From contig OY821519.1 of NCBI GenBank assembly GCA_963682025.1, positions 98,019,085-98,083,084 of the forward strand: DNA of 64,000 nucleotides. The letters are read 5' to 3'. The notes below the pieces were generated by a model. The model made no database searches. It was not told the origin of the DNA and saw nothing but the letters and a program-made list of their open reading frames with translations. Made by a program: the position numbers and the translations under genes. Below, in pieces: positions 1-64,000 of this stretch (position 1 is its first letter; every line of letters starts with the position of its first letter). This DNA comes from Cordilura impudica (Eukaryota; Arthropoda; Insecta; Diptera; Scathophagidae).

Positions 1-450
1 AATTAAAAATTAAAAATTAAAAATTAAAAATTAAAAATTAAAAATTAAAAATTAAAAATTAAAAATTAAAAATTAAAAATTAAAAATTAAAAATTAAAAA
101 TTAAAAATTAAAAATTAAAAATTAAAAATTAAAAATTAAAAATTAAAAATTAAAAATTAAAAATTAAAAATTAAAAATTAAAAATTAAAAATTAAAAATT
201 AAAAATTAAAAATTAAAAATGAAAAATGAAAAACGAAAAATTAAAAATGGAAAATGAAAAACTAAAAATTATAAATTGAAAAATAAGAAGTAAAAACGAA
301 AAATGATAAATGGAATTTGGAAAATGAAATTTGAAAAATGAAAAATTAAAAATGGAAAATGAAATTTGAAAAATGAAAAATAAAAAACGAAAAATGAAAA
401 ATGAAAATTAAAAACTAAAAATTAAAAATTACAAATTAAAAATTCTAGTA
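1..450. repeat. Heptamer satellite (TTAAAAA)n with degenerate edge
   Basis: Positions 1-218 are an essentially perfect tandem array of the 7-mer TTAAAAA, cut by the window edge. From 219 to about 450 the array decays into variants such as AAAAATG and AAAAACG. Read on the other strand, these are the same CATTTTT-type units that build the large blocks at 15241-17330 and 20030-20937. Confidence 0.95.
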
Positions 451-717
451 ATTCTAATTCAGATAAAAATATTTTAAAATTTGCTTTTTTAATATTAATA
501 TCTTGAAAATTTTAATCAGTTGTTTTTTTTTTTAAATTAACATGAATTATCTAAAAACTTTCTTATAGGGAACAAACTTTGATCTTATACTGTTGGCTGC
601 GTTCTATATTGAATTTCATTTGGGGTTTTCTACTCTAGTAAAAGACAAATAATGCCATTTTTCAAATAGTAACGAATTCTTTCTAAAGAAGACACGATCA
701 TTGTTTTTTATAACAAG
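451..717. other. Unannotated AT-rich sequence upstream of first visible exon
   Basis: No repeat or coding similarity is recognised. It is probably intron of the methuselah-like gene: a pyrimidine-rich stretch ends in AAG at 715-717, directly before the first visible exon. Earlier ectodomain and signal-peptide exons would lie left of the window. Confidence 0.4.
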
Positions 718-860
718 GAATTATGATAGAAATAGGCCAACAAGAAGAGAAATTAACTTTAAATTTAATTGGTATTCGAAATTTAAGTTTCAGTACCGAA
801 AACAGTTTTAAAGTGGTAGCCGTACCCAATATTGGTTGTTATATTGAGTTTAAGATGCAG
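718..860 (+). CDS. mth-like exon A (ectodomain)
   Basis: Coding from at least 723, with an in-frame stop at 711-713, so the exon most likely begins after an AAG acceptor at 717. The segment ends GCYIEFKMQ before a weak GTGGAG donor at 861. Phase 0 joins cleanly to 945. An alternative donor at 868 would break the frame. Confidence 0.65.
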
Positions 861-3800
861 GTGGAGGGTATCAAAGATTCGGCCCACCCGAATTTAAGAC
901 TTTTACTTGTTTTATATTAATTTGATTTTCTTTATTTATTTTAGAGTGGCAAAATATATATTGAAAAAGAAAAAGCAACTCTAGATACGGTAAGTTACTG
1001 TTTAACACCTTACAAGTCAAAAGTTACGGAGAAATATTTAATAATGGCTTACAGCTGTCCCTTAACAAATGAAGTTGCATGGACTCTAAGCCTAAATAGT
1101 TACGGTAAGCTACATTTAAATAGGGGTACTCACAGTAAGAACATCCCAGCTAGCAAAGCGTTAGATTTCTCAGATATTGTTTATATATGAAAGGGTTCTT
1201 ATGGATTCCTTCATATTTGCCTTTTTCAAGTATATCACATAAATTTGCTGGCTCGGATATTTTTTGTATGCGAATTAAGTTGCCAGAACTATGAAAATAA
1301 TATTAAATTTTTTTATCTATTTTAGCTATGGCTGTATCAGTTTTATTTCTAATACCCACCATAGTGGTGTATATGATTTTGAAAGAGTTGAGGGGTAACC
1401 TGAGAGGTAAAATTCTAATATGTTACTTATTATCTCTGGCCATGTCTTATAGCATCATAAGTTTTATAAACATTTCACATATACAGTTTACCTGCATAAC
1501 GTGCAGTTTATTAGGTGAGTAAAATATTAAATTTAACAGAAGTTCCAGTACTGTATAATTATTGATTAATTTTAATTTTTTAAACTTTCTTGGTTCCTCG
1601 TCGGAGACCGAATGATTTGGCTTATTTTACATTTTTTAAGTAAAAGAAATATGTTTAGTCACATGTGAGAAAACCGATTTGATATTTAATTGTCATCTGG
1701 TAAATAACATAGGCAATTCAAAGAGATTTTAATAAAACCCCCCAAGCTTTTAATTCACGATAATTAATATTCACTTTTAGCTGCGCAGTAAAAATATTAT
1801 TTACATACTCTACCAATCTGTGGTCAGGGTAAAGTGAGTTTTTGCTGATGTTTCTACCTACCACAAATACTTGACATAGGACCACCTTCAATTATACCAA
1901 TTTAACGATGTCCAAACGTCCGTCCGTCTATATTGTGTGTATCCATGTGCTATGTTTATAATCAAATTACAAATATATTTGAATGAAATTCGCTATATCA
2001 GCTTTTGTTAGACATTGAAATTGCTCATAATCGATGCATGTTCAGACCTAGTATCCATACATATGTCCTCTATGAGATTGATATAAATCACCCTCATGGA
2101 CAAATTTTGTTGGTGTGTACTTATTGCAGCCATTAAGCTGTGTTATCCAAAAATAAACTCTCTAAAAACATTTTAAATTCTAGTCCCCATATAAAGCTGC
2201 TTCCCGAACTTCACTTAAATTTATACCCTATACCACTATGTAGTCTGGGTATAATAGCTTTGTGCTGATGTATCTTTTATTATACCGATCAAATCACTTT
2301 CTTAGCCATGTCCGTCTGTCCGCCCGTCCTTCTGTGTGTCCATGTCAACCTTTTAATTAAACTACAGGTCTCAAATATGAACATATTTTAATTAAATTTA
2401 GTATATAAGCTTTTGTCAGCCATAGGATGAACGCTGGTGAATATCGGTATATGTTCAAACCTAGCCCACATACAAATGATCCCTATGACATCAACTTAAA
2501 TTACCATAAGAACCAAATTATCATATAGATCTCGGTAACATTGGGTTTGTGTATGCTTATTGCATCTATTTATCAGTAGTGCAAAAATAAATCATATAGG
2601 ACAACACATAGTCATGGTCAGGATCGTTCCATATTTCGACCTAGTCCCCATATAAATAGCATCCGATATGAACTTTTTCATATCCGAAGGCAACAAAATT
2701 AATAGCGATGCCACTCAAATTTGGTTTTTGATTATTTTTTATATCTAATTACTTGGACCTAAGAGATAGGGTCTCTAAACGCAAGGTATAGGGTATCGCA
2801 TAGTCGGTCAATACTATACTTGTTTCAAATTTAGTTTATATATCAGGCATAGGCAAATGCGGCCCACGAACAAATTTTGTGCGGCCCCATATAAATTTAA
2901 AACAAAATAAAAAAAATTTGTTTGTTAATTAAAAAAAAGAATTTTAAACACGTAAGAAAATTAAAGTCGGTCTAGCCCGACTATACGATACCCCATACTA
3001 TGGTTTAGAGACCCTATCTCTTATGTCCAACTAATTAGATATAGAAAATAAGCATAAACCAAATTTAATTGGCATTGTTATTCATTTTTTTGGTTGCAGA
3101 TATGAAAAAGTTCATACCGGGTGCTATATTTATATGGGACTGGGTCGAAAAATGGACCGATACTGAGCATATTTGGTAAAGTCACTTATATTTTGAATAA
3201 ATATATACAAATCAAATTTGAAAAAAATCTGTGCAATATTTTTGTTTTTTGATAGATTTAAGTGAATATCGGGAAGCAGCTCTTTATGGGGCCTATGACT
3301 AAGAATTGTCCTACAGGGATTATTTTTGGAAAGGCGGACGGACGGACGACTCAGAAAGTGATTCTGAGTCGATTGGTATAACAAAAGATGGGTCCAGGGA
3401 AAATATTTTTGGTAGTTACAGACAGCAGCACAAAGTCATTATACCCAAACCGCATAGGGTATAAAAATTTCAAAATTTTTTTTTTAAATTTAGATTTAAT
3501 TAAAAAAAAAAAAAATTCAAAACAATAATACTAAAATATCAAATTATAGTTGCGAAGTAGCATTAATATAACTTTTCAATAGGTCCACAAAAATAATACA
3601 AATTATTAATCTTAATAAATGCGAAATTAACCCTAAGCTCTCTTTTGATGAGTCTTATTTCTGACTTTCTGGTTGAATTTTCCGTTTTGGTGTATTCAGG
3701 GACTTATAGTAAAATTTCACGGCGAATATTTCTGCGGCACATTTTAACCGCTTAAATCACTGTTTTAATGATGTTTTTGCTCCTTTTATAAGAAGGGCAA

Positions 3801-6800
3801 AAATGACCCATAACTTGAGGAGTTAAACGGTTAACATATTATATAAAAAATGTTCTCCGTAACTTCGGAATTTTTTTTTTTTTACTATTTTGTTTTAAAG
3901 TGGATATTTGTACAGAAATATAATAGTGCGGCCCACCGTTCGTAGGTGAAATTCCAAATTTGGCCCAACAAGCCATTTACGTGCCCACCCCTGTTATATA
4001 TGTTTTTGCGATATATAAGTGACTTCTAAATATGGTTATGATCGGTTCATTTTTTTGATCTTGCCTTATATAAAAATAACATCCGACATGAGCTTTTTCA
4101 TATCTGCAGGCCACACATTCATAAAAGTGTCACTCAAATTTATTTTTTTTTTCTACATCCAATAACAGAATAAGCTAAACCAAAATTTAGAGCTATTATT
4201 GAGCTAATATAATTGATGGTTATGACTTTATAAATATCAATCATCCTGATAATAGAGCCCACGCTGGCTCAGGAATTTTGATCAAATCAAAAATAAAATA
4301 TGACATTCTAATGCCGTTTTCTTTTCTGACAAAAAAATGTCGCCTTTTTTTTGCCCTTTTTTGGAAAAGTGTATTTTTATATATATTCTGAATTAAGAGC
4401 AACTTGATATTATATATCAATCGAAAGGTCTCAAAGTGCTGTATTCATAAATGCAAAAAATTTTTGATTATTATCCTCTTGGAAGTCATAGGGTGAAAAT
4501 ATTCAAAAAAGGGGAACAATGGAATATTCTCACACTATGACCTGAAAGAAATCAATGGCTGAAATTTTTTGTGATTTACGAGGGCTCGACTTTGAGAACA
4601 TTCGATTGATATACAAGATAAGGTTGTTATTGATTCAGAATATATAAAAAATACACTTTTCGAAAAAAGGGCAAAAAAAGGCGACATTTTTTGTCAGAAA
4701 AGAAAACGGCATTAATGGTTTACAGGAAAAATATCTTCAGGCAACATGCATTAAAATTAAAAGTCACGTTGGAGATTTAGTTGTGTCTTCAATTTATTTT
4801 CTTCCTCGACATACAGTTAAATGTCAAAATTACGATGATTTTTTTTAGCACACTTGGTGTACGATTTCTTGTTGGTGGAGACTTCAATGCCAAACACCCA
4901 TGGTGAGGTTCCAGATTAATAAATCCGAAAGGCAGCGAACTTTATAAATGCTTAACAAAGAATAATTTCTCAGCTTTATCGACAGGTACACCGACGTATT
5001 TCCACAAAAAATTCCAGACTTATTAGATTTTATTGTCTACAATGGTATACCTAGTTATAAATTGGAAACTAAAAGTAGTTCTGGTGTGTGATCTGAGTTC
5101 AGATCACACACCAGTTTTAATTAATCTTAACGTTCCAGTTAAAATTAAAACTCCTGCATACCAAATTTTGTCATCAAAAACAAACATACCCCTGTTTCAA
5201 CAATATTTGGACGAAAATGTAAATCTTAATAAAAGCCTTAAAACCAAATTAGAACTAGATGATACAGTAGAATATTTCACCAACGAGATACATAGATGAA
5301 TCATCGCAACAAAATTTCTGCAATTTTAACACTTCTCTCGAAATTCGTCAACTCCTTAGAGAAAAAAGAAGGTTACGGAAAAGATGGCAAATAAGTAGGA
5401 ATATATTTGATAAACGTTTATTCAATAAAGCTTGCAAGGACCTCAAAGCCTTGCTGGTTGAACATAAAAATTAAAAAAATTCACAATTTCTTGAGAATAT
5501 AAATAATTCAAAATACGAAGAACACCTCCTATGGAAAGCTACAAAATTTCTTGAAAGACCAACTAAAAGGAATATCATCTTAAAAAATGCAGATAATTCA
5601 TGGTGTAGAACTGACAAAGCCACCTCGGACGCCTTTGCTATTCATTTAAAAAACACATTTGTGCCGTTTTCTTTTAACACAGCAACACAACAAGAAGAAG
5701 TTTTAAATTTTTTGGACTGTCCTTTGCAAATGGACCTTCCAATTAAATGTTTTACACCTAGCGATGTTAAAGCGGAAATAAAAATTTTAAATAAAAAAAA
5801 GGCTCCTGGATATGACCTAATTGATGCGAAAGTTGTTAGTAAGTCAACGAATAAATGCGTCGTGTTTTTAACTATGATTTACAACACAATATTAAGGCTT
5901 GATCATTTTCCATCACAGTGGAAATGTGCGGAGATCATAATGATTCCAAAACCGAACAAACCACAAAATTTGGCAACATCATTCAGACCAATTAGTTTAC
6001 TAGTCATTTTCTCAAAAATATTTGAAAAAATTTTCCTTCGGCGATTGTCACCGATTCTAGAATCCAGAAATATTATTCCGGAACAACAGTTTGGTTTCAG
6101 CCACAATCATGGTACTCCAGAACAGATTCATTGAATTGTCAATGTTATAACTGACGCACTAGAGAAAAAAAGATATTGTTGTGCAGTCTTCCTCGACATT
6201 CAGCAAGCTTTCGACAGAGTCTGGCATCTGGGTTTACTCTACAAAATTAAAAAGTTTTTGCCTGCACCTTTTTATCTAAAAGTTATTTATCTGTTAGATA
6301 TTTTTATGTTAAAAACAATGATGAAAGATCAGAACTATACGAAATAAAAGCTAGAATACCCCAAGTTAGTGCACTGGGTCCAATTTTATACACTACTTAT
6401 ACAGCTGATATGCCGATCCTCGATAATGTTATGGTGGCTACATACGCAGATGATACTGCAATTATTGCTACAAGCGACTGCCCTGTAGAAGCGTCTTCGT
6501 TTTTTCAAAATGAGATCAATGAACTTGAATATTGGTTACGAAAATGGAATGTAAAAGTGAATTCTCAAAAATCTCACTATACAACGTTTACATTGAGACG
6601 AGATAACTGCCCATCTATCACTATAAATAGTAATTCCATTCCAACGAGTGAAAAGGTTAAATATTTAGGAATGGTTCTTGATAGGCGGCTCACCTGGAAG
6701 GCTCACAATAAAAATAAACAAGAACAACTTAAAATTAAAACCAAAAAACTTTACTGGCTTATAGGCCCAAAATCTCAGCTAAGCTTAAATAATAAATTAA

Positions 6801-9800
6801 GCATATATAAAATTATATTAAAACCTGTGTGGTCACATGGTATACAATTATGGGGTACTACCAGTAATTCGAATATTGACATACTTGAAAGATTTCAATC
6901 AAAAACATTAAGACTTATAACTAACGCTCCATGGTATATTATAAATAAGGCAATCAAAAGAGATCTTTCTATATCAACAGTTAAAGACGAAATCAGAACC
7001 ATAAGTGAAAGATACCTGCAGAGACTAAGCAACCATGTTAATCCAGTGGCAATAGCTTTATTAGATAGCACAGGCGAGATCAAAAGGCTGAAACGCAATC
7101 ATATACTAGATCTACCATTCCGTAAATAATCATTATTCAATATGTAAAAACCAAGGTTCAGAAAATACACACACGAAACACACAATGTTGTGTTCTAAAG
7201 CAGCCAACACATATCTTTATTTTCATATCAATTATGTGCGTTTCTAAATTTTCTACGGTGCCCAACACAACCATGACTGTGTTCGTTTTAATATTTCGTT
7301 ATTTACACGAACATTTTTGTATCACATACTTTTTGTTTCAATCACACATAAAGCACACATTTTTGAGTGTTGCTTTATTTGCAGTTCATGTTCTGGTACG
7401 TGTACTGAAAAAAAAAAACACAGAACATGTACAATAAACAGGTTCGAGTTCAGTTATATTTTAAGTCGTGTTGTGGCTCGTGTAGTGAGAAAAAACAGAA
7501 CATGAACAATAAACAGGTTCGAGTTCAGTTATATTTTAAACACGACTTAAAATATAACTGAACTCGAACCTGTTTATTGTACATGTTCTGTTCTTTCAGT
7601 TCTATTTTAAACACGACTTAAAATATAACTGAACTCGAACCTGTTTATTGTACATGTTCTGTTTTTTCTTACTACACGAGCCACAACACGACTTAAAATA
7701 TAACTGAACTCGAACCTGTTTATTGTACATGTTCTGTGTTTTTTTTTTAGTACACGTACCAGAACATGAACTTCAAATAAAGCAACACTCAAAAATGTGT
7801 GCTTTATGTGTGATTGAAACGAAAAGTATGTGATACAATAATGTTCGTGTAAATAACGAAATATTAAAACGAACACAGTCATGGTTGTGTTGGGCACCGA
7901 AGAAAATTTAAAAACAAACATAATTGATATGAAAATAAAAATATGTGTGTGTTGGTCTAAGTTATGTTTGTTTACATATATGTACGAGTTTTTTTATTCA
8001 GTGTGTGTTTTTTTCTGAACTCTGGTAAAAACAAATGAAAATAACACTGTAAATATTATTAAATTGTAATAATTAATATTTTTGTATATCTCACTGGAGA
8101 TACACAATATCTGTGATATATCAATAACTAATCAAATTTTTTCTTATTATCTTTGGATAGATTGTAAATAAAGAAATATTAATAAAAAAAAAAGTTTCTT
8201 TACAGCGTCATCGTGCTAAAGTTCTTTATGCTCCTCTGACCATTTGTTCTGTTATCCCAACTCTTATAATGAACGACCAAATATTCACTGAGCCGGTTGT
8301 TAAGGCTAACTTTTTAGCTCAACTGTTTACAAACAATTCGTTTTTGTCGGATAGCGATCAACCACTGCCCGAACTTGAAAGGGTAACCCGTTCTATGTCT
8401 AAAATATTCTTCCGGATCTCAATACAAGTAAGTGTCTCGGTGCAAATGTTATACCAGCACTCATACTCAAACAATGCTCTTCGACGCTAGGTAGCCACCC
8501 TTTTCAGCTCTGAGTACAGTGCGGAAGTCTTCCATCTTGCTGGAAGGTTGCCAATGACCGACCAACCAATAACCCTGAAATTTACCGTCGAATTTAAATC
8601 TGCTTTACGATCTCAATGGTGATGGAGAGCATGATTAATTACCGTCTTGTAAACTATCTAGACGCCAACTAACTTCTTAGTTATGCGCAATATGGCTTCC
8701 GTAGGGAGACTTGTAAGCATTTCCTTCTGAGCGCTGGAGTCGATCCATTAACAATTTTAGCAAAAGTAAAGTGATTACTCTAGATCTTTCTAAAGCGTTC
8801 GATTGCATATGATACGATGCATTAGTATTAAATCTTATTGCATTTGGGTTCGGCATTAACTTCTCTTGATATACATCAAGTTTTCTGAGTTGACGGGGTC
8901 TCCTCCAATGAGTTTCAGCTCAATTCAGGGGTACCCCAAAGTTCTGCTCTTTCTCCATCAATTTTCCCTTTTTTCCTTAATCTACTTTTTCGCAGATGAG
9001 AGCAACATTATTCATTCATTTTCCTTCAACTGTAGGCCAAGCCTTTTTGAGGTTGGGGAGCAAAAGGCTAACAATGAATGACGCACTCAATAAGGAACTG
9101 TTAAGAATCTCCGAGTTAAGTAAAACAAATAGGGTCAATTTTAATACGCGGAAGGCTCAATGTTGTTTATTGACTCATAGGGCCTTGGATTCAACAATGT
9201 TATCTGTACATATGAGTGGTATAGGTAAGTAGGATACTCTAGAGAATACAACTCGATGTCCGTTGAAACGACCATGTTTTTCAAGTGTCGAAAGAAACAT
9301 TCAAGTGTATTGGTTTTCTAAAACGGTGCAAAAATTCCTTCACTCCTTCTGATCTTAAAATCAATCGAAAATGGAATGCAACTCCCATATATGGACAGGG
9401 GCTTCCAAGTCTATTATGGTGCTACTCGACCGTCTTCAAAGGAGGGCGTTGATGCTCATTAATGACAGTAAGGTACCGAACTCCATTGACTCGTTGGCAC
9501 ATAGTCGAAATGTAGGTTGTGCAACACTGTTCTATGGATACTTCAATGCAAAAAGTTATTCTGAGGTTAGCGAACTCAGTCCAAGTGCCCGAGATTTAGT
9601 TCGGTCTACCAGCTTCTCTAATAGAGTACATCAATTGTAGTCTATTGTCTAGTTGGCCGCACAACGCATTACAGAGAAAATTCGTTTCTTACCTGAAAGT
9701 TACAATCTAATAAAATTTAAGTTAAATATTCACACACGCTACTCCCTTTTTCTTCCTTCCCATAACCTATTTTCCTGAGATTAACACAATGCACTGAATT

Positions 9801-12800
9801 TGTAGAGGACATCCCCTGAGTATTAGCTTACAATAAAAAAAATCATGGGAGTCCGATCACAGGGAAGATGTGTAAACATCTAGTAATTAAAGATTTTTTT
9901 ATGTCATTTTTTAAAATCAAACAGAAAGCGTCATCTATGTATCACTTATAGCAAAAACTGCTTCAGCTAATTCAACAACCCTTTGCTGTAAAACGTTGAA
10001 AATATCCCAATATAAACGTATATAAGTGATACACCAATACAATCATAAGTCACACAGCGTTATGTGTCAGCTCTCACCTATTACGTATTACACAATTTTT
10101 GTGATTGCATTGTGAAATAGAAATTTACCCCCCTGCGCGTATAGATGTTTATACATCAAAAATATATGTGTAAAGTCACATACTTTCTTCAAAAACATTT
10201 GTAAACCAAATTTTAAAAATATCTAGGCAATATTTTTGTCTCTTGATATATTTAAGTGAAGATCATGCATCAGCTTTATACCCGTACGGGTACTTAATTT
10301 TATGGATATTCATATGATAATCTGGATCTTAATCGGTTTGAATAAGGGTTATTTTTGTGGGGGCTAGATCTGAATATGCACTTCCTTTAATATTCTCAAC
10401 CAGTTAGATGAGTGGAGTGAACCTTTCTTTTACCTTTTATACCGGTCGCACCATACTCACTTGTTGACTCAATTAAGTCATGTCCGTCTGACTGTCTGTC
10501 AGTGTGTTCATATAAATATGGTATCCAACGGACGGACGCAAGTGCAAAGATATATGGCTTTACTATGATCGCTATTGAAGTTTGTGAGAATCAGAGAATC
10601 ATAGTCTACATACTAGTGTCCGCTGTGAGTTGGAAATTATCATTATATCTTACAATATTTCGTCATAAGTATAAAAAACAATATCGGATAAGATAGATAC
10701 TTTTACTTAAAATTCAAATGTGATCACGAACGGGCTACTTCTAAACCAAGTTTGCTTTTAATAATCACTTAACTCAAACTTGTTTATGTTGTCCAATAGC
10801 GACCAAAAGTACTAACATTATTGATCTGACCATGTTCGGAAATGATTGCTTTCCTAAAACTCATGGTATGGGATTTTTCCGAGTTTCGTACAGTCGGCCT
10901 AGATTATCTTTAACTTTTACTTGCTTTTTGGTTGAATTCAATTCTCGAATGAATGAGGGTTTTATGAACTCTTCAAATATATCATACAACTAATAATATC
11001 ATATCAACTAAAGTATAAACAGGAAAGTGTAAATTGGGTTCTTCTCAGTATGATTTTAATATAATTTTTTATACCCTCTGCACAGTTTGTCATTCCTTAT
11101 AGCAACTCGAGTCGATATAGTGATGTCCGTCTGTCCGTCTGTCTCTTCAATTTACGCTCATTCACAAAGTAAACCATTTACCTGGGCAAAGTTAGCATAA
11201 TATTGTTTGCCATTAAATCAAACAGGCTGCTGTTGAAAATAAGTTAAATTGGCCATCATTGTACCAAGATACAACCTAAAATATAAAGACACTTATAAAA
11301 AAATTTTTACATTCAGTGTCTTTATTGTATTAATTTAGTATAAAGTTTATCAAATTGTTTACTTTTTCAAATATTTTGTTTACTTTTGTTATAAGTAGTT
11401 CACTAAGTCAAGATATTAATGAAAACCTTAAACACATGTGGAGGTTATCAAAGATTCGGTACAGCCAAATTTAACACTACCACTTTTGGTTTAAATTATT
11501 AGTTTTAATTAAATTGCAATTTATTACAGAATTTACTAAATTATAGTTAGTATCTATAATATTAACAGGCTAGGCGATTTCTTATTACCGATATTTTGTT
11601 CTACCGATTTATTCCCATTTTGACCAAACGTATATTATTTGAAAGGTATTTCTTTTTAGCTGTTCACCAGATTTCTAGATTTTTAATTTTTTTCTTTATT
11701 TTGAGTAATTTGCATTTAAAGGTGCTACTAACACAAACATAATATAATACATATGCTATGTGTGTGTTTATTAAATTTGTTAATGTGCTTGTTAATGAAT
11801 TTAATTTCTTCATTCGCAATAATAATAAACCAAAAAAGTGTTGGGTTGTGAATTGGCTAAGTTGAAAAATAAAGTTGCCTAGAAATTGCACTCGAATTTC
11901 GAGCGCTGGAATCAGCTAGTTATTACTAAATTATAATGTAAGGAATAGATGGTGCTGCATACATTTTCATAGCAAAGAGTTAAGTGTGTATTTGAAAAAT
12001 TTATACAAAATCAGAATGAGTTGTACATGTTCATATACCTCTTATATCTTAGTGATTTAAAATGTCCCTTCTGAATTAGAAATTTTATTTCATATATATA
12101 TATGGGCCATTAAATTTAAGTAAAACAAATCTCTAAAATTTTCTTCAGGTTATACCTGCTACTTTTTCTTTATGGCGGCTTTTTTATGGTTGAGTGTTTT
12201 ATGCTATGACATCTGGAAAAATTTCAAGGAGAACAACAAAGTCAATGCGAGAGAAGATAGTAAACGATTTGTATATTATTCTCTGTACACTTGGGGTTGG
12301 TCATCAATATTTAGCCTATTAGCCATATGGGTTGATGCATCAACGAGTATTGAGGAGTTATATAAAACGGGCATTGGTTGTCAAATGTGTTGGGTTAATA
12401 GTAAGTACACAAAAATTAATTAAAAATTATTTAAATTTACTTTAAATTTTCATAATCTCTTTTTAAGATACAAAATGGTCAGCCGCAATTTATTTTTATG
12501 GTCCAAATTTGATTATTCTACTTTGCAGTTTTGTAACTTTCACCTATCTAACCGTACACATTTATAACGTTCGTCGCAATTCGGATAAAATTACACATAG
12601 AGAACGACATTTTGAAGAAAAGTAAGTATGCCTGGTACATGTAAAATGGGTCACCAAAAAAAAAGTGTTAAACGTATCAACCACACCGCACAATGATGAT
12701 TATGATTTTTTGGGTATCATTTGTGCTCATTGTTGTTAGTGTTGTTGATTGTGTTCCATAATTAATAATGGTTATTTTCATAAATAATGAAACACTTATT

Positions 12801-15256
12801 TTGCAGCGCAATTGTCATACTTCGTTTGTTCCTCATTATGGGCGTTTCATGGATTTTCGATATTATATCATATTGTCTGCCGCACAAGGACCAGTGGCAA
12901 TTAATTTTTATAATAACTGATTTAGTAAATGCTCTAAAGGGTCCCTTAATATTTACTCTATTTGTTTTGAAACGGAGTGTCTTGAATTTATTAAAAAAGA
13001 GGTAAAAAATAAACGTACTTTTATGTACAGTGACTTCCAAAACTATTTCCAAAAATTTTTTTTTGTAATACAATAACACTACAAATTTAAAAAATAAATT
13101 GACGGCAGAAACGAAGCATGTTTTTTCACTAATCTGTGTGCGCTGAATTCGAATCTGGAATTGGGCTATCAAGTCTTGTTCATTTTTTTATCGCATGCTG
13201 GCAATACTGTAAAACAGTCAATACTGACACTACAATTTCACAATTATAAATTTGACAGGAGCGCATTCATTCTACGTCTTTGTAATAGTAGCGTTTAAGC
13301 ATGTCAGGGAGACCGTGTGTTACTGATTCAAGCTATTTTTGCTTTGTGTGTGGTGGATATTTGGTTGAAAAAAAAGGATATGCAATATCAGAATCATTAA
13401 AATATGCATATTTACATTATTTTGGTTTTCCTGTCAGAAACTCGGACAAACCGTGGACACCAATAATGTTTGGCAATAGTTGCAGAACTGTTTTATAAAA
13501 GTGGTCAAATAGCTAGAAGATCTATTTAAATTTTTTAATTCCATTACTTTGGAGAGAGTCAAGTAACCACCAAACCGATTGTTATTCTTTTTTAGCAAAA
13601 GTTCCTGAATTCAATATGAAAAGTCGAAAAAATATTACTTACGCGAATATCCCATCGGATTCCAAACCAGTTCAACGTCTACCAAATGATCCATTACCAG
13701 TCACTCCCAGTGCTACTGGCAGTGAGTCCGGTACATCTTTCACCAGCCGTGGTAATTTGTATGAGACTGATGATGAACGCCATTTAGTGATTCAAGCTGA
13801 GCTGAATGGTCTAATTCGGGATTTAGATTTAACGAAGCAAGACGTAGAATTACTAACCTCACGCATGCAGCAGTGGAAACATCTTGCAGTTGGGACAAAA
13901 GTAACAATCTGTAGAGATAGAAGGTTGGAATTGGCTGCATATTTTGGAAAGAAACACTCTATTCTATACTGTACTGATGTTGATGGTTTATTTCAAAATA
14001 TGAACCAGCCATATGGCAAAACTGAATGGAAATTATTTATTGATGGCTCTAAGTACAGTTTAAAGGGAATGAAAAACCACCCATACCAATTGCTCATAAC
14101 ATTAATACAAAGGAAAAATACGAATCAATGACTGAAATTTTGACATTACTCAATTACAACGATCATAAATGGAAGATCTGTGGTGACCTAAAGGTGTGTG
14201 ATTTAAATTTCTTTCTATATATAGTATAGATCATCATAGATAACTGTAAATTAATCTGTTTCTGGTCATTGGTTTGTTGACTGGTATGCAAGAAGGTTTC
14301 ACAAAATATTGTTGTTTCCTTTATCTATGGGATAGTCGCACTACATGTCATTCACCATGAAAACAAAACATTTTAAATAAACCATTAATTGATCCAAATG
14401 ACGTTCTTCTTCCGCCGCTGCACATAAAATTGGGCCTCTTTAAGAACTTTGTCAAAGCTCTAGACGAAGATAGTGCAGCATTTAAATATTTCTTAGTGGT
14501 TTTTCATAAAATTTCATATGCAAAAATCAAAGCAGGCATATTTGTTGGCACTCAGATCAGGAAGCTAATGAATGGTGACAATTTTTCACAATGTTTATTG
14601 GAGAAAGAATATGCAGCCTGGAAATCTTTCAAGAGCATCGTGGACAGTTTTCTTGGAAACAATAAGAGTGAAAACTACAGACAAATTGTTGCTGAATTAT
14701 TGAAAAATTATCACGAATTAGGTGCACGAATGGCACTCTAAATTATTTTCTCCATTCGCATTTAGATTTTTTCCCACAAAGTCTAGGTGCGGTGAGCAAC
14801 GAACAAGGGGAGCGTGCTCACCAAGATTTAATGAAAATTGAAAGAAATTCTCGAGGATTTTGGGACAAAGGCATGCTGGAAGACTATTGCTGGACTCTAA
14901 TACGTGAAACCGAACCAACAAAATACAAACGCCGTTCAAATAACGCCATTCACTTTTGAAAATTCATTGAGTTTTAAATTAAATAATTATTTTTTGTGTA
15001 AAAAACCAATAAAAAAAACGTTCTTTTTTGTATCTCAAAAACCTGACGTGATAGAGAAAAACCAATTACAGATTCGAATTCAGGGCACCAAATTACCCTA
15101 GAAAAACTATTTGGTTGCTCCAGTCCAAAATTTTGTCGGCTAGTGTAATTATAAAGTGCTCAAGAAATGGTACATTAGTTTATGCTATTTTTTTATATTT
15201 GTTCTACTAGTAAAATATTGTCAGCGTCACTCTTTGAAAAACAATTTTCATTTTTC

Positions 15257-15288
<32 letters not shown>

Positions 15289-17990
15289 TGCATTTTTCAT
15301 TTTTCATTTTCCATTTTCCATTTTCCATTTTTAATTTTTATATTTCCATTTTCCATTTTTCATTTTCATTTTCCATTTTCCTTTTTCCATTTTTAAGTTT
15401 TCATTTTTTTATTTTATATTTTCATTTGTCATTTTCCATTTTCCATTTTTCATTTTCCACTTTCCGATTTTCATTTTTAATTTTTCATTTTCCATTGCCA
15501 TTTTTTATTTTAAATTTTTCATTTTCGATTTTAAATTTTTCATTTTCCATTTGTCATTTTTCCATTTTTCAATTTTAATTTTTCATTTTTAATTTTCCAT
15601 TTTCCATTTTTAATTTTTCGTTTTCCGTTTTCCATTTTTCATTTTCCATTTTCCATTTTCCATTTTTCATTTTCCATTTTTCAATTATAATTTTTCATTT
15701 TCCATTTTTCATTTTTTATATTTCATTTTTCATTTTCCATTTTGCATTTTTCAATTTTCATTTTTCATTTTTCATTTCCCATTTCTAATTTCCCATTTTT
15801 AATTTTTAATTTTACATTTCTAATTTTTCACTTTCCATTTTCCACTTTTCATTTTCCATTTTTCATTTTCATTTTCATTTTCAATTTTCAATTTTTCATT
15901 TTTCATTTTTCATTTTTCATTTTTCATTTTTCATTTCTCATTTTTCATTTTTCATTTTTCATTTTTCATTTTTCATTTTCCATTTTTTCATTTTCCATTT
16001 TCCATCTTCCATTTTCAATTTTCAATTTTTCATTTTTCATTTTTCATTTTCCATTGTCCATCATTCATTTTCCATTTTCCATTTTTAATTTTTGAATTTT
16101 CAATTTTCATTTTCCATTTTTCAATTTTCATTTTTCATTTTTCATTTTTCATTTTTCATTTTTAATTTTCCATTTTCCATTTTTAATTTTTCGTTTTCCG
16201 TTTTCCATTTTTCATTTTCCATTTTTCATTTTCCATTTTTCAATTATAATTTTTCATTTTCCATTTTTAATTTTTTATATTTCATTTTTCATTTTCCATT
16301 TTGCATTTTTCAATTTTCATTTTTCATTTCCCATTTCTAATTTCCCATTTTTAATTTTTAATATTACATTTTTAATTTTTCACTTTCCATTTTCCACTTT
16401 TCATTTTCCATTTTTCATTTTTCATTTTCATTTTCATTTTTATTTTCATTTTCATTATTCGTTTTTCATTTTTCATTTTTCATTTTTCATTTTTCATTTT
16501 TCATTTTTCATTTTTCATTTTTCATTTTTCATTTTTCATTTTTCATTTTTCATTTTTCATTTTTCATTTTTCATTTTTCATTTTTCATTTTTCATTTTTC
16601 ATTTTTCATTTTTCATTTTCCATTTTTTCATTTTCCATTTTCCATCTTCCATTTTCAATTTTCAATTTTTCATTTTTCATTTTTCATTTTTCATTTTTCA
16701 TTTTTCATTTTCCATTGTCCATCTTTCATTTTCCATTTTCCATTTTTGAATTTTCATTTTTAATTTTCCATTTTCCATTTTTAATTTTTCGTTTTCCGTT
16801 TTCCATTTTTCATTTTCCATTTTCCATTTTTCATTTTCCATTTTTCAATTATAATTTTTCATTTTCCATTTTTCATTTTTTATATTTCATTTTTCATTTT
16901 CCATTTTGCATTTTTCAATTTTCATTTTTCATTTTTCATTTCCCATTTCTAATTTCCCATTTTTAATTTTTAATTTTACATTTTTAATTTTTCACTTTCC
17001 ATTTTCCACTTTTCATTTTCCATTTTTCATTTTTCATTTTCATTTTCATTTTCATTTTCATTTTCATTTTCATTTTTCATTTTTCATTTTTCATTTTTCA
17101 TTTTTCATTTTTCATTTTTCATTTTTCATTTTTCATTTTTCATTTTTCATTTTTCATTTTTCATTTTTCATTTTTCATTTTTCATTTTTCATTTTTCATT
17201 TTTCATTTTTCATTTTTCATTTTTCATTTTTCATTTTCCATTTTTTCATTTTCCATTTTCCATCTTCCATTTTCAATTTTCCGTTTTACATTTTTCATTT
17301 TCCATTTTGCATTTTTTATTTTTATTAATTTTTAATATTTAATTTTAATGATAAAAAAATATGTGGTAAAACTTGCTTAGGCCAATGTGACACGTGCAGT
17401 ATTAATATACACACAACTGTAATGACAATACGAAGAATTACAACATATACAACATATCTTAAGAAAAACAACAAACAAAACACCTTTGACCGATTTTGAC
17501 GATTTTAAATAGCAACTCCTTTGGGATGTTAGTAAACGATTTTATACAAAAACGAACGGTCTAGCTTAGATATTGACGGCGTGATCGTGATTTCCACAGA
17601 CATACGGACAGACGGTCATCGGTAAATCAACTTCTCTTGTTATAAGGATCAAGAAAATATATTTTTTTGGGGTCTCAGGAATTTATTTCGATGCGTTACA
17701 AACGGAATGACAAACCTATATATACCCTCTGCCACTGAGGTGTGGAGGGTATAAAAATTATTGTTATAAACAAATTGTATTGAAAGAAATTCTAAATTAT
17801 ATGTTTTTATAAACAGTTTTGGAAGTCACTGTATGAACAGTAAAATGGATCGAAGTCCGAAAGGTGAAAACTTCGGTCCGATGCTTTAAGTATTTTTTTT
17901 TATAAATAACATTCTTTCAGATTTGTTGCCAACAAACCCGTCAAACCAAAAAAAAGTACTTTGATATTAACAACAAAGCTACAAAGTTGA
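718..17990 (+). CDS. Methuselah-like G-protein-coupled receptor, 7 exons visible
   Basis: Secretin-class GPCR of the insect methuselah family, expected in the plasma membrane; family members are linked to lifespan, stress and development, but the ligand here is unknown. Exons: 718-860, 945-1104, 1326-1514, 12149-12400, 12468-12621, 12807-13001, 17921-17990. Every junction has GT/AG ends and compatible phase, giving 385 codons from the ATG at 723 plus a stop at 17988. Exons 1-2 are the distal ectodomain, with YCLTPY and a later SCP cysteine. Exon 3 holds TM1-2 (LFLIPTIVVY, RGKILICYLLSL). Exon 4 holds TM3-4 (GYTCYFFMAAFLWLS, then WGWSSIF). Exon 5 holds TM5 (YFYGPN). Exon 6 holds TM6-7 (GVSWIFD, ALKGPLIF). 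Exon 7 is a short basic tail. The proximal ectodomain and signal peptide are not in the window, so the Met at 723 is probably internal. Introns 3 and 6 are swollen by transposons, but no coding lesion is visible. Confidence 0.85.
945..1104 (+). CDS. mth-like exon B (ectodomain end)
   Basis: The acceptor is TTTTAG at 944 and the donor GTAAGC at 1105. It encodes SGKIYIEKEK, then YCLTPY and a later SCPLTNE, matching the cysteine-bearing end of methuselah ectodomains just before TM1. Confidence 0.8.
1326..1514 (+). CDS. mth-like exon C (TM1-TM2)
   Basis: Acceptor TTTTAG at 1325, donor GTGAGT at 1515. It encodes TM1, the charged KELRGNLRGK loop and TM2, which are strongly conserved in methuselah-like receptors. 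The split codon G|GT is completed by the exon at 12149, over 10.6 kb away. Confidence 0.88.
1800..2215 (-). repeat. Family-A interspersed repeat, truncated
   Basis: Reverse-strand copy of the repeat best seen at 40441-41216. Recognisable pieces are GTCCGTCCGTC, the AGACATTG...ATGCATGTTCAGACCTAG block and GAAGTTCGGGAAGCAG on the minus strand. It is truncated where copy 2 begins. Confidence 0.6.
2222..2825 (-). repeat. Family-A interspersed repeat, near full length
   Basis: Minus-strand copy running from the ATACCCTATACCACTA terminus (2222) to the AGTCGGT...CTTGT terminus. It is internally shortened and contains the ATCCGATATGAACTTTTTCATAT core. Confidence 0.75.
2844..3993. mobile_element. Non-autonomous hAT element, 8-bp TSD TTATATAT
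   Basis: The termini are hAT-like: CAGGCATAGGCAAATG at the left, and CAGGGGTGGGCACGTAA when the right end is reverse-complemented. Subterminal GCGGCCCAC motifs occur at both ends. Exact 8-bp duplications TTATATAT flank it at 2836-2843 and 3994-4001. No transposase is present. Inside it carries a plus-strand family-A repeat at about 2950-3468. Confidence 0.8.
2950..3468 (+). repeat. Family-A repeat inside the hAT element
   Basis: It starts GTAAGAAAATTAAAGTCGG with a mutated palindrome and ends CATAGGGTATAAAAA. It is nested inside the hAT element at 2844-3993, which is itself inserted in another family-A copy. Confidence 0.75.
3994..4165 (-). repeat. Family-A repeat, right part of copy split by hAT element
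   Basis: Minus-strand family-A sequence (ATATGTTTTTGCGATATATAAGTGACT...) that continues from 2825-2843 once the hAT element and one TSD copy are removed. Confidence 0.65.
4311..4712. mobile_element. 402-bp MITE with about 85-bp TIRs, TA target duplication
   Basis: Near-perfect terminal inverted repeats start ATGCCGTTTTCTTTTCTGAC and share the TGTCGCCTTTTTTTGCCC and AAAAGTGTATTTTTATAT tracts. TA flanks the element at 4309-4310 and 4713-4714. It is non-coding and sits in the endonuclease region of LINE A. TA duplication suggests mobilisation by a Tc1/mariner-type transposase (inference). Confidence 0.8.
4850..5300 (+). pseudogene. LINE A endonuclease domain remnant
   Basis: Reading frames with indels give RFLVGGDFNAKHPWW, then LSTGTPTYF and, after a frame change, LSSDHTPVLINL. 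GDFNAKH and SDH-P are core motifs of the exonuclease-endonuclease-phosphatase domain of jockey-clade LINEs. There are several stops (for example near 5024), so it is not functional. Confidence 0.75.
5661..7129 (+). pseudogene. LINE A reverse transcriptase (jockey clade), broken
   Basis: Two long pieces (5661-6134 and 6410-7129), with the intervening frames readable. Motifs in order: KKAPGYDLIDA, FPSQWKCAEIIMIPKPNK, FRPISLL, QFGF, then in another frame FLDIQQAFDRVWH, PQVSALGPILY, and the catalytic TYADDTA (near 6437), KYLGMVLDRRLTW, and a C-terminal region ending RKLNH-like RNHILDLPFRK. A stop at 6132-6134 and a frameshift near 6300-6350 disable it. Confidence 0.88.
7151..8025. mobile_element. 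Foldback-like element with long modular inverted repeats
   Basis: An 875-bp near-palindrome centred at about 7546. The outer ends pair as CCAAGGTTCAGAAAA and its complement, and arms of about 400 bp pair throughout. A 42-bp module beginning CAGAACATGTACAATAAAC is present twice forward (7421-7463, 7497-7540) and three times reversed (7550-7591, 7618-7660, 7695-7737). The direct repeat TAAAAA (7145-7150, 8026-8031) may be the target duplication. It lies in the 3' UTR of LINE A. ORFs inside it merely read the inverted repeats. Confidence 0.8.
8200..9838 (+). pseudogene. LINE B relic (CR1/jockey-like), heavily decayed
   Basis: Plus-strand fragments in changing frames: RAKVLYAPLT and NDQIFTEPVVKANFLAQLF (8210-8340), LDLSKAFDCI (near 8780), a degenerate FADE box near 8990, and a C-terminal MECNSHIWTG...LLDRLQRRALMLINDS segment at 9371-9640, the usual post-RT region of these LINEs. 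It ends with an A-rich tail near 9830-9838. Many stops and frameshifts make it an old copy into which LINE A probably inserted. Confidence 0.7.
9841..10172. mobile_element. Element E copy 1 (GATGTGTAAACATCTA termini)
   Basis: The left segment, GTCCGATCACAGGG followed by GATGTGTAAACATCTA, mirrors a right segment CTGCGCGTATAGATGTTTATACATC. The same pair flanks 19848-21087. No coding capacity; superfamily not recognised. Confidence 0.5.
10190..10520 (+). repeat. Mosaic of family-A fragments
   Basis: Forward family-A core (TTGATATATTTAAGTGAAGATC) at 10230-10280 is followed, after a junction, by minus-oriented material (ATACCGGTCGCACC...GTCCGTCTGACTG). It looks like two truncated copies in opposite orientation. 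Confidence 0.45.
11553..11919 (+). mobile_element. Non-autonomous Helitron, family B copy 1
   Basis: The 5' terminus is TCTATAATATTAACAGG and the 3' terminus CGCTGGAATCAGCTAG. It sits between A (11552) and T (11920), as Helitrons do. A short hairpin CTCGAATTTCGAG lies about 16 nt before the 3' CTAG. 367 bp, no coding potential. Copies: 18350-18726, 42032-42395 and a 5'-truncated one ending 63926. Confidence 0.75.
12149..12400 (+). CDS. mth-like exon D (TM3-TM4)
   Basis: Acceptor TTCTTCAG, donor GTAAGT at 12401. It starts with GYTCYFFMAAFLWLSVLCYDIW, the signature TM3 of methuselah-like receptors, then KRFVYYSLYTWGW (TM4) and a cysteine-bearing loop (GCQMCWVN). Confidence 0.9.
12468..12621 (+). 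CDS. mth-like exon E (TM5)
   Basis: Acceptor TTTTAAG at 12467, donor GTAAGT at 12622. It encodes NTKWSAAIYFYGPNLII, with the family YFYGP motif, followed by TM5 and a basic intracellular loop (VRRNSDK). Confidence 0.88.
12807..13001 (+). CDS. mth-like exon F (TM6-TM7)
   Basis: Acceptor TTTTGCAG at 12806. It encodes LRLFLIMGVSWIFDIISY (TM6) and DLVNALKGPLIFTLFVLKR (TM7), both diagnostic of the family. Unspliced reading stops at once (TAA at 13003), so the GT at 13002 is needed as donor. Confidence 0.88.
13140..15090 (+). pseudogene. Relic of GTAC-type transposase, with N-terminal zinc-ribbon-like part
   Basis: Coding fragments in shifting frames resemble the ORF at 28297. Order: CFVCGGYL with YFGF and DKPWTP (13301-13498); WRESSNHQTDCYSF (near 13550); ANIPSDS...; ELNGLIRDLDLTKQDVELLTSRMQ (13616-14131) matching ELNDWVRELKLSKEDAELHASRMK; KLFIDGSKYSLKG; WKICGDLK (near 14170); EGFTKYCCFLYLWDSR (near 14295); and LGLFKNFVKAL...FLGNNKS (14430-14741). 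A roughly 80-bp insertion follows GDLK. A short inverted repeat, GAATTCGAATCTGGAATTGG at 13146 with its counterpart near 15062-15086, may be its TIR remnant. Not functional. Confidence 0.75.
15241..17330 (+). repeat. 2.1-kb ATTTTTC/ATTTTCC heptamer-hexamer satellite with higher-order structure
   Basis: Tandem 6-7-bp units (CATTTTT, CATTTTC and point variants). Rare variant landmarks recur in the same order three times: TTCGTTTTCCGTTTTCC at about 15617, 16190 and 16788; CAATTATAATTTTT at about 15683, 16241 and 16850; and a TATATTTC mark at about 15718, 16276 and 16885. This implies 560-610-bp segmental duplications. Open frames across it (F, H, S, I only) are repeat translations. Confidence 0.95.
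17596..17757 (+). repeat. Family-D interspersed repeat fragment
   Basis: It contains ACGGACAGACGGTCATC, GGGGTCTCAGG, and the end ATATATACCCTCTGCCACTG...GGAGGGTATAAAAA. Related copies are at 52130-52265 (+), 55456-55660 (-) and 11068-11150 (-). Confidence 0.55.
17921..17990 (+). CDS. mth-like last exon (cytoplasmic tail)
   Basis: Acceptor ATTCTTTCAG at 17920. AG from exon F plus A completes Arg, then FVANKPVKPKKSTLILTTKLQ and a stop at 17988-17990. It is short and basic, as expected after TM7. Supported by phase and by the AATAAA at 18054, but not by conserved sequence. Confidence 0.65.
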
Positions 17991-18053
17991 AAACATCATC
18001 TTCTATCGAAATTTCCATATAAATATACATTGTAATGTGTTAAATTAAGTTAT

Positions 18054-18059
18054 AATAAA
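18054..18059 (+). terminator. Candidate poly(A) signal of the mth-like gene
   Basis: AATAAA lies 64 bp after the stop codon at 17988-17990. In AT-rich DNA this hexamer is common, so only its position supports it. Confidence 0.45.
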
Positions 18060-18349
18060 ATATCTTATTATATTATATAAACAAATAATATACTTCAGAT
18101 CATTTATTCGGAACACAGCATAAGATGGTATTTGTATATAAAGTTGCCACATTTACTGATCTATGAAGAAGAAAAAGAAATTCACATCAATTTAGCTTTG
18201 GAAATAAAAAAAAAATGGAAAGCAGACCACGTTTGTTTTATATAATTAAATTTTCGGCAAGATTTCGAATATCAAAACAAACATTTTAATTTATTTTAGA
18301 AAAAATTCGCATCTCTTTACAGTCAAATAGTCAGAGGTTTGTACCAATA

Positions 18350-18726
18350 CCTATAATATTAATAGGCTAGGCGATTTCTTGTGACCGATGTTTTGTTCCA
18401 CCGTTTTATCCCGATTTTGACCAAACGTATTTTATTTAAAAGGTATTTCCTTTTAGCCGTTATGCAGATTTACAGATTTTTAAATTTTTTATTTTGTTTT
18501 TATTTTTTTATTTTGAGTACATTGCATTTAAAGTTGCTACTATCACATACATAAAATTATACATATGCTATGTGTGTGTTTTATTAAATTTTTTAATGTG
18601 TTTTTTTAATGAGTTTGTTATTTTCATTCACAATAATAATAAACAATAAAAGTGTTGGTTTGTGAATTGGCTAAAATAAAGTTGCCTAGAAATTGCACTT
18701 CAATTTCGAGCGCTGGAATCTGCTAG
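18350..18726 (+). mobile_element. Non-autonomous Helitron, family B copy 2
   Basis: The 5' end is CCTATAATATTAATAGG (first T changed to C) and the 3' end CGCTGGAATCTGCTAG followed by T. Same body as copy 1 (GGCGATTTCTTGTGACCG, ACATATGCTATGTGTGTG). The hairpin is slightly mutated (CTTCAATTTCGAG). Confidence 0.72.
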
Positions 18727-19847
18727 TTTAAATATTTAGTGTAACAATTATTAAATTTACTCTAGCTTAATAATTTTCATAAAAACTTTGAGAAATTTGA
18801 TATAATTTAGCCCAAAAACTTTACCAGATGTATATGATGTTATTATGAATAATTTTTTTCTTTTTAACGCAAGAATGTAAAACAGTATTTCTTTTAATGA
18901 TTGAAAAAAAATGCTCAATATTATCTGACTTTACTCATGTTAGTTAGCATTTAAATAAATTTTTAAGAATTTATGTTTATATCAAAAGTTGTTTTCAGTC
19001 ATGTCTTATCGTGTTTTATAACTGTTTCTAACACTAGCAAACTGAATTCTCGGTAGCCAGTAGCTCTGTATGTTTGTGTGATAATGTGATATCTCTATGA
19101 CTTTTGTAGAATTTTAATGTGTTTTACTACTTTACCACTCTTTTTTACATTCTTTTTTTATTTTTTATTTTTTTATTTTATTTCAAGAGTTATGATAATT
19201 TTTTTAGCCCGAAAAGATAGAAACACTTGTAGTGGAGTGTTACAAAGATCTACGTGCCTGATTTAACAAAGAGCACAAAATAATTTTTTTAGAATAATGG
19301 GTTTCTTTCGTTGGCCGCAAAAGCAAAATCATCATGTTGAAGATTATAAAACATTTGTAAATAGTAAAAGGAAATGTAAGATCAAATTACATTAGGAAAA
19401 TTGTTTTTAAATTTTATATCTTTATAAACGTTGATAAAAAAAAATACATTTCAGAAATCAGCATGAAAAAATGGTGATCGAAAATTTGTTATTGGAAGCA
19501 AATTATTTTTAGTAATTTAATAAGAAAAATTTATATTAGGCCAATTGATTGTTTTTTTTTTTTTGCGAATATATAGGAATTGTCTCAGCACAATCATCTT
19601 AGGAAAATTTTTGAAATTAAGGCAGCATAGCCGTATCAAAGCAATATAAATCTCCCGAATTTTGAAAACGTAACCAATGATACCGCCCATAAAAATTGCC
19701 CAAAAAGTAAATTTAAGGAAGGAATAGGAATATATTTGTTGATGCAAAACTCAACGGACTAATTGAAAATGTTTTTGAATCTAGAGTAGTTGTAAGTTAA
19801 AAGCTTTAAAATATTTCGTCGTACTATAGCCATTAATCCAGAAATAA
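18727..19847. other. AT-rich stretch, nothing recognised
   Basis: A minus-strand open frame of 76 codons (19517-19747) with hydrophobic stretches has no recognisable homology. A short ATG frame at 19297 ends at a GTAAG but cannot be extended through the nearest acceptor. No repeat family is recognised. Confidence 0.4.
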
Positions 19848-21087
19848 AAAATCATGTGAGTCCGATCGGAGGGGAGATGTGTAAACATCTAGTAAATAAA
19901 GATTTTTTTATATCACTTTCTTAAATCAAACAGAAAGCGTATCACTTATAGCAATCAACTGCATGGGCTCTGTTAATATAAAAATATTTATTATTATTTA
20001 TTATTTTAACCGGTTAATACTTAATTTTTCGTTTTTTATTTTTAATTTTTCGTTTTTCATTTTTCATTTTTCGTTTTTCATTTTTAATTTTGTTTTTTAA
20101 TATTTAATTTTTTATTATTCATTTTTATTTTTAATTTTTCATTTTTTAATTTTAATTTTTAATTTTTTATAATTCATTTTTCACTTTTAATTTTTTTTCT
20201 TCATTTTTTATTTTTCATTTTCCAATTTTTATTTTTCTTTTTTCATTTTTTATTTTTCAATTTTAATTTTTTAATTTTTCATTTCTTATTTTTCATTTTT
20301 TATATTTAATTTTTTATTTTTCATTTTTTATTTTTCATTTTTTATTTTCATTTTTTATTTTTCATTATTCATTATTAATTTTAGTTGTTCATTTTTCATT
20401 TCTTATTTTTCATGTTTCATTTTTTATTTTTCACTTTTTATTTTTCATTTTTTAGCTTTAATTTTTTATTATTCATTTTTTATTTTTCCTTTTTCCTTTT
20501 TATTTTTTTTTTAATTTTTTATTTTTCATTTTTATTCTTAATTTTTTATTTTTCATTTTTAATTTTTTTTTTAATTTTTCATTTTCCGTTTTTCATTTTT
20601 TATTTGTAATTTTTTTTATTTTTCATTTTTCGTTTTTCATTTTTCATTTTTTATTTTTCATTTTTTATTTTTAATTTTTTTATTTTTAATTTTTTATTTT
20701 TCATTTTTTATTATTCATTTTTAAATTTGTCGTTTTTCATTTTTCATTTTTTATTTTTCATGTTTCATTTTTTATTTTTCATTTTTAATTTTTAATTTTT
20801 CATTTTTTATTTTTAATTTTTAATTTTTCGTTTTTCATTTTTAATTTTTCATTTTCATTTTTTTTTTCATTTTTCATCTTTCATTTTTTATTTTTGAATT
20901 TTTTTTTTTCATTTTTTTTTTCATTTTTATTTTCAAACAGGTTATCATAATATCATAATTTTTTCACCAATACAATCGCATTTTATCTTACGACTCACAT
21001 GTTACGCTCACATGTTACGCTTACATGTTACGCTGTTTTTGAAATTTACCGCCCTGCGCGTATAGATGTTTACACATCAAAAATCGG
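19848..21087. mobile_element. Element E copy 2, expanded by internal satellite
   Basis: The same ends as 9841-10172: GTCCGATCGGAGGGGAGATG with GATGTGTAAACATCTAG at the left, and CTGCGCGTATAGATGTTTAC at the right. The interior contains a heptamer satellite (20030-20937), making this copy about 900 bp longer than copy 1. Confidence 0.6.
20030..20937 (+). repeat. ATTTTTC/ATTTTTT heptamer satellite block
   Basis: Degenerate tandem 6-8-bp units (ATTTTTC, ATTTTTT, ATTTTTA), the same theme as 15241-17330 but more diverged and without the ordered landmarks. It is embedded in element E. Confidence 0.9.
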
Positions 21088-21804
21088 TCGCATTAACTAG
21101 GGAATTCAGTTGCTGACACCGAATAACTGATTTTATAACAGAAATAATAAGAAATTCAGCTGTCATAACGTAATTTTGTTTGACAACCGAATTTTCAGTT
21201 GTGGAAAACTAATTCCACATAATTTAAATCATAAATCTGACTATTTTCGAAATATCCCTTAAAGCCATGTTCCCTTCCAATCTTCACTGATGGCTCAACC
21301 AAATGTTGCTAGGGATTTTTAGGCGGCGATTCTGGCTATCAGGGAAGCTTGTAGAATTATAAACACACCTAAAATTTAGGCATCTTTGCCCGCTGTCAGG
21401 CGACACTTCGCTCCCTCAACTCTCACATTACATTCTGGTAGGACACATCAAGCAGGAACTGTTAAAGCTAAGTCGCCTCTACGTGAATACTCGTGTATGG
21501 GTCCCCGGCATAGTGATTTTTACAGTAATTAACGGCAGAACAGGTTCTTCTCTTGATGTTTCTTTTTCGCTGTCAGTTGCAACTCCACTGGGAACCATTA
21601 AGGAATGAACCATTCTGCACTTCCTATGAACAGCGTAAAATAGATGAAAGAATATTGACACATGCAGGAGAGCGAGACAGACGTGGCCTGACTATAACTT
21701 AAGACAGATTAAATCCACTCATCAGCAGATGGCTGTGTTGACGGGTCATTGGCTGATCGATTTTTCCAATGCGAGTGTATAAGGTTTTAATTTTTAGATG
21801 TACG
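21088..21804. other. Unannotated, possible mobile-element relic
   Basis: Slightly GC-richer than its surroundings (CTGGCTATCAGG, CACTTCGCTCCC, GTGGCCTGACTATAAC), suggesting an old coding or LINE fragment. No reading frame is convincing on either strand. Confidence 0.3.
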
Positions 21805-21921
21805 CGTTGAAGAAAATGTTCTGTTTTTTAGCACTAAACGTGCAAGAAAACGAACTTAAAATAAAGCTACATTCGAATCTGCGTGGTTTATGTGTGTTCA
21901 AAACAAAAAATATGTGATGGT
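21805..21921. repeat. Foldback-family repeat, left of LTR insertion
   Basis: Resembles the right arm of the foldback element at 7720-7835 (ATGTTCTG...TTTTAG, AATAAAGC, TTTATGTGTG, TATGTGAT). The repeat continues at 25356 after the LTR element and one ATGG copy are removed. Confidence 0.65.
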
Positions 21922-22336
21922 GTGCTGGTTACGTGCTGTACATTAAAAGACTTTTCATTTATATATTTTTATTTTCTTTAGTGTTTTTATTTATTTTTTT
22001 TTTTATCAGTTCTTTCATAAGAACTTTACAGTTTTATGTTCTATTTACAATTGACCTGGTTGCTAAAACTAGAGTAGCTTATATACTAATTTCACTATAC
22101 ATACTACGATACAAAAGAGACGCTCATCAATGAATAATACTAACAAATACAAAGTCGCCTATGAATGAATCATACTACACCCATGACCATACACCATACA
22201 TGTGTTTGTCAACATACGTTAGTTGATCTTGAATTTGTTTTGACATTGCCGCTTATAATAATATGACACCCTTTATAGTACATTACTCATATGGTGTTCA
22301 ATGTTACTAGTTAAGGTTTATGGCAGTTTTACTTTG
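21922..22336 (-). repeat. 3' LTR, truncated
   Basis: 415 bp matching 24796-25210 nearly base for base; the few differences include an A/G and one T-run length. Its U3 start is missing because the internal deletion ended here. Confidence 0.9.
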
Positions 22337-22500
22337 GGTCTTCTCTATGATTGTTTAACAAATCTTCCTTGCACAAAGAGACATCGGCTCCTGTGTCAAT
22401 CAAAAATGTTAAAGTGTTATCCGTGTCTTGCACATTTAACTTTACATAGTTTTTAAGATCGGATGAAATACTAAATATACTTTTAGTGTTTACAGGTTTT
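22337..22500 (-). pseudogene. Truncated retroviral-type protease start (pol)
   Basis: In the -1 frame relative to gag, and overlapping the gag end, the minus strand reads through to the aspartic-protease active-site motif LIDTGADVSLC, then stops being pol at the LTR junction (22336/22337). The -1 arrangement fits Gag-Pol frameshifting as in gypsy-like elements. Only the N-terminal part of protease remains; there is no RT or integrase. Confidence 0.85.
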
Positions 22501-23824
22501 GTTCCGAAGATTCCTGGTACACTAAAATCTCCGGATCCTGGGAGTTTCCCTGTTCCTGTACATGGTGTACATTACGGTTTCTGTTGACATTATTATTTCC
22601 GTTATTTCCCCTATAGTTTCCGCTATTATTACGGTTACCATTGTTATTTCGGTTGTTGTAGTTATTTTGTCCACTGTTATTGTTTTGATTGTTTCTATTG
22701 CCATTTCGGTTATTATTACCGTTTCTGTTATTTCCATTATTGTTGTTCTTAAAACACATGGATGCGAAATGGTTTCTACCACCACATTTGTCGCAATTTT
22801 TTCCTTCTGCATGGCATCTACTGCCGTGTCTACTGCCACATCTAGTGCACTTGTTGTTTTTATTAGAATTATTATTATTGTTATTATTGTTTCTAGAGGA
22901 ATTTGATACCTGAGCTGTATGGAACATTATCTGATTTTGTCTTATGGTGGATGAAGTCTCTAAAGCAATTTCAATAGCTTCGTGAAGCGTTTTTATCCTA
23001 CTTGCTTCTATCGTTCTTACAACTTCCCTATTTTTCAATCCGTTTTTGAAAGCATTGAATGCTATTATAGCATTCGTACTGCTTACCGTGTCCCTGCTTG
23101 TTTCACCAAGCGTACTTACTTGCAGTTCGTTTAATTCCATTGTCAAAGTCTCTATCCGATCTGCGAATTTCTGTATTGAGTCAGATTGCACTAAACTCGT
23201 TAATTCATTCAAAATGACGTTTGGTGACTTTCTTATGCCGTATGCTTTTTTGATTGAACTCAAAAGAGTTTCAATGTTTGTTGGCACCGCGATTTGTCTT
23301 ATTCTGTTCTGTACTTTGGTTGTTAATTTTGTTCTAAAAATAAAATTAAAAAATGAGGTATGTTTTTCCGGAGAAATAGTTTCCTTCATTATCTCAACAT
23401 TTGCGACAAATGGTTCGAGTTCATCTCGAGCACCATTGAAAGTTGGTATTAATTTTGAAATATTCGCTAACTCGGTTGTGTTTAAAATAGTCGTCGCCAT
23501 TGTGTGCGTTTCACTAGATTCTTCTTCTACGCTATTAAATTCTTCTTCAGTATTACTGCTATTACTACTACTTGTCTGTTGGTCTTTGTCTTCGTGCAAT
23601 TGAAGAATTGTTAAAGCCTCTTTCTTTAGCTTAGCGAATCTTTCTATGTGTTTATTCTTATCTACTTTTGTTAGTTTTGAATCGTCTAATATTGTGTTTG
23701 CATCAAATTGCAATTTGCTAATTTCTTCTCGTTTTGATTTTACTGTTTCTAATGAATATGGTCTGCCTGTCGACTTCCTGGCGTTTACTATTATATTTTC
23801 CACTAATTTATATATTCTATCCAT
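22490..23824 (-). CDS. gag: Gag polyprotein of LTR retrotransposon
   Basis: 444 aa, intact, ATG at 23824. Gag packages element RNA into virus-like particles. The N-terminal ~110 residues are charged and serine/glutamate-rich; the middle (about 115-310) is the capsid-like region (LIPTFNGARDELEPFV, the usual Gag opening of Ty3/gypsy-type elements). From about residue 325 there is an asparagine/arginine-rich tail containing cysteine/histidine knuckles (CTRCGSRHGSRCH, CDKCGGRNHFASMC), the nucleocapsid. The stop at 22490 overlaps the protease frame. The Asn run and NGN/NRN low complexity make long antisense ORFs (22562-22913) that are not genes. This product could act in trans if a relative supplies pol. 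Confidence 0.88.
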   Translation of the reverse strand: MDRIYKLVENIIVNARKSTGRPYSLETVKSKREEISKLQFDANTILDDSKLTKVDKNKHIERFAKLKKEALTILQLHEDKDQQTSSSNSSNTEEEFNSVEEESSETHTMATTILNTTELANISKLIPTFNGARDELEPFVANVEIMKETISPEKHTSFFNFIFRTKLTTKVQNRIRQIAVPTNIETLLSSIKKAYGIRKSPNVILNELTSLVQSDSIQKFADRIETLTMELNELQVSTLGETSRDTVSSTNAIIAFNAFKNGLKNREVVRTIEASRIKTLHEAIEIALETSSTIRQNQIMFHTAQVSNSSRNNNNNNNNSNKNNKCTRCGSRHGSRCHAEGKNCDKCGGRNHFASMCFKNNNNGNNRNGNNNRNGNRNNQNNNSGQNNYNNRNNNGNRNNSGNYRGNNGNNNVNRNRNVHHVQEQGNSQDPEILVYQESSEQNL

Positions 23825-23893
23825 TGGAACAATTCATTTTTTAAAAAAAAATTTTTTTTTCATAGGATTTCTAAAATTTTACCACTCTGATTC

Positions 23894-24154
23894 CTATTTT
23901 TTTAATTTATCTAAGTAATCCTTTATGGATGTAAATTTTTCAATCAATTCTAAATTTTCTATTTCTTCTACTGCGGAGTTGACCTTGTCTACTATATCTA
24001 ATTCGTTTACTTGTTCTAACATATACTCTTTTGCCCTTTCTACTTGGTCTAACACCGTATCAGTAAGGTAGCTTTTTACCTGTAGTACCAATAATATTAT
24101 ACCTATTACTATAATAATTGTTGTAATAAATATTATTGTTATTGCTTTTAACAT
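23894..24154 (-). CDS. Small membrane-anchored ORF upstream of gag
   Basis: 86 aa with ATG. Residues 1-27 form a strongly hydrophobic helix (ITIIFITTIIIVIGIILLVL), followed by an acidic/basic amphipathic region rich in E, K, L and V that looks coiled-coil prone. It lies between ORF1 and gag on the same strand. I do not recognise its family. An N-terminal anchor with coiled coil could act in membrane association, but that is inference. It is not an envelope protein by position or size. Confidence 0.6.
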   Translation of the reverse strand: MLKAITIIFITTIIIVIGIILLVLQVKSYLTDTVLDQVERAKEYMLEQVNELDIVDKVNSAVEEIENLELIEKFTSIKDYLDKLKK

Positions 24155-24190
24155 ATTTAAAAAAAAAAGATTTTATGTTTATTTTTATTT

Positions 24191-24583
24191 TTATTTTCTT
24201 TGTTTTTTCTTTCTTCGTTCTAATTGTTTGTATTTTCTTATTTCATCTAGCAATTTTTCATACGTCAAATTAGTTTCTATTAGTCTATTAGATAAGTGTT
24301 CACGTTCCTTATCTGATTTTTCTATTTTTATTTTTTCTTTTATAGAACTTATTCTATCATCTAATATGGTTAATCTTAATTTTCTTTCTCCAATATAGCC
24401 TTTCTTAACTAATTTTGTCTGCTGCACGGGGTAAATTGGATATTCAGGTTCCTTATCTCTTATTTTCAATGGTTTAGGACCTAGAAGCAGTATTTCTGGT
24501 TTTTTACTGACTTCTCCTCGTTTCCACTGTTTGTTGGCCAAGTCGATTTCTTTTAAAATCGCTTTTAGAGCGTCATCGCTCAT
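24191..24583 (-). CDS. First small ORF of the LTR element, basic coiled-coil
   Basis: 131 aa from the first ATG (24583); the open frame extends upstream to 24640 only with a non-ATG start. Lysine- and glutamate-rich, with a helical second half (DDRISSIKEKIKIEK...) and a basic end (ERRKKKQRK). No known domain recognised. It is the first ORF after the leader, ahead of the membrane ORF and gag. Short ORFs ahead of gag are known, as I recall, in mdg1/412-type elements. Confidence 0.55.
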   Translation of the reverse strand: MSDDALKAILKEIDLANKQWKRGEVSKKPEILLLGPKPLKIRDKEPEYPIYPVQQTKLVKKGYIGERKLRLTILDDRISSIKEKIKIEKSDKEREHLSNRLIETNLTYEKLLDEIRKYKQLERRKKKQRK

Positions 24584-24680
24584 GTTCCAACACAAATTTT
24601 CGTTTATATATGTATTTCGTAAAAAGTTATACTTGTGCACCGCACTCAGTATTGATTTTTACTTTATAACTGTCGTGAAT

Positions 24681-24760
24681 GTTGGGTGTTGCACAAAAAT
24701 GTTGGGTGTTGCACAAAAATGTCGGGTGTTGCACAAAAATGTTGGGTGTTGCACAAAAAA
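24681..24760 (-). repeat. Four 20-bp tandem repeats in the retrotransposon leader
   Basis: Units GTTGGGTGTTGCACAAAAAT at 24681, 24701, 24721 (one T-to-C change) and 24741 (last base A instead of T). They lie between the primer binding site and ORF1, the position where gypsy carries its protein-binding insulator array. A regulatory role is inference. Confidence 0.9.
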
Positions 24761-24777
24761 AATGTCGCCTTCCTAGG

Positions 24778-24795
24778 CCGTCCGCAGGATCGCCA
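24778..24795 (-). promoter_or_regulatory. Primer binding site
   Basis: Directly after the 5' LTR in element sense the strand reads TGGCGATCCTGCGGACGG. A TGG start matches the CCA end of a tRNA primer. The exact tRNA is not identified; TGGCGA starts are used by Arg- and Ser-primed fly elements. Confidence 0.6.
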
Positions 24796-25355
24796 TGTGC
24801 TGGTTACGTGCTGTACATTAAAAGACTTTTCATTTATATATTTTTATTTTCTTTAGTGTTTTTATTTATTTTTTTTTTATCAGTTCTTTCATAAGAACTT
24901 TACAGTTTTATGTTCTATTTACAATTGACCTGGTTGCTAAAACTAGAGTAGCTTATATACTAATTTCACTATACGTACTACGATACAAAAGAGACGCTCA
25001 TCAATGAATAATACTAACAAATACAAAGTCGCCTATGAATGAATCATACTACACCCATGACCATACACCATACATGTGTTTGTCAACATACGTTAGTTGA
25101 TCTTGAATTTGTTTTGACATTGCCGCTTATAATAATATGACACCCTTTATAGTACATTACTCATATGGTGTTCAATGTTACTAGTTAAGGTTTATGGCAG
25201 TTTTACTTTGTAAATTTGGGTGGTCAAATTTTATGAGTGGTTTGTTTTTCATATTCATAAGTGTTTTGTTTTTCATGTTTATAAGTGTTTTGTTTTTCAC
25301 ATTAAATCTTGTCATCCTCTTTTGTATCCTATGTATCGTAAGTATGCATCTTACA
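24796..25355 (-). repeat. 5' LTR, complete
   Basis: 560 bp with TG...CA termini in element sense. Near its U3 start (25237-25300) are three 24-bp spaced copies of GTGTTTTGTTTTTCA. These and the outer 145 bp are missing from the 3' copy. Confidence 0.88.
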
Positions 25356-25560
25356 ATGGAAACATGTTCGTGTACATAACGAAATACTAAAACGAACCAC
25401 AGTCATGATTGTGTTCGGCACCGTACAAAATTTAGAAACACACATAATTTATATCAAAATAAAAATATGTGTTTATTGGTCTGACCTATGTTTGTTTACA
25501 TATATGTACAAGTTTTTTATTCAGTGTGTGTTTTTTTTTTTCTGAACTGTGGTTTATTAT
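25356..25560. repeat. Foldback-family repeat, right of LTR insertion
   Basis: ATGTTCGTGTACATAACGAAA, CACAGTCATGATTGTGTTCGGCACCG and the outer end CAGTGTGTG...TCTGAACT match 7845-8025. It completes the copy begun at 21805. Confidence 0.7.
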
Positions 25561-26066
25561 AACATTGAAAACAAGAGACATTAAAACGAAATGAAATATT
25601 AACAAATTGATTTAAATTTGTTTTTTTTTTTTATTCATCATCTTGCGATTCGTTCGTAAAGGGGAGATTCTTATCTCGGATAGTGATGGCATCTTGTAGG
25701 CAGCTCTAAATACTTTCAAACACATCTCGAAGCCAAACAATGAAACGACAAGCATAAGTATGTTATTATTACGCTCTTTGATGGGTACCACCAGAAATCT
25801 AATGGTTGATTCGTATAGTGCTTTACATATGTACATAATCGGACAACAAAAAAAATTTTTTTTTCCATAAAAAAATTGACTAAATGCTGGGTTTTCTAGA
25901 CGTATACTGTTCATTGACTCTGATTACAAATTTATACAAATTTAAAAATTTTATTATTTATTTATTTTTGACCTCGAGTTAATAAAATTGATATTTTTTT
26001 CAAATATATTATATTTATTTGCACTAACATTTTCTTTTATAAACTCTTTCTTTTAACTCATACTCT
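25561..26066. other. Unannotated AT-rich stretch
   Basis: A minus-strand open frame of 100 codons (25612-25914) has no recognisable domain and starts inside low-complexity sequence. I see no repeat family. Confidence 0.35.
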
Positions 26067-26790
26067 CTGTCTGTCTGTCTGTCTGCCATGGGTGGACCCC
26101 ATTCCCCTTATCCAATTGATATGAAACTTGGCCCATAGTCTTGTCGTGACTACAGATTAATATTGGGGTAGTCACGCACAGTCACGCGTGGTCACGCATA
26201 GTCACGGAGTGATCTAAATGACATTTCCCCTCATTCGATCGATCTGAAACTTGGTCCATACACTTGCTGTGAAAAAAAGGTTAACTTTGTCTTAGTCACG
26301 CACAGTCACGCATGGTCACGCACAGTCACGGAGTGATATAAATGTCATTTACCTTCATTTGATCGATCTGAAACTTGATCCATATACTTGCTGTGAAAAA
26401 AAAGTTAACTTTGTCTTGGTCACGCACAGTCACGCTTGGTCACGCACAGTCACGGAGTGATATAAATGTCATTCACCTTCATCCGACCGATCTAAAACTT
26501 GGTCGATATAATTGCTGTAGAGAAAGATCAACTTCGACATAGTCACGCGCAGTACGCATAGTCACGCACAGTCACGGAGTGATCTAAAACCCATTTTCCC
26601 ATATCCGATCGATCTAAAACTTGGTCGATAGACTTGCTGTGAAAAAAGATTAACTTTGACATAGTCACGCATAGTCACGCACAGTCACGGAGAGATTAAA
26701 ACTCCAGTTCCCCTCTTCCGATGGATCTGAAACTTTGTCCATAGACTTGTTGTGGCCAAAGATTAATTTTAAGTTAGTAACACACAGTTA
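26067..26790 (+). repeat. Minisatellite, ~120-bp units rich in GTCACGCA
   Basis: After a (CTGT)n start, about six units of roughly 115-122 bp. Each has several GTCACGCA/GTCACGGAGTGAT boxes followed by CGATCTGAAACTTGGTCCAT and CTTGCTGTGAAAAAA. Units decay toward both ends. Confidence 0.88.
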
Positions 26791-27534
26791 TGGAGATATT
26801 CAAAACTCATATGGAAAGTAAGAGTTTTAATAAAAATTTTGTTTTTATGGGTTAAATTATTTTTCACTTTATTGTAACGAGTAAAATTCACTCGTTATCG
26901 AATCCCAAATTAAATATTTCTTCGAATATTATTCGCTATCGTATAAGAAAATCCCAAAAGTATAAAAATTCTCACGTTCGAATAAAAATACGTTTGCTTG
27001 CGACTGCAAGATTTGGGTAGTATCAAAGTACTAGGCAGATACATACTGGACGACCTATCTGGGCTATCGGATTGATCTTATCCCTATCTTAATATAACAG
27101 GTTGGATCTGGTACATTTGCAATTTACCCTAGATTGCTTTTGTTTTTCAAAACGAAGTCAATTAACTCTGCTTATTGATTCACATACCGTGAACCGTCAT
27201 TTAAACCAACCAAACAACCGAACTCTTTTGTGTGTGAAAAAACATGATTATGGTCTAGTGACCATAATCTACGATGCGGCTCAGCTCTATTATTATTCCT
27301 GCTATATCACCAAATACGGTTCCAATCGCATGAAAGGTTATGTGGATCTTTGATGTCCGGTTGTTTGGCTTTTACTGTAAACCAATATGCCCTGTCGTGC
27401 TTCGCTAGATCTTACCGAGACTTATTGACACGCATGCTTTCATAATCAATTTTTCCTACGAAGTTTATATTGTACAATTTTATTTTATATATTAATATTT
27501 TTTATTTCAAAATTTTTTGTTTTTTTCATTCGGT
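26791..27534. other. Unannotated; one unrecognised ORF
   Basis: An 83-codon plus ORF (27102-27353) begins MDLVHLQFTLDCFCF and has no domain I recognise. A hairpin ACGAGT...ACTCGT lies near 26878-26897. Codon-like composition around 27000-27420 hints at an old coding relic. Confidence 0.35.
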
Positions 27535-27645
27535 GCAAAAGTTTTCGGCGTTCCTACTCTGGAGCTGGCTACATATAGCCGCCTATGAGAATATGGTTTT
27601 TGCAAATTAAATCCGGCAACGCGTAATGATTGGCCTGGAATTAAG
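27535..27645 (-). pseudogene. Possible Helitron/PIF1 helicase C-terminal scrap
   Basis: The minus strand reads FSHRRLYVASSRVGTPKTF, close to the HGQLYVALSRV motif at the end of PIF1-type and Helitron helicases. Only about 30 codons remain, after a stop-containing segment. It may be a trace of the autonomous partner of the short Helitrons here. Confidence 0.4.
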
Positions 27646-27673
27646 AATACACTAGTCAACAGTCAAAATGTAC

Positions 27674-28202
27674 TCGGGATGCGATAATTTTTTCTGTGTA
27701 GATAACCTTGACATGAGCTCGAAAAACGCAATAAAAAATTTTTTTTTCGTTTGGTTTTTTTTTTTTTTTTTTTTTTTAAATTTTAAAAATTTTTTTTTGG
27801 TTAATTTGTTTCGTCCGGCATAACTCGGGAACCACTAGCCCGATTTAATTGAATTAAATTGTAAAAAATTTAAAATTACAATTCCCTTAATCTGTTTATA
27901 TATTGTTTTCCTATACAAGCAACAGTTTCCAAGTTAAAAATGAATATATAAAGGAAAAAACTTATTTTTGCCTAAAAATTTAAATTTTTTTTTTTTTTAA
28001 AAATCCATAAAAAATCCCAAATGAAAAAAAATTTCAAATCTTATTACTTTTACGTAAAGATACATAACCTGTGAGCAAAATAAGAGAAAGATCATGAAAA
28101 TCGATGCACGCGTTTCGCTTTTATTCGCAATTGAGTAAAGGTATGAATTTAAAAAATTTGCTCGACATATGCACAACTTTGTCTATGGTAAGGTTTTTTC
28201 TT
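27674..28202 (+). repeat. Left terminal inverted repeat of G1
   Basis: Pairs with 29722-30251. It contains long T and A homopolymers and the segment GAAACGCGTGCATCG (in inverse) close to its inner end. Confidence 0.9.
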
Positions 28203-28296
28203 TTTTTTTATGATTCTCAGAATTAACAAAACGGAATAAACAAAGGGTTATTTAATTTTTATGATTGCGTAAGCAAAGTAATAAACGGTAATAAAT

Positions 28297-29556
28297 GTGC
28301 GTGAACAATTAAAAGGAAAAAAGGAAAGGGGACCACAAGTAGGAACCACATCAGAATGCGAGTCAACATATACATTGCATGGAGGTCAACGCTTATGTTC
28401 CCAAGCAGAACTGAACGATTGGGTTAGAGAATTGAAACTCTCCAAGGAAGATGCAGAGTTGCATGCATCGCGCATGAAACAGTTCGGTTTCTTGGCTCCT
28501 GGTGTGGTGACAACAATCTACAGGAAGCGTCATGAACCATACGCAAGGTACTACACAAAAAAAGACAACATCTGTTTTTGTAAGGACATTCCCGGATTAT
28601 TTGGTGAACTCGGGTACTCTTACGATCCAGGAGAGTGGCGTCTTTTCATCGACAGCAACAAGCAGAGCCTTAAAGCAATTTTACTGCACAACGGCAACAA
28701 GAAACCTTCGATTCCAATTGCTCATGCCGTTGACACCAAGGAAACATACGAAGTCATGGACAATCTACTAAAGTGCCTTAACTATGAGAAACACGATTGG
28801 AAAGTTTGTGCCGACCTTAAGGTTATCGGTATCCTTTGTGGATTACAAGGTGGATTCACAAAGTACTGTTGTTTTCTCTGCCTTTGGGACAGCCGCGATC
28901 GTCAACATCATTACACCAGGAGGAGTTGGACAGAAAGAGTTAACTTCATCCCCGGCAGCGACAACGTGAAATATACACCACTCATAAAAAAGGAAAATGT
29001 TTTTCTCCCACCTCTTCACATAAAGCTCGGACTCATAAAAAACTTCGTGATAGCTATCAACAAAGATGGCGAAGCGTTCGCCTATTTAAAAACCATTTTT
29101 CCTCACCTTTCATCGGCAAAGATTAAGGAAGGCGTTTTCGACGGTCCGCAAATTAAAAAGTTGTTGCAAGACCAACAGTTTGAACACATTTTATCACCAA
29201 ATGAAGCTGCAGCTTGGAACTCATTTCGGCAAATTGTTTCCGGATTTCTTGGAAACAACAAAAGCTCAAATTACAGAGAGATCGTCGAACAACTACTCCA
29301 AAATTATAAAAAAATTGGAGCAAATATGTCGCTTAAGATACATTTTCTACACTCGCACTTGGACTTCTTTCCGGACAACCTGGGCGATGTGAGTGACGAG
29401 CATGGTGAGCGTTTTCATCAGCAAGTGAAAGAAATTGAGCACCGATACCAAGGATTTTGGAACGAAGCTATGATGGGGGACTATATCTGGTTCCTAATAA
29501 GAGAAACAGACCCACAACAATATAAAAGAAAGACAAAAGCACATAATTATTTTTAA
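28297..29556 (+). CDS. Putative transposase of element G1 (DDE-like, unclassified)
   Basis: 419 uninterrupted codons, but the frame opens with GTG after in-frame stops and the first Met is near residue 60. A 5' exon or N-terminal zinc-ribbon part (present in the relic at 13301) is missing or unspliced. Candidate DDE-type features: WRLFIDSNKQSLKAILLHNG (first acidic residue on a strand), WKVCADLKV (second Asp), FTKYCCFLCLWDSR (paired cysteines), then a helical region PPLHIKLGLIKNFV...FLGNNKS..NYREIV, MSLKIHFLHSHLDFFP and SDEHGERFHQ (candidate Glu). Related uncharacterised proteins recur in insect and cnidarian genomes, as I recall. Its position between long TIRs as sole gene supports a transposase. 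Catalytic assignments are inference. Confidence 0.72.
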   Translation: MREQLKGKKERGPQVGTTSECESTYTLHGGQRLCSQAELNDWVRELKLSKEDAELHASRMKQFGFLAPGVVTTIYRKRHEPYARYYTKKDNICFCKDIPGLFGELGYSYDPGEWRLFIDSNKQSLKAILLHNGNKKPSIPIAHAVDTKETYEVMDNLLKCLNYEKHDWKVCADLKVIGILCGLQGGFTKYCCFLCLWDSRDRQHHYTRRSWTERVNFIPGSDNVKYTPLIKKENVFLPPLHIKLGLIKNFVIAINKDGEAFAYLKTIFPHLSSAKIKEGVFDGPQIKKLLQDQQFEHILSPNEAAAWNSFRQIVSGFLGNNKSSNYREIVEQLLQNYKKIGANMSLKIHFLHSHLDFFPDNLGDVSDEHGERFHQQVKEIEHRYQGFWNEAMMGDYIWFLIRETDPQQYKRKTKAHNYF

Positions 29557-29721
29557 TTTGAAGGTTTTTATTTTTGTGTTTAGATATTTTTTTTAAAACT
29601 TTTTTATAATTAATTAATGTTGATATCCTTAGGATAATTTCTTGTACATATATCGAATTGTTTTTTAATTTAAAGTCATATATTTTTGTCACCCAACAAA
29701 TTTTAATTTTTTTTGTAATAA

Positions 29722-30251
29722 AAAAGAAAAAACCTTACCATAGACAAAGTTGTGCATATGTCGAGCAAATTTTTTAAATTCATACCTTTACTCAATTGCG
29801 AATAAAAGCGAAACGCGTGCATCGATTTTCATGATCTTTCTCTTATTTTGCTCATAGGTTATGTATCTTTACGTAAAAGTAATAAGATTTGACATTTTTT
29901 TTCATTTGGGATTTTTTATGGATTTTTAAAAAAAAAAAAATTTAAATCTTTAGGCAAAAATAAGTTTTTTCCTTTATATATTCATTTTTAACTTGGAAAC
30001 TGTTGCTTGTATAGGAAAACAATATATAAACAGATTAAGGGAATTGTAATTTTAAATTTTTTACAATTTAATTCAATTAAATCGGGCTAGTGGTTCCCGA
30101 GTTATGCTGGACGAAACAAATTAACCAAAAAAAAATTTTTAAAATTTAAAAAAAAAAAAAAAAAAAAAAACCAAACGAAAAAAAAATTTTTTATTGCGTT
30201 TTTCGAGCTCATGTCAAGGTTATCTACACAGAAAAAATTATCGCATCCGGA
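29722..30251 (-). repeat. Right terminal inverted repeat of G1
   Basis: Inverse of 27674-28202. One terminal mismatch (TCCGG for TCGGG) and small run-length differences are visible. Confidence 0.9.
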
Positions 30252-30255
30252 GTAC

Positions 30256-32171
30256 ATGAAATTTTTTTCATTTTGTTGAGTAGTGATATCATTTGCCATT
30301 TTTTTGTTATGTTAGCGATTTTTGATTTTTGCGGTTTTTGATCTTTGTTTTATATCGATATTTGTTTTTCGCGATTTTCGGTGTTGGCAAATTGAGATTT
30401 TGTCGATTTTTGAATTTAGCGATTCCGCCCATATTTTCCAAGACTATCAAATTGGTAATTAATGTATTTGCCACAATTTTCAAGACTTCGCTTTCTTATT
30501 ACTTTACATTTTTTTTTGTATAGGGAGTGCCACGCTTACTAATCCTGTCCCGCCTTTTTTCCCACTACTCACATTAATAATAGATGACCTCAGACAAATT
30601 TTCAAAGCTCTCTTTGTTATAGTATTCGAGATATATGATATTCACTAATAACTTTGTGTGGGAGGTGCCACGCCCACTAAACATATCAAAAAAAAATGTA
30701 TAGGTTATAGTTACTTCCATATAGAAAATAAGACTGTATAAACACACATACATAAGTTGGTTTTTATATATATAGATAAAGTGGTATCCTACAGACAGAC
30801 AGACTTTTAGCGTTTATGTGGAAGATGGTGAATTATTTAAGCAATGCGTTTGTAATTGTCCAGAGAATTGACAACAAAAACATTAAGGAATTCAGGATAG
30901 TAATTCAATTCCTTGACAATTTAGAAGGGCGCACTCAGTGGACTTACTAGCTTAAGTGCTAGCTTAAGAAAGTCCATTGTAACTACCGTGGTTACAGTGG
31001 CTACCGAATTTATTGCCAATCGAATTACAATGGAGTTAATAAAGGAAATTCGGGGTTCGTTACAATAAAAATTCGGTGGTTTTAACTGTAAATGTTTGAA
31101 ACGGTTAGCTGCTATTAAATTTCTGTTACACTCTTTGGAAAAAAAAATTGTTTCTGTGTGTACGAGTAATGAGTGTTAGTCAGCCTTGCTTTCTCTATAA
31201 AAACCTAACCTTACTTCCAATTAAATTTTCAAAATTCATGAACATTTTAATTTCAACACTCCAAATCTGACGATATTTCGATGCTAAAAGATATTTAATA
31301 AAGTTCTGAATGGTCAATCCTCCAAAATTCCTATAATCAGTTCGTGATTAAGCATCATTTATTACATCACGAATTTAGACAATTTGCTGAAATCGGAACG
31401 TCCTACTGTTTTTGCTATCCAAAATTCAATACAGATGTTAACTGTTCGAGTTTAAAATATAAAAAAAAACCTTTTACTTTTAAGTATTTACACATCATTG
31501 AGTTCATGGTGTATTTCTTCTTTTTCTTAATCCCAAATTCCCAAAATTAGTGTCATCACTTTAAATTGATTTTTAATATTGCACTTCAAATACGAATAAG
31601 AAAGAAATGTTCAAAAACGTCTGATATAATCAAGTTGCATAAAATGCAATAAGAAGATCGTAAAATTAAGAAAAAAAAAACAATCGAAAAGTAACTGCAG
31701 TATTATCAAGATCACCAAATACGATTGAGTCATTTGGCAGCAATTTTTGAAGTGGTTGTTATGGTGGCACATCTTATTGGCATTTAAGTTGAATGACGGA
31801 AAAAGCAGCCAAAAATAAAATAAAACTCATGGCTCATCATTACTTAAATAAAGTTATCGCAAATTTCCCATCGACAGTTTCATCGTCAGACGATGCAACA
31901 ACGTGTCTGCGCACACAGAGTGAGAAAGAGAAAAACGACAAATATTTCGAATATTTTGCAAATATTTACAAGCTTAAAAGAAACATTAAATAAACAGTTT
32001 TATGAGCCAAGGATGTAAATGGTAAAATTTATGGTGTTGAATTACTTACACACAATTCTTCTTTTCCGAAAATGTTTTCAAATAACTTCAACAGTAGGCT
32101 AATAAAGACATGTTTAATGACCATTTACCAACAAAACAAAAGGAAAAAAAATACATGTAAAATGATATAAA
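30256..32171. other. Repeat-like, no recognisable gene
   Basis: GTGCCACGC(C/T)ACTAA occurs twice (near 30527 and 30667), with ATATATGATATTCAC; this is typical of fly transposon tails. An inverted repeat pairs CCATTGTAAC with GTTACAGTGG near 30973-31000. Short ORFs at 31344-31550 and 31793-31993 are unrecognised. Confidence 0.4.
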
Positions 32172-32795
32172 CAAGTAAGAGAATTATAGTTGGTCTAGAA
32201 CGACTCTGCGATATGCTATAACATGGTTTAGAATATTGGTATTAGGTTCAACAAATTGGATATAGCAAATAAGTATAAACTACCTCTGAGTGGAATTTTT
32301 ATTAATTTTTTTGCTTGCAGATTTGAAAAAGTACATATCGGGTCCTATAATTATATGGGAATTAGGTCTCAGAATGGACCGAGCCTGACCATATAAAAGT
32401 CACTTATTTTTTGCAAATACATATAGAAACCAAATTTGAGAAAAAAACTTTTTTTTTTTTTGTTTTTGATAGATTTAAGTGATGATCGGGAAGCAGCTTT
32501 ATATGGGGGCTATGATTCAAAATTATTTGGATACTGATTAATGGATGTATTAAGCACACACAAACCCAATTTACCCGATATCTATATGATAATTTAGATC
32601 TTATGGCAATTTAAGTTGATCTCAGAGGGGTTCATATTAGCGACCTGTAGTCTGATTACAAGGTTTACATGGACGGTATAATAAAAGATGGATAGGTATA
32701 ATAAAAGATGGATCTAGGTCAAATATTGTTGGTAGTTACAAACATCAGCACATACTCATTACATCCTAACCACATAGTGGTATAGGGTATAAAAA
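32172..32795 (+). repeat. Family-A interspersed repeat
   Basis: Starts ACAAGTAAGAGAATTATAGT and ends GTGGTATAGGGTATAAAAAT, with the GATGATCGGGAAGCAGC core. Part of the 3' half is tandemly stuttered (AAAGATGGAT twice). Confidence 0.75.
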
Positions 32796-33689
32796 TGCGA
32801 GTAACTACAATTGAGGCGAAGCAACTTTGTGAACACCAATGTGGAAACGTAAATCGCAGAAATTACATTTGTTATCATGGCTCCTCGTACATAAGTGTTA
32901 TGAGTAAGTAGCTAGATACACATAAGTATAACTAGGAGGGATTTAATTTTATTTTTTAGCTTTTTATAGAATTAGATTTCACTTCATCGTTTAACACCGA
33001 TATTCTTCAACAAGTTTTTTTTGCCCTTTTATAGAGTGGTTTTGCAGATAGCACAGTACAAAATTCAAAAGAAATAAATTTAAACTAGTTTTACGCCTCA
33101 TAGGCTATAATTAAGTTTGCACAATAACAATGATACACTTTGAAAATTGTAAGAGTAAAAGCAAAATGTCTTGTTTGTTCCACAATGGTTTCTATACGGT
33201 GCAAATACGGTGCTTCCAAATTCCTATTGAAACTCTATACTAGAGCTTCTACTCGAGCTGCTCGACTAGTAAATGACTAAATAATATATTTCATGTTTGA
33301 AAGCATCTAAGAAGATAAATATAATTATTTGTTATTGGAATCGTACAAGTTGCAGCAATATCATTCTTAAATTTTACTTTAATCGGACTGTCCTCCACTC
33401 GAAAAATGTCGACCACTTTCCATACAAAGGTACGAAAATATTCACTCCATAGATGTTTGACATCATTTTACAAAATATTAAATTTCAAAAATACATGGCA
33501 CAATTTTATATTTTTCCGAGTCAGTTATACTAATAGGTTACTGTCTGGTAAAAACTGTGCAGTAGGCTAACTACTAATTGAAAAAGGCCAGACACTTTCC
33601 ACTTATATATTAGATGTAAGTATATTTTCAAAAAACTTTTCGATAACAATTGGAAAACACTATAAGTATTCATATGTGCTATTTCGCAA
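32796..33689. other. No feature recognised
   Basis: AT-rich sequence without convincing reading frame or repeat family. It may contain the decayed 5' part of LINE C. Confidence 0.35.
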
Positions 33690-34101
33690 GATATTTTACA
33701 AAACACAGAGGATTTTACTATCGTAAATCACACTTGGTCAGATCACATGCCAATAAGGTTTGGATTGCAGGTAGTAACTATGGATGATAAAATTAAGAAA
33801 TTGAACTTAATCTCTAAATTATATTGGAAGGATAATACAAAAGATGAGTATCAGCGAAAACTGAATGTCAATTTAGAAAGATTGAGTTTAGTACACGTAG
33901 ATCCGAACCTCAAAACGCTATGTGATATAATAAAGAAATCTGGTAAACAAAAACGAAGTTTTGAACCAAAAGATAGTTGGTATAACTACAAGTGCAACGC
34001 TGCCAGAGAAAAATCTTTCAACTTTTTAAATATTTTTAGAAACACAAAATATTTATAAGATAAAGATAATTATCTAAAAGGTCAAAAAGAATATAAACAT
34101 A

Positions 34102-35385
34102 CGAGGGCGGATTGATATTGAAGCTACCTAGCGCTAGATGGCAGCACAAGCACAAAAACTTTTTTTTTAATTACGATCTGTCAAACGTCAGCAGTTAAAA
34201 TGTCACCCAAATTCATCGATTAGTCTATTTGTTGTAGTCGTTTGAAGTAAGCAACTTTTGGGTGTCTTGAAAAATGGAAAAAAGCGAATTTCGTGCAGTG
34301 ATTAAACACTATTATTTGAAAGGGAAAACGGCGAAAGAGACAAAAGAAAAGCTCGTTAAACATCACGGTGAGTCTGCTCCGTCAGCTTACATGGCAAAAT
34401 ATTGGATTGCTGAATTTAAACGCGGCCGAACAAGCACTACAACAATACCGTCAACAGGAAAGCCAAAAGAGGTGGTTACTGAAGAAAATATCAAGAAAAT
34501 CCTCGATATCGTTACGAATGATCGCCGAGTCAAGTTGCGTGAGATTTTTGAAATGGTAAACATATCATATGAACGTGTGATCAACATTTTGCATGAACAT
34601 TTGCATATGAAAAAGCTATCGGCAAGATGGGTGCCGCGTTTGCTCAGTGTCGAACAAAAACGAGTTCGACAGACCACTTCACAGCGGTGTTTGGACATGA
34701 TAAAGCGTAATCCTGTTGATTTTTGGCATCGGTTAATAACTGTTGATGAAACGTGGGTCCACCACTACACACCTGAAACCAAAAATCAATCGAAGCAATG
34801 GGTGGAAGCTGGTGAAAGTGCTCCGTAGAAGGCGAAGGCAGTGAAATCAGCTGGCAAAGTTATGGCCACTTTATTTTGGGATGCACACGGAATATTGCTC
34901 ATCGATTATCTTGAAAAAGGATCCACATTCACAGGAAAGTATTATCGTGCATTATTGGATCAATCGATTGATGCAATCAAGAAAAAACGACCACATTTAA
35001 AGAAGAAAAAAGTGATCTTTCTTCAAGACAACGCACCGGTTCACACAGCATTAGATACGATGCTAAAATTACGTGAAACACACTTCGAATGGGTTGATCG
35101 TCCACCTTATAGTCCAGATTTAGCTCCTAGTGACTTTTTGCTGTTTCCAAACTTGAAAAAATGGCTCGCAGGAAAAAGATTCATCTCAAACGATGAAGTG
35201 ATTACCGAAATTAATGCGTATTTTGATGGGTTCCCGAAATCATATTATTCAGATGGTATAAAAAAGTTGGAATATCGTCTTACTGTGTCGAAGTAAAAGG
35301 AGACTATGTTGAGAAATAAATGGTTTTTGAAAATAAAAAATGTTTTTTTTCCTACTTAGGTAGCTTCAATATCAATCCGCCCTCG
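34102..35385 (+). mobile_element. mariner element, full length
   Basis: 1284 bp, the canonical mariner size, with 29-bp perfect inverted repeats starting CGAGGGCGGATTGATATTG and flanked by TA (34100-34101, 35386-35387). It contains a single transposase frame with one stop. Confidence 0.95.
34274..35296 (+). pseudogene. mariner transposase (DD34D), one nonsense codon
   Basis: Cut-and-paste transposase. The N-terminal paired helix-turn-helix DNA-binding region (residues 1-115) is followed by WVPRLL, catalytic VDETW (first Asp), LQDNAPVH (second Asp) and YSPDLAPSDFLLFP (third Asp, 34 residues later), giving DD34D. The frame is open from ATG 34274 to TAA 35294-35296 except for TAG at 34826-34828. 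There the family usually has lysine, so a single AAG-to-TAG change inactivated it. Otherwise length and motifs are complete. Confidence 0.93.
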
Positions 35386-36132
35386 TATATGCAAAGAAAG
35401 CAAACACAACAGCTGGAAAAAAACATAAATGACATACAAGATAGTAAACAGTGGAGATTTGCAAAGGAAATTCGAAATCATAACTATAAAATATGTTCAC
35501 TTATATCTGCGATATCTTTTAAAACTTATTTTGATGAACTATTAAACCCACAACAAAACACAGTTGAGTTTCAACACGCACCTTTACTTAATTTCGATTC
35601 TTTTTGGATTGCCCAATAACGATGATAGAACTGAAAAATATACTAAGAAATGTAAAAGTAAATAAAGTTCCTGGTGAAGACCGTGTGCCATACGAATCGT
35701 AAATGCAACCGAAAATTTTCTGCAATAGCTTTTGCAAATATATAGTAAAATATTTAAAACTAGCCAAATTGGTGATTCCTTTTCAAGGACTATAATCTTT
35801 CTAATTCATAAAATGGGAGATGTAATCCAATTACAGGGGTATATCTTTCATGAATTCTGTTGTTAAAATAATGATGGGTATTCTCAATGAACGTTTATTA
35901 ACTGGGTGGAATGCAACAAAATAATGACAGAGTATCAGGCAAGCTTTCGCAGAAATTATTCAACAGCTGACACCATCTATAATCTTTCAGCTATAGTTAG
36001 TATCAAACTAGCAGAAATATATGCATTATTCGTTGATTTTAAAGCAGCATTTGATAAAGTTTCAAGAAGTGCATTAATATACAAACTTTTTACGAAAGGG
36101 ATTTCATATAAATTTGTCAGACTTATTGAAGG

Positions 36133-37436
36133 TATTTTTTAGCTATTATCTTTTTGGCAACACTGGTTTAAACAGCTGACGCACGTTTCGTGTTTTGTTT
36201 CATTGTCAAACATCTTCAGTTTGGTGTATAATTTAACCATGAATCGTCTTACAAACGAACAACGCTTGCAAGTTATTGAATTTTATTATCAAAATGCGTG
36301 CTCTGTTAAGAAAGTTCATCGCGCGTTTCTTCCATTTTATGGTCAGTTTTATCGACCCACTGAAGCGGCTATTCGGGCTATTGTGACTAAATTTCGCACC
36401 AAATTTACATTGTTGGACATTAAACCACCAACACGCTTACGTAAAGTGCGAACTGAAGAAAATATCGCAGCTGTATCGGCCAGTGTTAATGATGACCATC
36501 AATTATCGATTCGTCGCCGTTCGCAGCAATTGAGCCTCTGTTACTCAACAACGTGGAAAATTTTGCGGAAGGATTTAGGTGTGAAGCCTTTCAAAATACA
36601 GCTGGTGCAAGAATTGAAGCCGAACGACCTACCGCAACGTAGAATTTTTGGTGAATGGGCTCTTGGAAAGTTGGCCGAAGATCCAGTTTTTTACCGAAAA
36701 ATTGTGTTCAGCGACGAAGCTCATTTTTGGCTCAATGGGTACGTAAATAAGCAGAATTGTCGATTTTGGAGTGAATATCAGCCAGAAGCATTGGAAGAGC
36801 TACCAATGCATCCAGAAAAAGTCACAGTTTGGTGCGGTTTATGGGCTGGTGGCATCATTGGACCGTACTTCTTCAAAGATGATGCGTTACGTAACTGTGA
36901 ATGGTGAGCGCTACCGAGAGATGATATCCAACTTTTTTTGCCCAAAATGCAAGAGCTTGACTTGCATGACATGTGGATTCAACAAGACGGTGCCATATGC
37001 CACACAGCACGCGCAACAATGGACTTATTGAGAGGCGATTTCGGTGAACATTTTATTTCACGTTCGGGACAGGTCAATTGGCCGCCTAGATCGTGCGATT
37101 TAACGCCTTTAGACTATTTTTTGTGGGGCTATGTTAAAGCTCATGTCTATACAGACAATGCCACTTCAATTGACGCATTGGAAGACAACATTGAAGCATT
37201 TATTCGTGAGATACCGGCCGAAATGTTGGAAAAAGTATGCCAAAATTGGACTAAGCGGATGGACCATTTGAGGCGCAGTCACGGTCAACATTTGCACGAA
37301 ATAATCTTCGATAGTACGGTAATTATACGGTAATTATACCGTACTATCGATTCAAATAAAGATTTCATGCATTTTTCTGAATTTTATGGGTTTTTTTTTT
37401 GGAAAACTTTCCTATAGCTCTTAAAAATCACCCTTT
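36133..37436 (+). mobile_element. DD41D (rosa-like) mariner element
   Basis: Right terminus reversed reads AGGGTGATTTTTAAGAGCTA; the left end (GGTATTTTTTAGCTATTATC) is a degraded match. It sits between LINE C RT fragments (RLIEG and NDIRSG). Exact ends and TA duplication are uncertain to a few bases. Confidence 0.8.
36239..37333 (+). pseudogene. mariner-family transposase (DD41D), one frameshift
   Basis: ATG at 36239 (MNRLTNEQRLQVIEFYY). Helix-turn-helix DNA-binding part to about residue 120, then FSDEAHFWLNGYVNKQN (first Asp), WIQQDGAICHTA (second) and CDLTPLDYFLWG, with the last Asp 41 residues after the second: DD41D, as in the rosa group. The frame breaks near 36890 (ALR|NVTVNGERYREM continues in another frame); no other lesion is seen. 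The end is LHEIIFDS as in many insect copies. Confidence 0.92.
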
Positions 37437-37529
37437 ATAATGATATTAGGTCAGGTAAGGATATTATGTCTGACTACTTCGAGACTAAGTCCGGATTGAA
37501 ACAAGGTTGTTTGGTGTCGCCATTTGCGC

Positions 37530-40066
37530 TAGAGATGGGCGCGTGACGTGAATTTTACGTGACACGCGTGATCACGCACGCACGTGAAATAATTTTCGCG
37601 TGAACATGCGTGAGCGTGATATATTTGTAAGTGTCCGTGTGTGTACATGCGTGATTCAACTTTCAAGCATTACTTTACCCTGCCTTTACACATGGCAGTA
37701 GTGGCATGCCATTGTTGTATACGTATTATCAACTGCCAAGAGACAAATGAAATATGCAGGTTTGGCATCACTGCGTAGCAGCTGATTAATGTCATTTCAT
37801 ATCATAAGTTTTTTTTCTTTTGGCTGCGCCACAAAAGTGTAAAAACATTCCAAAATGTCTTCTACGAAAAAATTAAAGGTTGAAATAGAAAATGATTTAA
37901 AGATCAATTCTTAGGACTCACGGTATGAGTACGTCATACCAAATAACACCAAAAGCAAGGTTTGGAGTGATTTCCGTGCTGTCAAATACGAAGGAAAGCA
38001 GCTTGACTTTGCTCAGTGCAACAAATGCAGGGAAATTCTATCATATTCATCCAAATTTGGCACTGGCAGTTTGATCCGCCACTCCTGTAATAATTTGACA
38101 ATCGCAAGAAACACAACAACAAATGTTATGGACACGTTTTTGCTACGCAAGGTACCGATACAATCTAAGGCTGAAATTGCGCAGCATCAACTCGGCTTTG
38201 TAACGAAAGACTTGCGCCCGTTTTGTGTTACGGAAGGTTTGTACAAATTTTTAAAAAGCTTTAAAGTATGCAGCTGAAATTCTGTTTTGTAGGTTCCGGA
38301 TTCAGGAAATTTGGTCAAGCTTTGATTGACATTGGAGCCAAGTATGGCAAACAAAATATTGAAGACATATTGGTATCCAGAAGGACACTAGTACGGACCA
38401 CAATGCCTGCTGAATATGAAAAAATCAAAGCAGTACTTTCAAAAGTTTTGCAAGAGAATAACTTAGCGTTTACAACCGATTTGTGGACGGATGAATATAG
38501 CCAACGCAGCTTCTTCACTTTGAGCGCTCATTACATTAATGAAGATTGGGTATTGACTGCTTCTGTTCTTGCCACGCGAGAATTTTCTGACGATAAAAAA
38601 ACTGGCGAAAATATTCTGAGAGCTGTTATTGAAGTTTTAAAGGAGTTTAAAATTGAACAAAAATTGGAAAATGGTTTTATCGTAACAGTTAATGGAGCTA
38701 ATGTTGTTAAAGCCTTTAGATCATACAAGCGTCTTTCCTGTGCATGTCACAATATCAACTTTCTTATGGAAGATGTTCTTAATAATGATCTGATTAAGGA
38801 TATCAAGGTCTTAATTTTCGAATCGAAAAAGATAGTCGAATTTTTCAAACGATCCCAGCTGAATACTAAGCTGACAAAATCATTGAAACAGCACGTGAAA
38901 ACTCGCTGGAATTCGATTTTTATCATGTTACAAAGCATCGATGAGTCATATAGAGAAATGCAGGAGATACTTAACAAAAGAAGTGAGCTTTATCGGTTGG
39001 ATAAAATTGATCAAGGCTTACTTCAAAAAGTTTTAAAGTTTCTCGAAATTTTTAAATAATGCTCGGAACGACTTTCTTCCGATACACTTCCTACTATAAA
39101 TGAAACAGTTTTAGTCTTTGAGAAAATTAAAAAACATTGCGAAGCCTCCTTAAACGATTCAACTGTTATAACTGAGCTAAAAATGAAAACAGAAAGAGCA
39201 CTGCTTAAACGGTTAACACCTAATGACATCAGCCATGTAGCCCTTTTTTTGAATCCACCCTATAAAAAGTTGCATTTTATGAGTGACGAAGAACGGACCA
39301 ATGTAATTACCACTGTTAACTTCTTGATGGATATATTTAATGAAAATACATCTAATGCAGTCAAAAAATTCGGTAAGACATTTAGGTCCATCTACTTCAA
39401 AAGACGCTCTATTTGGAGTTCACAGATTCCTTCAATGTAAAAGAAAGTGATGGAAGCCAGTTGGATGAAATAAATATTTATTTAAATAAAACGTGTGGAA
39501 ATGAAGATATCATGGCATTTTGGAAAAATGTCATTGATTTACCCCGTTTAAAAGCTGTTGCTCGACATATTTTGAATATTCCTGCAAGCTCTGCAACAAG
39601 CGAGCGAGTTTTTTTCAGTATCGGGATGCATTTTAGAAGAACGCAGGACCCAATTAATCAGTGAAAATGTAGACAAGCTTTTATTTTTAAATAAAAATAT
39701 GTAAGCAATTGCAATGCAGTGCTTTATATTACAGTTAATTTTTCTTTAATTTAGCTCTTATTAAAAGAATATAATTTTTTCATTTTTAATGTGTATCAAC
39801 GCTCTTATACACAAATACATTTCTTGTATAAGTTGTAACAATAAGTTTTTATGTAATTATATAAATAATAATACAAAGATTTTTCCATAAAAAAAAGATA
39901 GATTGAACGCTTTTTGAAATTTGAGTTGTCATCGTGCGTGATCCAAAAATTTGCAGCGTGACGTGAGCTTTAAATATTTTGTTTAACGTGACTGTGCGTG
40001 AACGGAAAATTTTGGAGCGTGAGCGTGCGTGCCGTGAGCTGAAAATCACTCACGCGCCCATCTCTA
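37530..40066 (+). mobile_element. hobo/Hermes-like hAT element, TSD ATTTGCGC
   Basis: 2537 bp with termini TAGAGATGGGCGCGTGA at both ends (inverted) and exact 8-bp duplications ATTTGCGC at 37522-37529 and 40067-40074. Both subterminal regions are crowded with GCGTGA/CACGTGA motifs, probably transposase-binding sites. The transposase pseudogene lies at 37855-39664. Confidence 0.95.
37855..39664 (+). pseudogene. hAT transposase with BED finger, broken
   Basis: Exon 1 from ATG 37855: BED zinc finger (SKVWSDFRAVKYEG, CNKCREILSYSS, LIRHSC). A 56-bp intron (38237-38292, GT...AG, phase 1) is inferred: splicing joins VTEG to SGFRKFGQALIDIGAKYG. The catalytic region has TTDLWTDEYSQRSFFTLSAHY, HNINFLMEDV and KTRWNS; the dimerisation domain is LPRLKAVARHILNIPASSATSERVF. 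Lesions: TAG at 37912-37914, TAA at 39057-39059, and a frameshift between 39405 and 39438. DLWTD with the CAGAGA-like TIR places it near hobo/Hermes. Confidence 0.92.
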
Positions 40067-40440
40067 ATTTGCGCTATATACATATTAATGATTTAAACGA
40101 TTACTTAGAAGGTGGACTTTTTGTCGATGATCTGTATATACGTTTATTATTATAATGTACTGGCAAGAATGATACTTAACATAGAAAAATACTGTAATTT
40201 ATGGAACTCAGAAGTTAATTTAAGTAAATCTGAAATTTTAGTCTTTCGTGACGGTGGTCGACTCGCACGAAGATAAAAGTGGTATTTTAACTGAGATCCG
40301 ATAAAAATATCGTTAGAACATAACTGCTTAGGAGTAGTGTTAACAACTAAACTATCATTTAACAACCATGTAGAAAAATCCATCGAAAAATATTAAAAAT
40401 GTTTAAAAACTCCCCCGTTAAAAATGCTTTATTACAAAAC

Positions 40441-41216
40441 AAGTAAGAATATTATAGTCGGTCTAGACCGACTATACGATACCCTATACCATGCGTTTAG
40501 AAACCCTATCTCTTAGGCCCAACTAACTGGACACAGAAAATAAGCAAAAACCAAATTTGAGTGGGAGTTTTATTAATTTTTTTGGCAGCAGATATGAAAA
40601 AGTTCATATCGGATGCTATATCTATATAAGGACTAGGTCCAAAAATGGACCGATCCTGATCATGTTTGGTGAAGAGTCTTGTATTTTGCAAAAATATATA
40701 CAAACAAAATTTAAGAAGAATCAGTGCAATATTTTGTTTTTTAATAGATTTAAGTGAAGATCGGGAAGCAGCTCTATATGGGGTCAAAGGGATCATTTTT
40801 GGACTACTCATTAATGGATGTAATGAACGCATACAAACCCAATTTGAGTAAGATCTATATGACAATTTGCATCTTATGGCAATTTATGTCGATGTCATAT
40901 GGGTAATTTGTATGGGGGCTAGGTCTGAACATGGACCGATTCTCACCAATTTCAATAGCGTTCATCCCATGGCCGATAAAAGCTTATATACCAAATTTCA
41001 TCAAAATATATTCATATTTGCGACCTGCAGTTTGATTACAAGGTTTACATGGACACACAGACGGACGGACGGACGGACATTGTTAAATCAACTCAGAAAG
41101 TGATTCTGATTCGATCGGTATAATTAAAGATGGGTCTAGGTCAAATATTTTTGGTTGTTACAAACAGCAGCACAAAGTCATTATACCCAAACCACTTAGT
41201 GGTATAGGGTATAAAT
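40441..41216 (+). repeat. Family-A interspersed repeat, reference copy
   Basis: 776 bp. Begins AAGTAAGAATATTATAGTCG with the perfect palindrome AGTCGGTCTAGACCGACT, then ATACGATACCCTATACCATG; ends CTTAGTGGTATAGGGTATAAA. The near-end blocks ATACCCTATACC and GGTATAGGGTAT are inverted copies. A GACGGACGGACGGAC run is near 41062. Non-coding. Other copies occur across the window in both orientations. Confidence 0.85.
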
Positions 41217-42020
41217 ATGTAGTGGAAGAGGAAAAAAAGCAGCTAATGTTAAACTTAGATTGTTCTAGTAGATGGAATACAATGGAGGCTATAGTATAGG
41301 GATTTGTAAGAATTAGCGGGCCAGTCAAAAAAGCATTATTGATTAAATTAAATTTGAGTAGTTTGTAGAATGACAGCTATGTTGAGGTTGCTAAAATAAT
41401 ATTAGCAACATTAAAACCACTCCGGATTACAATTGAAACTCTTAACCGAGAAGATTCTACACTATTATCTGCTGAAGGAGCTCTCAAGTTTCTGTTTACA
41501 ACTTTGGAAAAATTAAGCACTAATTTAAGTCGAGACCTCCTTAGCGCAGTTAGGGAGGAAATGTCTAAAAGGAGGGATTATACTTTAGTATCTGTTATTA
41601 GGCTCCTGCAGAATCCTGAATGTATGTCACATAAAAAAATGATCGTCATTTTGACTTGGCACCAAGACGAGAGATATATAAATTGGCTAAATCTATATCA
41701 TCTAGAATTTTTGAAACTAAAAACGGTGATAACGATAATACTGAAGAAACTGATGAAACTGAAAATATTGAAGAATGTCCAGATCGAGAAGAAGAAGCAA
41801 ATCTACAGCACCAAATTAATTTTGCAATTACAAAAAGTTTAAAAGAATATGAAAGTCCGAATGCTGACAAATTTCAATCAGTAACAAAGGAATTTAAAAT
41901 ATTTGAAGCAAATGGGAAGAGAACCTCAAATTTGCAGAATCTTTTGGATGCACTTCTGATCATTAAACCAACTTCTACGCAAAATAAGAGGAATTTTTCT
42001 ATTTTTCTATTATTTTGTTG
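41217..42020 (+). pseudogene. Second hAT transposase relic, C-terminal half
   Basis: Continuous similarity in mixed frames: LDCSSRWNTMEAIV, then LNREDSTLLSAEGALKFLFTTLEKL (41440-41515), SRDLLSAVREEMSKRR (41530-41575) and LQNLLDALLIIKPTSTQNKRNFSIF, the hAT dimerisation end (41935-42010, frame shared with 41656). Stops at several sites. The N-terminal half was probably lost where the family-A repeat at 40441-41216 abuts. A Helitron follows directly at 42032. Confidence 0.75.
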
Positions 42021-42031
42021 CATAATAAAAA

Positions 42032-42395
42032 CTAGCAGATTCCAGCGCTCGAAATTCGAGTGCATTTGTAGTAGCTTCATTTTTCAACTTAGCCAATTCA
42101 CAAACCAACACTTTTATGGTTTATTATTATTGTGAATGAAGATAACAAACTCATTAACAAACACATTAACAAATTTAATAAAACACACATAGCATATGTA
42201 TAATTTTATGTATGTGTTAGTAGCAACTTTAAATGCAATTTACTCAAAATAAAGGAAAAAATTTAAAAATCTGTAAATCTACAAAACGGCGAAAAAGAAT
42301 TAACTTTCAAATAATATACGTTTGGTCAAAATGGGGATAAAACGGTAGAACAAACATCGGTCACAAGAAATCGCCTAGCCTATTAATATTATAGA
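42032..42395 (-). mobile_element. Non-autonomous Helitron, family B copy 3
   Basis: Minus strand: TCTATAATATTAATAGGC at 42395 to CTGCTAG at 42032, flanked by A and T as expected. The hairpin CTCGAATTTCGAG is intact. Confidence 0.78.
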
Positions 42396-43500
42396 TATGA
42401 AATTCAGTTTATATTATAGAGTGCATTAAATTTTTATTTCAATAAATTATTTTCTCAAGAAATCTGGAGAAAAAAATGTGTGTTTTCTTTTCTCGAGAAA
42501 TTAACAAGGGTGAGAAATGTGAAGCACTAGGTAGAAGTAACGGCAAAAGTATATAATTTCGGGTGCATATTATCATGTCCAACTGCATTAAATTTAATTT
42601 TCACAAAAATTTAAAGAACATCATACTGAGAGACGCCAGAGAATTCGAACGCATCGTGATCATCATTATTTATACTGTTTATAATTGAAAAATTATATAA
42701 ATTTTTGTCAGTTTGTATCATGTTTGTGAAGGTACGATTTAGTTCATTAACATAACTTGAGAGTCCTTGAGAGAGTTACTCCTTTTTAAAATCCAGCCTC
42801 TTCTTTTTTTTACAGATATTAAGAGCTTTCTACTAGGAATTTGGGCATTGGTTATTATGGGTGCACGCTTGTGTGTTAGCTTTGTGATAATCCGTCTGTT
42901 ATTTTAGGAGCCGATTTTTTGGATCAGCTTTGACTGCGTTTACAATATGGCGTTCATCTCGTTTTAAGAATTTTTTTAACGTTGTTTTTTTCCTCAAGAT
43001 TCTATTTGTTATATAAGAATATATAATGGTTTGAACGCTGAAGTGGGTTTTTCCTATAATTATTCCAATTCAACGTAATGACTTTTTTTCCAAATACAAT
43101 ATTAAGATCACTTTTCTTAACTCAATTTTTATTTTCCTACCTCTCCCCATTTCGTCAGCTTTGTAGTAACCTCTACTCTCGACTAGGAAAATAATCACCA
43201 ATAAAATTCTTTAAAATCCACTGGTACAATTCTGATTTAAAAGCAAATTTATGAAATCAATTAATTTTACAAAAACAATAACTTAAATGTTCTATGAGCT
43301 AGTGATGTACTAAAAATTTTTTGGCGTCATTTTTAGCTATCATTGGAATTTTTTAGGAGTATCTCTTTTCAAGTGAAAGCAACGGGAAAGGGACAACTCT
43401 TGTTAAGAAAACAAAGTTCTCTTTACAGAATATTATTAGATCGCTGTATGTATACCCAATCAAAACCAAATAATATTTTTTATTTATTTTATATTTTTTT
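42396..43500. other. AT-rich, no recognised feature
   Basis: No convincing ORF or repeat family on either strand. A 72-codon ORF at 43343-43561 runs into the duplicated segment that starts at 43501 and is not recognised. Confidence 0.35.
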
Positions 43501-43884
43501 GCCAATAAAATTAGTTTCTAATAGAGTCCGACTTTGGCTTGGAGTAAGAACTGTACCATAAGGCACGCGAAAAAAATAGTGAATAAAATCGCATTTTTTA
43601 TAAATAAATCGTGAAGATCGTGTTCAGTTTATATTACGACACTTTTAATGTTCTGTATACATTTTTTGCTCGAGCTAGGTTGAACAATTTTCGTCAAAGA
43701 CGAACTTAAATCTTTGACTTGTTTTAATCATTGGTTGATGTAAGTAATTAAATTTTCACCACGCCATAAACCGTTAACAGTTTTATATTGTAATGAAATT
43801 GCTCTAAATATACAACATTCTTTTTCTCTAAGTGTGTGCTTAGACTCTACGTCAACCATATTTATCTATTGTCTAATTGTATCT
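43501..43884 (+). repeat. Direct repeat, left copy (384 bp)
   Basis: From GCCAATAAAATTAGTTTCTA to GTCTAATTGTATCT. Repeated at 44846-45200 with few substitutions and one ~30-bp deletion. No terminal TG...CA or other LTR sign. Confidence 0.88.
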
Positions 43885-43908
43885 AATATATAACATATTA
43901 ATATTAAT

Positions 43909-44810
43909 ATATTATATATTATATATTATATATTATATATTATATATTATATATTATATATTATATATTATATATTATATATTATATATTATATATTATA
44001 TATTATATATTATATATTATATATTATATATTATATATTATATATTATATATTATATATTATATATTATATATTATATATTATATATTATATATTATATA
44101 TTATATATTATATATTATATATTATATATTATATATTATATATTATATATTATATATTATATATTATATATTATATATTATATATTATATATTATATATT
44201 ATATATTATATATTATATATTATATATTATATATTATATATTATATATTATATATTATATATTATATATTATATATTATATATTATATATTATATATTAT
44301 ATATTATATATTATATATTATATATTATATATTATATATTATATATTATATATTATATATTATATATTATATATTATATATTATATATTATATATTATAT
44401 ATTATATATTATATATTATATATTATATATTATATATTATATATTATATATTATATATTATATATTATATATTATATATTATATATTATATATTATATAT
44501 TATATATTATATATTATATATTATATATTATATATTATATATTATATATTATATATTATATATTATATATTATATATTATATATTATATATTATATATTA
44601 TATATTATATATTATATATTATATATTATATATTATATATTATATATTATATATTATATATTATATATTATATATTATATATTATATATTATATATTATA
44701 TATTATATATTATATATTATATATTATATATTATATATTATATATTATATATTATATATTATATATTATATATTATATATTATATATTATATATTATATA
44801 TTATATATTA
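43909..44810 (+). repeat. (TATATTA)n satellite, ~129 perfect copies
   Basis: About 900 bp of the same 7-mer without a visible interruption. The 329-codon ORF reading IYYILYI repeats is an artefact of a 7-bp unit translating as a 21-bp period. Confidence 0.97.
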
Positions 44811-44845
44811 ACATTTTTTTATTAATTTATTTATTTTTTTTTTTT

Positions 44846-45200
44846 GCCAATAAAATTAGTTTCTAATAGAGTCCGACTTTGGCTTGGAGTAACAACTGTA
44901 CCATAAGCCACGCGAAAAAAATATTGAATAAAGTCATATTTTTTATAAATAAATCGTGAAGATAGTGTTCAGTTTATTTTACAACTCGAGCCAGGTTGAA
45001 CAATTTTCGTCAAAGACGAACTTAAATCTTTGACTTGTTTTAATCATTGGTTGATGTAAGTAATGAAATTTTCACCACGCCATAAACCGTTAACAGTTTT
45101 ATATTGTAATGAAATTGCTTTAAATATACAACAATCTTTTTCTCTAAGTGTGTGCTTATACTCTACGTCAACCATATTTATCTGTTGTCTAATTGTATCT
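44846..45200 (+). repeat. Direct repeat, right copy (355 bp)
   Basis: Second copy of 43501-43884, period 1345 bp, lacking the CACTTTTAATGTTCTGTATAC stretch. Together with the satellite between them, this looks like a tandem duplication. Confidence 0.88.
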
Positions 45201-45689
45201 TAAGTATGCGATCTCCACACTTGTGTTTATGATACCAAGCCCATACTCACAACTTAAACGTACTACATTATTATTATTATCATTGTCAAGTACTTTGGGC
45301 AGTGTGTTTCTGTGCGATGGTTAAGGTTTGTTAGAGAAATGACCTGTTGTCCAGTTTGACTGTAGTAACATTTTTACATATCAAAATTAGGGAGACACTA
45401 AAGCTATATGGAACATTTTCAAATGTGCCCAGAAGAGATCAAAATTTTAACGGACTATAAAAGACTATATTTTAAAAGACTATATATATAGAAATTTAAT
45501 GGAATTTGTATAAATAACAACTTAAGAAATGTTTCTAAAAATATGTTTTAGCTTAATCTGCATGCAACTAACACCAGAGCTTTTAAGGTGTATATTCACT
45601 AATTTAATTTCCAGCTCTAAATTAACAAGATGTTATGGAAATTTTTTGAAGGATGTAGGAATCCCTCAGCTCTTTATAGGAACTTTTAA
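45201..45689. other. No feature recognised
   Basis: It contains a short (ATT)n tract near 45270. There is no gene-like frame; the ORF at 45529-45732 overlaps a family-A fragment. Confidence 0.35.
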
Positions 45690-45835
45690 TTTCCGAAGGC
45701 AGAACATTAATAATAATGCCACTCAAATTTGATTTATGTTTTTTTTCTATATCTAATTAGTTGGACATAAACGCATGGTATAGGGTATCATATATTAGGT
45801 CTAGACCGGCTTTAATTTTCTTACTTGTTTCAATT
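45690..45835 (-). repeat. Family-A repeat fragment
   Basis: Minus-strand 5' terminus: ACAAGTAAGAAAATTAAAGC, a degraded palindrome (GGTCTAGACC intact), ATACCCTATACCATGCG, then the AATTTGAGTGGCATT segment. Confidence 0.7.
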
Positions 45836-46187
45836 TAGTTCCTCTAGCTTTATTAATTAAGCCTTAACAAAACAATTATTAGTTTAATATTTAAAAAAAA
45901 AATTGTTGAACATTGAAAATTGGACAGTACTTGTTGGACTTGAACACTTGACACATGAAACTATAGATTATATATAGAAAAATTGTCTATTGGGTTTCCC
46001 TTTTTATTATATTTTCTCATTTTCACGGATATAAATTTTTTTTTAAATATTTCCAAAGTGTGTGAAGTTAAATTCGAAAGTTAAATTCGTACTATCTAAC
46101 GAAAATAAGTAAAGTTAAATTAGTTTTATGAAAAGACAAATTCGTATGGGAAATTTTTAAGTAAAGCTAAATTGTTTTTATGTACAA

Positions 46188-46761
46188 CTAGCAAAGCCCA
46201 GCCCTCGAAATTCGAGTGCAAATTCTAGGAAATTTTATTATATCATTCACTTTATTTCTTTCAATGTTTTTTAATCTATTTAATTCATTAAGTTTATTTT
46301 ATTATAAATATTTGTTGTGCACACAGAAATAAAGGCCACCGTGTTGCCACCTAAAGGGGTATGTGTTATGCAATTATTGTTGACTTTTGTGTTGCATAAT
46401 GCAAAGTTGATTGTGCACGCAAAACTTTCCTCAAACTCAACGAATTCAAAAGAAATAGCTTGATTCACTGAGTGTTCTTGGGCTTGTGTCAACAGCCTAC
46501 ATTAATTAGAACTCTAGTTATAGAGATTTGTGTGAAAGAAAATATTGAAAAAATCATGAAAAAATTGAATGTAAAGTTAATTGTGCAGGCTTGATCCACT
46601 GAGTGTTCTGCGAGTGAAAGGTAGGAGTTGAGTAAATTTCAATTATTGATGACGTATCTGTATCTAAATACCTTTCAATAAAAAAAAATGAAGGAAATCG
46701 GCCGGATAGAACGGCCAGACGGACTGACTTTAGTTTTCATAAATTTTTTTAATATATAAGA
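46188..46761 (-). mobile_element. Non-autonomous Helitron, family C copy 1
   Basis: Minus strand 5' TCTTATATATTAAAAAAA (46761) to 3' CTTTGCTAG (46188), followed by T. The 3' hairpin CTCGAATTTCGAG is shared with family B. The internal block with ACTCAGTGAATCAAGC is also present at 50862-51313. Confidence 0.6.
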
Positions 46762-46939
46762 AGATTGCAAAGTTAAATTCGCACGGCAACATTTTCCAGG
46801 AAATTTCTTGAAAAACGCTATTGTTACTCATTAGTGCATTTAAGGTTATTTGCAGAATTTTTACCATTGTCGTCAAACGGATGCTACTCGGTCTAATCTT
46901 ATAATACATCATTTCTAAGACATGATTTTGTTCTATCAA

Positions 46940-47450
46940 AACCTATATTTGGCTTTCCCAAGTTTAGTTTTAGAAATTTTCCAACAAATTTTGAAAATCA
47001 CATATATGAATATCTTATGGATTTAGCGTTTTTTCCGAATATTGACCATTGTGGAGAAATGGAGCTTGCACTGTTATACGTCGATACAAAACCGTGTTTA
47101 TATTCTTTCGAAACATATATTATTCATTCCCAAAATCAGTTTCAGAAATTTTCCAACAAATTTTGAAAATCACATATGTGAATATTTTATGGATTTAGCG
47201 TTTTTTCCGAACTTTGACCATTGTGGAAAAATGGAGCTTGCACGGTCCTAATGTTATACGTCTATAGAAATCCATGGTCATATTATTTCGAAACCTATAT
47301 TTGGCATTCCCTAATTCAGTTTCAGAAATTTTTCAAAAAAAATTATTTTGAAAATCAAATATGTGACTATTTTGACCATAGTGGAAAAACGGAGTTTGCT
47401 CGGCCCTAATGTTTTCGTAGATATAAAACCATGATCATATTCTTTCGCTT
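46940..47450 (+). repeat. ~175-bp tandem repeat, nearly three units
   Basis: The TTTCCAACAAATTTTGAAAATC block recurs at 46978 and 47153, and degraded near 47335, together with GACCATTGTGGA(A/G)AAATGGAGC and TTATACGTC(G/T)ATA. Non-coding. Confidence 0.8.
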
Positions 47451-47514
47451 TCCCAAATTGAGTTGCAGAAATATGCAAACAATTTACGCTTGCTGGCGTA
47501 CACTTTGCTTTTCA

Positions 47515-47700
47515 AATAACCTCACAAAAAGATGTCCGGAAGGGTCAGATTTGGAGATCTGGATGGCCAGTCAATGTCGCTGGTACAAGCACTCATTTTT
47601 GGTCATGCAATGCATCCGTTGTGCATTCTCCGTTCCCCAAAAGTGGCAATTTTGCTTGTTAACGCTGTCACAGACTCTTAAATGGGCCTCCAACAAACAG
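47515..47700 (-). pseudogene. mariner-like transposase scrap
   Basis: Minus strand reads SVNKQNCHFWGTENAQ, then HWLAIQISKSDPSGHLF. VNKQN-FW is the segment after the first catalytic Asp in DD37/41D mariners (compare 36745). Only about 60 codons; both sides are lost. Confidence 0.55.
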
Positions 47701-49941
47701 GTTCAGTTTCATCCATTCAAGCGAAAGTTTTGCATTCGTTTCTATTTGGTGCAAGACTTTTTATTTCATTCCAGGTTTTGCGTACTCTCGAAGCTTCTAA
47801 ATCTAATTGTCTTCGCCAAGTGTGTACTGGCCGTCCTCTATTCTACTGCCTTGTGGGTTCCAGTCTATAGCATTACGGGTGATATCATCTGGAGGTCTTC
47901 GCAATGCATGGCCAATTCAGCGCCATTTCCTTCTAAACACTTCGATTTATATTGGGCTCTGATGAGTACGTTGCCAGAGTTGTGTGTTCGATATCCTACT
48001 GGTCCAGAAAATTCTTAATATTCTTCTAAGGCATTTGTTGACGAAGACTTGCAGGGTATTCACATCTTTGGTAGCCATCTTCCACGTTTAGCACTCATAG
48101 AGCAGAAAAGATTTCACACATGAATTGAAGATGTTGATTTTGGAGGGGGAGGAGCTGTCTGACCACACTGTGCTTAGTTGGCCGAATGCTGGTCGGGCGA
48201 TTCAATACATCGCCGGAAGATTCTCCGGTCGTTGTTATGATGCTACCCAAGTAGCAAAAGAGATTAACATCCTGGATTTGAATGTTTTTGCTGGAGAATG
48301 GCCTGTTGCATGTGGAATTTATTCTCATGACCTTCGTGTTAGGAATATTTATTCTGACGCCTGCCTTTGCAGCTTCTGTCTCCACCATTTTGAGGCTTTC
48401 TAATATATCGGAGTTACTATGTGCTATAAGGTATATATCGTCGGAATAATCAAGATCGGCCAAACGTTCGCCTAGTCCTTATGTTATGCCTCTGTTGTTG
48501 GCCGTTGTATTTCTCATAACGATGTCCAGCACAATGTTAAAAAGTAACGGTGATAATATGCAGCCTCGTCGAACACCCGCTTGAACAGAAACCTTGTCGC
48601 TTATAGAATTTTGGTGTAGTATAGGACAATTTTCGTTTCTGTACAACTCATGGATAATCTCTATTACTTTCCTAGGAATGCCTTTACAGGTCAGTGCTTC
48701 TTTTTTCGTAGCATCGTGTGAAGGTGTGTCAAAATTTTTCGAAATCGATAATTAATGCGGCGACTGTTTATATGATCTAACCAAGAATTTTGAGATCTAA
48801 AACCCGCCTGTTCGCAACGAAAGTCTTTGTCAAGAGTGCCAGAAAGTCTTCTATTGATAATGTTAGCGATTATCTTATACTTAGAAGTGTAATTCCTCTC
48901 CAGTTTCTGCATTCTGTGAGATCACCTTTCTGCGATAAGTTGATAATCAAGCCCTCTTTCAATTCGCCGGAAAGCTTCCGAAAGGCACTTGGTTGGGGGG
49001 TCAGCTTTTAACAGTTCAGTATTAATGTTGTCAGGTCCTGGAGCCTTGTGGTTTTTTAGGGCGCGTATAACGTCAACAATTTCTGCTATTGTAGGAGTGG
49101 TTACTGGTATATCGGTCCTCTCGGTATGAGTGGTGCAATTGCATATTGGGTGGGGTATGTGCATGTACTCTGATAGCATGTTGGCATAATGATGTGTCCA
49201 AATTTGAATCTATGTATTTTTGAGGTGATGAGTCGCCGTTGCTATTTCGGCGGATTTGACGAAGTGAAGTTATTATAATAATTATCAACAAGTCGCATGT
49301 CCTGCCTGACTCAGCTGCAGTTTGTGCTTCTGTGGTATGGTTTTCCGCCTATTTACGCTTAACTTCTCTGTCAATAAAACTGCAGTTGGCTTGGAGTCTG
49401 GATTTTTCCAAGCTGCTTCTGGCATCATTTATTTGAGACTTAGTTTCTTTTCTCGTAGTCATAAGTTTCCACGTTGTATCGGATACCCACGGCTTTCTTT
49501 CGGGGTTTTTAAATCCAATATAATTCGGTGCAACATCACATACGAGGTCCCTCACATTTTCAAATTCATCAGTAAGAGTTTGGTTGGTTTCTGCTGAGTT
49601 TCTCCAGGCCTGAATGTAGACAGTTTTGACGTTGGGGTCATTTAGCTTCTGGATATCGAATTTCCTGTGAGTTTGAATTCTCTTCTTCAATGCCGAAACT
49701 CTTGATGGTTTGATGGTGCCCACAAGGAGATGGTGATAACTAGAACAATCAGCACAGCGTTTATTACACACATCTAAGAGGGAGCCACGCCACGTCCTGA
49801 TAATTGCAATGTGGTCGATCTGGTTTTCTCTGCGATGATCAAGTGATACCCACGTAACTCTGTGAACTGTTCTGTGTGGAAAAATTGTACCACCTATCAC
49901 CAATTTGTTGCCCAAACACATTTCTGTGAACAGTTTCGGTC
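47700..49941 (-). pseudogene. RTE-like LINE relic (endonuclease, RT, C-terminal part)
   Basis: Minus strand. 49921-49349: endonuclease end (LGNKLVIGGTIFPH, WVSLDHRRENQIDHIAI, DCSSYHHLLVG) and linker. 49179-48922: IVDVIRALKNHKAPGPDNINTELLK. Near 48600-48480: VSVQAGVRRGCILSPLLFNIVLD. 48463-48200: LDYSDDIYLIAHS (the YADD box as YSDD), YLGSIITTTGESSGDV. 48050-47760: RKWR-IGHALRRPPDDITRNA...WNPQGSR. The order and the WIGHALR/WNPQG tail are typical of RTE-type fly LINEs. Frameshifts and stops throughout; 5'-truncated. Confidence 0.8.
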
Positions 49942-50861
49942 AATAAAACCCAAAAACATGCTATAAATAGTTCTTGTTCAAATTTTGTTTACGCTATATC
50001 CCGATTACAAGAGGTAACCAACAAAAACGGTTAGATTTGAAATCAGCTTACCCTAACTATCCAAAATTGGTTAACAGATCACTTAGAGTTTTCATGTATG
50101 ATAAATTTACAAAGAATTTTATTTAATAAAAAAAATAAATGAAAGCAAAATATTGATTTTTGATTTCTCCTAATAAAGGATTACACTCCTTAAACCAAAA
50201 ATTTAATTTTAAAGTTATATATTCCAAATAGAATTCATTGTTACAAACCTCTGTCTTAAACAAGTACACATACGTGTGAGGTTTGGTTGGTTTTACATGC
50301 ATATTTTCTGGCAAGTAAAACAATTTATGAGTGGCTACATCTAATTTACATATGTCGCTTACAACAACTATCTGACGAATACGATAATTTAAGTGTACAA
50401 AGGTTTAATGATGGCTTTGACTGGCGAAGGCTCATGACTTAGCAAAGTTATAAAAAAGTAAATAACTTTAGAATTGACATTGTAAACTGATACATGAGCA
50501 TGCAAATGCTATAAGCTGGGTGCGAATATTCTTCACATGATTTGAGTTTGTAAAGTGTCCTGTCCCTGCTTTAATTTGTGAACATATTTGAAAAGTTTGA
50601 ACAGAAATCTTGAATATGAAAACGATCACTCTCTGGTTCCATATCATTTTCTGAATGTAAACTCATCACGTTTTATGCCAAGTTCTGAATTAAATATGCA
50701 AATTCTTTCTTTTCTGTATGTTGCCGTTCTTATTATGTCAACAGTTGATCGAATTACTGTTCAATTAGTATACCAGAATACACTTGTTAGAAAAAGTGAC
50801 CGTATATTTGAAGATGAAAATTTAAATATTAATAAAAAAAAACTTATTTTATTTATTTATA
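49942..50861. other. No feature recognised
   Basis: A plus ORF of 119 codons (50588-50947) reaches into the Helitron at 50862 and has no recognisable domain. Otherwise AT-rich non-coding. Confidence 0.35.
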
Positions 50862-51313
50862 CTAGAGGACCCCTACTGCTCCGCAGCATTATATTATATT
50901 ATATTAATTTTTATAATATAATACCAAAATTTGCCAAGAGAAGTTAACGTACAGTAATGCCAAAATATGCCAAGAGAAGTTAACGTACAGTAAAAGTAAA
51001 GTTGATTGTCCACGCATAACTTTCCTCAAACCCAACGAATTTGCCAAGAGAAGTTAACGTACAGTAATGCCAAAAAATATGCCAAGATAAGTTAACGTAC
51101 AGTAAAAGTAAAGTTGATTCTCCACGCATAACTTTCCTCAAACCCAACGAATTTAATAGCTCAAAAGAAGGAGCTTGATCCACTGAGTGTTCTTAGACCT
51201 ATGTCAACAGCCTACGTTAATTAGAACTCTAGTTATAGAGGTTTGAGAGAAGAAAAATATTGAAAAAAATCTTGAATGCAAAGTTTATTCATAAATTCTT
51301 TTAATATATAAGA
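50862..51313 (-). mobile_element. Non-autonomous Helitron, family C copy 2
   Basis: Minus strand begins TCTTATATATTAAAAGAATT at 51313 after A. It ends with hairpin CTGCGGAGCAG, then TAGGGGTCCTCTAG and T. Inside are about four copies of a ~33-bp unit with GAAGTTAACGTACAGTA, partly interleaved with AAAGTTGATT...ACGCATAACTTTCCTCAAAC repeats. Confidence 0.75.
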
Positions 51314-51314
51314 T

Positions 51315-51486
51315 TAATTACAATACAAAGTAAATTTATATTCTAATTTGGGTCCCTGGATAAGCCGGGTGACAAAGACCATTTGGGTGGTTTTTGCAGC
51401 GACAGACCAAAGCCTCTGGTGGGAATCGAACCCACAACCCCCGCATGATAGGAGAGCACGCTACCTACTCACCTACCGGGGCGCTT
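51315..51486 (-). mobile_element. tRNA-derived SINE
   Basis: The minus-strand head AGCGCCCCGGTAGGTGAGTA has an A-box-like TAGGTGAGTAGG. About 40 nt later is a perfect B box, GGTTCGATTCC, in the context GTGGGTTCGATTCCCACC. The acceptor stem does not close and there is no CCA, so it is not a tRNA gene. A non-tRNA tail (GGCTTTGGTCTGTCGCTGC...) follows and ends next to the Helitron boundary. Confidence 0.72.
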
Positions 51487-52129
51487 AAAAAAAACTTATT
51501 GAATTAAAATTATTTTGAATTACAAATTGTTTACCCTTGACAGATTGGGAATTTTACTTGTTTTTCAAAGAACTTAAGCAACGTTTCAACTTCAAATGAA
51601 GTATGACAACTATTAGTGCCAGCAAAATTACTTATTTTTCTATACGCGCCTCCAAACTAACTGAGGTCGAAACGGAATTGTGTTGGCGTTAGTAAAACAA
51701 AATCCCAGAATAACTGCTTCCCAAGTTAGTTCTAAAAATATCCTTGAAGATACCGTTCGTAAAATATAAAAAAAAGCCGACTATCATGGTCGTGTATCAC
51801 ATAGAAAGCCATTCATTTCCGATGTCAATAGACACAAGTACCCACATGGGTTTATCGTTTACATTAATATCTGAACTTATTGCACTTTTTATAACAAATG
51901 TAAGCAAAATATTTTAAAAGATAAACAATTAGATAAACTTAATACTAAATTATTACAACAAACACACTGAATTTTTTAACATTTTTTAGAGGCGGCTTCA
52001 TATTTTTGGATATATTTTGGCACAGCCATGGCCGATTTACCCCCATTGTCAACAACAACATGCTCGAGATAATGGCAAACATTATTATCATAATTTTGTG
52101 AATGAATGTGATTTTACCAGCTAGGCGGA
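51487..52129. other. No feature recognised
   Basis: AT-rich; no gene-like frame or repeat family seen on either strand. Confidence 0.35.
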
Positions 52130-52265
52130 CAGACAGGGGTCAGACGAACATCGCTATATCGACTCGAGTTATTATAAAGAGCAGAAATATATGTATATAG
52201 TTCATGGGGTCGTATTACAAATGGAATAACAAACTGATATATACCCTCCACACAGTGGTGTGGTA
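52130..52265 (+). repeat. Family-D repeat fragment
   Basis: ATCGCTATATCGACTCGAG, ATGGGGTCGTATTACAAATG and the end ATATACCCTCCACACAGTGG. Confidence 0.6.
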
Positions 52266-52339
52266 CAAGTGATTAAAGGTAGTTAAAGGCTCAGATGGTT
52301 AAACCACTACTTCCATGACTTAAAAAGAGGATATATTTT

Positions 52340-52510
52340 TGCAAAAAAGACACAGCAGAGAAGGAGGAATTATGATACGGGATGCCACATCGTGCAAAGG
52401 GGCTATCGATTTAGTTTTCGAATCTGCAAGAATAACTGGAGCTTCGTACAATGGAATATTGAAATATTCACCAGACCTAAATGACAACTTTAAAGGACGT
52501 TATAAGGGAA
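52340..52510 (+). pseudogene. Tc1-like transposase fragment
   Basis: REGGIMIRDATSCKGAIDLVFESARITGASYNGILKYS matches the GGSIMVWGC-S-KG-G-LVFIEG core of Tc1-type transposases, just after the second catalytic Asp region. Only about 55 codons remain; flanking domains are absent. Confidence 0.65.
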
Positions 52511-52523
52511 TCCTGGAACTGCT

Positions 52524-52626
52524 TCTAGTGCCTCAAGTTTGCTAAAGTCTCGAAAAATTTTATATTTTTTTTAACGCTAGAAAATATTAAAAATTTTTGA
52601 CATTTTAGCAATTTTGAGGCACTAGA
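52524..52626. mobile_element. 103-bp hairpin MITE
   Basis: The ends TCTAGTGCCTCAA and TTGAGGCACTAGA are perfect inverses, and the arms continue with GCTAAA and AAAAATTTT. It is almost wholly palindromic and sits at the end of the Tc1 scrap. Confidence 0.7.
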
Positions 52627-53514
52627 TACAGTTTTTTCGGGTTAGTTTGTTTTACACGTTTTTTATCCTATTCTATAGCTACAATTGTGCCGAGAACAAG
52701 AAAACAAAATTCAAATTGGTTATCGAGATATAGCCGTGAGAATAGTTGCATATTCTTCAGAAAAATCAAGTTTAAACCAAAATATACATGAGGCCATAAA
52801 ATCCGAACAGCAGCTAAACTAGCAAACCCTAAATGGGGTTTTCTTACTTTCGATAATTACTTCTAAAACACCACATGAGGAGGACTTTGAATTTTATGTG
52901 TTGCACAGTGTTATCAGCCAAACAAAAATATTTAACAAATATTGTATAAATTTCTATTGCATTTCCTGATCCTATGAAAAAAACAATAAATATTAAATAT
53001 ACAAAATAAATAAGAAACCAATTAAAATATAAACTTTCTTATCGCCTTCTTTGGTTTTGTAGATGTAATCCTGAAATTTTGTTGACCATTACTTCAAAAA
53101 GCTTAGTAGTCGGAACATGTACGGCAGCCCAGAACTCCTTTTACCATAATTAGTATATCAGTTAAGTCTTCGAGTAACTCCGATCTAGAGGTTATTATGA
53201 TCTAACGGATGATGCGATCTAAAGTCAAGTCCAAATTTTCTTTATTTCCTAAATAATAAATGATATTGAAATGCCCGTTTAAGTTTTGCGGCCCTGAGTG
53301 CCAACGACAAGGCTTATTTTCTAGATGATCATGATTTCCCTGCATAACTATCATTTCCAGATTTAAGTAGTTATTAGTTTTTGGACATATAATAGAATTA
53401 TTTATTATACCCCATATTATCATAGATATATTTACCAAATTTGCTCTTTAATTGTGCACCCCTGTTATACAGGAAATGGAAAATCAATAAATCAGCAGTC
53501 CCTCCAACACTATT
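52627..53514. other. No feature recognised
   Basis: Small ORFs only. A minus-strand frame (53202-53438) contains a GNHDH stretch but no recognisable domain. Confidence 0.35.
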
Positions 53515-53775
53515 TTTAGTCATAGTACCCATATAAAGCTGCTTTCCGATCTTCACTTAAATCCATCAAAAGATAAAAAAATCATTTCTAAATATTTTTG
53601 AGAAATATAAGTGGTATTACTTAGAAGTTTGGTTAAGATCGGTCCGTTTTTTGACATAGTCTCCAGATATAAATAGTATTCTATGTGCAATTTTTCATAT
53701 CTGCAGGCAATAAATTCATACCAATGCCACTGAAATTTGGTTTATGCTAATTTTCTGTATCCATTTATCGCCATA
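53515..53775 (-). repeat. Family-A repeat fragment
   Basis: Minus-strand family-A 5' half: CATAGTACCCATATAAAGCTGC, TCTTCACTTAAATCCATCAAA, TTTTTCATATCTGCAGGCAA. Confidence 0.65.
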
Positions 53776-53961
53776 TTATAGGTATTCCAAAACTTTTTGA
53801 GACAATAATAATAATAAACTATCGCACGAAATGTCATCAATTCTTTAACCAGATCAACGTGGGTTTTGTAAAAGATGACTACTAACCTAATGGCATTGAC
53901 GTCCTATATCAACTCTGTAATACACACAGACTTAAGCTTTTGATAAAGTTATTCATAATCT

Positions 53962-54893
53962 GCATAGGTTTCTATGATAAGGACCGTTCTACAGGGATAT
54001 ACTTCCGTCTACCGGACCACAACTCTGTCTTTCAGGCTAAATTGGTCGCGATAACGGAATGTATTAGGTCTATAAACGCACGGGATTCCCCAATTCCCGA
54101 ATACGTGAAAATATTTACGGATATTCTAGCGGCCATCAAAGCGATATCCGCGGACAAAACTAGATCAAGGACTATCCTCGAGTGTAAGGAAGAGATTGCA
54201 AACTTCTCCGGAAGAGGCAGACTTGAAATCGTTTGGATCCCAGGATACAGTGGTATAATGGGAAACGAAATTGCTAACGAACTGGCCAGGAAGGGTTCTT
54301 TCCTGAAAAGAGTCAATTTGGAAAACCCAATACTTTTCAATTCTCTCAAATTGGAACTGGAAGACTGGGCGACCAGTTCGCATGTATCAATTTGGGAGGA
54401 GACTGCCGTGGGTAAGGTTACAAAGATACTATGGGGTACTCCCAACACTACGAAAACTAAGGGAAAACCTTAATCTGAGTAGGGGAAATCTTAGTAGGAT
54501 AATTGGCATCCTCACTGGACACTCTGAGCTGAGGGCTCACCTATACCGTGTAGGACGGGCGGAATCGGCCACTTGTAGAGCTTGCGGAGAGGATGACGAA
54601 ACCCTAGAACACTACCTCTGTTACTGTCCTGCATTAGCGAGAACAAGGGTCAGATATCTATCCAACGACATCCTACCAGGCCTGATGGGTCTTAGGGGGG
54701 ATAAGCTGGAAAACACTAAGGAAATTTGCTGATGAATCCGAATTTCTAAGTTAGTAGAGGGGTAGATAACCAGATGAACGTAGAAATGTAGAGCGCACAA
54801 CAAGCCGACCTACTGGCTCAGGTGTATATCCGGACACAACGGATATGAGCTATATATTTACATAGCTCCTCTTATCAACCTAACCTAACCTAA
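53962..54893 (+). mobile_element. LINE E: 5'-truncated copy, RNase H and zinc-knuckle end
   Basis: 932 bp with 9-bp target duplication TCATAATCT (53953-53961, 54894-54902). RNase H domain: IYFRLPDHNSVFQAKLVAI, VKIFTDILAAIKAI, EIVWIPGYSGIMGNEIANELA. After a frameshift near 54450 comes the C-terminal knuckle CRACGEDDETLEHYLCYC. RNase H plus this knuckle places it with I/R1/LOA-type LINEs. The 3' end carries CCTAACCTAACCTAA. Confidence 0.85.
54878..54893 (+). repeat. (CCTAA)3 tail of LINE E
   Basis: AACCTAACCTAACCTAA directly precedes the target duplication, so the short repeat is the element's 3' terminus rather than a telomeric array. Confidence 0.8.
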
Positions 54894-55455
54894 TCATAAT
54901 CTATTGATAGGGAAGATTGATATTATTGGAATATCCGACGACTTCCTAAAATGTCATTAAAAAATCGTAAACATTGTGTAATTTTCAACAACTCTAAATA
55001 GAAATTTATGGATATTACTTCCGATGATCCTCAAGGAAGTGATCTTGGACATCTCTTATTCTTCCTGGTTATAAATAATATTCCAAAGTTTATCCAATAT
55101 AGTAATATTCTTATGTATGCCGACAATGAAGACAGTTTAAAGGCTGCTGTAATGTCAATTTAATGAAATTAGATATTCGCCATTTATGAACGAATATTTC
55201 ATTAATGATACAAAACTAAATTCGACTCATTCATTGATTTGGGATTTCAAAAGAATAAAGGAATAAATGGAATTAAATTTCCCACCACATCATAATTGTT
55301 TGGCTCTAATAAAACTTAAAATTTTATAAAGTTGAGGGATCATTTTTAACAGAAGATTTTTACTCAATTTAGGTCATGGTAAAATTGAATCTGAATGCCT
55401 TCTTGGAAAAAATGTGTAAATTTTCCTAATAAATAGATAATTTCGATCCATGTAT

Positions 55456-55660
55456 TTTTATACCCTCCACACCACTGTGCAGAAGGTATATGGGTATATC
55501 AGTCCGTCATTCCGTTTGTAACGCAAAAAAAATAAATTTGCGATATCATAAGGAATATAAACTTGATCCTTATAACAATTCGAGTTGATATAGTGATTTT
55601 CGTCTGCCGGTCTTTCTGTTGAAATCACGTTCATTCAGAAAATAAACCATTTATTTACCT
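55456..55660 (-). repeat. Family-D repeat
   Basis: On the plus strand: ATACCCTCCACACCACTGTG, then TCATTCCGTTTGTAACGC and AATTCGAGTTGATATAGTGA, mirroring 52130-52265. Confidence 0.65.
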
Positions 55661-55715
55661 TGTTAAACTTAAGAAAATTATTAATTATTTTCTATTTGTA
55701 CAAATATAAAAATAA

Positions 55716-56425
55716 ACAAGTAAGAAAATTATTGTCGGTCTAGACCGAATATACCATATCCTATACCATGCGTTCAGAGGTCCAACTAATTAGATATAGA
55801 AAATAAGTCAAATTTGAGTAGAATTGTTATTTATTTTTTCGCCTTCGGATATGAAAACGTTCATATCGGATGCTATATTTATATGGAATCTAGGTCGAAA
55901 AATGGTCCAATCCTGACCATATTTGGTAAGCTCACTTATTTTTGCAAAAACATATACAATCCAAATTTGAGAAATCTCTGAGCAATATTTTTGTTTTTTG
56001 ATAGATTTAAGTGAATATCGGGAAGCAGCTTTATATGCGGCCCACGACTAAGAATTGTCGTATAGGGTTTATACATACACAGACCTAATTTGACCAAGAT
56101 CTATATGATATGTTGGATATTATGGCAATTTAAGTCGTTCTCATAGGGGTCATATGTATGGGGACTAGGTCTGAACATAAACCGATTTTCACCAATGTCA
56201 ATAGTGTTCATCCTATGGCCGATATAAGTTTATATATTAAATTCTAGCAATTTATATTCATATTTGCGTCCTGTAGTTCGATTACAGGTTTACATGGGCA
56301 CAAAGTCGGATGGACGGTCATCGCTAAATCGACTTAGAAAGTGATTCTGGGTCGATCGGTATAGGTCAAATATTTTGGTAGTTACAAACATCAGCACAAA
56401 GTCATTATACCACAACCACTAGGGC
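55716..56425 (+). repeat. Family-A interspersed repeat, near full length
   Basis: Starts ACAAGTAAGAAAATTATTGT with GGTCTAGACCGA, has ATATCGGGAAGCAGCTTTAT, GATGGACGGTCATCGC and ends CATTATACCACAACCACTAG. The terminal GGTATAGGGTATAAA is lost. Confidence 0.8.
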
Positions 56426-57250
56426 GGCACTTAATAAAAAAGTGTTCAAACTCTCGGTCTCACCCCCTAGAAATATGCGAATAGCAAAAAACTGAGAAAT
56501 ACAAAGTTTGGGATCAATCAAAAAAAAATTAAGAGGTGCCTCAACGCGACTGAATATTTCAAGTTTATATGGGGAAAATATGACTTTTTTCAGATTTTAC
56601 GAAAATTTCGTTCGACACTTTAACTTTTTCGACAAATTGTTATATGAATCGATATCAGTACTCAATTATCTTTTCAAAAAGCTATATAACTTCATAATCG
56701 AATAGAAACTCGCCAAGAAATAACAAATGCCCCAGACCGCTTTTGTGCCAAAAAAAACTCTAGGTCATGGTATGTGATTAACATTTTTCAACTTTAACAA
56801 ATTGATTAAAGCCATAATATATTTTTGGTTTTTATACCTATAAGTACTCAGATATGAAGTATTGTTTTATTACCACGTTGTTAACCTATTGCGAAATGAG
56901 ACCAAAGATGGAATATTTTTTTGATAAAATTTTGAAAACTCCTTTTTTAAGTTTTAAAAAATTTTCTTAAACAAAATTTCAAAAAATGGATCTGCCACTT
57001 TAAAGTTTTGTTAAATATATGTTAGATATTAACTGAGTGAATTTTTTGTAGTAAATTCGTCTGCTAGAATTTTTTTTACAAAGAATTTCTTTTTTTTTGC
57101 AGATTTCAAGAAAAATTAATTTTTTGTGAAATATTCAGTGAATGTACTCTTTCTAAATACTTTGTATCAAAAATTTGTCAGTTTTCTACTTATAAATGTT
57201 ATGTTTTATCTTAATACGCTAGGGTTTCTGAAAAAAATAATATGACTACA
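56426..57250. other. No feature recognised
   Basis: AT-rich with several TTTTT(C/G)A tracts. The 65-codon ORF at 56508 is unrecognised. Confidence 0.35.
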
Positions 57251-57780
57251 TTAACCCTTTTGGACTTGGGGTCGCATATGACCCCAAGCTAATGAATGAC
57301 AATTATTCAAAAAATTCAAATATTTTGAAAGTGCTGTTGAATTTTTAGATGTGACGCTTAAAATATAATAAGCAAATGTGCAAGTCTTCCATGCTAAAAA
57401 TTAAAAATAAATCGAACAACGTTAACCCATTCCTTGCCGAGGCCAAAATTTCAATTTTGGCATATTTAAAAAAATTAATTGTTCTAGTAAACTAAGGGGT
57501 TAGTATGGGTTGGGAAATAAAATTGTGCTATATTTTACCGATTTTTCTGATTTGATATTTATGATGATTTTACAATTTAATGTCATTAACCCATTTGGAC
57601 TTGGCGCCACAAATGACCCCAAGCTAGTATAGCACAATTAAGTCAAAAAATTCAAATATTTTACAAATACTTCTGAATTTTGGATCATTTTAACCCTAGG
57701 AGCACATAAGGGTAAGTTTTCGTAATATATAGCACAATTTAAATTCCCAACCCATAGTAAAGGTTTCATCTAGTTTGCTA
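57251..57780. repeat. TTAACCC-bounded repeat cluster
   Basis: TTAACCC occurs at about 57253, 57422, 57588 and 57690. The block TTTGGACTTGG(G/C)G(T/C)C...ATGACCCCAAGCTA is present twice (57262, 57597), each followed by TCAAAAAATTCAAATATTTT. TTAA followed by CCC recalls piggyBac-type ends, but no complete element can be delimited. Confidence 0.5.
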
Positions 57781-58182
57781 GAACAAAAAGTTCATTATGG
57801 CTTTTAATTTGTTGAAATTTTGCACTTTGTACCGCATTTCTGGGTCATCTATAGATTCAACTTTTCCTTCATAATCAAATTGGGCCGCAATTTTTCTCCT
57901 CTTGCCTGTTTTTGTACAGTGGCAATAATGTTGGGGTTTTCCATATCTAATTTAGAAGCAGGATCGTTGGCGTCTACAAAATACCCATGAAATTTTACAT
58001 AATTTTTCACAGACATAAAAACATCAGTACATGTAAACAAATCAAATGAAACACTTACTGACATTTCCCAAATCTCTCATATAATTAAAGCTTTGAATAA
58101 TAAGAAATCTCCCGGAATTGATGGCATTACAAATACTGTCTAAATACACTGCCTCATAAAGGCATTAAGTTCATAACAGTAC

Positions 58183-60176
58183 ACGGTTCGCTTAAAGGTC
58201 GAATAGGTTCGCCAAAACCTTCGACCATTTCTGAAAACGGGGATTGGTTGGGAATCATTTATGTATTTAAACGTCGAAAACCGCAAAATCCTAACAGATC
58301 GACTTTTCAAGTTACCATCAAAGTAAGCTGCCGTGTTTTGACAATAGCACACATGGCCATTTGAAGCATCCATCACTGTTCGAATGCTCTTCCCCGGGAA
58401 TGTTATGACAATTTAAACATGTTCAATGGATGAGTTACCTCTGGACATAGAGGAGAATACTTATTGGACCAAGTTTTCATACTACTTACTTACTAGAAGT
58501 CCGGGAAACGGGTTAAAATCCCGGTGCAAACTTTTATGTTGTATTTTTTTTATTGTGCTTCCTTGGAATTGGAGTATTTGGAAGTTGAAGATATAATACC
58601 ATTCTTGGATTTAGAAATGAAAATTTATTTGTACATTTCAATTACATAATTAAATAAATTCATTAGTTTATCACAAAATATAGAAAGGCATATTTGAAAA
58701 GAATTATAGAATCTTATTATTTACTATAAATGGGTTGAGGAGAATTGAGCCACCGCTTTTTTCAAATTATTCATATATGGCTCATTTTCCATGGTGTTTA
58801 TCTTGTACCTATTCCAAAATGAAAGGAACTCACGATGGATCGATTCTCCCGCCTGCTCTGACCAATATCCTAAAGCTTCATTATTCTCAAAAAAATAGAT
58901 ACAGTCTTCGAGGTGTTCCAATAGTACATGGATTTTTAGAGTAACTGTTACATTTTGTAATGCTTTGTAGTTTTTTCTAAGCTCTGCTATGTACTTTTGG
59001 AGACAAGTGTTTGAGCCATTTTTTCTTGTTCCAAAACAACATTTCACAAGATTATCCATAGCTTTGAATGTATGGACATATGGACTAACGGAAAAAATCC
59101 CTACCTTACCATATATTTCCCAATCGAACAATATATCTGCTTCTTCGAGAAGTTTCCTGCATGCATTGCCCTCAAAAATGTCACCATGGTAAGTCTTTGA
59201 AACCAGGTTCAATTTTTTTGGCCAAATGAGTGCAGTTTCACGACCCACCAAAGGAAGAAGCCCATCCCAAAACAAATGGTTTACAAATCCCTGCAATATA
59301 TGCAAATCTGGTATCACGCATTTTTGGAGTACAAATATATTGCAATCTTCGATGAAAAGTGGAGGGTTAATTATACTGTTATGGTTTTTGGCATTTTGCT
59401 TTTTCCCTCCTCCAATCTGAGCGAAATTCATGTTATCGTTATTAAATGTCCATAGGTCTTTAAACTTGAAATTAGATTAGAATTATCAGTTTCACTGGTA
59501 TTATCGGCATTTTTGGCTTGAAATAAATCTTTTCCACTTCTCAACTCTTGGAGATATAAAACAATAGGGGCAAGGGTAACTTGAAGTGGATGTTTGTTGG
59601 CCGTTAGCGAGGAGAATAATTTTGAAATCGGACACAAATTTGAACGGAATGCTGTTCAACTCAGTTATCTCGAACAATAATTGGATATATGCTTCATTAA
59701 CAATGTGCCAAGAAAGACTTTAATTTCCGTTAATTTTGTGAGTGACAAGTGGTCAAATGGTTTGACTATTGTCAAATGAAAATGCTGCCAGATCAAGAAT
59801 TTGAAGAAAAAACGCTAAAACCGCAGAAAAAAATCGTTAAATTCTAAAAAAAACCCGAATACTTGTAAATTGTACAATAAAAACTACAACACGGAAACTC
59901 TACGAATGGAAAGGATACAACATGCTAAATCTAGAAATAGAGAAAATTAAAAGCAACAACAGAAAATATGTAAACAGAAAAAAAGTAACAAAACAAATGT
60001 ATTAAAGCGAAAAATTTTACATTTGAAAAATTAAAGTGCTTGTATCTTCAAAAGCCGATCTGCTAGGATTTTGCGGTTTTCGACGTTTAAATACATAAAT
60101 GATTCCCAACCAATCCCCATTTTCAGAAATGGTCGAAGGTTTTGGTGAACCTATTCGACCTTTAAGCGAACCGTGA
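58183..60176 (-). mobile_element. DNA transposon G2, GTAC target duplication
   Basis: 1994 bp bounded by GTAC at 58179-58182 and 60177-60180. TIRs of about 130 bp (58183-58310 and 60048-60176) share ACGGTTCGCTTAAAGGTCGA and run with only a few mismatches; the right end has two extra bases (TC) that the left has lost. It carries the broken gene 58724-59637. The TIRs differ from those of G1, but the duplication and protein type are the same. Confidence 0.87.
58724..59637 (-). pseudogene. C-terminal part of G2 transposase-like protein
   Basis: Two minus-strand frames joined by a frameshift near 59430: 59637-59428 (LKTYGHL at its end) and 59431-58724 (235 aa from ATG). Features aligned with the G1 protein: IPDLHILQGFVNHLF (PPLHIKLGLIKNFV), EGNACRKLLEEADILFDW, CCFGTRKNGSN...YIAELRKNYKAL, VTLKIHVLLEHLEDCIYFF (MSLKIHFLHSHLDFFP) and SEQAGESIHREFLSFW (SDEHGERFHQQ). 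The part carrying the first candidate catalytic Asp and the cysteine pair is absent, so this copy is a deletion derivative. Confidence 0.7.
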
Positions 60177-60947
60177 GTACTTATTAATGCTTCCTCAAAC
60201 TGTGCTATTATCCTCTAGAATTTAAGGATGCAAAAGCTATTCCAATAAAAAAGCCTAATAAAGATTCTGGTAGTCCGTTATCATATCGACCTATATCCTT
60301 GCTGTCATCTTTGACAAAATCTTTGAAAAGATCATTATATCTAAACTTATAGATTTTATCGAAAACAACGATTCATCTCCAGCAGTTTGGTTTTCGTAGG
60401 CAACACAATACTACATATCCACAGATTCGAATAAGGAACCTAGTAAATCGAAATTTCAATGTTCAAAAATCAACTCGAATGGTCTTACCTGACGTAAAAG
60501 CAGCCTTTGACTCAGTGGGGCACGATGGACTATCTTCAAAATGTTAAACTATAACTTCCCTATACCTAAAATAATCTATAGTTTCCTTTGTTGTCGTTCA
60601 TATTAAGTGTCCATTGGTCAAACGTAGAAATATTAAAAGAGTTATTTCCTTTTCGAAACAATGATGAATTTCATGATGAAGCGATGCCAGAAAGAAATGA
60701 TGGTGCCTGATATATTTTTTATAAAATTTAACAATTTTCTTATCACTTCATACATTTTATATAAATATTTTTTGATTTTCTACTTTTTATCTACTTTTTT
60801 TCATTTTAAAAGAACTTTAATATATTTCTCCTTAACTTTTTTTTTGCAACTATTTTATTAATTTTAAAATTTGTATAAGTTTTGTTCCTTTTTTATTACC
60901 ATTTATTCTAATAACATACAATTGTGTTGCTTTCAAATCTGTGATAT

Positions 60948-63660
60948 ATGATCTGTGGTAATAGTTATAGTTCCAAAGATAACGTTTTTAACATGGTAAG
61001 GATTCTGGCGAAACAAAAATCTGGACTCAAAATGGTTCATATAAATGCACAAAGTCTTAATAACAAGATAGATGAGTTCAGATATATTTTTGTTGCCTAT
61101 GGAGTTGACGTCATCTGCGTATCTGAAACCTGGTTCGATTCCTCAGTCAATGATTCAATTTTCAATTTGCCGGGATTTAAACTATTTCGTGCTGATGGAT
61201 AGCAAACGCTGGTGGTGTCTCAATTTATGTGAGAACGGAGATAAATTGTTGTGTAAAGCTAAGATCAGAGCCTACTAGTGAGATTGAGTACCTATTTCTT
61301 GAATTAAACACGAAGGATAAAGAAAAAATTCTTATCGCCTGATACCAAAGACATGTTTAATAAAATTGAATCTCTGTCCTTATTGTACAATGACGTAATC
61401 ATTTCTGGTGATTTCAATAGTAACCTGCTAGTTGATAATTCACTTTCAGAGCCCATGCAAACGCTCGGTCTTTTGCCTGTGAATACGATCGTTCCAACCC
61501 ATTATCCAAGTGGCTCGAACAGTTTACTTGATGTATTCTTTACTAATCATAAAAGCAAAATACTGCTTTACGATCAATTTTCTGCCCCTGTTTTTTCGAA
61601 GCATGACTTAATTTTTATGATATGTATATCATACCTATGTTAACAATGAAGATGTACATTATACTTATACAGATTTTCGTGGCATTGACTATACAGCGTT
61701 AAACCAGCGTATTGATTGCGTTCATTGGGATTCAATTTATGGTCTTGAGAATGTTAATGATCAAATTGCTTTCATTCAAAATAACCTTCTCACAATATTT
61801 TATGAAATTGTGCCTGAAAAAACAAGAACACTTAAACCTATACAGCCTCCTTGGTTTACTTCAATTATAAAACGTTTAATTGATAAACGAGATTTGGCAT
61901 ATAAACGTTGAAAGAAATTTAAAACGCCTAAGCTACATTCATTGTTCAAATCCATTAGAAAGGAAGTTGTGAACTGCATATATATTGCAAAATCCAGTTA
62001 TTATCGACAGAAATTCTCTTCAGCTATTGATAGCAAGAGAAAATGGAAAGAGATCCGTGAAATAGGTATTGGGAAAAGAAATCCTTGCACTGTTGATTCT
62101 GATGTGGACGTTGATAAGTTTGTCGAAATCCAAGTGAATAGACCAACTGAAAATCAGTACGAAAAAATTCATACTGTGCCTATTGAGAACTGTTTTTATT
62201 TTCGAAGTATTACATCAATTAAGTCAAATGCTGTGGGCTTAGATGAAATTAATCCAAGATTTTTAAAAATTGTCGTTCCTAAACTTCATACCTATTCCAA
62301 AGAATAACAGCGACTTCCGACCTATTGCGATACTACCATTTCTATCCAAGGTTATGAAATCTTATGTACGGGCAAATGAATGAGTATTTTAAGAATCAAC
62401 ATCTCGTTACGGATAGACAATCTTGGTTTAGACAGGACAGAAGCTGCATTACGGTTTTGATCGATGTAGTGGAAGAAATTAGATCAAAATTGGATAAGAA
62501 TATGGTATCATTTCTTGTGCTTTTAGATCACAGTAAGGCCTTCGATACTGTTGATCACTCGATTCTACTCACTAAACTCGAGAAAATCTTTAATTTCTCA
62601 AGTTCGGCTAATAAACTTATTTCCTCTTACCTTATTAATCGTAAACAAGTGGTTTCTTTAAATGGAGTGACTTCTAAAGCAGCGGATGTTGACAGAGGTG
62701 TGCCTATTCTATTCTTGGTCCATTGCTCTTCTGTATGTATATTAACGATTTGCTTGAGGTTCTGAATTACTGTGGCGTACAAATGTATGCTGATGACGTA
62801 CAGTTGTACTTAAGCAGCAGAATAGAAAATGTTCAACATTGTACTGACTGTATTAATAGTGACTTGGATAATATACATAAATGGGCATGTACAAATGGCT
62901 TATGTATAAACCCTGACAAATCAAAATGTATTTTCATTTCAAGAAGTAATAAAAAAACACTGAATGCCAATATTTTTCTACATAATAACAACTCAAGAAT
63001 CGGCTTTGTTCAATCATCATCGAACTTGGGATTCACATTTAATGCTGAACTATCTTGGTATAACCATATAAATACATCAGCTGGTAAAGTTCATGGGATG
63101 TTGAGAAACTTGTGGGCTGTGCAATCATCGACGCCGTTTGAAATAAGAATGCTTTTGGCAAAAACCTATTTAATACCAGTTCTACTGTGCGGGTGTGAAA
63201 TATTTGCAAATTGCGACACTATTGACTTTAATCGCCTCGAGGTCACATATAATAGTATAGCCAGATACGTTTTCAACAGAGGTAGACGAGATAGTATATC
63301 ATCATATTCATACCAGTTACAGAATACAAGTTTTGAAGATTTACTAAAATATAAAAGCCTTTTAATGATGCATAAGATTATTTATCTGAGGAACCCAGAA
63401 TATCTTTTTAACAAAATTATTTTTGCACAATCGCCTCGTGGAAGAAATTTGATATCACAAAAATACTAATATCTAATGTCTACAAGACAATTTTTCAACT
63501 ACACTACGTGTCTTTGGAACAATGTACCATCATATATCCAAGTACAAAGCAAACAGGAACTTAAAAAAATTTTTCTTTGAATCTATGTTAAATGTCAACT
63601 TTATTATGTTCATTATTATGTTAATTTTTATGATTAATTAATAAAGTAATTATTTTTATT
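60948..63660 (+). pseudogene. LINE G (jockey/CR1-like), nearly complete ORF2, several breaks
   Basis: Endonuclease: LKMVHINAQSLNNKIDEF, VICVSETWF (60948-61202), then AGGVSIYVRT-like reading after a frame change, VIISGDFNSNLL and FSKHDLI (61353-61643). RT: SNAVGLDEINPRFLK (62230), LLDHSKAFDTVDHSIL (62520), FCMYINDLLEVLN with catalytic MYADDVQLYL (62785) and DKSKCIFISRS, followed by the post-RT domain to 63469 (RNLWAVQSSTPFEIRMLL, LLCGCEIF). Breaks at 61200, 61643, 61911, 62305 and near 62710-62750. A 3' UTR follows to about 63660. The reading of the last third is clean, so it is younger than the other LINEs here. Confidence 0.87.
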
Positions 63661-63784
63661 AATCTCGAAATTTACTGTAACTCAATGTTAATATTACAAA
63701 TGTTACTTGCTATCACTGTAATTTATAAGATTTGTTCTTGTTGTGATAGCAATTCAATAAAACAATATAATAATAATAATAATA

Positions 63785-63926
63785 ATTATAAATGTGTTTG
63801 TGAGTTTGTTCTCTTCATTTACAATAATAATTGGGTTGAATTGAAAAATAATAGCATACCTTTATTAAATGAAAAAAAAAATATTCTAGAATTTGCACTC
63901 GAATTTCGAGGGCTGGAATCTGCTAG
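63785..63926 (+). mobile_element. Non-autonomous Helitron, 5'-truncated family B copy
   Basis: 3' part only: ATGTGTTTGTGAGTTTGTTC, TTTGCACTCGAATTTCGAGG hairpin, then CTGGAATCTGCTAG and T. Confidence 0.65.
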
Positions 63927-64000
63927 TACATATAAATATTCTAACCAAAAAATCAATTATTAAGTAGAAAAAGAAATAACTTATTCTTCCACTGAACATG

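Follow-up and report, generated by a model that had tools for sequence, protein, structure and literature searches.

The window, the whole 64,000-nucleotide stretch of Cordilura impudica DNA analysed here, carries three cut-and-paste transposons that are best assigned to a known kind, G1 and G3 to Chapaev3 and G2 to Chapaev with 4-bp duplications, within the lineage that includes Transib and RAG1 (probability about 0.95). The class assignments are putative and follow published hallmarks. According to Zhang et al. 2014 (PMC4079192), it is a hallmark of Chapaev elements to duplicate 3 to 4 bp, to begin with 5'-CAC and finish with GTG-3', and to encode the motifs C(2)C, LH and H(4)H; every Chapaev3 element examined there duplicates TWA, with A before and T after it. 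G1 agrees with that description in every Chapaev/Chapaev3 point and G2 agrees with its 4-bp end (PMC4079192). An earlier note on this DNA had proposed a new group of transposons, represented by G1 and G2, that duplicates the palindrome GTAC upon insertion; the shared GTAC is a product of mis-set boundaries, and the false lead of a new GTAC group is thereby removed.

Boundaries and target duplication of G1

The view that the two stretches first delimited are DNA transposons with long inverted repeats was correct, with aligned arms of 543 bp at 98.7% in G1 (27668-28210 and 29716-30257, from a repeat alignment) and of 134 bp at 95.5% in G2. The ends of the elements were located using other copies sought in the window's own genome (1.49 Gb, 855 contigs). 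A search with the G1 open reading frame, in which the best 40 of 934 candidates were scored, returned 40 near-identical copies including the window's own, of which 28 were retrieved and the 26 with both ends form the end sample; two copies (L020 and L032, the latter finishing TAGTA) were left out because the left end was not found.

Outside the earlier GTAC the copies remain homologous in either direction, as far as CACTAGTCAACAG... and ...TTGAGTAGTG, and every one of the 26 starts with CACTA and finishes with TAGTG. The GTACs previously taken as the left (27670..27673) and right (30252..30255) duplications are internal and are kept in 25/26 and 26/26 copies, respectively. Directly outside the element, 25 of the 26 copies possess an exact 3-bp duplication (14 TAA, 9 TTA, one TTT, and ATA in the window copy), the exception (L018) having flanks of TAA/TAG; TWA thus accounts for 23/26, preceded by A in 23/26 and followed by T in 26/26. 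A 4-bp flank match was found in none of the 26 copies, nor did any match exceed 3 bp. When flanks of different copies were paired as a control, a 3-bp match occurred in 41%, a high value because the target is so constrained, compared to the 25/26 observed. As GTAC is conserved inside and exact 3-bp duplications lie outside, G1 occupies 27650-30285 in the window (+ strand), an internally deleted copy of putative Chapaev3 type with ends CACTA...TAGTG and the duplication ATA at 27647..27649 and 30286..30288.

Boundaries and empty site of G2

For G2, the best 40 of 100 candidates were scored, giving 46 matches, and 28 loci were examined, with both ends present in six copies and the end on the C-terminal side of the transposase found in 25 of the 28 loci. 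The ends read CACGGTTC...GAACCGTG, with CGTG terminating the C-terminal-side end in 23/25 copies. An exact 4-bp duplication is present in four of the six copies with both ends (AGTA in the window, TCTT, CCAA, and AACT as on the fetched strand, where TCTT and CCAA correspond to AAGA and TTGG in the orientation of the transposase), while one copy (L011) has three of the four bases duplicated and one (L042) has none. The flanks show a weak bias, with T first in 17/25 and A fourth in 16/25. The window copy, internally deleted and of putative Chapaev type with a 4-bp duplication, therefore lies at 58182..60175 (- strand, CACGG...CCGTG) between AGTA at 58178..58181 and AGTA at 60176..60179. The loss of TC at one end that had been described is an artefact of the shifted phase, and it vanishes once the other copies set the phase, with CACGG...CCGTG as the constant ends.

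G2 is inserted in a LINE, and the joined flanks match related LINEs, all six of the aligned relatives (6/6) crossing the junction without an insert. When G2 and a single copy of the 4 bp are taken out, the LINE is whole again, as had been claimed, with the correction that the duplicated bases are AGTA and not GTAC. All six relatives have one extra base ~14 bp downstream of the junction, and in four of them AGTG stands in place of the window's AGTA. The empty site is evidence for a 4-bp duplication; alone it cannot decide the phase, which is set by the other copies.

It is in the genome copies that a separate transposon group, with an enzyme that duplicates GTAC, becomes extremely improbable. 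GTAC does flank both stretches of the window as first delimited, and the empty site of G2, taken alone, is equally compatible with a GTAC duplication. The copies of both elements nevertheless refute such a group: GTAC is internal in nearly every copy of G1, with a 4-bp duplication in 0/26, and only 3/25 copies of G2 show GTAC in the earlier phase, one of these being the window's own, the other exact duplications being TCTT, CCAA, and AACT. Other genomic copies with flanks unlike GTAC thus exist, an outcome that the earlier note had named as refuting its reading, and in place of the GTAC preference that it had ascribed to the enzyme family, G1 duplicates 3 bp that are mostly TWA, with A before and T after them, and G2 a varied 4 bp. 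A described group does match, namely Chapaev/Chapaev3, though without a GTAC duplication; Sola and Ginger, which had been mentioned on account of their 4-bp duplications, are not needed to account for elements that fit Chapaev/Chapaev3.

A third, older element

An older, decayed element of putative Chapaev3 type, G3, lies at 13077..15145 (+ strand, CACTA...TAGTG, from comparison of its ends with genome copies), flanked by TAA at 13074-13076 and 15146-15148. Its ends were placed with six further genome copies of the 40 listed; amongst the five copies with both ends, three have an exact TAA duplication and two (L062 and L063) have no match. The open reading frame at 13517-14131 encodes a relative of the G1 protein, of one family with it, and the broken gene retains a transposase piece with the region of the first aspartate (13520..14128, + strand) and further pieces at 14361-14738 and 14696-14956. 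Identity to G1 reaches 53% for one aligned piece (13520-14128 or 14361-14738) and 40-52% for the others. Over the 431 bases searched, the G3 of the window shares 87-92% identity with the other copies listed, and G3 is therefore much older than G1. G3 does not appear in the list of elements of the earlier note.

Transposase genes and predicted fold

The full-length G1 gene consists of two exons separated by a 58-bp GT-AG intron, the first of 73 aa with CxxC pairs and the second of 485 aa, for a total of 558 aa, with splice sites predicted from sequence. This two-exon frame is intact in 21/26 copies, the remaining five, including that of the window, being without exon 1 or its start. Compared to a full-length copy (L003), 753 bp are missing from the window copy, exon 1 and the intron among them, and the junction of the deletion lies at 28333..28338. 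What remains is the transposase core of 406 residues plus stop (28336..29556, + strand), supported by a 68-row alignment, a structure model, and a fold match, with a putative catalytic D-D-E formed by D106 (28651-28653), D160 (28813-28815), and E358 (29407-29409) and further conserved residues at C179, C182, H228, H336, and H341. C(2)C, LH, and H(4)H occur together with the D-D-E in 68/68 alignment rows, and H336 is present in 67/68.

A model built on 10 rows that aligned poorly was of no use (pLDDT 41.9). The fold is now confidently predicted to be RAG1-like, with RAG1 and HzTransib as the best matches to the model. By sequence, at E <= 10, Pfam matched no family for G1 or G2, no transposase was named by Pfam or NCBIfam, and searches of solved structures with G1 alone, a three-row alignment, and the 68-row profile returned nothing relevant. 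At the N-terminus, Pfam gave RAG1_imp_bd below the cut-off in 1/68 rows and zf-AD in four. Single-protein scans, which detect close relatives only, found no relatives of G1 in viral and prokaryote collections.

Homology between the proteins of G1 and G2 is evident in BLASTP (E 4e-7) and in a profile-profile comparison (probability 98.3%, E 1.9e-14), which confirms the distant relationship previously noted from shared residues. The window copy of G2 is without the N-terminal part of the transposase and encodes the 250-aa C-terminal part (58724..59476, - strand). This part, like its relatives, contains LH and H(4)H as well as the last E. Candidate aspartates and a CPYC pair are present in the broken frames of four longer copies, three of which have 3.2-3.3 kb between the ends, and also in the consensus of relatives.

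Two neighbouring assignments have to be weighed against these proteins. EnSpm transposases carry a Tnp2-type domain and are longer; as G1 has no Pfam match at E <= 10, no such domain was seen in it, nor was one seen in G2. G1 has CACTA ends and a 3-bp duplication, as an EnSpm/CACTA element would; against EnSpm, it is homologous to G2, whose duplications are 4 bp. In the accessible portion of Kojima 2025 (PMC12730594), EnSpm, Mirage, Chapaev, Transib, and others form one clade, characterised throughout, like RAG1, by C(2)C and H(3-4)H, and CAC..GTG ends with 3-bp duplications are taken as consistent with EnSpm. A TWA target with A before and T after it and a gene of two exons and ~560 aa, as in G1, are however what has been reported for Chapaev3 (PMC4079192), and membership of G1 in EnSpm is very improbable.

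Membership in Transib proper is less probable still. Although no fold matches better than those of RAG1 and HzTransib, G1 and HzTransib share only 14% identity in the fold alignment, and the 68-row profile matched no Transib or RAG chain by sequence. Transib makes 5-bp duplications, whereas G1 shows more than 3 bp in 0/26 copies and G2 duplicates 4 bp. Transib and Chapaev3 are placed in one superfamily by Kapitonov and Koonin 2015 (PMC4411706), who, in the text available, describe Transib, TransibSU, Chapaev, and Chapaev3 as its four clades and an N-terminal zinc domain (Chapa) as its feature.

Age and activity of G1

The 21 full-length copies of G1 have a mean pairwise divergence of 0.25% (maximum, 0.44%), in a sample that leans young because the copies are top search hits. 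A protein search, in which the best 102 of 21454 first-look candidates were scored, found all 102 to be G1-like (99-100%) with no stop in the aligned core of any, and the exact 34-base left end occurs 291 times in the genome, compared to 0 for a reversed control. A recent burst of G1 is well supported, and many near-identical copies look intact. The nearest named relatives of the protein are those of a bee (71%) and of a beetle (69%); 22 short contigs, which may be of the same species, carry a protein at 99%. It is possible, though somewhat less likely than not, that G1 is still moving in Cordilura impudica after a very recent entry, perhaps by horizontal transfer.

The interest of G1 lies in this youth and intactness and not in any new target duplication. 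If active, it would offer a natural intact source for measuring the chemistry by which a RAG1-fold transposase cleaves DNA when its stagger is 3 bp, and it could be asked how RAG1-fold enzymes set staggers of 3, 4, or 5 bp. A literature search that covered few subscription papers, judged from listings and some passages, brought up none that seemed to put a Chapaev transposase to an experimental test.

Proposed mechanism

Building on the observed ends, duplications, empty site of G2, and homology, on the D-D-E that is conserved along with C(2)C, LH, and H(4)H, and on the confidently predicted RAG1-like fold, a transposition pathway may be proposed. The transposase would bind the inverted repeats, its D-D-E RNase H-like core would cut at the 5'-CAC / GTG-3' ends, and the freed 3' ends would be joined to the two target strands at points 3 bp (G1 and G3) or 4 bp (G2) apart. 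Targets are mostly A-TWA-T for G1 and G3 and show only a weak TNNA bias for G2. We further infer the order of cuts, the use of metal, and, by analogy with RAG and Transib, a hairpin on the flanking DNA. The window copies of G1 and G2 are internally deleted and would therefore be mobile only with enzyme made elsewhere.

Comparison with known systems

G1 differs from the RAG1 core and HzTransib, with which it shares 11-14% identity, in a duplication of 3 bp compared to 5 bp. Its closest likeness, by description, appears to be with the Chapaev3 elements Merrow and Garfield (PMC4079192). Like them, G1 has CAC/GTG ends, duplicates TWA with A before and T after it, and encodes the motifs C(2)C, LH, and H(4)H. 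Its two exons of 73+485 aa compare with the two exons of 78+484 aa in full-length Merrow and 78+478 aa in Garfield (PMC4079192). At full length G1 is larger, 3.3-3.4 kb with arms of ~543 bp, as the entries for complete Merrow and Garfield elements measure 2.3-2.5 kb (PMC4079192). G2, again by description only, resembles Chapaev elements with 4-bp duplications in its CAC/GTG ends, its 4-bp duplication, and the same motifs (PMC4079192), differing in that the four copies read at full length have broken frames. Chapaev3 has already been reported in a fly, as Chapaev3-1_CV and Chapaev3-2_CV of Calliphora vicina (PMC3630058), listed there as fragments of up to 1075 bp.

The copies of G1, the Chapaev3-type DNA transposon at window 27650-30285 (+), represent a very young burst in the genome of C. 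impudica (e.g., copies L002-L008 and L017-L036), a reading that is well supported by low divergence, intact frames, stop-free ORFs, and the abundance of exact left ends. Mean divergence among 21 full-length copies, drawn from the top search matches in this genome, is 0.25%, and the 558-aa frame, as predicted from sequence, is intact in all 21. A protein search of the same genome yielded 21454 first-look candidates, of which 102 ORF copies were scored and all 102 were stop-free. The G1 left end has 291 exact matches.

Five of the 26 copies with both ends, namely the window copy (junction 28333-28338), L004, L019, L031, and L034, have lost sequence at the 5' side of their gene, which removes exon 1 or the beginning of that exon, and all five retain both element ends. 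Two of these 5'-reduced copies, L004 and L019, are alike in length (2.9 kb). L019 lies ~6.9 kb from another G1 copy, L020 (C2, about 176.40-176.41 Mb), and the two have an identical right flank; the pair looks like a local duplication that included the element.

The window also holds G3 (13077-15145), a third and older Chapaev3-type element with a TAA duplication and a broken gene, which was absent from the earlier note's list for its finding of GTAC duplications. Immediately following G3, simple repeats resembling CATTTTTCATTTTCCA extend over a long stretch (15240-17328). A tandem repeat of nearly 1 kb at 43877-44866 has no stop in any of the three forward frames. Two mariner-like frames occur at 34271-35296, with a Mos1-type HTH domain, and at 36143-36907, with a DUF4817; a close relative of the latter, at L065:1486-2664, is found inside a G3 copy.
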